From positions 1-34,728 of the forward strand of contig CANRBX010000030.1 of the NCBI GenBank assembly GCA_947628955.1: a stretch of DNA of 34,728 nt, given 5' to 3'. This stretch comes from an uncultured Lachnospiraceae bacterium. Its GTDB lineage: Bacteria > Bacillota > Clostridia > Lachnospirales > Lachnospiraceae. Below the pieces are notes generated by a model that was not told where the DNA came from, did no database searches, and saw only the letters and a list, made by a program, of their open reading frames with translations. Of the stretch, positions 1-34,728 are shown in pieces (positions within the stretch are counted from its first letter, which is position 1; each line of letters begins with the position of its first letter). A program made the translations under genes and the position numbers.

Positions 1-4
1 TCAG

Positions 5-77
5 TGCGCGATCAGGGGCTCGAACCCTGGACACCCTGATTAAGAGTCAGGTGCTCTACCAACTGAGCTAATCGCGC
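5..77 (-). tRNA. tRNA-Lys (anticodon CTT)
   Basis: Read on the minus strand this folds as a 73-base cloverleaf. The acceptor arm GCGCGAT pairs with ATCGCGC, the D-arm carries AGCTCAGTTGGTAGAGC, and the T-arm carries GGTTCGAGCCC. The anticodon loop CTCTTAA gives anticodon CTT, which reads the lysine codon AAG. The discriminator base is A and the next bases are CTGA, so the CCA tail is not encoded and must be added after transcription. Confidence 0.96.
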
Positions 78-116
78 TTATTAAATTGTAACTGCTCTCC
101 CCTGAGAACAAAAGTA

Positions 117-145
117 ATTATAATACAACCCCTTTCAAAATGCAA
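117..145 (-). promoter_or_regulatory. Sigma-A promoter for tRNA-Lys
   Basis: On the minus strand TTGCAT lies 17 bases upstream of a perfect TATAAT. Transcription would begin near 110, about 33 bases before the mature tRNA. No other gene lies between. Confidence 0.75.
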
Positions 146-212
146 TCCACATTTTATACTTTTTTTATATTTAATTTTCCTGTTTTTTAGTTTTTTTTCA
201 CAATTATAAGAC

Positions 213-241
213 TTGAATCCCGGCCGGAAATCCACTATACT
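213..241 (+). promoter_or_regulatory. Sigma-A promoter for the AI-2E family gene
   Basis: TTGAAT and TATACT are separated by 17 bases, with AT-rich sequence upstream. A start near 248 leaves a leader of about 130 bases before the gene at 379. That leader contains a possible tiny ORF and a hairpin. Confidence 0.7.
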
Positions 242-306
242 TGATTGCGGAAATCCTGAAATTCTCGCAATTCCCGTATTTCTTCTTATTTATATAGGAG
301 CTATAA

Positions 307-339
307 ATGAGCGAACGGCGGCTGTGCGGCGCTTTCTGA
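307..339 (+). CDS. Possible 10-residue leader peptide
   Basis: An AGGAG at 296-300 sits six bases before an ATG that opens MSERRLCGAF and then a stop. The reading frame ends inside a hairpin whose outer arms are GTGCGG (324-329) and CCGCAC (349-354), with inner arms TTTC and GAAA. The ribosome site is better placed than that of the permease downstream. This arrangement would suit translational or attenuation control of the permease, but the ORF is too short to prove from one sequence. Confidence 0.3.
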   Translation: MSERRLCGAF

Positions 340-378
340 CCGGAAACACCGCACGCCCGTGAAAGGATCTTTTAAGTT

Positions 379-1827
379 ATGAGCCGAAAATCCACGTCAA
401 AAAATCAGCCCATTTCCGGAAATCCCCGGGAAGCTTCTCCAAAAGGCGAAGCCCCCTCCGGGCAGAAGTCTGCGCTCGGCCAGGGGCCTACGTCCAAACG
501 GGAATCTGTATCCGGCCAGAAGTCTGCGTTCAGTCAGGAATCTGTATCCGGCCAAAAATCCATGTCCGCACAGGAATCCCATTCCCAATGGACACTGGGG
601 CGGGAGCCCGTGCCCGCCGGGAAGAGCCAGCGCTTCATTAAAAACAACCTGTATTTCACAATCTGCATTTACGCAGGCGTCATGGTGCTGATTGCCGCGA
701 TCATTTTCAAATGCATCATCGACATTGACAAGACCAAGGCCTGGCTTGGGCAGACGATCGGCATTCTTTCGCCGTTCATTCTGGGAGCTCTGCTCGCCTA
801 CGTGCTGAATCCGATGGTGCACATGTTTTACCGCGGCATCGAACGGCTCTGTTCCCATGCAAACATCCGGCCTCCCCATACGCTGCACACGGTTCTATCG
901 ATCCTCATCACCTACGTGATCGTGATCGGCTTCGTCGTGCTGACGCTGCTGTATGTGTTTCCTGAAATCGCCAAGAACCTGGGCGACTTTGTCACCTACC
1001 TGCCATCAGCTTACAATACCGTGCTGGACATGCTGGCGCGTCTGCAGGAGCGTTTCCCGAGGCTGGAGATCAGCGCGGTGAGAACCTACCTCGTCGACGC
1101 GATGCCGGAATTCTCGTCGGCGATCCAGAATTTTGCGACTAATATGGTTCCCGCCCTCTACACGATCTCCATGTCGATCGTCGACTGGCTTGTCAATCTG
1201 TTCATCACACTGATCGTCTCTATTTATATGCTTTACGACAAGCACAGGCTGATGCGCGCCTCATGGCGGGTTCTCTACGCGTTCGTCCCGCAGAAATATA
1301 TGCCGGCATGTCAGGAGATCCTCTCCGAATGCAACCGGCTGTTCAGCAGCTTCGTCGTCGGGAAGTTTATCGATTCCCTGATCATCGGCGTCCTCTGTTT
1401 TATCCTGATGACGATCCTGAGACTGCCGTACACACTGCTGATCAGCATTATCGTCGGCGTCACAAACATGATTCCGTACTTTGGCCCGTTCATCGGCGCA
1501 GTCCCCGGAATCCTGATCATGCTGTTCATCCGCCCGGTACAGGCGTTTATATTCGCGCTGATGATCCTCGGGCTGCAGCAGTTTGACGGGCTGATCCTCG
1601 GTCCGAAGATCCTCGGAAATTCCACGGGCATGAAGCCGCTCTGGATCATCTTCGCCATCACCATCGGCGGGAAGCTCGCTGGAGTCATCGGCATGTTCCT
1701 CGGCGTCCCGGTCGTCGCGATCATCAGCTATCTCTTTGACCTGTATCTGGCACACCGCCTGGACAAGAGAAAAATATCCGACGCTGCGATCGAGAAGGTG
1801 CTGCAAAAAATGGAGCTGGACAACTAA
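379..1827 (+). CDS. AI-2E family transporter (UPF0118 permease)
   Basis: A polytopic membrane protein of 482 residues in the AI-2E/UPF0118 exporter family, whose members include autoinducer-2 exporters and Na+/H+ antiporters. Hydrophobic segments begin near residues 91-110 and 125-143. The C-terminal half carries the family pattern NMIPYFGPFIGAVPG followed by more membrane segments. Family members usually have 340-400 residues. The surplus is a polar Ser/Gln/Lys-rich N-terminal tail of about 85 residues with the unit SGQKS at 27, 45 and 57; the last two copies are part of a 12-codon (36-base) repeat. AAAGGA at 362-367 supports the start. Its own promoter lies upstream and a terminator overlaps the stop. 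The substrate cannot be told from the sequence. Confidence 0.9.
   Translation: MSRKSTSKNQPISGNPREASPKGEAPSGQKSALGQGPTSKRESVSGQKSAFSQESVSGQKSMSAQESHSQWTLGREPVPAGKSQRFIKNNLYFTICIYAGVMVLIAAIIFKCIIDIDKTKAWLGQTIGILSPFILGALLAYVLNPMVHMFYRGIERLCSHANIRPPHTLHTVLSILITYVIVIGFVVLTLLYVFPEIAKNLGDFVTYLPSAYNTVLDMLARLQERFPRLEISAVRTYLVDAMPEFSSAIQNFATNMVPALYTISMSIVDWLVNLFITLIVSIYMLYDKHRLMRASWRVLYAFVPQKYMPACQEILSECNRLFSSFVVGKFIDSLIIGVLCFILMTILRLPYTLLISIIVGVTNMIPYFGPFIGAVPGILIMLFIRPVQAFIFALMILGLQQFDGLILGPKILGNSTGMKPLWIIFAITIGGKLAGVIGMFLGVPVVAIISYLFDLYLAHRLDKRKISDAAIEKVLQKMELDN
457..582 (+). repeat. 36-base in-frame repeats in the permease N-terminus
   Basis: The motif TCCGGCCAGAAGTCTGCG recurs at 457, 511 and 547 with changes. 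The last two copies are exactly 36 bases (12 codons) apart. The encoded unit is close to SGQKSAFSQESV and lies in the cytoplasmic tail before the first membrane segment. Confidence 0.75.
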
Positions 1828-1843
1828 GTCCGGCTCCTTTTCT
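1812..1843 (+). terminator. Intrinsic terminator overlapping the permease stop codon
   Basis: GGAGCTGGAC (1812-1821) pairs with GTCCGGCTCC (1828-1837), including one G-U pair. The six-base loop AACTAA contains the stop codon, and TTTTCTG follows. Confidence 0.85.
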
Positions 1844-1847
1844 GTTC

Positions 1848-1995
1848 CTGTTTCTTTTTGTTTCTATTTATTTCTGTCTCTGCTTATTTCTGCCTCTATT
1901 TCTTTCTGTCTCTGCTCATTTCTGTCTCCATTTTATTTCCGTCTCTACATCTTTCTGCCCCTCTGTCTTTCTGTCTCTATTTTCTTCAGCCTTTA
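1848..1995. repeat. Degenerate pyrimidine-rich tandem repeat
   Basis: The plus strand is strongly C/T-rich and iterates variants of TTTCTGTCTCTGC with spacers such as TTATTTC and CATTTC, roughly 18-22 bases per unit. It fills the gap between two convergent genes, the permease ending at 1827 and a small gene ending at 1993. I see no coding sequence in it. Confidence 0.7.
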
Positions 1996-2151
1996 TTTTC
2001 TTCCCGGCCTTCCGGCAGATCCGCGGCCGGCGCCCTCGAGCAGCTTTTTCACTTCCTCCACAGAGTGCCACAGCTGCAGTGCCCTTCTGTGAACCTGCGG
2101 CTTATCATAGGTGAAACGGTACAGCTTTCCCTTAAACCTGTCTCTTCGCAT
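1993..2151 (-). CDS. Small basic protein of unknown function (52 aa)
   Basis: I do not recognise this protein. It reads MRRDRFKGKLYRFTYDKP and continues with a helical LWHSVEEVKKLLEG segment and a Gly/Arg tail. I chose the ATG at 2151 because GGGGAG precedes it by six bases; longer in-frame starts at 2181 and 2277 lack a good ribosome site. It follows trmB in the same direction with about 160 bases between, which hold repeated copies of the trmB 3' end. The composition of residues 1-40 looks like a real protein. Conservation is untested. Confidence 0.5.
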   Translation of the reverse strand: MRRDRFKGKLYRFTYDKPQVHRRALQLWHSVEEVKKLLEGAGRGSAGRPGRK

Positions 2152-2237
2152 GGCCGTCTCCCCGGTTATTCTTCCTCTCATACTTATTCTATGCCCGAAC
2201 CGGTATCCTGATCTCAGTTTCTCCCTCTGCAAAGCGC

Positions 2238-2347
2238 AGGCCTGCCCCGGCTCCTGCGCGGTCGTCTCCACTCTCATACACTGCCCCGGCTTCTATGGGC
2301 CGCCTCCGCTCTCATACATCGTTCTGGCTTCTGTGCGGCCGCCTCAG
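2238..2347. repeat. Three imperfect 38-39 base tandem copies of the trmB 3' end
   Basis: CTCTCATACA begins units at 2271 and 2309. A third, partial unit from about 2238 shares the CTGCCCCGGCTCCTG core. The copy at 2309-2347 encodes the last codons of TrmB (LRRPHRSQNDV and stop). The other two lie past the stop codon. Confidence 0.75.
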
Positions 2348-2983
2348 TACCACCTTGCAGATCGGATTTCCCTGCGAGGAAAAGCGTTCCTCATACTCGG
2401 TCATGATATTCCCCTCCATCATCTCCGCGTCATGATGCAGGTCAAACGTGCACTGCTCCACAGTCCAGCCGGCCGCCGCGGCTTCCTCCAGCGCAAATTC
2501 AAACAGCGTCCGGTTGTCTGTCTTGAACTCCACCTTTCCGTCCGGTTCCAGAATGTAATCGTAGCGCGCCAGAAATTCCCGGCCCGGCAGGCGCCGCTTC
2601 GCATGGCGGTCCTTCGGCCACGGATCCGAAAAGTTCAGATAGATCCCCGCGACCTCGCCCTCCCCGAACACCTCCGTCAGGTCCTCGGCCTCCATGCGCA
2701 GAAAGAACAGATTGGAGGGGGCATCGTCCTCCCCGCGCTTTTCCAGCGCGCGCAGGAGCACGCTGGAATACTTCTCGATCCCCACATAATTCCGCTCCGG
2801 GTGGCGCAGCGCCAGCTCCGTGATGAACCTTCCCTTGCCCATCCCAATCTCCAGGTACAGCGGATTCCCGTTTCCGAACACCGTATCCCAGCGGCCCTTC
2901 TTTTCCCGCATCACATCCTCATGTATCACATACTCGCTCGCCGCGATCGCCTCCCGCGATCCAGGTATATTTCTCAGCCTCAT
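2312..2983 (-). CDS. trmB: tRNA (guanine-N7)-methyltransferase
   Basis: A cytoplasmic SAM-dependent enzyme that makes 7-methylguanosine at position 46 of tRNAs. Its 223 residues match the usual family length. The SAM-binding loop reads LEIGMGKGRF, and the family signature NFSDPWPKDRHAKRRL is intact. GGAG precedes the ATG by eight bases. The final codons lie in a tandemly repeated 39-base unit, so the extreme C-terminus may be a recent addition. A good promoter lies at 3048-3076. Confidence 0.96.
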   Translation of the reverse strand: MRLRNIPGSREAIAASEYVIHEDVMREKKGRWDTVFGNGNPLYLEIGMGKGRFITELALRHPERNYVGIEKYSSVLLRALEKRGEDDAPSNLFFLRMEAEDLTEVFGEGEVAGIYLNFSDPWPKDRHAKRRLPGREFLARYDYILEPDGKVEFKTDNRTLFEFALEEAAAAGWTVEQCTFDLHHDAEMMEGNIMTEYEERFSSQGNPICKVVLRRPHRSQNDV

Positions 2984-3047
2984 TTTCCACTCTCCGTCCG
3001 GTATGATTTATGAAGTGTCCGCCGCCCATGAGGACGGCGTTTGCTCT

Positions 3048-3076
3048 ATTCTAAACCAAAACCACGGGAAGGTCAA
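3048..3076 (-). promoter_or_regulatory. Sigma-A promoter for trmB
   Basis: On the minus strand TTGACC is followed after 17 bases by TAGAAT. Transcription would start about 60 bases upstream of trmB. Confidence 0.7.
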
Positions 3077-3102
3077 TCGCCCGCCAATGTCAGTTAGTTA
3101 AC

Positions 3103-3160
3103 AGCCGCAAAAGGGCGGGGCTTCTCATATTTCCTTCATATTTGCCCCGGATCTGCGGCT
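3103..3160. terminator. Two-part hairpin between divergent promoters
   Basis: AGCCGCA (3103-3109) pairs with TGCGGCT (3154-3160), and inside it CGGGGC (3116-3121) pairs with GCCCCG (3144-3149). TTTTC follows on the plus strand. It looks like a rightward intrinsic terminator, but no rightward gene precedes it: trmB diverges to the left and the next promoter is at 3200. It may insulate the two promoters or end an unseen RNA. Confidence 0.5.
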
Positions 3161-3199
3161 TTTCACAAACATTTAATTTTTATTTCCTCTGCCTGCTTG

Positions 3200-3228
3200 T
3201 TGACATTTTATTAAATATCAGGTAATAT
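3200..3228 (+). promoter_or_regulatory. Strong sigma-A promoter for the NlpC/P60 gene
   Basis: A consensus TTGACA is followed by a 17-base AT-rich spacer and TAATAT. The leader to the ATG at 3289 is about 55 bases. Confidence 0.8.
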
Positions 3229-3288
3229 TTTAAATAGAGTTTTAATGAATTTGTAATTTTTGTTTGCTGACAGTAAGGGGTACTGACT

Positions 3289-5268
3289 ATGAAAAAATGC
3301 AGAGCTTTATTCCTGCTTTCTATTGCCGGGATGCTGGCAGCCGCCTCTCCCGCTTTATATACAAAAGCCGCCTGGACGAGTACCTCCAAGGGCACAATGT
3401 ACACTCAGACAGCTTCCCCCGGTTATGTGACCGGCATGAAAAAAATCGGCGATTACACCTATTATTTTAATTCAGAAGGCATCATGCAGACCGGTTTCCA
3501 GACGATCGAGAAGCGTCTGTATTACTTCAACGAGCACGGACAGCTCGTACTCGGAAGATTCGTCGCACCTGATGGAAAGACCTACTACGCAGCCTCGTCG
3601 CAGAACGGCGCGCTCGTCCAGAACAGATGGGTTTCCAAGCGCTACTATCTCGCGGACGGCTCCATGGCCACAAACACCTGGATCAACGGCAAATGGGTCG
3701 GCGCGGACGGGCGCTACACCGGGACGAAGGCCAAGGTCGGCTGGATCACCAGCGGCGGCAAGACCCGGTATTATGACAAGAACGGCAATATGATCAAAGG
3801 CTGGATGAAGCTCGCCGGCGAAACATATTACCTCGATCCCTCCACCGGCGTCAGGAAGACCGGCTGGTTCCGGGTCGGACAGAAAAAATATTACGCAAGG
3901 AAGACCACCGGCGTCGTCCTGAAGAACCAGTGGGTCGGCAAGAGATACGTGCTGAGCGACGGCGCCATGGCCACCGGCTGGGTGGACATCGGGAAGAAGT
4001 CCTACCTGTTTTCCTCCACCGGCGCCCGCCAGAACGGATGGGTCGAGTACAACAAGGTGCGCTATTACTGCGTGGACGGCGTCGTCCAGAAAAATGCCTG
4101 GGTGGACGACCGCAAGCAGTATGTGACAGAGACCGGCGCCCCGGCCTCCGGCTGGCTTAAGATCGGAAATTATTCCTATTATTTTGATCCCTCCACCGGC
4201 GTCATGAAGACCGGCTATCTGAAGCTGAGCACCGGGAGATACTATCTCGGCAGCAACGGCAAGCTCCGCACAAGCCGCTGGATCGGATCCACAAAGAAAT
4301 ATTACGCGTCGGAGACCGGCGCATTCCTGACCGGGCTGCAGACGGTGGACGGCAAGCTGTACTATTTCAACACATCCTCCGGATACAAGGCCGTCAAAAA
4401 GTTCAAGACCATCGGCTCTGACACCTATTATTTCACGGCCGACGGCTCCGCCGCACAGGATCTGTGGGTGAAGGTCAGCTCCAAGTACTATTACCTCCAG
4501 AGCGACGGCAAGCTGGCCAAAAACATGTGGGTCGGCGATTATTACGTCGACATGGACGGCGTCCGGACAGACCAGAAGAAGCTGACCGGATGGCAGACGG
4601 TAAAAGGCAGGAAATGCTATTTCGACAGCAACGGTTCCATGGTCACCGGATGGCAGACCATCGACGGGCTTACCTATTATTTTGGCAGCGACGGCGCCGT
4701 GCTGACCGGCATCCAGACGATCGGAGACACAAAGCATTACTTCTATCCCGACGGCCAGATGGCGGTATCCATCACGCTCGCGATCGGCGCGAAGCAGTAC
4801 ACGATCAATGAGAACGGTGTCATCACCGCAGAAGAGAGCATCAAGATCTCCGGCGATACGGTCGGCGTGCAGATCGTCAACTTCGCCCTGCAGTACGTCG
4901 GCAACCCGTACGTATACGGCGGGGTCAGCCTGACAAACGGCGCGGACTGCTCCGGCTTTGTACAGACGGTGTTCGCGAATTTCGGCATCAAGCTGCTGCG
5001 CGTAGCGGACGACCAGATGAAGGGCCCGTCTGCCGAAAACATCAGCAAGCACGGCTACAGGCAGGCAGTCGTTGTGGACGCCTCCAGCATGCAGCCGGGA
5101 GACCTGATCTTCTATGGTTCCGGAAACTACGCGTCCCATGTGGCAATCTACATGGGCGACGGGCAGATCGTACACGCGAGCAACTCCCAGCCGTATCCGA
5201 AGGGCGGGATCAAGATATCTGATTACGACTACCAGACACCGATCCGCGTCGTGCGGTACTGGGGGTAA
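3289..5268 (+). CDS. Secreted wall-binding repeat protein with C-terminal NlpC/P60 hydrolase
   Basis: A predicted peptidoglycan endopeptidase held at the cell wall. Residues 1 to about 26 form a signal peptide (MKKCRALFLLSIAGML...). Residues about 45-515 are some twenty choline-binding-like repeats of the type GWxxxxGxxYYxxxxG. The last 135 residues are an NlpC/P60 domain with catalytic Cys554 (ADCSGF), His617 (ASHVAIY) and His629 (VHASN) all present. NlpC/P60 enzymes of this type commonly cut D-Glu-diaminopimelate bonds in the stem peptide. AAGGGG lies eight bases before the ATG. It is a single-gene unit with its own promoter and a long hairpin downstream. The repeats may bind wall polysaccharide; choline itself is not implied. 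Confidence 0.93.
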   Translation: MKKCRALFLLSIAGMLAAASPALYTKAAWTSTSKGTMYTQTASPGYVTGMKKIGDYTYYFNSEGIMQTGFQTIEKRLYYFNEHGQLVLGRFVAPDGKTYYAASSQNGALVQNRWVSKRYYLADGSMATNTWINGKWVGADGRYTGTKAKVGWITSGGKTRYYDKNGNMIKGWMKLAGETYYLDPSTGVRKTGWFRVGQKKYYARKTTGVVLKNQWVGKRYVLSDGAMATGWVDIGKKSYLFSSTGARQNGWVEYNKVRYYCVDGVVQKNAWVDDRKQYVTETGAPASGWLKIGNYSYYFDPSTGVMKTGYLKLSTGRYYLGSNGKLRTSRWIGSTKKYYASETGAFLTGLQTVDGKLYYFNTSSGYKAVKKFKTIGSDTYYFTADGSAAQDLWVKVSSKYYYLQSDGKLAKNMWVGDYYVDMDGVRTDQKKLTGWQTVKGRKCYFDSNGSMVTGWQTIDGLTYYFGSDGAVLTGIQTIGDTKHYFYPDGQMAVSITLAIGAKQYTINENGVITAEESIKISGDTVGVQIVNFALQYVGNPYVYGGVSLTNGADCSGFVQTVFANFGIKLLRVADDQMKGPSAENISKHGYRQAVVVDASSMQPGDLIFYGSGNYASHVAIYMGDGQIVHASNSQPYPKGGIKISDYDYQTPIRVVRYWG

Positions 5269-5376
5269 AATTTCCGGCAGAGCGCAGAAGATTTAAAATG
5301 CCCACAGGACACAAAGCACAGATCGCAAAATGTTCGCGGAGCACGAAACGCCGAAAATACAAATGTTTTAAGTAAA

Positions 5377-5422
5377 GCCGCCGCAGAACTGTCAGCACTC
5401 TTCATGACAGTTCTGCGGCGGC
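5377..5422. terminator. 18-base-pair terminator hairpin after the NlpC/P60 gene
   Basis: The arms at 5377-5394 and 5405-5422 are perfectly complementary over 18 bases around a 10-base loop. The following sequence CTTTCTG has only a weak T tract, so termination may depend on the very stable stem. Confidence 0.75.
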
Positions 5423-5900
5423 CTTTCTGCTGCGATTTTGCTGCGAAAATCCGATTCCCGGACAGAGGCGCTGCGCGCCTGTATCGCATCCTGATTTGTA
5501 TTTTTCTCTGTAAATATTCTGACTATTCTTTCTTTTTCTGTAATATACTGATTTTGGTTCTGTCAATGGTTTCTTCGATTTTCTTTTTCATTTTTCTGTT
5601 TTTATCATAATCCACAAAACGTCCGTTCTTGAAAAAAACTATGTAAACCAATTTTCAGAACACAAAAAATGTGGATAATGTGGATAAATCAGTGCATAAT
5701 TTCGTTCTGTCCGAGTTTCCGCCCTTCCAGGATGTGGATAAAGTGCAAATATTTTGTCGCTTCCCCGAGTTGTGCACCGGGCCCGCTTTTTCGGATTTGT
5801 GCAGATTTACCCCCTGTCCTGCCGCAAAAACAGGTGTTCTCCGAAAACGGTGCGGATAATTTTCTGATAATTATATTTATTTTCAGTTATTTACATCCTC
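5423..5900. other. Gene-free convergent interval with a DnaA-box cluster
   Basis: I see no convincing gene in these 478 bases. Three perfect DnaA boxes (TTATCCACA on the minus strand) lie at 5670-5678, 5679-5687 and 5733-5741. One-mismatch copies occur at 5851-5859 (same orientation) and 5608-5616 (opposite). The first two are directly abutting. A very AT-rich segment at about 5855-5895 follows. No dnaA, dnaN, recF, gyrB or rpmH is present, so this is not the usual oriC neighbourhood. It resembles the extra-origin DnaA-binding clusters known to tune initiation in other bacteria. Confidence 0.65.
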
Positions 5901-8375
5901 TCACAGATCTGTCTTCAGGTATGACACAAAGCGGTTTCCGGCTGACTCAAACAGCGCCTTGCTGTCCTGCGGCCCGTAGAAATACGTTTCCGTCTCCCCG
6001 GGCTTCAGAAGGATCGTATTGCCATAGTCGTCATATCCGGTGATGATGACCACGCCCTCCGGCGTCGCCGCCAGCACGGGCTGTCCCTGCCCCACGAAGT
6101 ACAGCACCTGATCCAGCGTGCAGCCGGTCAGATTGACCGCGTCCTTGCCAAGGGCCGCCTCGAGCGCCTCCACGTCCATGGTGCCGTTTCTGACTGCCTC
6201 CGGAAGGTTCTCCACCTTGATCTTGCTTGTAAGCGCCCGGTTGCCGCGCTCCCAGACATATCCCTTGGCGTGATCGATCACCACGCCCACCTTTTCATCC
6301 GCCCTGCGGATCGCCTCGGCCGCCGTCGGCCACATGCTTTCCAGGCTGCCCCCCGCATACACATAGTAAAGCCTCTCGCGGTCCGTATTCTTCGGGATTT
6401 CAATGGAGCGCAGATCGTCCTGCATCAGGATGCGGCTCGTGACAATCTGCAGGTTCTGATCCGTAACCGTCGTCCCAAGCCGCAGGATCACCTGCGTCTG
6501 CTTGACCCCGCCCGCCGCGGTTGAGACGCCATATGTCACGTCGTCCTCCGTGTCCATGCCGACGATCTGATCCTCCAGCGTCTCCGCATAGCCTGTCTCT
6601 GTCTTGACGACCCTCGTCAGCCTCAGGACATTGTTCGCCTGCTCCGCCTGCGTGACGTACGTCTGCGGCATTCCGTAGCTCATCAGCTGCTCGCCCTCCC
6701 CGTTTACGATCACGAGACGGTACATCGGAAATATCTCGCTCCCCTCGTCCTGATCAACGATATCCGTGATCATGGCAAGCCCGTAGACCAGATCCTCCCC
6801 CATGTAGGCGACCGGGCGTATCCGATCCTCCGCCTGGCATGTCACCTCCCGGGCAGTGCCCGTCTCGAAATCCATCGTGTAGAGCGTCTGCGACTGATAG
6901 CGGCGGCCCTCCTTGAGCCAGCTGAAATAGCGGTTCGATTCCGAGCTCGCAAAACAGCCATTGTTGACGCCGTCGATCACACGAGTGTACTCGCCCGTGG
7001 TCAGGTTGATGCGGTAGACGATCCCCTCGAGAAGGATATAGCACGCCGAGCGGTCCTTCGTGATATAGGACAGCGCGTCGATATCCAGCTTGAGCATGTC
7101 GTATGACTCCATCGTCTCCACAAAGAGAAGCTCCTTCACCGTGGAAGAGGTATCCTCATAGAAATAGAAGCCCACACCGTTCTGTCCTTCCCGGTCGCCG
7201 CGGTTCATATAGCCGGATACCGCAAACCAGATATCGCCGGACTCTTCCACCTTCAGGATCTTGATATTATTGCGCGAATAAAAATCGCGGTAATCCATGT
7301 CCGTCTGCTGCGGGAATCCGAAAACGCGGGTGATCCCGCCGCTGTTCACATGATAGGACCACAGCTCATTTTCCTGCACAAACGCCACGATCCGTTTCCG
7401 CTCGTCAAACTGGTATTCCAGATCCATGTCCGTGATGCCCAGGTTGATCCCCGACTTGTCCACCATCGTGCCGTCCGTGTTGAAGATCTCGTCGGTCGTC
7501 CTCGTGAAATCCAGCAGAAAGATACGCGTGTCGGTGTAGCGCAGCCGGTAAAACTCGTCAACATTGTACACCTCGTTCACGCCCTCCTCGTTCACTGCCG
7601 AAATCCGGTATTCCAGCACAAAAGAAGCCGTCGTGCCGTTGATATCCACCAGGCTCGGCGTCGGCTTGTAGTAAATGTGCGGGTTCAGATCGCCCCACAT
7701 CAGCTGCGAGACCGTATCATGGATATTCATCGAGGCCAGCGTCTGGGACTGCCCCGTCGTCTCATCCGGCTCCACAACCGTGCCCAGCGAGGTCTGGTCA
7801 GTCTTGTTCACACATTTCTCGTAAAAACCGGTCACAAAATCAAGGTAGGCGTCCAGATGGAGCCCGTCCTCCAGAAGCAGACGCGTATAGAAATAAATGT
7901 CGCGGCCGCCCGCCGTCACCAGAAGCTTCAGAATGTATTCCTGCTCCAGGAGCATCTGATTCTGAAGCTGCAGCGTCGCGGTGACATAGCCGTCCTCTTC
8001 CTTCAGCTTGATCACATTCGTATTCTCGAGCGAATCGCGGCCGTCCAGCGTCAGCACCTCATAGGACACATTTTCGATGTTCGTGTCAAAGGGCTGGATC
8101 TGAATGTCGAGCAGATGATCCGCCGAGAGCACCGTCACCGTATCGCGGATGTACTCGACATCCATCTCCCGCGCATAGCCGTGCAGGCAGTTGTAGCTGA
8201 CGCCCCCGCTGCGCATATACACAAGCGGAAAGGTCGAATTGCCCATCGCCCCGGCCGTGCTCGGCATCGTCTGGTTGATCCACCGCGCAAAGCCAAAGGC
8301 CGCGGCGATGAAGACCAGAGTCAGCACGACCACGTGTATTATGATGTTCTTTATCAGGGAAACTGTATTGTGCAT
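5901..8375 (-). CDS. Membrane-anchored extracellular protein with degenerate C39-like end
   Basis: I do not know a named function for this 824-residue protein. One membrane helix at about residues 8-28 leaves a short cytoplasmic tail and a large outside domain. The middle (about 300-640) has repeated beta-strand patterns such as NELWSYHVNSGGITRVFGFP and SQTLYTMDFETGTAREV, like a beta-propeller. The last 150 residues resemble a C39-type peptidase fold (VGQGQPVLAA..., IITGYDDYGNTILLKP). The expected His before the GYD strand is Gly, and DP is KP, so it is probably not catalytic. GGAGG precedes the ATG by about seven bases. The leader carries two hairpins. Confidence 0.8.
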   Translation of the reverse strand: MHNTVSLIKNIIIHVVVLTLVFIAAAFGFARWINQTMPSTAGAMGNSTFPLVYMRSGGVSYNCLHGYAREMDVEYIRDTVTVLSADHLLDIQIQPFDTNIENVSYEVLTLDGRDSLENTNVIKLKEEDGYVTATLQLQNQMLLEQEYILKLLVTAGGRDIYFYTRLLLEDGLHLDAYLDFVTGFYEKCVNKTDQTSLGTVVEPDETTGQSQTLASMNIHDTVSQLMWGDLNPHIYYKPTPSLVDINGTTASFVLEYRISAVNEEGVNEVYNVDEFYRLRYTDTRIFLLDFTRTTDEIFNTDGTMVDKSGINLGITDMDLEYQFDERKRIVAFVQENELWSYHVNSGGITRVFGFPQQTDMDYRDFYSRNNIKILKVEESGDIWFAVSGYMNRGDREGQNGVGFYFYEDTSSTVKELLFVETMESYDMLKLDIDALSYITKDRSACYILLEGIVYRINLTTGEYTRVIDGVNNGCFASSESNRYFSWLKEGRRYQSQTLYTMDFETGTAREVTCQAEDRIRPVAYMGEDLVYGLAMITDIVDQDEGSEIFPMYRLVIVNGEGEQLMSYGMPQTYVTQAEQANNVLRLTRVVKTETGYAETLEDQIVGMDTEDDVTYGVSTAAGGVKQTQVILRLGTTVTDQNLQIVTSRILMQDDLRSIEIPKNTDRERLYYVYAGGSLESMWPTAAEAIRRADEKVGVVIDHAKGYVWERGNRALTSKIKVENLPEAVRNGTMDVEALEAALGKDAVNLTGCTLDQVLYFVGQGQPVLAATPEGVVIITGYDDYGNTILLKPGETETYFYGPQDSKALFESAGNRFVSYLKTDL

Positions 8376-8418
8376 AAAATATCCTCCGGGGGATGTGTAG
8401 GTTTTCCTCGGTCGCGGG

Positions 8419-8487
8419 CTCTCGCCCTATAAAGCTGACGCCTGACGAAAACGTCTGCAAGCAGCCGTTTTGTCATCTGTCAGCTTT
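8419..8487 (-). promoter_or_regulatory. Structured leader of the 5901 gene
   Basis: AAAGCTGAC (8431-8439) pairs with GTCAGCTTT (8479-8487). An inner stem pairs 8443-8453 with 8466-8475, with one bulge, and CTGC/GCAG closes the tip. Next to it, in the same RNA, GGGC-GAGA-GCCC forms a GNRA tetraloop hairpin. Both lie between the promoter and the start codon. They match no riboswitch class I can recall. Confidence 0.5.
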
Positions 8488-8511
8488 GCACGGCTCAATG
8501 CTTTCGCGAAC

Positions 8512-8520
8512 ATTATATCA
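8512..8520 (-). promoter_or_regulatory. Extended -10 promoter for the 5901 gene
   Basis: On the minus strand TGATATAAT is an extended -10 element (TGnTATAAT). No good -35 lies at the right distance, which is normal for extended -10 promoters. The leader would be about 130 bases. Confidence 0.55.
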
Positions 8521-8597
8521 CACTGCTCCGGTAAAAGGAATCGAAAAATGAGGAAGTCTGATCCGCCGGGGCTGGTCCGGGTATGGGCGGGGCGGGG

Positions 8598-9278
8598 TCA
8601 GATATGCCGCCCGCATCTGCGGTGTCTGCACCGGCGGTGGTGCATTTCCTGCAGCAGCAGTACGCGGGCCAGCTCGCGCATCCGGTTTTTCCTGCCCGGG
8701 CGCTTTTTCCCAGGCTCCCGGTACTGCATCGAGAGCACTTCCTCCGGTTCCTCCTGCCCATCTGCCTCCTCCGGAAACAGAGCGCTCACCTGGCCATAGA
8801 TGCGCTCTGCAGTTTCATACACGGTCGTCAGGTCCGGGTGCTCGTCGTACATCGGGCTGCCCTCGTACTCCATCTTATCGCACTCTTCCTCCACATACGG
8901 GAGCATCTGCTTCGCTGAATCCGGGTACATGGACTCCAGTCTTCTGAGATCCCGCTCCGACGTCTTCTCTTCCTGCAGGATCTCTTCATAGTCCGGCCGC
9001 AGAAAATACGGACGCTGCGGGCTCCCGGCCCAATCCGGCTCTTCGTATCTCTCCGGCGCCTGGTCCTCCGCTGTGCGGACTGCCCTCTGCGGTATTTCCT
9101 CTTCCTCACCCGCATACGGATTCCAGCCGCTCAGCTCCCGCTCCCGCTCGATCTCCTCCGCCCGCATAAATGTGCTGTGCGCAACGACCGTCCTTCCCGC
9201 GCAGGCCCCGGCCCGCCTCTCGTCCTGTCTCTCCGTGTTCCCTATATTTCCCGCGCATTTTCCCATCGCATGATACAT
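8598..9278 (-). CDS. Conserved acidic protein of unknown function (226 aa)
   Basis: No catalytic motif is visible. The core, about residues 98-165, is strongly charged and helical: RRLESMYPDSAKQMLPYVEE, then ECDKMEYEGSPMYDEHPD and a TAERIY helix. This pattern seems familiar from hypothetical proteins of Lachnospiraceae. It is flanked by disordered acidic sequence and a basic, His/Arg-rich C-terminus. There is no signal peptide, so it should be cytoplasmic. GGAGG lies ten bases before the ATG, and a TATAAT on the minus strand (9311-9316) could serve as its -10. It diverges from the serine hydrolase gene at 9418. Confidence 0.7.
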   Translation of the reverse strand: MYHAMGKCAGNIGNTERQDERRAGACAGRTVVAHSTFMRAEEIERERELSGWNPYAGEEEEIPQRAVRTAEDQAPERYEEPDWAGSPQRPYFLRPDYEEILQEEKTSERDLRRLESMYPDSAKQMLPYVEEECDKMEYEGSPMYDEHPDLTTVYETAERIYGQVSALFPEEADGQEEPEEVLSMQYREPGKKRPGRKNRMRELARVLLLQEMHHRRCRHRRCGRHI

Positions 9279-9417
9279 AATAAAGTCAGCCTCCGCAAAA
9301 CCGTCTCTATATTATATGACCTTTGCAGGCTATCGTTTACAGAGGAAAAATTTCTCAATTTGCGTTTCCCTTTTCTCTCCATTTGGTATATGATAAAGAA
9401 AAAACACGAGGTGACAT

Positions 9418-11022
9418 ATGAGATCACAAAATTCTTCCCGGACGATCCGGTTTCTGCGCATTCTCGCAATGCTTCTGTTCCTCCTGACTGCAGTTTCCAT
9501 ACAGAGCCGCTTCTGCCCGGCCCAGGTCGTCTCTGCGGCCAAAGCATCCGCCGGAAAGACGGTCAAAGTCCCGTTCCGGGGCAAAAGCGGACGCTACCTC
9601 GTGCGCCGCGGCGGGGAATGGTATCTCTACAATAAATACGACAGGCCGCTCGCAGGCATCCGGCACCTGGATATCACCAGAACCGGCGGGCTCTATACAG
9701 GCTACTATATGTTTGACGGCAGCGGCCGGCTGATCCGGAAAAAGGGCGTATATTACTTTCAGAATAAGACGGTCTCCGGCGTTACCTTCAACGGATTCTA
9801 CCGCACCACCTCCATGGGGCGTTTCCCGGACAAGGTCGGAGAAGGGCTCTGCTGGCTTCCGTCTGTCCGCTGTCAGGGAAAACAGTTCGGCGGATATTAT
9901 TATTCCACGGATTACGGCAGGCTGACCGCAAAATCACAGATCCGCCTCCTGGAAAATGTCAAAATCGGCAAAGCCACGTTCGACGGATATTATTATTTCG
10001 ACCAGTACGGGCAGCTCTGCACCAAAGCAGATTTCCACACGATCCGGCAGACCGTCGGGGGAAAGATTTTTGACGGAACTTATTATTTCGGGGATACTCA
10101 AGGAAAATTATTGAGAAAGAGCGGCTGGGTCCTCGTCGGCGGCAAAAAGTATTACATCACCAAAACCGGAAAAATGCTGACCGACTGCTGGAAATCCGGT
10201 TATTATCTGCAGTCCGACGGCACGATCGCAGTCAGCAGAAAGCTTCCCGACGGGAGCTACGTGGGATATGACGGGCGGAAATGTTCAGACGCGGATGCCG
10301 CGCTTTTCTCCCTCGGGAATCAGCTCCGCAGCCTGGTCGGCGGCTACAGCGGCACCTGGTCCGTCTACGTGAAAGATCTGAAAACCGGAGGCGTCATCAA
10401 TATCAATGAGCGCTCCATGTACCCGGCCAGCACGATCAAGGCCTTCGTGATGGCGGCCACCTTCGACCGGATCAGCAGGGGAAAGCTTTCCTACAACGCA
10501 ACGATCCGCCGCCTGATGACAGACATGATCACGGTCAGCGACAACGAATCCTACAACGCGCTTGTCCGATATAACGGCTCGGGAAATTTTCTCTCCGGCA
10601 CCTCGGAGATCAACGATTATCTGAGCAAAAACGGCTACTCCAACACCAGCTGCCGCCACACTCTGCACCCATCGTCCTCCCCCAGCACCGGCTACGGGAG
10701 CAACACGACCTCCGCAAAGGACTGCGGCGTTCTGCTCGAGCGGATCTATCAGGGCGAATGCGTGTCCGCCGCCTGGTCGCAGGAAATGATGAATCTGCTC
10801 TGCCGCCAGACGCGCCGCTGGAAGATTCCGTCCGGCATTCCCGCCGGCGTCAAAGTCGGCAACAAGACCGGCGAGACCAGCAGCGTCCAGAATGACATGG
10901 CTGTCGTCTTCGGCCCAAAAACCGATTATGTGCTCTGCGTCTTCTCAGCGGTCGGAAACGAATATTACTCCAACACGCGGATCCGCGAGATCTCCCGCAG
11001 AGTGTACCAGTTCCTGAATTGA
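9418..11022 (+). CDS. Secreted wall-binding protein with class A beta-lactamase-like serine hydrolase domain
   Basis: A 534-residue secreted protein. Residues 1 to about 40 form a signal peptide. Residues about 50-295 are wall-binding repeats (GYYYFDQYGQL, GKKYYITKTGKML). The C-terminal domain has the active-site triad of penicillin-interacting serine enzymes: SxxK at Ser338-Lys341 (ASTIKAF), SDN at 374-376 and KTG at 483-485. I could not place the class A Glu166 loop, so it may be a D,D-peptidase or an unassigned wall hydrolase, not a drug-resistance enzyme. GAGGTGA precedes the ATG. Its repeats resemble those of the NlpC/P60 protein at 3289, suggesting shared wall anchoring. Confidence 0.88.
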   Translation: MRSQNSSRTIRFLRILAMLLFLLTAVSIQSRFCPAQVVSAAKASAGKTVKVPFRGKSGRYLVRRGGEWYLYNKYDRPLAGIRHLDITRTGGLYTGYYMFDGSGRLIRKKGVYYFQNKTVSGVTFNGFYRTTSMGRFPDKVGEGLCWLPSVRCQGKQFGGYYYSTDYGRLTAKSQIRLLENVKIGKATFDGYYYFDQYGQLCTKADFHTIRQTVGGKIFDGTYYFGDTQGKLLRKSGWVLVGGKKYYITKTGKMLTDCWKSGYYLQSDGTIAVSRKLPDGSYVGYDGRKCSDADAALFSLGNQLRSLVGGYSGTWSVYVKDLKTGGVININERSMYPASTIKAFVMAATFDRISRGKLSYNATIRRLMTDMITVSDNESYNALVRYNGSGNFLSGTSEINDYLSKNGYSNTSCRHTLHPSSSPSTGYGSNTTSAKDCGVLLERIYQGECVSAAWSQEMMNLLCRQTRRWKIPSGIPAGVKVGNKTGETSSVQNDMAVVFGPKTDYVLCVFSAVGNEYYSNTRIREISRRVYQFLN

Positions 11023-11043
11023 GGCAGTCTCCCATCCGGGCGC

Positions 11044-11212
11044 GGGCCGCAAGACAGCTCCTGCCCCGGCAAATTCCGGCCTTCGGGCCCGCAAGACAGC
11101 AGCTCCTGTCCCGGCAAATTTCGGCCTTCGGGCCCGCCAGTGTGGCTATGCGCCGAAGTTATCATACGATTCCTGTCCTGACTAAGTCCGGCCCGCGGGC
11201 CCGCTGGATTCA
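11044..11212. repeat. Tandem 41-45 base repeats with UUCG hairpins
   Basis: Units begin at 11044, 11085 and 11130 with GGGCC(C)GCAAGACAGC, then a CCGGCAAATT core and CGGCCTTCGGGCCCG. A more divergent unit near 11160-11212 ends in a GGCCCGCGGGCC palindrome. GGCC-TTCG-GGCC is a hairpin with a stable cUUCGg loop and occurs twice. The block fills the gap between the convergent serine hydrolase and rarA genes. No T tract follows, so it is not a plain intrinsic terminator. Confidence 0.75.
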
Positions 11213-11216
11213 CACC

Positions 11217-12533
11217 TTAGTCCTCGTGCAGCCAGTCGAGGTATCTGCGGATCGTCTGCTCGTAGCCGTTCCCGGATGGCTCGTAGAATCTGCGGCCCGC
11301 AAGCGCGTCCGGCAGATACTGCTGATGAGAAAAGTGCTTCGGATAATCGTGCGCATATTCATAGCCGATCCCGCGGCCGAGCTTCTGCGCGCTCTTGTAA
11401 TGGCTGTCGCTCAGATGCGCCGGGACAGCCGCAGGCGTCTCCTGTACGGCGCGCATTGCGGCAGCGATCGCATTCGTTGCAGAGTTGCTTTTCGGGGCTG
11501 TCGCCACATACAGGGCCGCCTGCGCCAGGATCAGCTGTGCCTCGGGCATCCCGATGCGCTCCACGGCCTGCGATGCGGCCACCGCCACCTGAAGCGCCTG
11601 CGGGTCTGCATTGCCGACGTCCTCCGACGCGCAGATCATGATCCTCCTGGCAATAAAAGTAACGCTCTCGCCCGCGTAAAGCATTCTGGCCAGATAGTAA
11701 ACCGCTGCGTCCGGATCCGAGCCGCGCATGCTCTTGATAAAAGCGGACACGGTATCGTAATGATTGTCCCCGTCCTTGTCATAGCGCACCACCCGCTTCT
11801 GAATACATTCGGAGGCCACTTCCAGTGTGATATGGATGACGCCGTCCGCTCCGGGCGAGGTTGTCAGCACGCCGAGCTCCACAGCATTCAGAGCTGCCCG
11901 CGCGTCTCCTCCGGCAATATCCGCCAGAAATTCCACGGCATCCTCGTCGATCGCGGCCCGGTAAGCGCCCATTCCGCGCTCCGTATCATATACCGCACGC
12001 TCGATCAGCGTCCGGACATCCTCCTTTGCAAGCGGTTTCAGTTCAAAAATCACCGACCGGGAAAGCAGCGCCCCGTTGACCTCAAAATAGGGGTTCTCCG
12101 TCGTCGCGCCGATCAGGACCAGCGTTCCGTCCTCAACAAACGGAAGAAGATAATCCTGCTGCCCCTTGTTAAAGCGGTGGATCTCATCCACAAACAGGAT
12201 CGTCTTTTTTCCGTACATGCCAAGGTTGTCCTTCGCGGCCTTTACAACCTCCTCCATGTCCTTCTTCCCCGCCACCGTCGCATTGATCTGCATAAATTCC
12301 GCGCTCGTCGTATTCGCGATCACCTTCGCGAGCGTCGTTTTTCCGGTGCCCGGAGGCCCGTAAAAGATCAGAGAGCTCAGCTTGTCTGCAGAAATCGCAC
12401 GGTACAGCAGCTTATCTTTTCCAATGATGTGCCGCTGCCCGACCACTTCCTCCAGCGTCCTCGGCCGCATCCGTGACGCCAGCGGCGCCTCATTTTTCAT
12501 CGTTTTCGTCCTCGCGTACTCAAATAAATCCAT
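11217..12533 (-). CDS. rarA: Replication-associated recombination protein A (AAA+ ATPase)
   Basis: RarA/MgsA is a clamp-loader-like AAA+ ATPase that acts at stalled replication forks. The 438 residues match the family. Walker A is GPPGTGKTT (59-67) and Walker B is ILFVDEIHRF (112-121). Arginine-finger and sensor regions follow (GATTENPYFEVNGALLSR), as does the C-terminal tetramerisation part (YEYAHDYPKHFSHQQYLPD). GAGG lies upstream of the ATG. It is the last gene of a leftward run, and 29-base tandem repeats occupy the gap to the deacetylase gene. Confidence 0.95.
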   Translation of the reverse strand: MDLFEYARTKTMKNEAPLASRMRPRTLEEVVGQRHIIGKDKLLYRAISADKLSSLIFYGPPGTGKTTLAKVIANTTSAEFMQINATVAGKKDMEEVVKAAKDNLGMYGKKTILFVDEIHRFNKGQQDYLLPFVEDGTLVLIGATTENPYFEVNGALLSRSVIFELKPLAKEDVRTLIERAVYDTERGMGAYRAAIDEDAVEFLADIAGGDARAALNAVELGVLTTSPGADGVIHITLEVASECIQKRVVRYDKDGDNHYDTVSAFIKSMRGSDPDAAVYYLARMLYAGESVTFIARRIMICASEDVGNADPQALQVAVAASQAVERIGMPEAQLILAQAALYVATAPKSNSATNAIAAAMRAVQETPAAVPAHLSDSHYKSAQKLGRGIGYEYAHDYPKHFSHQQYLPDALAGRRFYEPSGNGYEQTIRRYLDWLHED

Positions 12534-12562
12534 CTGTATTTCCTCTTATCTCAAATTCCATA

Positions 12563-12680
12563 TTCAACGCTTCTCAAAGTTTTCGTTCCATTTCAACGCT
12601 TCTCAATGCTCTCGTTTCATTTCAATACTTCTCAATGCTTTCGTTCCTTCTTCAATGTTTCCGTTCTCAATATCTCTATG
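12563..12680. repeat. 29-base tandem repeat, three and a half copies
   Basis: Units start at 12563, 12592 and 12621, each opening TTCAA and continuing CTTCTCAATGCTTTCGTT. A decayed unit starts near 12651. The array sits just past the 3' end of the deacetylase gene and would be in the rarA leader. No spacers are present, so this is not a CRISPR array. Confidence 0.85.
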
Positions 12681-12715
12681 TCAGGCCCTCCGTCTGGCTC
12701 AGGCGCTCCGGCCTT

Positions 12716-13678
12716 CTATTCCAGTATCAGCTCGTCTACTGTGACAAATTCATAATCCTGCTCTTTCAGGCGGTCAACGATCTGCAGCGCCGCCTCCACG
12801 GAAGTGTCATAATAATCGTGCAGCAGAATGATATCCCCGCTTTGCGTATCCTCGAGCACCCGCCGCACGATGTCCGACACATTCCTGGTCAGCCAGTCCT
12901 TCGGATCCACATCCCACAGCACCGGGATCATCACAAAGGAATATTCCATCTCTTTGTTCCACTCTCCGAACGGCGGCCTCACAAACTCCGCATCGCTTCC
13001 GGTCAGCCTGCGGATCAGACGGTTTGTCTTTTCGATCTGCTCACATGCCTCCTGGCCGCTCAAGCCGCTGATTTTGACATGATCATAAGTGTGGTTCCCG
13101 ATCAGATGTCCTTCCTCGTCCATCCTGCGGATGAGTTCCTCGTTGCCCGGAATGTTTCTCCCGACCACAAAGAATGTGGCCTTCACGCCCCGCTCCTTCA
13201 GGCCGTCCAGAAGCCGTTCCGTGAAAACCGGATGCGGTCCGTCGTCAAACGTAAGCGCCACACATTTCTGCTCCTCCTGCTCCGGATCGTCCTCAGACGA
13301 TCCTCCCTCCGAGGTGTCTGCGTTCCCCAGTGCGGCCGCCTGTCTCTCCCCTCCATCTGTGTTCCCCGATGAGGCGGCCCATTCACCCGGGCTTCTCTCC
13401 GGCGCATCCTGCGCCGAGCTCGCGTTTCCCGCAGCCATAGCATCCGACGCACTCACGTTCTGCGCAATGCTCGCATCCCCTCCTGCCGCAGCATTCGGAG
13501 CTTCCGGCTGCGTCCCGCTTCCCGGTCCGTGCCTCGCAAGTTTCACAATATCCGTATAGGTCAAGAAGGCCAGGATCATCGCAAGCCCCCAGATAAACAG
13601 GGATTTCTTGATCCTGGCTCCTATCTCTGCAAACAGGCCGTGTTCTTCCGGCCCTTCCTCGTTTCCCGCATGTCTCAT
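12716..13678 (-). CDS. Membrane-anchored polysaccharide deacetylase
   Basis: A carbohydrate esterase family 4 enzyme that removes N-acetyl groups from peptidoglycan or another surface glycan. After a short cytoplasmic start, residues 25-45 form a membrane helix. Residues 50-138 are an Ala/Ser/Glu-rich linker with weak repeats. The catalytic domain is complete: TFDDGP (143-148, metal and base Asp), NHTYDH (His196, His200), RPPFG (234-238), DVDPKDW (256-262) and LLHD (285-288). The upstream GAGG is about 11 bases from the ATG, a loose fit, so the start is less certain. Deacetylation often protects the wall from lysozyme; that role is inferred. Confidence 0.92.
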   Translation of the reverse strand: MRHAGNEEGPEEHGLFAEIGARIKKSLFIWGLAMILAFLTYTDIVKLARHGPGSGTQPEAPNAAAGGDASIAQNVSASDAMAAGNASSAQDAPERSPGEWAASSGNTDGGERQAAALGNADTSEGGSSEDDPEQEEQKCVALTFDDGPHPVFTERLLDGLKERGVKATFFVVGRNIPGNEELIRRMDEEGHLIGNHTYDHVKISGLSGQEACEQIEKTNRLIRRLTGSDAEFVRPPFGEWNKEMEYSFVMIPVLWDVDPKDWLTRNVSDIVRRVLEDTQSGDIILLHDYYDTSVEAALQIVDRLKEQDYEFVTVDELILE

Positions 13679-13739
13679 GCCCAGCCTGCCTCAGTGTTTT
13701 TCTCTATTATATGACACTGCGGCTGTTTCCATGCTCTCC

Positions 13740-13858
13740 GTCTGCGGCGGCCTGTGATTCTCCGTCTCATTTGCCGTCCGGCTGCCCGTGCACGTTCGCC
13801 TGATTCATCGTCTGGCTGCACATGCGCGCCTGTATCATTCGTCGTCCGACGGCCTGTA
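13740..13858. repeat. Degenerate repeats of the 3' end of the 13835 gene
   Basis: On the minus strand the last codons (ACAGGCCGTCGGACGACGA then TGA) recur past the stop as ACAGGCGCGC...CAGACGATGAATCA, CAGGCGAACG...CGGACGGCAAATGA and CAGGCCGCCGCAGACGGAG. That makes about three decayed copies of 30-45 bases toward the deacetylase gene. Confidence 0.55.
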
Positions 13859-14473
13859 GGCGTCCGAACTATCCGGCTCATCCGACTCTGTCCCGACTAC
13901 TGACGCCACATCAGCGGCAGCCCCGGTCCCATCCAGACTGTCCGGCTTCACCTCGTCCGCTCCTGTCTCTTCAATGACAGCCCCGGCCTCAATCTCTGCC
14001 GAACTGTCTGTCTCTTCAATGACAGCCCCGATCCCGGCCTCTGCCAAACCGCCCGGCTTCGCCTCAGCTGCCTCCGCCTCGTCCTCATCCTTCCCGACAC
14101 CCTGAAATTCGTCCCAGAACCGCCTTTTCAGAAAGATGCTTACTGCGTAGACCAGCGCGCCGGTTATGCTTGTCATGTCGATAATAAAATAGATCAGTCC
14201 TGCAAGCCCTGCCGCGTCTGTGAGAGCATAGTAATAGTATGCCCGCTTCTGGCTGTCCGTTCTTCCCTCAAACAGCTTCCGCCAGACGACAGGCAGCACA
14301 TCTGACACGATCCAGTAAAGGGCAAGCAGCGCAGCCATGCCGACCGGAAACAGCAGTGTGCCGACCTTTCCTGTCACCGCGAGCACGACCATAAAAATCA
14401 GCATCAGTGCAAGTACACCGAAGGTGAGCGCCGTAATCCGCGACCGTATTGCTTTATCCTGTTCCTCTGTCAT
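13835..14473 (-). CDS. Multipass membrane protein with acidic repeat tail
   Basis: Function unknown. The first 120 residues contain about four membrane helices (TALTFGVLALMLIFMVVLAV, LLFPVGMAALLALYWIV, YYYYALTDAAGLAGLIYFII, GALVYAVSIFL). The last 90 residues are acidic and probably disordered, with GAVIEET twice, encoded by an identical 22-base DNA stretch at 13964 and 14009 (15 codons apart). GGGAGGAG gives a strong ribosome site. It lies 30 bases downstream of tyrS in the same direction, so it is probably co-transcribed. Confidence 0.8.
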   Translation of the reverse strand: MTEEQDKAIRSRITALTFGVLALMLIFMVVLAVTGKVGTLLFPVGMAALLALYWIVSDVLPVVWRKLFEGRTDSQKRAYYYYALTDAAGLAGLIYFIIDMTSITGALVYAVSIFLKRRFWDEFQGVGKDEDEAEAAEAKPGGLAEAGIGAVIEETDSSAEIEAGAVIEETGADEVKPDSLDGTGAAADVASVVGTESDEPDSSDAYRPSDDE

Positions 14474-14503
14474 GATCTCCTCCCGCCGGCAGGCAAATAC
14501 CGG

Positions 14504-15727
14504 TTATGCAAGCGTAACCCTGCAGAATTTCTTCTTGCCGCGCCTGAGCACAATGCCCCCGCCCGAGAGCGCCTCCTTTGACACCACGGCCTTCAGGTCC
14601 GTCACCTTCCCGCCGTCTATCGAGACGCCTCCCTGTTCGATCGCACGGCGTCCGTCTGAGCGCGATTTCTCCAGCCCGGTCTTCACCAGCAGGGAGATCA
14701 CGTCCACCGCGTCATCCGCCAGGTCGTCCGCCGTGAGCTCCACGACCGGCATGTTAGAGGTATTACCGCCCGAGAACAGCGCCCGCGCGCCCTCCTGCGC
14801 TTTCCTGGCCTCTTCCTCTCCGTGTACAAGGCTTGTCAGCTCGTATGCGAGAATCTCCTTCGCCTGATTCAGCTGGCTGCCCTCCCACTTATCCATCTCG
14901 TCAATCTGCTCGAGAGGCAGAAACGTCAGCATCCGCAGGCACTTGAGCACATCCGCATCCCCGACATTCCTCCAGTACTGATAGAAGTCAAACGGCGATG
15001 TCTTGTTCGGGTCGAGCCAGACTGCGCCGCTCTGCGTCTTGCCCATTTTCTTGCCCTCGGAGTTGAGCAGTAGCGTGATCGTCATCGCATACGCGTCCTT
15101 GCCGAGCTTGCGCCGGATCAGCTCCGTGCCGCCGAGCATATTGCTCCACTGGTCGTCCCCGCCGAACTGCATGTTGCAGCCGTACTTCTGGAACAGTGCA
15201 TAGAAATCATAGCTCTGCATGATCATGTAGTTAAACTCGAGGAAGCTCAGGCCCCTCTCCATCCTCTGCTTGTAGCACTCAGCCGCGAGCATGCGGTTGA
15301 CCGAAAAGTGCGGCCCCACCTCGCGCAGCAGCTCCACGTAATTCAGATCCAGCAGCCACTCCGCATTGTTGACCATCAGCGCTTTTCCCTCTGAGAAGTC
15401 GATAAAACGGCTCATCTGCTTTTTGAAGCACTCACAGTTGTGCTCGATCGTCTCCTTTGTCATCATCTGGCGCATATCCGTCCTCCCGGACGGGTCGCCG
15501 ATCATCCCGGTGCCGCCGCCGATCAGCGCGATCGGCCTGTTCCCGGCCATCTGCAGCCGCTTCATCAGGCACAGCGCCATGAAATGTCCCACGTGCAGGC
15601 TGTCCGCAGTCGGGTCAAAGCCGATGTAAAACGTGGCCCTGCCATTGTTCACCAGCTCCCGGATCTCCTTTTCATCTGTCACCTGGGCGATCAGCCCTCT
15701 CGCCACCAGTTCGTCATATATCTGCAT
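14504..15727 (-). CDS. tyrS: Tyrosyl-tRNA synthetase
   Basis: Charges tRNA-Tyr with tyrosine in the cytoplasm. The 407 residues match the bacterial TyrS form. The HIGH motif is HVGH (45-48), the tyrosine pocket includes [10 protein letters not shown] and GGDDQWSN, and the KMSKS motif is KMGKT (227-231). The C-terminal S4 RNA-binding domain is present (about 340-407). GAGGAGG precedes the ATG. Only 41 bases separate it from the beta-helix gene upstream, so there is no room for the T-box leader common on clostridial synthetase genes. Confidence 0.97.
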
Positions 15728-15768
15728 GTTTCCTCCTCATCGTCCGCTGCCGGACGAACTATCCGTTA

Positions 15769-17541
15769 TTATTTCTTCTTGACGACATTTTCCTTTCCGT
15801 TGATCTTGCCGTGTCTTCCGCTCTTCTTCAGCGCGCTTTTGCACTTCGAGATCTTGTTCTTCGACTCTGTCACTGTCGCGTAATCCTTTACGAGCAGCCC
15901 GTAATCGTTGCAGTTCTGAATCTTGTTGTTTGTGACCTTGACCTTCTTTGAATAATCTGCGACGCAGATTCCCTCGCTCTTGCTCTTTCTTATGGTGTTT
16001 CCGTCTATCGTGGTATTGCTCGACTTTTTCGTCACCTGAATGCCCATCCCGGCGGTCTTGCGGATGTTCTCAATCGTATTCTTCACAATCTTGTTCTTCT
16101 GCGAATTCTTGACTACGATGCCGTGAAGGCTCGTGCCGGAGATCTTGTTGCCCCACACGGTATTTCCCGCGGAGCCGTCCGAGATCGAGATCCCGTTCAT
16201 ATCGGCAGCCGGGCCCTTTGCCGTCTTATTTGTGATAGTATTATTCTTAATTATATTACTGCTGCTGCCCGACAGACGGATGCCGTCCCCCATGCCCTTA
16301 TTCGTGCCGAGAGCCGTGATATTGCAGGTGATCGTATTATCCTTGACCGTATTCTCCTTCGCACCGTTCAGGCAGATTGCCAGCCCTCTCACTCCCAGCT
16401 CGATCTTATTGCCCTGTATCGTCACCTTGCGGGTCGTATAATCGCCCTTCGGGATGATGCCGGTCTTTCCGCTCTCATTAAGCGGCTTATCCGCATTCAG
16501 AACGTCCCCGAACAGCAGGATGCCGCCGGCCAGATCATTGTAATTGCCCCAGGAGCCTTTGAGATAATCCGTCTCCGTCAGCGTGATCGTGTTTCCGCAG
16601 ATCTCCGTGTTTGCCGGAAGTGCGCCGCCCGCGACGGTATTGTTCGACACATAGAATGCCTTGCCCGCGCCGTTGATGCTGCGGAAGGTGATCCCCGAAC
16701 CACAGCCGGAAATGACATTGCCGTTGATCTTGGAATCCTTCCAGTTGAACGTCGTGACCGCATATCCGGTGATATTCTGGAACGTATTGTTCAGGATCTG
16801 TATGTTTGTATGGTAGGAGCCCACATAGGCATTGTGCGTCCCGAGGCCTCTGCTCAGATCCGTGAACACGCAGTTCTCAACCAGGATGTCCTTGCAGGGC
16901 GTCTCGTCGTAGTTGTTGTATCCGCTGAAATGCCCGTCCTCCAGAATGTCAAACTGAAGCGCCTCCAGGCTTTCCTTTCTGTCTCCCTTATACTGTGAAA
17001 ATGTACATCCGCGGATCGTGACATTGCTGCACGCAGCCATCTCCACGTAATGACTCTCCTTCACATTCGTAAAGGTGATATTTTCAAATGTCACATTATT
17101 TGCGTGGCCGAGGCGGAAAATACTGGTATTCACTTCCCCGCCGTTCCAGGTGCCGCCCACGATCGTCACATTGGCGTAGCCGTTGTAGCCGGAATTCTGA
17201 TCCTCATTTCTTCCGAAGCGCATCATGACGCCGTTGGTGATCGGATAGGGCGCCAGGCGGCTGAGCGTGACTCCGTTCATGGAGATCGTCGTGTCGCCGT
17301 AGATCCTAAGCATCTGGCTGAGCACATACTGTCCCTCCGGGATCGTGATGGACACGGAATCCGTGCTGTCCCTCGTAATATCCAGCGCATCCTGCAGCTC
17401 TTCAGTAATGTCCCCGCCGTTCGCGGTCGTCGTCGTGACGGAGATGGTCTTCGCAGACACCTTCGTCTGTATTCCCAGTGACAAAACAGCCAGCAGAACA
17501 AAAAAGCCGGCCCATGCTCCATAACTTCTTCCTTTTTTCAT
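15769..17541 (-). CDS. Secreted right-handed parallel beta-helix protein
   Basis: A 590-residue exported protein with a signal peptide (residues 1-30, ending near VSAKT). The rest is a long series of beta-helix rungs with the pattern NxIxxNxI, such as NNTFQNITGYAV, GNTITLTETD, NNTITNKTAKG and GNTIRKSKSEG. These folds occur in polysaccharide lyases, pectinases and NosD-like proteins. No lyase-specific residues can be assigned. The C-terminus is very lysine-rich, which could bind anionic wall polymers. AGGAGGAG gives the start, and its promoter faces that of the MATE gene. Confidence 0.85.
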   Translation of the reverse strand: MKKGRSYGAWAGFFVLLAVLSLGIQTKVSAKTISVTTTTANGGDITEELQDALDITRDSTDSVSITIPEGQYVLSQMLRIYGDTTISMNGVTLSRLAPYPITNGVMMRFGRNEDQNSGYNGYANVTIVGGTWNGGEVNTSIFRLGHANNVTFENITFTNVKESHYVEMAACSNVTIRGCTFSQYKGDRKESLEALQFDILEDGHFSGYNNYDETPCKDILVENCVFTDLSRGLGTHNAYVGSYHTNIQILNNTFQNITGYAVTTFNWKDSKINGNVISGCGSGITFRSINGAGKAFYVSNNTVAGGALPANTEICGNTITLTETDYLKGSWGNYNDLAGGILLFGDVLNADKPLNESGKTGIIPKGDYTTRKVTIQGNKIELGVRGLAICLNGAKENTVKDNTITCNITALGTNKGMGDGIRLSGSSSNIIKNNTITNKTAKGPAADMNGISISDGSAGNTVWGNKISGTSLHGIVVKNSQKNKIVKNTIENIRKTAGMGIQVTKKSSNTTIDGNTIRKSKSEGICVADYSKKVKVTNNKIQNCNDYGLLVKDYATVTESKNKISKCKSALKKSGRHGKINGKENVVKKK

Positions 17542-17606
17542 ACATTCTCCTCCTGTCTCTCTTTTCCGGTTTTATGCACCGCGCATGCCGCAAATGCCTG
17601 TGGTTA

Positions 17607-17635
17607 ATTATAACAGATGGCACTCTGTTTGTCGA
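17607..17635 (-). promoter_or_regulatory. Sigma-A promoter for the beta-helix gene
   Basis: On the minus strand TCGACA is followed after 17 bases by a perfect TATAAT. It may also serve tyrS and the genes beyond it, since spacing in the run is short. Confidence 0.75.
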
Positions 17636-17646
17636 GCCAAAAAGAA

Positions 17647-17675
17647 TTGACAATATTTTTTATTCCTACTACAAT
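17647..17675 (+). promoter_or_regulatory. Sigma-A promoter for the MATE gene
   Basis: A consensus TTGACA is followed after 17 bases by TACAAT. The leader is about 50 bases. It is divergent to the promoter at 17607-17635. Confidence 0.8.
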
Positions 17676-17732
17676 AACGTAAGTGTCTGAAGAAAAGTCA
17701 ACCGCATTTTTAAGGAGGAGGATTCTCTGAAT

Positions 17733-19106
17733 ATGGATAAGAATTTCACTGAAACACCAAGAGAAAACAAGATGGGCGTCATGCCGATCCCGAAGCTTTT
17801 GCTGACGATGTCGCTGCCGATGATCATTTCCATGCTCGTGCAGGCGCTCTACAATGTCGTTGACAGTATTTTCGTATCTCAGATCAACGAGAATGCCCTC
17901 ACAGCCGTTTCGCTGACCTTTCCGATCCAGAACCTGATGATCGCCGTGGCCTCCGGAACCGGCGTCGGCGTAAACGCGCTGCTCTCCCGCAGCCTCGGCG
18001 AGAAAAATTACGAACAGGCAAACAAGGCCGCAAACAACAGCATTCTGCTGACGCTCTGCAGCTATCTGGTCTTCGCCCTCGTCGGGATATTCGGCTCGCG
18101 CCTGTTTTTCGCGGCCCAGACCGCGGACGCACAGATCCGCGAATACGGCTTCCAGTATATGAGCATCGTCTGCATCCTGTCCTTCGGCGTCTTCATGCAG
18201 GTTAATATGGAGCGTCTGCTCCAGTCCACCGGCCTGACCTTCTACACCATGATCACACAGGGAACCGGCGCGATCATCAATATCATCTTCGACCCGATCA
18301 TGATCTTCGGCTATTTCGGCTTTCCGAAAATGGGAGTGGCCGGCGCCGCTGCCGCGACGGTATTCGGACAGATCGTCGCCATGTGCCTGGGACTTTATTT
18401 CAATTTCCGCAAAAACACGGAAATCAGGCTCTCCGTAAAAGAGATGCGCTTCCACTGGCCCACGGTCAAAACTATCTACGTGGTCGGCGTTCCTTCTATT
18501 CTGATGATGTCCATCGGCTCGCTCATGACGTTCTGCATGAATAAGATCCTGCTGATGTTCTCTTCGACGGCCGCAGCCGTTTTCGGAGTGTATTTCAAGC
18601 TTCAGAGCTTTTTCTTCATGCCGGTATTCGGCATGAATAACGGCATCGTGCCGATCATCGCGTTCAACTACGGGGCAAAGCAGAAAAAACGCATCACCAC
18701 TTCGGTCAAGATCGGCTGTGTTGCGGCCTTCTGCATGATGATGCTCGGCATGGCCGCTTTCAACCTGATCCCGGAGGTTCTGCTCGGCTTCTTCAACGCC
18801 TCGGATGAGCTGCTTGCGATTGGATGCCCGGCGCTGCGCACGATCAGCTACAGCTATATCTTCGCACCGTTCTGCATCGTCATCGGCTCTGTCTTCCAGG
18901 CGCTCGGCAACGGTGTTTACAGCCTGATTGTCTCCGTCAGCCGCCAGCTTCTGGTTCTGCTGCCGTGCGCGCTGTTCCTGGCGCTGACCTCCGGCCTTAA
19001 TGCCGTCTGGTGGGCCTTCCCGATCGCGGAGATCGTGTCAATCACGGTGTCCCTGATCCTGTTCCGGCGGATCTACCGCCAGAAAATCCAGCCGCTGGAA
19101 GGGTGA
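17733..19106 (+). CDS. MATE family efflux transporter
   Basis: A cation-coupled multidrug/metabolite exporter of the MATE family. Its 457 residues and twelve expected membrane helices fit the family. Recognisable segments are PKLLLTMSLPMIISMLVQAL, the internal GTGVGVNALLSRSLGEK and FDPIMIFGYFGFPKMGVAGAA, which are typical of the clostridial NorM/DinF-like branch. The AAGGAGGAGG ribosome site is strong. Substrates cannot be read from the sequence. A likely rightward terminator lies about 190 bases downstream, inside the opposite ptuB gene. Confidence 0.93.
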   Translation: MDKNFTETPRENKMGVMPIPKLLLTMSLPMIISMLVQALYNVVDSIFVSQINENALTAVSLTFPIQNLMIAVASGTGVGVNALLSRSLGEKNYEQANKAANNSILLTLCSYLVFALVGIFGSRLFFAAQTADAQIREYGFQYMSIVCILSFGVFMQVNMERLLQSTGLTFYTMITQGTGAIINIIFDPIMIFGYFGFPKMGVAGAAAATVFGQIVAMCLGLYFNFRKNTEIRLSVKEMRFHWPTVKTIYVVGVPSILMMSIGSLMTFCMNKILLMFSSTAAAVFGVYFKLQSFFFMPVFGMNNGIVPIIAFNYGAKQKKRITTSVKIGCVAAFCMMMLGMAAFNLIPEVLLGFFNASDELLAIGCPALRTISYSYIFAPFCIVIGSVFQALGNGVYSLIVSVSRQLLVLLPCALFLALTSGLNAVWWAFPIAEIVSITVSLILFRRIYRQKIQPLEG

Positions 19107-19116
19107 CGGCAGCCGC

Positions 19117-19746
19117 TCAGGTATTCTCCGCAAAATAGCCCCTATCATAAAAATACTTTATCATATCCGCAAACGGGGCAAGCCTTCCCTCATGCGGCAT
19201 AAGGTATACTTCCTTTACCAGGTTTTCATCATGGTAATCCGCTGCTGTTTTATATGTAGCTTTTCGTGCTTCCTTCAGCACATAAGAATTCAGGCCCAGG
19301 AGATTACATGTGTAATCTCCTTTTTCCGTGGTTCCCATGATTTCACCATTCGGGGCAAATGCAAAATGTTCTTCACAGTCTTCCTGAAGAGGAGAGACAA
19401 ATCGTTTCTCATCATAATCATTTTTCTTTTTTGCACTGCAGGTTGGCTGATTCTCCTGCCTGTTACAGCTCGCAACAATATTATCATAGCACATACTGTA
19501 TCTGGAATACCGGGCAATCCCCTGAGGCTTAATATGCTCATTCAGCGAATCCTCACCGGAAGGCTCTATCCTGCGGCAGCAATATGCACACAGATAATAT
19601 TGTGATCTGACAAGATGTTCCCTCAGTATCTTTCTGACAGTAATTCCCTCTTCATCTTTGTCAAGATCTCTATACTGCGCATTCGGATTTCTTTTGATAT
19701 ATGCCGTCCATTCCGACGGTTCACCCATACGTTCAATTCTTCTCAT
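19117..19746 (-). CDS. ptuB: Septu-type HNH endonuclease PtuB
   Basis: A 209-residue HNH-fold protein of the TIGR02646 group, the nuclease partner in Septu anti-phage systems. Metal and catalytic residues are visible: C53-x2-C56 (LCAYCCRRIEP), the HNH histidine in NEHIKP (His71), the later DN pair (88-89, YDNIVASC) and Cys94/Cys103. It overlaps the end of ptuA by 14 bases in another frame, so the two are translationally linked. Base composition is more AT-rich than the neighbouring wall and housekeeping genes, suggesting acquisition. Other TIGR02646 nucleases accompany retrons, but no reverse transcriptase is here. The coding sequence contains a perfect hairpin at 19299-19320. Confidence 0.82.
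   Translation of the reverse strand: MRRIERMGEPSEWTAYIKRNPNAQYRDLDKDEEGITVRKILREHLVRSQYYLCAYCCRRIEPSGEDSLNEHIKPQGIARYSRYSMCYDNIVASCNRQENQPTCSAKKKNDYDEKRFVSPLQEDCEEHFAFAPNGEIMGTTEKGDYTCNLLGLNSYVLKEARKATYKTAADYHDENLVKEVYLMPHEGRLAPFADMIKYFYDRGYFAENT
19299..19325 (+). terminator. Rightward terminator embedded in ptuB
   Basis: GGAGATTACA (19299-19308) and TGTAATCTCC (19311-19320) form a perfect 10-base-pair stem around two central bases; in RNA the innermost pairs would open as the loop. TTTTT follows on the plus strand only. It would stop MATE read-through transcripts antisense to ptuB. Confidence 0.6.
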
Positions 19747-21010
19747 TCAGTATCCTGCTCCTTTTCAGAAAACCGTCTGCCATAATGTATTCCTCATCCA
19801 TATCCCCGGAAATTTCCTTCAAAAACCTGAGGCGGATTTCTGCCTCTCCATAATTTTTCAAGGCAATCAAACGGTTAATTTCTGTAACCAGATTCTTTTT
19901 CAGCATACTCTGAGAGGAAGTTCCCATATATTCTTCCAAAATCATATTGCTGTCATGTCCATCCAGTCTCTTTGTTTTTGTTATCATGCATCCATCTTTT
20001 TCGTCTTCTGATATTAAAAATACATTATAAGAGTCATCCGTCTCTCCCAGAATCTGAGGGGAATGGGTTGTTACTATAAACTGCAGATTCGGGAACACTT
20101 CCTTAAGGATCCTCAACACCTTTCTCTGCCACGACGGATGCATATGAAGCTCTATTTCATCGATCAGAACAATGCCTTCCCCTTCCAGCGGATCACTTCT
20201 TTGGGGATTGGCAATTGCCAGACGTCTTGCCAGATCGCCAAACAGGGCCAGCGTACATTTTTCACCGTCGGAAAGTAAATCCACTCTTATTTCCCTGCCA
20301 TTTTTCTCCACTACCATGGCAAGCGGATTTCTCTTCACTTTAAGGCCGGAAACATTCCCCAGCATTGCCTCGACTGCTTTTCTTACACATTTAAGCTGCC
20401 CATCCTGATAGAAAAAATCCCCCTGTTCTTTTGCGATCTGATTTTCCAAATCCTCCTGGTTGCGGAACCATTCAAAAAAAGTTCTGAAACCAAGCTCGTT
20501 TTCCGCTGAATACTCTAAAGCAGAGATCTGCGAAAAATCATGCTGGTTTCTGATTCTGAGCGGTATATCCAGCACTGACCGGTTCGTTCCGTAGCTTACA
20601 AAAACCGGCAGGTTCTCTGCCTCATCATTATCTAAATATGTCTTCAGATACCTGTCTGTAAACGCAGCATACATACCCCTGTCATATGTGGATACCGTTT
20701 TTTTCCCTGGCTTTGGTTTTTGATAGAACCTCTGTAAAGGCATATCTGTACCATTCACCTCTACAACAGCCGACAGCGTCAATTCTGATGTCCCGGTATG
20801 GATCATTTCCGGTGAGAAGCTTTCATAGCTTTTTCCCTGATGCGAATTGACTCTGTTCATCCACACTCTGAACAGATAATTAACCGCTGATAATATTGTT
20901 GACTTTCCGGTTCCATTTACGCCAAAAATAACCGTACTTCGGCCAGACAAATCTAAGTCCAGCGTCTGAAATATCTTAAAATTATTCGCCCGCAATCTAA
21001 CTAATTTCAA
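19733..21010 (-). CDS. ptuA: Septu-type ATPase PtuA
   Basis: A 425-residue SMC/ABC-like ATPase that, with PtuB, forms the Septu anti-phage system; PtuA is thought to sense infection and license PtuB. Walker A is GVNGTGKST (30-38), the ABC signature is LSDGEK (246-251), Walker B is IVLIDEIE (280-287) and the switch His is in TTHSP (His316). The N-terminus LRANNFKIF is typical of this class. The start codon is TTG, backed by GGAGGT at 21019-21024, eight bases away. Promoter at 21053-21081. The assignment rests on the ATPase plus HNH pairing; a related two-gene system is possible. Confidence 0.85.
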   Translation of the reverse strand: MKLVRLRANNFKIFQTLDLDLSGRSTVIFGVNGTGKSTILSAVNYLFRVWMNRVNSHQGKSYESFSPEMIHTGTSELTLSAVVEVNGTDMPLQRFYQKPKPGKKTVSTYDRGMYAAFTDRYLKTYLDNDEAENLPVFVSYGTNRSVLDIPLRIRNQHDFSQISALEYSAENELGFRTFFEWFRNQEDLENQIAKEQGDFFYQDGQLKCVRKAVEAMLGNVSGLKVKRNPLAMVVEKNGREIRVDLLSDGEKCTLALFGDLARRLAIANPQRSDPLEGEGIVLIDEIELHMHPSWQRKVLRILKEVFPNLQFIVTTHSPQILGETDDSYNVFLISEDEKDGCMITKTKRLDGHDSNMILEEYMGTSSQSMLKKNLVTEINRLIALKNYGEAEIRLRFLKEISGDMDEEYIMADGFLKRSRILNEKN

Positions 21011-21052
21011 TCTTCACTACCTCCAGTTACAGGGAATCAACAGTTTTGTCCT

Positions 21053-21081
21053 ATTATACGCAATTACAGGCTCTTATTCAA
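21053..21081 (-). promoter_or_regulatory. Sigma-A promoter for ptuA-ptuB
   Basis: On the minus strand TTGAAT is followed after 17 bases by a perfect TATAAT. The leader to the TTG start is about 35 bases. Confidence 0.75.
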
Positions 21082-21136
21082 GAATCCGGATAAGAAATTA
21101 AAGATAAATTCCGTCACGCAATACCTTTTCTATTGA

Positions 21137-21170
21137 TTGCAGAAACAGAAATGTTATGCGATAATAACAT
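21137..21170 (+). promoter_or_regulatory. Promoter with dyad operator for the flavoprotein gene
   Basis: TTGCAG (21137-21142) and GATAAT (21160-21165) are 17 bases apart. The -10 lies inside an inverted repeat, ATGTTAT-6-ATAACAT (21151-21170), placed where a bound repressor would block polymerase. No regulator gene is adjacent. Confidence 0.55.
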
Positions 21171-21203
21171 TACAAAATATTACAGCAATCGGGGGAATAA
21201 GTT

Positions 21204-22790
21204 ATGAATATTCTGGTCATCAATGGAAGTCCGAAGGGCAGTTACAGCATCACGCTGCAGACTGTTTTATATCTGGAAAAGCAGTTTCCTGAGCATCACT
21301 TTCAGATCCTGCACGCCGGCCAGCGCATCCGCGCTTTTGCAAAAGACTTTTCTGACGCGGCGCAGCAGCTTGTGCAGGCAGATCTGATCCTGTTTTCCTA
21401 TCCGGTGTACACATTCATCGCACCAAGCCAGCTTCATCATTTTATCGCGCTGATGAAGCAGTCCGGCGTCAGCCTGCGCGGCAAATTCGTGACGCAGATC
21501 ACCACCTCGAAGCATTTCTACGATGTAACGGCGCACCGCTATATACAGGATAACTGTCAGGATATGGGCATGAAATTCATCCGCGGCCTCTCTGCCGACA
21601 TGGATGACCTGCTGAGTGATAAAGGCCGCAGCGATGCCCGGAAATTTTTCCGGTATGTGCTCTGGTGTATAAAACACGACAGCTTTGAGCCGCTTCCCGC
21701 GCATGGGACAGCCGCGGCGCATATGCCGGTGCACGTGCCCGGAGGCGTTTCCACGGACACAGCTTCCGCCGGGCCCGCACAGACCTGCACGGAATCTGCC
21801 GCTTCCGAAAGCTGTTCACAGGCTGACACAGGGCAGGCAGCTTCTGAAAACAGTTCACAAACTGGTACAGAACAGACCGCCTCTGAAGGCTGTTCGCAGG
21901 CCGGCACAGGGTCGGCCGCTTCTGAAAGCTGCTCACAAACTGGTACAGAACAGACCGCTTCTGAGAGCCGCTCGCAGACAGCCGCAGCGCCTGCTCCGAA
22001 AAAGACCGTGCACGGCAGGGATGTCGTCATTGTCACCGACTGCCGCCCGGAGGACGCACAGCTTCAGGGCATGATCGCACGCTTCCGGGCGGTGCTTCCG
22101 CTCAGGAGCCGCGTCGTCAACATCCGGGAATATCCTTTCTCCGGCGGATGTCTTGGGTGCTTCAACTGTGCGGTCTCCGGGAAATGCATCTATAAAGATC
22201 AATTTGATGAGTTTCTGCGAAATGATATTCAGGGAGGCGCGGCGATCATCTATGCCTTTTCGATCGAAGACCATTCCATGGGCTGGGTGTTCAAGCAATA
22301 CGACGACCGTCAGTTCTGCAACGGCCACCGCACCGTCACGATGGGTATGCCGATGGGATATCTGATCAGCGGAGATTACAGCAAAGAGTTTAATCTCCAG
22401 ATGATCGTTGAAGGACGCGCCGAGGTGGGCGGCAATTTTCTCGCAGGCGTTGCCACCGACGAAGCCGATCCGGATACGGCCATCGACCGCCTCGCAAAAA
22501 CGCTCGTCTACTCGCTGCGCCGTCATTACAGCCAGCCTCAGAATTTCTACGGCGTAGGCGGCATGAAGATCTTCCGCGACCTGATCTTCCTGATGCAGGG
22601 CATGATGAAAGCAGACCATGCTTTCTATAAAGAACATGGTCAGTATGATTTCCCACAGAAGAAAATGGGCACTGTGCTGAAAATGTACCTCGTCGGCGCA
22701 CTGCTCTCCGCACCGAAGATCAAGTCCAAAATGGGGAATAAAATGAACGAGGGCATGCTCGCCCCCTACAAAAAAGCAATCGAGAAGTGA
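21204..22790 (+). CDS. Two-domain flavodoxin-like NAD(P)H oxidoreductase
   Basis: A 528-residue protein with two flavodoxin-fold modules. The N-terminal module (1 to about 165) opens MNILVINGSPKGSYS, the FMN phosphate loop of NADPH-dependent FMN reductases, with SYPVYTFIAPSQL next. The C-terminal module (about 268-528) has GGCLGCFNCAVSGKC: Cys316, 319, 322 and 328, as in iron-sulfur flavoproteins. Between them lie about 100 disordered residues with four 13-residue repeats, plus a partial one. GGGGGA supports the ATG. Such proteins usually move electrons to quinones or oxidised substrates; the real substrate is unknown. Confidence 0.82.
   Translation: MNILVINGSPKGSYSITLQTVLYLEKQFPEHHFQILHAGQRIRAFAKDFSDAAQQLVQADLILFSYPVYTFIAPSQLHHFIALMKQSGVSLRGKFVTQITTSKHFYDVTAHRYIQDNCQDMGMKFIRGLSADMDDLLSDKGRSDARKFFRYVLWCIKHDSFEPLPAHGTAAAHMPVHVPGGVSTDTASAGPAQTCTESAASESCSQADTGQAASENSSQTGTEQTASEGCSQAGTGSAASESCSQTGTEQTASESRSQTAAAPAPKKTVHGRDVVIVTDCRPEDAQLQGMIARFRAVLPLRSRVVNIREYPFSGGCLGCFNCAVSGKCIYKDQFDEFLRNDIQGGAAIIYAFSIEDHSMGWVFKQYDDRQFCNGHRTVTMGMPMGYLISGDYSKEFNLQMIVEGRAEVGGNFLAGVATDEADPDTAIDRLAKTLVYSLRRHYSQPQNFYGVGGMKIFRDLIFLMQGMMKADHAFYKEHGQYDFPQKKMGTVLKMYLVGALLSAPKIKSKMGNKMNEGMLAPYKKAIEK
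21790..21985 (+). repeat. 39-base in-frame tandem repeat in the flavoprotein linker
   Basis: Four units of 13 codons and a partial fifth alternate between two types, ASESCSQADTGQA-like and ASENSSQTGTEQT-like. A 78-base pair of units therefore appears to have duplicated again. Confidence 0.85.
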
Positions 22791-22798
22791 TGGCTTTT

Positions 22799-22855
22799 TC
22801 ACACGAATGCATTCCGCTGCGCGTCGTACTCATAGTTTACGGCGCGCTGCTTTTT
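22799..22855 (-). pseudogene. Detached 3' end of a DUF4250 gene
   Basis: Bases 22806-22855 match 23646-23695, the end of the intact DUF4250 gene, with three mismatches in 50 and a perfect 35-base core. Read on the minus strand the remnant encodes KKQRAVNYEYDAQRNAFV and a TGA stop. There is no upstream part of the gene here, only the end of yoeB. Confidence 0.85.
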
Positions 22856-22891
22856 ACACTGCATCTTTGTGGATTTTTCGCAGATGAAATT

Positions 22892-23161
22892 CTATTTGTC
22901 TGCATAATGCCCGCGGCAGTGCGCAATATATATTCTGCCGTCTTCCATATGATATACAAGTCTGTCTTTTTCATTAATACGACGGCTGAACTCACCGGAA
23001 AGTTCTCCGGAAAGCGGCTCTGGTTTCCCAATTCCGTTCAGGCATCCATTGCGCTCAATGTCTTTGATGAGCTGGTTAATTCGTTTTACCATCTTTTTAT
23101 CCTGCGTCTGCCAATATAAATAATCTTCCCATGCGTCGTCAGACCAGATTTTTTCACTCAT
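22892..23161 (-). CDS. yoeB: Txe/YoeB family mRNA interferase toxin
   Basis: An 89-residue RelE-fold ribonuclease toxin that cleaves mRNA on the ribosome when its antitoxin is lost. The family pattern is clear: IWSDDAWEDYLYWQTQDKK, then INQLIKDIERNG, GIGKPEPLSG, FSRRINEKDRLVYH and the C-terminal HCRGHY with the catalytic His/Tyr. Its start overlaps the antitoxin stop by four bases (ATGA), typical of coupled toxin-antitoxin pairs. One substitution stands out: GELSGEFSRR where YoeB usually has an aromatic residue before SRR (SG-Y/F/W-SRR), a conservative change. Confidence 0.95.
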   Translation of the reverse strand: MSEKIWSDDAWEDYLYWQTQDKKMVKRINQLIKDIERNGCLNGIGKPEPLSGELSGEFSRRINEKDRLVYHMEDGRIYIAHCRGHYADK

Positions 23162-23424
23162 TCATCAACCTCGATTAATTCATGCGGCGTTCCTTTTCCA
23201 TCGCGAAGCTCCTGAACAGATTTCTTCACATAAGCAATATTCCTGTCTGAATAAAACGGATCCGCAGTCTGGGCAATCTCGAAAGGAATACGTTTCTCGC
23301 GCAAAACTGCTTTCACAAAAAGGTTAATAGCCGTGGATGTGTTCAGGCCTACATTTGAGCAAAATTCGTCAAAGCTGGCCTTATCGCGTGCATCCACGCG
23401 CGCCGTCAGTGTAGCCTGCGCCAT
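23158..23424 (-). CDS. RelB/DinJ family antitoxin
   Basis: An 88-residue ribbon-helix-helix antitoxin that neutralises YoeB and probably represses its own promoter. The DNA-binding start is ATLTARVDARDKASFDEFCS followed by the helix GLNTSTAINLFVKAVL. The C-terminal half, which wraps the toxin, is charged. The pairing of a RelB/DinJ-type antitoxin with a YoeB-type toxin, where Phd/YefM antitoxins are the classical partners, is a mixed combination. GAGGAGGT lies upstream of the ATG, and the promoter is at 23458-23486. Confidence 0.93.
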   Translation of the reverse strand: MAQATLTARVDARDKASFDEFCSNVGLNTSTAINLFVKAVLREKRIPFEIAQTADPFYSDRNIAYVKKSVQELRDGKGTPHELIEVDE

Positions 23425-23442
23425 AAGTAATACCTCCTCTGT

Positions 23443-23503
23443 GTTCGAACTGTCATGATTATATCACCATTGTATTCTATTTGCAAGTTATTGTAGCACA
23501 ATA
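23443..23503 (-). promoter_or_regulatory. Promoter and dyad operators of the toxin-antitoxin pair
   Basis: On the minus strand TTGCAA (23481-23486) is 17 bases from TATAAT (23458-23463). Palindromes flank it: GTTCGAAC at 23443-23450, and TATTGT-AGC-ACAATA at 23489-23503 just upstream of the -35. Either could bind the antitoxin. Confidence 0.65.
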
Positions 23504-23528
23504 GACTTACATACAACAAAAAGGACGT

Positions 23529-23592
23529 TACTGTTCAAATCAGACCGAAACACTTGTTGCTACTGTTCATACCAGACCGAAGCACTTGCTGC
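23529..23592. repeat. 32-base tandem repeat, two copies
   Basis: The units at 23529-23560 and 23561-23592 open TACTGTTCA and share CAGACCGAA and CACTTG, differing at about five positions. They lie between the antitoxin promoter and the DUF4250 stop. Confidence 0.85.
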
Positions 23593-23638
23593 TGAGGCCG
23601 TAGGAAAATGATTCAAAAGGCCGGCAGGAACCCCAAGC

Positions 23639-23815
23639 CTAAACAAATGCATTCCGCTGCGCGTCGTACTCATAGTTTACAGCGCGCAGCTTCTTCTCGA
23701 TCTCATCGCGTGACACGTCAGCGTCCGCGCAGAAATCGTCGAGTGAACTGTAATTGTCGCGAAGCTGTGTGTTTACATAGCTCAAAAGCATGATCGGATC
23801 CTGTGGCAGATTCAT
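23639..23815 (-). CDS. DUF4250 domain protein (58 aa)
   Basis: A small cytoplasmic protein of unknown function, MNLPQDPIMLLSYVNTQLRD at the start, matching the DUF4250 pattern common in gut clostridia. The second half, LDDFCADADVSRDEIEKKL, looks like a short helix-turn-helix fold, and NYEYDAQRNAFV ends it. AGGAGGT lies eight bases before the ATG at 23815; longer reading frames upstream lack a site. Its 3' end is duplicated 840 bases away, beyond the toxin-antitoxin pair. Confidence 0.88.
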   Translation of the reverse strand: MNLPQDPIMLLSYVNTQLRDNYSSLDDFCADADVSRDEIEKKLRAVNYEYDAQRNAFV

Positions 23816-23892
23816 ACCGGTATACCTCCTGTTTTTTTCTTTTGATAGTTCCTGTTGTTTTCCTGTCCGTTTTCGTCTCTCCAAAGTAAGAG

Positions 23893-23926
23893 GCGGGCCG
23901 GCCTGCCGTTTTTTATGCCGGCCCGC
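23893..23926. terminator. Stable hairpin downstream of clpB
   Basis: GCGGGCCGGC (23893-23902) pairs perfectly with GCCGGCCCGC (23917-23926) around a 14-base loop containing TTTTTT. Leftward transcripts read CTCTTACTTT after it, a weak U tract. It probably ends clpB transcription. Confidence 0.55.
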
Positions 23927-23939
23927 ATTCTTCCCGCTG

Positions 23940-24120
23940 CAGCTGTCGGCCAACGGATACTGCATCTGTCGCCGCCCCGCATTTCTCTGCGCATTGATCT
24001 CCGCTGCGGTTCTCAGCTCTCAGCCCTCAGGCGACAGACACTGTATCTGCTGTCAGCCCCGTCCTCTGTGCATCAGTCTCCGCTGCGGCCCTCAGCCGAC
24101 AGACACTGTGTCTGCCGTCA
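23940..24120. repeat. Two downstream copies of the clpB 3' end
   Basis: CGACAGACACTGTGTCTGCC (24097 on) covers the last ClpB codons (TADTVSVG). A close copy with ACACTGTATCTG starts at 24038, and a decayed one with ATACTGCATCTG at 23957. TCTCCGCTGCGG and CTCAG are shared between units. Spacing is about 65-81 bases. Confidence 0.75.
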
Positions 24121-26683
24121 GCTCTCCGTTCTCAACGCGGAACACGATCGTATCCTCCATACCTGCCCTGCCGGAGAGGATCAGTCGGGCCGCCAGCGTT
24201 TCCACATTTTTCTGCAGGTAGCGTTTCAGCGGGCGGGCGCCGTAGACCGGGTCGTAGCCGCCCTCGATGATGTAATTCTTTGCATCATCGTCAAGCTTCA
24301 GCTGTATCTCCTGCGGCGCAAGGCGCCTGTTGAGGTCTGCCACCATCAGATCGATGATGTTCCCGATGTTTTCCTTCGTCAGCGGTTTAAACATGATGAT
24401 CTCGTCGAGACGGTTTAAAAACTCCGGGCGGAAGCTGGCGCGCAGCTGTTCCATGACCATATCCTGGGCCTCCGGGCGGATACTGCCGTCCGGCTCGATC
24501 CCCTCCAGGAGGAACTGTGAGCCGATATTTGAGGTCATGATCAGGATCGTATTCTTGAAATCCACGGTGCGTCCCTGTGAATCCGTGATCCGGCCATCGT
24601 CAAGCACCTGCAGCAGTACATTGAACACGTCCGGATGCGCTTTCTCCACCTCGTCAAAAAGCACGACGGAATATGGCTTGCGGCGCACCGCCTCGGTCAG
24701 CTGGCCGCCTTCCTCATAGCCGACGTATCCGGGAGGCGCTCCGATCAGGCGGGACACGGAATGCTTCTCCATATATTCACTCATATCGATACGTACCATG
24801 TTCTGTTCGTCGTCAAACAGGCTTTCTGCAAGCGCTTTCGCAAGCTCGGTCTTGCCGACGCCAGTCGGCCCGAGGAACAGGAAGGATCCGATCGGCTTGG
24901 TCGGATCCTTGATCCCGGCCTTGGAGCGCAGGATCGCCTCTGTGACCTTCTCCACTCCGTCGTCCTGCCCGATCACGCGCTTATGCAGCTCCTCATCAAG
25001 AGCCAGGATCTTCTCGCGCTCACCCTGTGTCAGCTTCGACACCGGAATCCCGGTCCAGCGGGAGATGATCTTCGAGATCTCTTCCTCTGTCACACTCTCG
25101 TGCACGAGCGACATCTCGCGGCTGTTGACCTTCTCTTCCTCAATCGCCAGCTGCTTCTGCAGCTTCGGCAGCTCGCCGTACTGCAGCTCCGCCGCGCGGT
25201 TCAGATTATACTCGCGCTGTGCCAGCTCGATCTCCTTGTTCATCGCCTCGATCTGCTCACGGAGCACGGACAGATTCTCAACGGCTTTCTTTTCATTGTC
25301 CCACTGCGCTTTCTGCGAGTTAAACTCATCGCGCAGCTCGGCCAGCTCGCGCTGAAGCACCTCCAGACGGTCGTGGCTCGGCTTGTCCGTCTCCTTTTTG
25401 AGCGCGGCCTCCTCGATCTCCATCTGCATGATCCTCCGCTGCAGCTCATCAAGCTCGGTCGGCAGGGAATCCAGCTCGGTCTTGATCAGGGCGCACGCCT
25501 CATCCACAAGGTCGATCGCCTTGTCCGGCAGGAAACGGTCAGAAATGTACCGGTGCGACAGCGTGGCCGCCGCCACCAGTGCGCTGTCTGTGATCTTTAC
25601 CCCGTGGAACACCTCATAGCGCTCCTTCAGGCCGCGCAGGATCGAGATCGTGTCCTCCACGGTCGGCTCGTCCACGAGCACCGGCTGGAATCTGCGCTCA
25701 AGCGCCGGATCCTTCTCGATGTATTTGCGGTATTCATCGAGCGTCGTCGCTCCGATGCAGTGCAGCTCGCCGCGCGCCAGCATCGGCTTGAGCATATTGC
25801 CGGCATCCATCGCTCCCTCGGTCTTGCCCGCGCCGACGATCAGGTGCAGCTCATCGATAAACAGAATGATCTCACCCTCGCTCTTGCGCACTTCCTCGAG
25901 CACGGCCTTCAGTCTCTCTTCAAATTCGCCGCGGTACTTTGCCCCGGCCACAAGCGCTCCCATGTCGAGCGCGAAAATCTTCTTATTTTTAAGACCCTCC
26001 GGCACGTCGCCGCGCACGATCCGCTGCGCCAGCCCTTCGACCGCCGCGGTCTTGCCGACGCCCGGCTCGCCGATCAGCACAGGGTTGTTTTTCGTCTTCC
26101 TCGAAAGGATACGGATGACATTGCGGATCTCCGCGTCACGCCCGATCACCGGATCGAGCTTCTGATTCCGCGCCCGCTCAACCAGATCCTGCCCGTACTT
26201 GTTCAGAGTGTCATACGTCGCCTCCGGATTGTCCGAGGTTACACGCTGATTGCCCCGCACCGTCGAAAGCGCCTGCAGGAAACGCTCCCGTGTGATCCCG
26301 AATTCATTCCAGATCTGCTTCATGGACGGGCTGGGATTGCTCAGAAGCGCCAGAAACAGGTGCTCAACCGATACATACTCATCGCCCATGCGCTTCGCCT
26401 CGTCCTCGGCGCTGATCAGCGCCTTGTTCAGATACTGGCCGATGTACGCATTGCCGCCCGACACCTTAACCCGGGCATTGATTGCCTGCTCCACGCGGTT
26501 CTCAAAGTATTCCCGCTGGATCTCCATCTTCTCAATTAATTTGCCGATCAGGCTGTCCTCCTGCATGAGCAGCGCGTACAAAAGATGCTCCTGCTCGATC
26601 TCCTGATTCCCGGCTTCCATCGCGATCTTCTCCAGGTCGTTGACCGCCTGGACAGATTTCTGCGTAAATTTACTGAAGTTCAT
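24092..26683 (-). CDS. clpB: ATP-dependent disaggregase ClpB
   Basis: A hexameric Hsp100 chaperone that threads aggregated proteins apart together with DnaK. The 863-residue protein has the Clp-N repeats (1-150), the first AAA+ module with Walker A GEPGVGKT (205-212), a long coiled-coil middle domain that defines ClpB, and the second AAA+ module with [10 protein letters not shown] set the start at 26683 ([14 protein letters not shown]) because GGGGGAGGTGG lies six bases upstream; an in-frame extension to 26794 has no ribosome site and runs into the leader. A CIRCE operator overlaps the promoter. Its last codons lie in a repeated 3' unit. Confidence 0.97.
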
Positions 26684-26782
26684 AAAGCCACCTCCCCCAC
26701 GGCTGCAGTGCGGATATCCTCCGGAAGGTATTATGTCCGGAAGGCACGATATCATTCTCCGCTCTGTCTTTGTTACATCCGC

Positions 26783-26811
26783 ACTATAACACATGTTGTT
26801 AGCACTGTCAA
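26783..26811 (-). promoter_or_regulatory. Sigma-A promoter for clpB
   Basis: On the minus strand a consensus TTGACA is followed after 17 bases by TATAGT. The -35 lies inside the CIRCE element. The leader of about 95 bases holds two copies of TCCGGAAGG. Confidence 0.85.
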
Positions 26812-26825
26812 GAGGTGAGTGCTAA
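26799..26825. promoter_or_regulatory. CIRCE operator (HrcA site)
   Basis: TTAGCACTG-9-GAGTGCTAA matches the CIRCE consensus (TTAGCACTC-9-GAGTGCTAA) with one mismatch. HrcA bound here would cover the -35 of the clpB promoter and release it on heat shock. Confidence 0.93.
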
Positions 26826-27050
26826 TTATTTCGCGAAAAATTTGTTCGTTTCCGAATTTACGGGCTTCACAGTGTTCGCAGTTTTTCAATTTCCCCGTTT
26901 TTTGGCTTACTACGCCAATTTTACACCAATTACGGATTTTTTTACACTACCTGGACACCAAAAGCTGACGCAGTTTAAGAAACAAAGACTGCCAGAAAAG
27001 GACAAGTTATTATGAAAAGCAGGGTAGCCGAAACCCTTCTGAAGTTTTTC

Positions 27051-27079
27051 TTGACAACAGATAAACTTCATGATAATGT
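27051..27079 (+). promoter_or_regulatory. Possible promoter for an antisense RNA
   Basis: A consensus TTGACA is followed after 17 bases by a weak TAATGT; GATAAT at 15 bases is the alternative. It points at a hairpin and T tract starting only a few bases after the likely start, with no plus-strand gene. Confidence 0.35.
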
Positions 27080-27177
27080 CATTATAAAGAGAAGCGGTTT
27101 TCTACCGTACGGTCTTCGGACTAAAGCGGCGTACTCGCTTCTTTTTTTATGTTTATAATGTCATATAAATGAAGTTT
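27063..27177. repeat. 26-base inverted repeat around the 3' end of the 27121 gene
   Basis: AAACTTCAT-8-CATTATAAA (27063-27088) is mirrored by TTTATAATG-8-ATGAAGTTT (27152-27177). The outer and inner nine-base arms match perfectly. The right copy is coding (KLHLYDIIN); the left copy lies past the stop. Confidence 0.85.
27087..27148 (+). ncRNA. Candidate small structured RNA with terminator
   Basis: AAGAGAAGCG at the left pairs with CGCTTCTTTT at the right, with G-U pairs, and a run of seven T follows the stem base. Inside are a GGTC-TTCG-GACT hairpin with a UUCG loop and GTACG/CGTAC. It would be antisense to the last codons of the 27121 gene. It may instead be only a bidirectional terminator for that gene. 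Confidence 0.35.
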
Positions 27178-27591
27178 ATTTTCCTTGATTCTGACAACTG
27201 CAGTTGCCCGATATACATTCCTTCGTATAGTTCCGGCATCATCTACAGGTATCGTAAATCCTATATCATATCTGTACCAGCCGCCGCTTGCTTCGATTTT
27301 GTGTTTTTCATCCTTATTTTCTGTCCATCGCCGATTCGTGGCATTTTCAATCATCTCGCCGATAACTTGTCCGGAGTTTGCTTTTGCCTTTGCGAGTCCT
27401 CCCCTGAGCTTTTTGGTATATTGTGATTCAGTAAATTCGTCCGGAAATTCGCCTGTAATGTGAATTACATCCCCATATTCTTTTACGATAAATAACTGAC
27501 CTATGTACTTTTTTAAATATTGCTCAACCTCATTCCACGGTATGTTCTGCTTATTCTTAAAAATGATTTTCTCTACATTTGCATATATCAT
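27121..27591 (-). CDS. Possible BECR-fold nuclease-like protein (156 aa)
   Basis: A cytoplasmic protein of a type common in Lachnospiraceae, often near prophage or defence genes. I think it belongs to the barnase/EndoU/ColicinE5-RelE-like (BECR) nuclease group, by family memory rather than a proven motif. Conserved-looking parts are IPWNEVEQYLKKYIGQ, FPDEFTESQYTKKLRGGLAK, GWYRYDIGFTIPV and the end HLYDIINIKKEASTPL. Conserved H, R, T and Y/D residues could form an active site. It overlaps the upstream small gene by four bases, as toxin-antitoxin partners do. AT-rich. Its 3' end forms a long inverted repeat with sequence past the stop. Confidence 0.6.
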   Translation of the reverse strand: MIYANVEKIIFKNKQNIPWNEVEQYLKKYIGQLFIVKEYGDVIHITGEFPDEFTESQYTKKLRGGLAKAKANSGQVIGEMIENATNRRWTENKDEKHKIEASGGWYRYDIGFTIPVDDAGTIRRNVYRATAVVRIKENKLHLYDIINIKKEASTPL

Positions 27592-27782
27592 TGATCATTC
27601 TCCACGTCAATTCCAAGTACAGACGATATTTCTGCAAGTATTCGGTCTATCTCAGCATTGAGGCTTGCGCATTCTTCCTGATACTGTTGGATCAGTTCTT
27701 TCGGAGGAAGAATTTCTTCTTCCTCATGCGGATACCCGCACAAATCAATATTATATCTGGCATATCTAAACGATAAAACCAT
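27588..27782 (-). CDS. Small protein resembling the tail of an HsdM methylase (64 aa)
   Basis: The sequence ARYNIDLCGYPHEEEEILPP followed by a coiled ELIQQYQEECASLNAEIDRI resembles the C-terminal end of type I restriction methylases (HsdM), which carry a YNLD...EEL..KY helix pattern. No methylase core lies upstream, so it is either a leftover fragment or a reused small partner of the 27121 protein. There is no good ribosome site before its ATG, and an in-frame stop precedes it. A promoter with extended -10 at 27895 suggests it is transcribed. Confidence 0.5.
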   Translation of the reverse strand: MVLSFRYARYNIDLCGYPHEEEEILPPKELIQQYQEECASLNAEIDRILAEISSVLGIDVENDQ

Positions 27783-27894
27783 TTTCTTTTTTAAACCACT
27801 ACAAAGTAGTCTATAAACAATCTGAAATACTTCCTATAACAAAAGATTATTCGGAAATTATGTAGCAAAAAAATGATGCCACTCGCTAATTCAT

Positions 27895-27924
27895 ATAATA
27901 TCACAGAACCTCAGAAAAGAACAA
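27895..27924 (-). promoter_or_regulatory. Promoter for the 27782-27121 gene pair
   Basis: On the minus strand TTGTTC and TATTAT are 18 bases apart and TGA precedes the -10, making an extended -10 element. The leader is about 105 bases. Confidence 0.5.
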
Positions 27925-28043
27925 TATATTTATCGACAACAATAAACTGTCCCTATTGAATTGGGTAGAAATTGAAAACACCCCTGCCGCAGAAATCCCG
28001 GAAATCCGGTTCTGGGCATTTGACAGTATAAGAAATAATACTA

Positions 28044-28072
28044 TTGTTTCCCGTATATAGAAATGGTAAAAT
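28044..28072 (+). promoter_or_regulatory. Promoter for the Uma2 gene
   Basis: TTGTTT is followed after 17 bases by TAAAAT in AT-rich sequence. The leader is about 120 bases. Confidence 0.5.
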
Positions 28073-28199
28073 ATATATTAGTTCATCAAAATCACGCAGC
28101 CAATATGAGGTGAGTGCAGCTGTCTTTATCAACCGCGAATAGATGAAATTATGGAGCGTGACGGCCACACACAATAACGATGAAAGGATGAGATCATAT

Positions 28200-28742
28200 A
28201 TGGCAATACCGCAGGAAAAACGCTTCACCGCAGAAGACATTTACGCCTTGCCTGAAGGAACCAGGGCGGAATTGATCGATGGACAGATTTATTACATGGC
28301 TCCGCCGTCCAGGAGGCATCAGGCATTGGTGGGTGAGCTTCTCGCAACCATTCGGGATTACATCCGGAAAGAGCAGGGATCCTGCAAAGTCTATCCGTCC
28401 CCCTTCGCCGTATTCCTGAATGAAGATGATCTCACCTATGTGGAGCCGGATATTTCTGTGATCTGTGATTCGAACAGACTGAATGACAAAGGCTGCAGCG
28501 GCGCGCCGGACTGGATCCTTGAGATTGTGTCTCCGGCCAGCCGGAGAATGGATTATTTTGTCAAATTATTCAAATATCGTTCTGCAGGAGTCCAGTTGTA
28601 TTGGATTGTGGATCCTGAAAAAGAAAAAATCACTGTATGGAATTTTAAAGGAGATGATGTGACAGAATTTTCCTTCAGGGATCCTGTACCGGTCAATCTC
28701 TATGAGGATTTCACGATAGATTTTTCAGCACTGGATATCTGA
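28200..28742 (+). CDS. Uma2 family PD-(D/E)XK endonuclease
   Basis: A 180-residue protein of the Uma2 (DUF820) restriction-endonuclease-like family. Core elements are RAELIDGQIYYMAPPSRRHQ, the first acidic residue in YVEPDISVICD, and PDWILEIVSPASRRMDY with the second acid and a nearby Lys (FVKLFKYRSAGV). The family is expanded in cyanobacteria and mobile regions; the target is generally unknown. I chose the ATG at 28200 (MAIPQEKRFTAEDIY), with AAAGGA 11 bases upstream; the frame opens further upstream at 28143 but that start has no site. It stands alone next to the defence-like stretch. Confidence 0.88.
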   Translation: MAIPQEKRFTAEDIYALPEGTRAELIDGQIYYMAPPSRRHQALVGELLATIRDYIRKEQGSCKVYPSPFAVFLNEDDLTYVEPDISVICDSNRLNDKGCSGAPDWILEIVSPASRRMDYFVKLFKYRSAGVQLYWIVDPEKEKITVWNFKGDDVTEFSFRDPVPVNLYEDFTIDFSALDI

Positions 28743-29136
28743 GCATGGAGCCGGAATATCTGTCCGCCTGTTTCCGATCTGCACATTTTTCTGTACGGGA
28801 ATCGGGGAAATCCGGAAAATATAACGGAAATTTTTAAATCTCTTGTGCCTGATTTATTGACCTTTTCGGGTTTATAGTGTATTGTAAAGACAGGGAAATC
28901 TCTCACGAAAGATTCCCGGTCCGGTGTCCTGTTCCGGCAGTACAGCGGAGGCATAAATATCTGAGAAGGGGGCAATGGGGAGACGGCGGGGCAGCCGGAA
29001 ATGCCATATCACACGACAGTAAATAAACATGAGACATATAATTTAAGGCATCGCAGCCAGGCATCAGATCGCAGCAAAAGGAACTGTGTTCCGGCACAGG
29101 GGTCTGAGGACATGCGGTGCGGAAAGGAGGATTCAT
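28743..29136. other. Long leader region of the surface protein gene
   Basis: No gene is visible. After the promoter at 28857-28885 comes a leader of about 245 bases with a GGGAA(A)TCT/AGATTCCC hairpin near 28891-28917 and a GGAAC/GTTCC hairpin near 29080. It matches no riboswitch class I recognise. Confidence 0.45.
28857..28885 (+). promoter_or_regulatory. Promoter for the repeat-rich surface protein
   Basis: TTGACC is followed after 17 bases by TATTGT. Confidence 0.55.
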
Positions 29137-31887
29137 ATGAAACAGTACAAGAACTGGAAGAAACTGCTGATGCCGGCCCTGGTTCTGTCTCTTGCCCTGG
29201 CGGCGCCGCTGCAGGCGAGCGAGGATATTTCAGGGGCAGAGGATGAGATCATTATCGATGAAACGGGTACGGCGGAGGCGGCTTCTGCCGCGAGTGATGC
29301 ACCGGCGGCCAGTATCTCATCACAGGAGCCGTTCGTCAACGAGATAGCTGAACTGCCTGACGGATCATCCGTCCCGGCGGAAGTGACGGCGGATTCCGAA
29401 GCGGAGGCGGTCAGTCAGGGGGAACCTCAGACAGCCGCTGAGTCGGTCACGTTTTATCTGGACTGGAACGGGATCGACGGGCTCTTCGGCCACTGCCTGA
29501 CATGCACCCGCGAGTACAAGGACGGTGTAAAGCCTGACTTTACGGCGGATGACGCGGCGGTCTACGGATTAAACTTTGTGGCCGCTTATGAAAAAGAGTT
29601 TGACCAGAAATCTTCCGAAGAAAAATGGAAATTCCTGAGTGAAAAGTGGGCGCAGGAGACGCCTTACGGCTACAGGTTCCTGGGCTGGTCGACAGTGCCG
29701 GCGGGAGGACAGCTGATCACGTCTGACACCCCTGTTGAAGAAGGCATGAGCTTCTATGCATACTGGGAGAAGGACGGGAAAACCAATGCCGAATTTCAGC
29801 GCATTGATCCGGCGGCAGGTCCGCTGGATGCGATCCGCATTATAGCCGGGGACGGCACGCAGTTCCTCAGCGGAACACTGCACGCGAGCAAGCATGCCGA
29901 AACGGACAACAGCTTCACGCTGAACCTGTTCTATACGCCTGTCCGCGCAGAGATCAATGATATCACATGGAATGTTGCGGTAAGCAATAAGGTCACGCCT
30001 GAAATGTTATTCGGATCTGCGAAAAAGGCCGAGACCGCGGCAGTCACAGCGGGCACCGAGGCAACGGTTTCGGCAGTCCAGATAAAGGCGGAAGGATGCA
30101 GACTGACGATCACAAACACAGATAATAAAGAGCATGTGATCACGGTCAGCGCCACGGCAAAGGGCGCGGACGGCCGGGAGTTTACCTCCCTCTCGGATGC
30201 CACGCTCAGCTTTACCCATTTCTGGGATGAAGGCAATGTGACAGCACAGCCTGACTGCGAGACAAAGGGAAGCATCCAACATACCTGTACCGTCTGCGGG
30301 GAAACAAAAACAGAAGACATCCCAGCGCTGCAGCATGTATACAATAAAAGCAAAAACTCAAGCAGAGAAGATTATTATACGGTTACACCGATAAAAGAAC
30401 CCACCTGTACAGAAGAGGGCGAAAACGAGTACAGATACAAATGCCTGCGCTGCGGAAAAGAAGCCGCGCCGGAAAGAGCCAAAGCCCCGGCCCTCGGCCA
30501 CACCTGGAGCGAAACCGTACAGGCGCCTGCTTCCTGCAATAAGGATACGCTGACCAGGCATTGTACGAGATGTGAGCTGCAGGATGTCAGCCTGGTTCCG
30601 GCATACCATCCGGAGCTGCACCAGTGGACGGAGACAGAGAGATTCCACAACAGCTGCATGAGCGACATTGTTTACGAGAGATGTGCTGTCTGCAGGGAGA
30701 CGAGAAGCCGCACGGAAGCTGCGGACAATCCGGACTGCCACTCATACGCATATGACAGCAGCATGCGCAACGACTGCTATTACGTCACCTACACATTCAA
30801 ATGTGTCTACGGCTGCGGAGCCACTCAGGTTATGCTGAAAAGCGAAGAGGGCCATGCCTGGAGCGGCTGGACGACCACCGTTTCCTTAGACAAGACGACC
30901 GGAGCCATGACACGCGTCCGGACACGCACCTGCAGCCGCTGCCAGAAGCAGGAAACCGAGGATCTGGGCACCGTCGAGGTACTGCCTGAGACTCCTGCCG
31001 GGAGCGATCCGTCAGCAAGTCAGCCGGCGGCTCCCACACCGGCAGCTTCCTTCAATACCGGAAACACAGCGGCTCCTGCTCCTGCACCGGCTGCTTCCTC
31101 CAGTACCGGAAATGCAGCAGCTTCAGGCTCCGCGCCGGCTGCTTCCTCCAGTACCGGAAGCGCAGCGGCTCCTGCTCCTGCACCGGCTGCTTCCTCCAGT
31201 ACCGGAAGCGCAGCGGCTCCTGCTCCTGCACCGGCTGCTTCCTCAAGCACCGGAACTACAGCGGCTTCGGTAACCGCATCGGCTGCTTCCTCCGACACCG
31301 GAAGCGCAGCGGCTTCGGCCACTGCACCGGCCGTTTCCTCTGACGCCGGCAGTGCAGCAGCTCCGGCCGCCGCACCGGCTGCTTCCTCTGACACCGGAAG
31401 CGCAGCGGCTTCGGATACCGCACCAGCTGCTTCCTCCGACACCGGAAGCGCGGCGGCTTCAGATACTGCACTGACTGCTTCCTCCGACACTGACAGCGAA
31501 GCAGCTTCGGTCTCGGCACCGGCCGCTTCCTCCGATACGGAAAGCGCTTCGGCTGCTTCTTCCAGTACCGGCAGCGTGAAAAAGACAGAATCGAAGAAGA
31601 CCAAACCGGGAAAAACCGCATTCTCATATGCGAAGTCCGAGAAAAAGAAAAAAGTAACTCTCAAATGGGAAAAGAGCAGCAAAGCTACCGGATACCAGAT
31701 ACAGTATTCGCTGAATAAGAAGTTTTCCTCCGGCGTTAAAACGAAAAACGTCAAACAGCTGAACCTGACAGTCTCCAAACTCAAATCCGGAAAAACCTAC
31801 TATTTCCGTATCCGCGCATACAAGAAATCAGGAGATACAACCCTGTACAGCGCCTGGAGCAAAGTGAAAAAGGTAACAGTCAAATAA
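29137..31887 (+). CDS. Large secreted surface protein with CxxC repeats, Ala/Ser/Pro repeat region and FN3 domain
   Basis: A 916-residue exported protein of unknown role, probably an adhesin or wall-associated protein. Residues 1 to about 28 form a signal peptide (MKQYKNWKKLLMPALVLSLA). Residues about 90-210 look like an InlB B-repeat-type fold (YGYRFLGWSTVPAGG, FYAYWEK). Residues about 370-615 hold six cysteine-pair units (CTVCGE, CLRCGK, CTRCEL, CAVCRE, CVYGCG, CSRCQK) each followed by an aromatic or His segment, perhaps metal-binding. Residues about 630-810 are eleven 16-residue Ala/Ser/Pro units. The C-terminus is a fibronectin type III domain (ATGYQIQYSL, YYFRIRAYK). AAGGAGG six bases before 29137 sets the start. 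No sortase motif is seen. Confidence 0.85.
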   Translation: MKQYKNWKKLLMPALVLSLALAAPLQASEDISGAEDEIIIDETGTAEAASAASDAPAASISSQEPFVNEIAELPDGSSVPAEVTADSEAEAVSQGEPQTAAESVTFYLDWNGIDGLFGHCLTCTREYKDGVKPDFTADDAAVYGLNFVAAYEKEFDQKSSEEKWKFLSEKWAQETPYGYRFLGWSTVPAGGQLITSDTPVEEGMSFYAYWEKDGKTNAEFQRIDPAAGPLDAIRIIAGDGTQFLSGTLHASKHAETDNSFTLNLFYTPVRAEINDITWNVAVSNKVTPEMLFGSAKKAETAAVTAGTEATVSAVQIKAEGCRLTITNTDNKEHVITVSATAKGADGREFTSLSDATLSFTHFWDEGNVTAQPDCETKGSIQHTCTVCGETKTEDIPALQHVYNKSKNSSREDYYTVTPIKEPTCTEEGENEYRYKCLRCGKEAAPERAKAPALGHTWSETVQAPASCNKDTLTRHCTRCELQDVSLVPAYHPELHQWTETERFHNSCMSDIVYERCAVCRETRSRTEAADNPDCHSYAYDSSMRNDCYYVTYTFKCVYGCGATQVMLKSEEGHAWSGWTTTVSLDKTTGAMTRVRTRTCSRCQKQETEDLGTVEVLPETPAGSDPSASQPAAPTPAASFNTGNTAAPAPAPAASSSTGNAAASGSAPAASSSTGSAAAPAPAPAASSSTGSAAAPAPAPAASSSTGTTAASVTASAASSDTGSAAASATAPAVSSDAGSAAAPAAAPAASSDTGSAAASDTAPAASSDTGSAAASDTALTASSDTDSEAASVSAPAASSDTESASAASSSTGSVKKTESKKTKPGKTAFSYAKSEKKKKVTLKWEKSSKATGYQIQYSLNKKFSSGVKTKNVKQLNLTVSKLKSGKTYYFRIRAYKKSGDTTLYSAWSKVKKVTVK
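31030..31575 (+). repeat. 48-base in-frame tandem repeat, about eleven units
   Basis: Each unit encodes 16 residues close to PAASSSTGSAAAPAPA. Early units carry SSSTG and APAPA, later ones SSDTG and ASDTA, so two subfamilies expanded separately. The repeat forms a stalk between the CxxC region and the FN3 domain and is likely to vary in copy number. Confidence 0.92.
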
Positions 31888-31914
31888 ACAAAAAGCCTGC
31901 GAAAGCAGAAACAG

Positions 31915-31960
31915 TGCCGCAGAGGCCCGGAGATCCGGCCCTGCGGCATTTGTTTTATAT
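31915..31960 (+). terminator. Intrinsic terminator of the surface protein gene
   Basis: TGCCGCAG (31915-31922) pairs with CTGCGGCA (31941-31948). An inner GGCC-C-GGA/TCCGGCC stem has one bulge. TTTGTTTTATATTTG follows. Confidence 0.85.
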
Positions 31961-32021
31961 TTGTTTTATATTTGTTTATATATGCAGGAATTTTGCGCAG
32001 GAAAGTCAGGCAAAAAGGTGA

Positions 32022-32051
32022 TTGACAAAACACACGGACAGAAGAGATAAT
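32022..32051 (+). promoter_or_regulatory. Promoter for truA
   Basis: A consensus TTGACA is followed after 18 bases by GATAAT. Confidence 0.65.
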
Positions 32052-32209
32052 ACAGGCGGAAGAATACGGTTTTGTTCTTTATCAGCTGCAAAATTCAGCA
32101 GAAGCTGGTATTTCGCGTGTAGATTTATTGACTTGGGCAAAGTGCCGTCCTGCGGATTTTTCATTATTGCCTGTGCCGCCAACTGAAGGGCGGCGGAAGG
32201 GAGACCGAC

Positions 32210-33094
32210 ATGAAGCAGAATTACCGGCTGACCATCGCCTACGACGGCACGCGCTACCACGGATGGGAGGCCAAGCAGAATACTGAGATGACGATCCAGG
32301 GCAGGCTGGAGCAGGTGCTCGCGCGGATGGCCGGAGAGCCTGTGAAGCTGATCGGCGCCGGCCGAACCGATGCCGGCGTGCACGCGCAGGCCATGACCGC
32401 AAATGTGCATCTTGAGATCGGGCCGGGGCGCGAGCTCCCGGGCGCGGCCTTGGAGCGGGGCTTGGATCCGTGCCCGAACACACGACCAAAACAGGGCTTG
32501 GATCCGTGCCCGATTACACGGCCGGACACACGTCAGAGTCCTTCTGCGGCCGCAGCCCTTACGGGCTCTGAGGCCGCGATCCGCGACTATCTGAACCGGT
32601 ATCTCCCGGAGGACATCTGCGTCCGCGAGGTGAAGGCCGTATCCGACCGCTTCCACAGCCGCTACAATGCCGCCGGCAAAACCTACTGCTATACCTGCTA
32701 CGACGGCCTGTCAAAGCCGGTCTTCGACCGCCGGTATGTCTATGTCCTGGACCGCTCTCCGGATCTGAAGCTCATGCGCCGGGCGGCGGGATATCTGATT
32801 GGCACACACGATTTTGCGAGCTTCTGCGGCAACCCGAAAATGAAAAAATCCACCGTGCGCACGATCGAGTCCATCTCCATCGAACGGCACGGTGAATATC
32901 TGAAGTTTCTGTACAGCGGCGACGGCTTCCTGTACCACATGGTACGCATCCTCACCGGTACGCTGCTCGAAATCGGCTTCGGGCGGCGCGCACCGGAGAG
33001 CATACCGGATCTTCTCGCCGCCAGGCAGCGCGCACAGGCCGGTTTTCTGGCCCCTGCGCAGGGGCTCTGCCTCATGGAAGTGCGCTACCTGTAA
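32210..33094 (+). CDS. truA: tRNA pseudouridine synthase A with repeat insertion
   Basis: Converts uridine to pseudouridine at positions 38-40 of the tRNA anticodon arm. The catalytic Asp lies in GAGRTDAGVHA, and later family segments are intact (RYNAAGKTYCYTCY, THDFASFCGNP, FLYHMVRILTG). The 294 residues exceed the usual 245-270. The surplus is an insertion of about 45 residues (76-123), containing GLDPCP twice (from residues 84 and 96) encoded by a 36-base tandem repeat, placed just before DYLNRYLPEDICV. The frame is preserved, so the enzyme is probably active. AAGGGAG lies seven bases before the ATG. Confidence 0.95.
   Translation: MKQNYRLTIAYDGTRYHGWEAKQNTEMTIQGRLEQVLARMAGEPVKLIGAGRTDAGVHAQAMTANVHLEIGPGRELPGAALERGLDPCPNTRPKQGLDPCPITRPDTRQSPSAAAALTGSEAAIRDYLNRYLPEDICVREVKAVSDRFHSRYNAAGKTYCYTCYDGLSKPVFDRRYVYVLDRSPDLKLMRRAAGYLIGTHDFASFCGNPKMKKSTVRTIESISIERHGEYLKFLYSGDGFLYHMVRILTGTLLEIGFGRRAPESIPDLLAARQRAQAGFLAPAQGLCLMEVRYL
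32459..32530 (+). repeat. 36-base tandem repeat inside truA
   Basis: The units at 32459-32494 and 32495-32530 share GGCTTGGATCCGTGCCCGA and the pattern ACACG-CC. The 12-codon period keeps the frame. Confidence 0.9.
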
Positions 33095-33103
33095 CGTGGC
33101 CTT

Positions 33104-34513
33104 TTATGCCCTTTTTGCATTTCTCTCATCAAGCTCGGCCCTGATCTTCTCCATCGTCTTCGCGTTCAGCTTATACCAGAACAGCGGGATAGAGGAAAGG
33201 AAGATACATGCAGCCGGAACAAGGTTTACCACGGCGTTGATGCCGGTCTTGACAGCCTCTGTCTGCTCCTGGTTCGGAACGTATCCGGAAGCGGTCAGCA
33301 GAAGCACGGTCACGGAACCGCCGACAGCGGTCGCAAGCTTCACGCCGAAACTCATGTAGGAGTAGGTAAGGCCTTCCTCACGGATCCCGTACTTCCAGTC
33401 GCCGTACTCGATACAGTCAGACAGCATGCCGGTGCAGACATTCGCGGAGGAATTGCCGAAACCGATGAACGCGCTGATGCCGAGCAGGAACGCGGTGCCG
33501 CCGTTCGGGAACATGAACATGATCACGAAACCGATGATCTGAACAGCGCTCAGGATCAGCAGCCAGTTCCTCTTGCCGAAGACACGGGTCGCCACCGGGA
33601 GGCACACGCATCCGACCAGCTCTAGGATGGTCATTGTCGTGAAGATCGGAGCGATCATTGCCGGATTGCCTACCACATAGATCACATAATAGGTCAGCAT
33701 GGACATACGGCTCATGATGGCCAGAGCGCCCGCAAACACTGCAAACACCGTGATCAGAAGCATTTTATTCTTGCACATCTTGATCAGAGATTCCAGAACC
33801 GGCTTCTTCTCGGCAGCCTGTGCCGGAGCCTCCACCTTAACGGTCTCTTTACATCTCCATGCGCACAGCCAGAAGCAGGGGAGCATCGCCACAGAGCAGA
33901 TCACTGCCGCCCAGAAATAACCGCTGGCGTCCATCGCCTTCGCTCCGGAAGCGTCGAATGAATGGCTGAAGTACAGGATGATCGGAGCCGCTGCCGCGGA
34001 GATGATGATCTTGATCACGGAAGCGCCGACCGCACGGCAGGACGTGTAGTCCATACGAACCTGAGAATCTCTCGCGATCAGGTTTACCAGACCGCCGTAT
34101 GTAATGCAGATTGCCGTATACGCCATGCCTGCGCCGATGTAGCACACCAGGCAGAGAACCACCTTTGCCAGGCCCTGCACCGGGAACACCGTGAAGGTCA
34201 ATACATTGAATATTGCGAGGAACGGCGATGCGAACATCAGATACGGGCGGAACTTGCCCCAGCGTGTTCTCGTGCGGTCTGCGATCACGCCCATCATCGG
34301 GTCGTTCACCGCATCCCATATACGCGCGATGAGCATAATGATCGAGATCGCCACACCGGACAATCCCACAACATCCGTGTAAAAGATCGTAAGATAGGTG
34401 TTGATCATCGCCCATGAAAGCTGGCTTCCCACCTCGCCGAAGCTGTAGCAGAAGCCTGTAAACCAGTTTGTCTTCTCGACGGCCGGCGCCGCCTGCATTG
34501 TCTGACTAGCCAT
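33104..34513 (-). CDS. GPH family sugar:cation symporter
   Basis: A 469-residue major-facilitator protein of the glycoside-pentoside-hexuronide symporter family (MelB/XynB-like), which imports sugars with Na+ or H+. The family loop NDPMMGVIADRTRTRWGKFR is intact near residue 70, and the protein shows about twelve membrane segments. No sugar-cutting enzyme lies beside it in this window, so the sugar is unknown. AAAGGAGG six bases before the ATG fixes the start. It ends nine bases from truA, converging with it. Confidence 0.93.
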   Translation of the reverse strand: MASQTMQAAPAVEKTNWFTGFCYSFGEVGSQLSWAMINTYLTIFYTDVVGLSGVAISIIMLIARIWDAVNDPMMGVIADRTRTRWGKFRPYLMFASPFLAIFNVLTFTVFPVQGLAKVVLCLVCYIGAGMAYTAICITYGGLVNLIARDSQVRMDYTSCRAVGASVIKIIISAAAAPIILYFSHSFDASGAKAMDASGYFWAAVICSVAMLPCFWLCAWRCKETVKVEAPAQAAEKKPVLESLIKMCKNKMLLITVFAVFAGALAIMSRMSMLTYYVIYVVGNPAMIAPIFTTMTILELVGCVCLPVATRVFGKRNWLLILSAVQIIGFVIMFMFPNGGTAFLLGISAFIGFGNSSANVCTGMLSDCIEYGDWKYGIREEGLTYSYMSFGVKLATAVGGSVTVLLLTASGYVPNQEQTEAVKTGINAVVNLVPAACIFLSSIPLFWYKLNAKTMEKIRAELDERNAKRA

Positions 34514-34728
34514 AGCTGCCTCCTTTATAATCTTTCTTTGTCCCGGGAATCATCCGCTCCGGCTGCCTCTGACGCTCGGAAAAAGCATCCTTTCAAGCAT
34601 CCTTCCGCGCGGATCTCCCTGCATAAAAAATATACAGGATGGCCCCTGAAAACCTGAGTTCCGAAGTTTAATATAAGCAAATCATCCGCAAACCCTTGTG
34701 GTCAGCGGAAATTTTTTGTCAATATTTT
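34514..34728. other. Upstream region of the symporter gene
   Basis: I see no gene and no convincing -35/-10 pair. A TTGACA on the minus strand lies at the very edge. AGCATCCTTTCA is directly followed by AGCATCCTT, a short direct repeat in the leader. No clear catabolite-repression site was found. Confidence 0.35.

Follow-up and report, generated by a model that had tools for sequence, protein, structure and literature searches.

The question raised by this locus is whether the short tandem repeats found past gene ends, in gaps and inside genes of a Lachnospiraceae genome come from one mechanism shared at gene 3' ends or terminators, as an earlier note had proposed, or are mostly separate duplications that persist where they do least harm.

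Sequences and methods

The window, meaning the whole stretch of DNA that was analysed, comprises 34,728 nt of contig CANRBX010000030.1 (assembly GCA_947628955.1, uncultured Lachnospiraceae bacterium of the gut). Its genome, referred to as G000, is assembled in 136 contigs, with 93.8% completeness and 6.2% estimated contamination. Arrays were called using TRF at score 40, and density was counted from 1.2 Mb of G000 outside the window. Eighty other Lachnospiraceae loci, all around tyrS, were used as the family control. Seven blocks were tested by local self-alignment against 60 dinucleotide shuffles per block. Gene calls were home-made, and the placement counts rest on them. Uniqueness of the repeat units was searched for 145 arrays in an 834-kb cut of G000.

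Repeat blocks in the window

At least ten tandem blocks had been claimed for the window, with 13 blocks named. Twelve were recovered, nine by TRF and three (clpB, TruA and a weak one at 13740–13858, all absent from the TRF list at score 40) by local alignment; the DUF4250 block is not tandem. In all seven blocks tested, 0 of 60 shuffles reached the block's local self-alignment score, compared with 15/60 and 41/60 for two control stretches. The arrays are as follows.

490–578, plus strand: 2.5 copies of a 36-bp unit, in frame, where an AI-2E family transporter gene (379–1827; TRF, ORF, Pfam AI-2E_transport) encodes its N-terminal tail
1849–2006, no strand: pyrimidine-rich array that can be read in 16/32/65-bp registers, in the gap where the permease gene and trmB converge (TRF, 0/60 shuffles)
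2244–2345, minus strand: 38-bp array, 2.6 copies, across the trmB stop codon (gene 2312–2983, minus strand; TRF, Pfam Methyltransf_4)
11043–11137, no strand: 2.2 copies of a 45-bp unit in a convergent gap (ORFs 9418–11022, plus, and 11217–12533, minus; TRF, 0/60 shuffles)
12556–12666, no strand: 29-bp array, 3.4 copies, between a polysaccharide deacetylase gene (12716–13678, minus; Pfam) and a RarA-like ORF (11217–12533, minus; TRF, 0/60 shuffles)
13764–13857, minus strand: weak 26-bp repeat across the stop codon of the 13835–14473 ORF (local alignment score 22, 0/60 shuffles)
13963–14049, minus strand: in-frame 45-bp array, 1.9 copies, in the 13835–14473 ORF (TRF)
21798–21977, plus strand: 39/78-bp array, in frame, within the gene for a flavodoxin-like protein (21204–22790; TRF, Pfam)
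24011–24133, minus strand: imperfect repeat of about 66 bp across the clpB stop codon (gene 24092–26794, minus strand; local alignment score 57, 0/60 shuffles)
31028–31554, plus strand: in-frame 48/144-bp array in a large ORF (29086–31887; TRF, ORF)
32458–32523, plus strand: in-frame 36-bp duplication in a lineage-specific insertion of a TruA-like ORF (32210–33094; local alignment, alignment with seven relatives)

The aligned copies lie at 24011–24066 and 24077–24133 in clpB, at 32458–32487 and 32494–32523 in TruA (score 45), and at 13764–13789 and 13832–13857 in the 13835 block, which is weak in that clpB and trmB 3' ends of relatives score up to 24. The 13835–14473 ORF had no Pfam match, and a scan of the genome contigs with its protein as query found no relative. 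An additional weaker clpB copy near 23952–23990 was seen by eye only; the RarA-like name was likewise given by eye, and the large ORF 29086–31887 had been called a surface protein in the earlier note.

All blocks that had been described as in frame (permease 36, flavoprotein 39, surface protein 48, membrane protein 45 and TruA 36 bases) were found again by TRF or alignment. The description of a last coding segment copied past the stop codon applies to trmB and clpB and, weakly, to 13835, but not to DUF4250, whose copies are 840 bp apart. In trmB and clpB this arrangement needs no special cause, because any duplication overlapping a stop codon gives it automatically; such an array leaves the encoded protein unchanged because the first stop is kept.

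Since TRF at score 40 misses the window's clpB repeat, its silence on clpB in relatives is no control, and the clpB and trmB ends were therefore compared by local alignment. The clpB 3' end scored 12–24 in 14 relatives, against 57 in the window. The trmB 3' region scored 14–24 at 12 of 13 congener loci, and three of these 12 were still above their 40 shuffles; the thirteenth, in congener G011, scored 51 and has a different 68-bp array downstream of trmB. Save for this G011 array, the clpB and trmB arrays are without an equally strong counterpart at the same place in relatives.

Array density and uniqueness of units

TRF called 211 arrays in the 1.2 Mb of G000 (17.6 per 100 kb), and the window is typical of its genome for array load. 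The 80 control loci had 3.9 arrays per 100 kb, those 12 among them with a GC content of at least 52% had 4.0, and 19 pooled congeners had 9.0, with single congeners ranging from 0 to 19.3. The expectation of a density above that of related genomes thus held for most relatives (17.6 vs 3.9), but not for G011 (19.3, 140-kb sample); three single control loci were also near the G000 level (L159 23.6, L139 19.1 and L183 15.1). GC-rich congeners tend to higher density, with exceptions at 53% GC (G012 0, G018 0, G015 4.0). As G015 has the highest ClpB identity in the congener scan yet a low density (100-kb sample), array load does not simply follow kinship.

No match elsewhere in the 834-kb sample was found for the units of 128 of the 145 arrays, while 12 had one or two and five had three or more, so the arrays are mostly separate local duplications. 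Copy identity within the 145 arrays was 62 to 98%, consistent with the claim that copies differ in age. One of the five recurrent arrays lies in the window:

23529–23593, plus strand: tandemly duplicated 32-bp unit, the first part of a dispersed, structured element of about 55–130 nt (TRF, alignment)

The interval 23529–23592 had been listed as a tandem block filling a gap; a 32-bp tandem repeat is present, but its unit is the duplicated 5' part of the dispersed element, whose window copy extends to about 23622. The element occurs at 49 places in G000 with at most three mismatches to a 36-nt core. Short, palindromic, intergenic, foldable and in many copies, the 23560–23622 element is similar to REP/BIME- or MITE-like small dispersed repeats, from which it differs in that an Rfam search of the window at gathering scores gave no match. 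The element was rejected as the seed of the arrays in general, a reading that holds for a few of them only.

Reading frame and placement relative to genes

Inside genes of G000 the period was a multiple of three in 89 of 93 arrays, against 42 of 116 between genes, where remainders of 0, 1 and 2 were found in 42, 39 and 35 arrays. Arrays inside genes encode many T, A, P, E, Q and G and few hydrophobic residues.

With about 15 expected for each under random placement (14.8 for stops), 33 arrays of G000 span stops and ten span starts. Convergent gaps hold 1.00 arrays per kb, tandem gaps 0.68 and divergent gaps 0.34, and in tandem gaps 58 arrays are nearer the 3' side vs 29 nearer the 5' side. The reported 3'-end enrichment is therefore real in G000 but was at chance in the first congener pool of 22 arrays (intergenic 3 vs 3.1 expected, stop 1 vs 1.2). 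The control loci lean to the 3' side of tandem gaps too (14 vs 6), as general tolerance would give, and the 3' lean of the dispersed element (15 of 18 copies in tandem gaps) points to tolerance of the site. Among the matches listed in the literature search, no title concerned Lachnospiraceae minisatellites or 3'-end placement of bacterial minisatellites.

Origin of the arrays

Given the observed density, placement, reading-frame filter and uniqueness of most units, we consider it probable that these are mostly independent local tandem duplications (minisatellites), with a raised rate or tolerance, surviving where they are least harmful. Units of about 20–150 bp would be duplicated locally in this species and some congeners, possibly by slippage or template switching. 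Selection would then set placement, with survivors in 3'-side spacers, across stops and in frame in linker-like segments, and the 3'-end pattern would be mostly a survival pattern. Arrays are commonest past gene ends and, in multiples of three bases, in flexible protein linkers, most likely because extra DNA does least harm there. Against simple tolerance, the 82 convergent gaps of the 80 control loci hold no array, and 0 of 21 copies of the dispersed element lie in convergent gaps. A mutator by loss of mismatch repair was rejected, as MutS1 (match 1–839 of 840) and MutL (1–551 of 555) are present in G000 with no internal stops.

Instead, the duplications could be created by a mutational process linked to 3' ends or to the termination of transcription, such as R-loops, fork-transcription collisions or template switching at terminators, which we regard as unlikely. 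It would fit the excess of stop-spanning arrays and a gap model in which an extra rate per 3' end beats length alone (LRT p = 1.8e-9, 789 gaps); however, a model with 3' ends only is far worse (logL -348.8 vs -221.1), nine arrays lie in divergent gaps and 93 in genes, and in G011 and G023 the extra rate gives a slight gain (19 gap arrays). Likewise, tandem-gap arrays of G000 have a raised purine fraction on the transcript strand (0.617 vs 0.577, p = 0.013, n = 50), but the difference was not seen in G011 and G023 (0.608 vs 0.589, p = 0.31, n = 13). Inside genes, most of the purine excess can be put down to amino-acid composition (the synonymous part being 0.028 per array, p = 0.018), and an R-loop purine signal there was rejected.

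When the 60 bp preceding the next start were excluded, one of four zones tried, positions in tandem gaps were even (mean 0.52, n = 43); the mean was 0.43 with 30 bp (p = 0.17) and 0.63 with 90 bp (p = 0.03, towards the 5' side). A protected 5' zone before starts, whether hard or soft, gave no likelihood gain over length alone and was rejected as sole cause of the gap differences, so the tolerance reading rests on other lines. As the 3'-end rate improves the fit and the protected zone does not, a mutational share at 3' ends is possible. One special mechanism shared at 3' ends or terminators is left without support, because the unrelated dispersed element leans the same way and stop-overlapping duplications automatically pass the stop.

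Spaced repeats and cassettes

The DUF4250 block consists of two copies of a gene 3' end around a cassette.

22803–22855, minus strand: detached copy of the DUF4250 gene 3' end, next to the flavoprotein stop codon
22892–23424, minus strand: toxin-antitoxin cassette of RelB (23158–23424) and YoeB (22892–23161) between the copies (Pfam)
23643–23695, minus strand: 3' end of the intact DUF4250 ORF (23639–23965), the other copy of the spaced repeat (ORF, Pfam)

The copies (53 nt, 92% identical, 840 bp apart) are direct repeats flanking the cassette on both sides; as they are not tandem, the case is separate from the main minisatellite phenomenon. None of 17 congener DUF4250 loci, taken with about 1.5 kb on each side, gave a RelB/YoeB match, and homologues in congeners sit at other loci. 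ClpB is present on 14 of the 17, and in G004 (L040) the order flavoprotein, DUF4250, ClpB is kept without the cassette, as an unoccupied site. Accessory genes between two host 3'-end copies resemble integrative elements with attL/attR direct repeats, but here no integrase was recognised in the 840 bp (the two ORFs scanned against Pfam are YoeB and RelB, and a third ORF of at least 80 aa lies antisense to them), and the copies are only 92% alike and not tandem. The literature search listed no paper with the term 'DUF4250'.

A common origin for tandem and spaced repeats would be staggered breaks that are filled from both sides, giving a tandem duplication or, with captured DNA, a cassette flanked by duplicated target; we find this improbable. 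Examples would be DUF4250 around RelB/YoeB and a MoxR-like gene around DUF3990/DUF3791, among others. In favour, 1.23 Mb contain four spaced duplications (35–147 bp) with accessory or single genes between their copies (window, L198, L208 and L079). At the MoxR-like gene the cassette's final ORF has the host gene's end in place of its own last codons, unlike at a dedicated site. None of 17 congener MoxR-like loci, each taken with about 1.5 kb on both sides, has the DUF3990/DUF3791 cassette, which three congeners carry elsewhere. Against it, spaced repeats with at least one copy outside genes are few in G000 (seven in 1.23 Mb, two of them, L068 and L201, copies of the dispersed element), and their rate is higher in the 80 control loci (19 in 1.35 Mb); the six inspected there include palindromic dispersed repeats, homologous genes and a tRNA-like end. 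No Ku match was found in G000 (93.8% complete) or 24 congeners (0/25 genomes of the genus), which also speaks against it, and Ku-dependent end joining was rejected. That in this lineage, with no Ku found, a single break-and-fill process both stutters DNA and captures cassettes, preferring 3' ends, is correspondingly improbable.

L195 is another of the seven, and at L185 a 47-bp repeat resembling a tRNA 3' end was seen by eye around a Rep-like fragment. The 43-bp direct repeat that flanks the DUF3990 cassette in G015 was rejected as a third target duplication, one copy lying within an upstream region also found in G011.

It is highly improbable that what is seen is an ordinary repeat background raised through GC content, contamination or assembly, for although density tends to rise with GC among congeners (except G012, G018 and G015), L159, L139 and L183 match the G000 level and the assembly has the contamination and contig number given above, GC-rich control loci stay at 4.0 per 100 kb, copies differ by 2–38%, which assembly errors would not give, and in-gene periods keep frame.

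Relation to known repeats and significance

Bacterial minisatellites or VNTR loci are the basis of MLVA typing. As in these, G000 arrays have head-to-tail copies of tens of bases, above chance, in frame within genes (89/93) and frame-free between them; they differ in being about 4.5 times as dense as in the family control and in their excess on the 3' side of genes. The in-gene arrays also resemble the low-complexity in-frame repeats of surface and linker proteins in their multiple-of-three periods and enriched residues, but occur in housekeeping proteins as well, such as the TruA-like protein.

Should the density and placement be borne out in closed genomes, this lineage would be a natural case of a high load of short tandem duplications with MutS and MutL present. 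It would help to identify the replication or repair factor that governs the birth of minisatellites and to tell mutation bias and selection apart at the 3' ends of genes, and would warn annotators that gene tails and linkers in this lineage change by duplication.

Array density

Tandem repeat arrays were counted with TRF (period of at least 20) under identical settings in the source genome, an assembly of 3.5 Mb in 136 contigs of which the window is contig C30, and in 80 Lachnospiraceae loci. The source genome was sampled as 60 stretches of 20 kb (1.2 Mb) at chosen positions on contigs C1-C29, and the window was counted separately. The sample contained 211 arrays (17.6 per 100 kb) and the window 9; the load was uneven, with five of the first 40 stretches free of arrays and one holding 9. 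The 80 loci (1.35 Mb), all around tyrS and hence one neighbourhood per genome, contained 53 arrays (3.9 per 100 kb; 4.0 in the 12 loci with a GC content of at least 52%), and three single loci reached 15-24 per 100 kb. A TyrRS search put the window within Lachnospiraceae: the best of 80 retained matches was 86% identical and came from an uncultured Lachnospiraceae MAG, although the source genome itself may be absent from the collection. Strong arrays (score of at least 100) numbered 13.9 per 100 kb in the source genome, window included, versus 1.3 in the 80 loci. Other families of the order yielded 14 arrays in 14 stretches (275 kb, 5.1 per 100 kb), and E. coli K-12 one array in 50 kb.

Pooled congeners (19 genomes, 732.5 kb) contained 66 arrays, or 9.0 per 100 kb, ranging from 0 to 19.3 in single-genome samples that were small (1 to 140 kb). 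Two congeners, with 140 kb sampled from each, were loaded, G011 at 19.3 and G023 at 12.1 per 100 kb, and G015, which had the top ClpB identity, was low at 4.0 (100 kb sampled). The load is present in the source genome, G011 and G023 but not in G015, and is therefore a trait of certain species within the genus, not of a single locus. The repeat density noted in the window was borne out against the 80 loci and the pooled congeners, G011 being an exception.

Repeat blocks and their origin

Most of the 13 repeat blocks named in the earlier note were confirmed: nine were recovered by TRF, and the clpB and TruA blocks, plus weakly the block at the 13835 gene, by local self-alignment. In each of seven blocks tested by self-alignment the score was reached by 0 of 60 shuffles, and in two control stretches by 15 and 41 of 60. 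The DUF4250 block, however, is a spaced pair and not a tandem repeat, its two 53-nt copies (92% alike) lying 840 bp apart with the YoeB and RelB genes in between.

The repeat unit of 128 of 145 arrays had no match elsewhere in an 834-kb sample of the source genome; most of the arrays are therefore local duplications independent of one another. In the 145 arrays the copies were 62-98% identical (median 83), with a median period of 39 and a median copy number of 2.6. The clpB repeat scored 57 in the window versus 12-24 at the equivalent place in 14 congener loci, of which one (G011) still exceeded all of its 40 shuffles. The trmB repeat scored 36 in the window, 14-24 in 12 other congener loci (three exceeding all 40 shuffles) and 51 in G011, where the score stems from a different 68-bp array downstream of trmB. 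In the TruA-like protein an insertion longer than in seven relatives contains the 36-bp repeat. MutS and MutL matches in the source genome were nearly full length and without stops; Ku had no match there or in 24 congeners.

Multi-place repeats, palindromic by eye, were also seen in tandem (periods 75-109) at L065 3693-3924, L071 8684-8884 and L069 520-728.

Placement relative to genes

Genes in the source genome sample were called with a home-made caller (957 genes). Arrays spanning a stop and no start numbered 33, versus 10 spanning a start and no stop (p = 0.0006), where random placement expects 14.8 and 14.4. Convergent gaps held 19 arrays (1.00 per kb), tandem gaps 88 (0.68) and divergent gaps 9 (0.34; convergent versus divergent, p = 0.0064); the contrast was sharper in the earlier 834-kb cut (convergent 1.36, divergent 0.42 per kb). 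Within tandem gaps 58 arrays lay closer to the 3' side and 29 to the 5' side (p = 0.0025). Periods were divisible by three in 89 of 93 arrays inside genes and in 42 of 116 intergenic ones.

The 80 loci had no arrays across 82 convergent gaps; stops were spanned six times and starts four times, and tandem gaps divided 14 to 6 toward the 3' side. G011 and G023 together had 0.79 arrays per kb in convergent, 0.54 in tandem and 0.69 in divergent gaps, with seven stop-spanning arrays, one start-spanning array and a tandem-gap split of 8 (3') to 5 (5'). Placement in the first congener pool (22 arrays) did not differ from chance expectation. Therefore the 3' lean inside tandem gaps is general, and the convergent-gap excess is clear only in the source genome; the 3'-end placement described in the earlier note holds for that genome, but others are mixed.

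Dispersed element

A structured repeat of about 55-130 nt with inverted ends was located by its 36-nt core (at most three mismatches) at 49 places in the source genome, comprising window 23560-23622 and 48 others. The core occurred at nine places in G015, three in G004, two in G006 and one in G008, and was absent from the remaining 20 genomes searched. One of the long copies, at L014 1500-1635, has a folding energy of -58.1 kcal/mol (z -4.7); no Rfam match was found in the window at gathering scores. None of the 21 places in the source genome sample was inside a gene or a convergent gap; three were in divergent and 18 in tandem gaps, 15 of the latter closer to the 3' side.

Mechanism and survival

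A tandem duplication over a stop codon keeps the first stop; every extra copy therefore lies past it and the protein stays unchanged. This predicts the "copied past the stop" geometry reported for trmB and clpB; the geometry is seen, but it follows from any stop-overlapping duplication. Together with the same lean in the unrelated dispersed element, it weakens the case for a special 3'-end mechanism, and the shared mechanism at 3' ends or terminators was not supported. A mutational process at 3' ends may nevertheless contribute part of the placement: adding a separate rate for each 3' end made the gap model fit better than length by itself (p = 1.8e-9), and giving starts a protected upstream zone brought no improvement over length. 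These likelihoods assume that the gene calls (from the home-made caller) and the collapsed lengths of the gaps are exact. The tandem-gap lean became a trend when 30 bp before the next start were omitted, was gone at 60 bp and was reversed at 90 bp. Arrays inside genes lay in segments rich in T/A/P/E/Q/G and poor in hydrophobic residues, as tolerance predicts. On balance, we consider selection likelier than a mutational mechanism, with a mutational share possible.

Cassettes and spaced repeats

Two cassettes lie between copies of a host gene's end:
Window 22803-23695, RelB/YoeB toxin-antitoxin cassette between two DUF4250 3'-end copies
L198 1708-2880 (contig C25), DUF3791/DUF3990 cassette within a 58-bp repeat (95%) that covers the final codons of a MoxR-like ATPase gene and its 3' flank

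RelB/YoeB was absent within about 1.5 kb of 17 congener DUF4250 loci, in 14 of which ClpB adjoins DUF4250; G004 has the flavoprotein, DUF4250 and ClpB genes together without the cassette. RelB/YoeB relatives occur at other sites in five congeners (73-74% DNA identity), and further congeners gave weaker matches. The L198 cassette has three ORFs (one DUF3791, one DUF3990, one without a Pfam match), the final one terminating in the closing codons of the host gene. None of 17 MoxR-like loci in congeners contained it, though some of these loci are no more than 50-57% alike; it was found elsewhere in G011, G015 and G008. The ordinary reading is that the cassettes are remnants of integrative elements; that they and the tandem duplications have a common origin is no more than possible. 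In 1.23 Mb of the source genome, seven spaced direct repeats had at least one of their copies outside a gene, two being the dispersed element; such repeats were commoner in the 80 loci (19 in 1.35 Mb).

Further spaced repeats were observed, with the gene names at L079 and L208 and the reading of L185 made by eye:
L079 3416-5068 (contig C19), about 146 bp of a subtilase-like gene 5' end repeated beyond a nagA-like gene
L208 10660-12212 (contig C6), 35-bp terminator-like direct repeat on both sides of a lone ATPase gene that lies downstream from a metallophosphatase-like gene
L195 9915-14880 (contig C22), 43-bp repeat, its copies 86% alike, occupying two spacers within the ribosomal protein operon
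L185 11380-12263, 47-bp identical repeat resembling a tRNA 3' end, around a short segment that includes a Rep-like fragment, perhaps the decayed remains of an integrative element

Overall, the genome-wide minisatellite load with a 3' excess is real in this species and some congeners; such a load is of a kind already known in bacteria, and its degree is notable.
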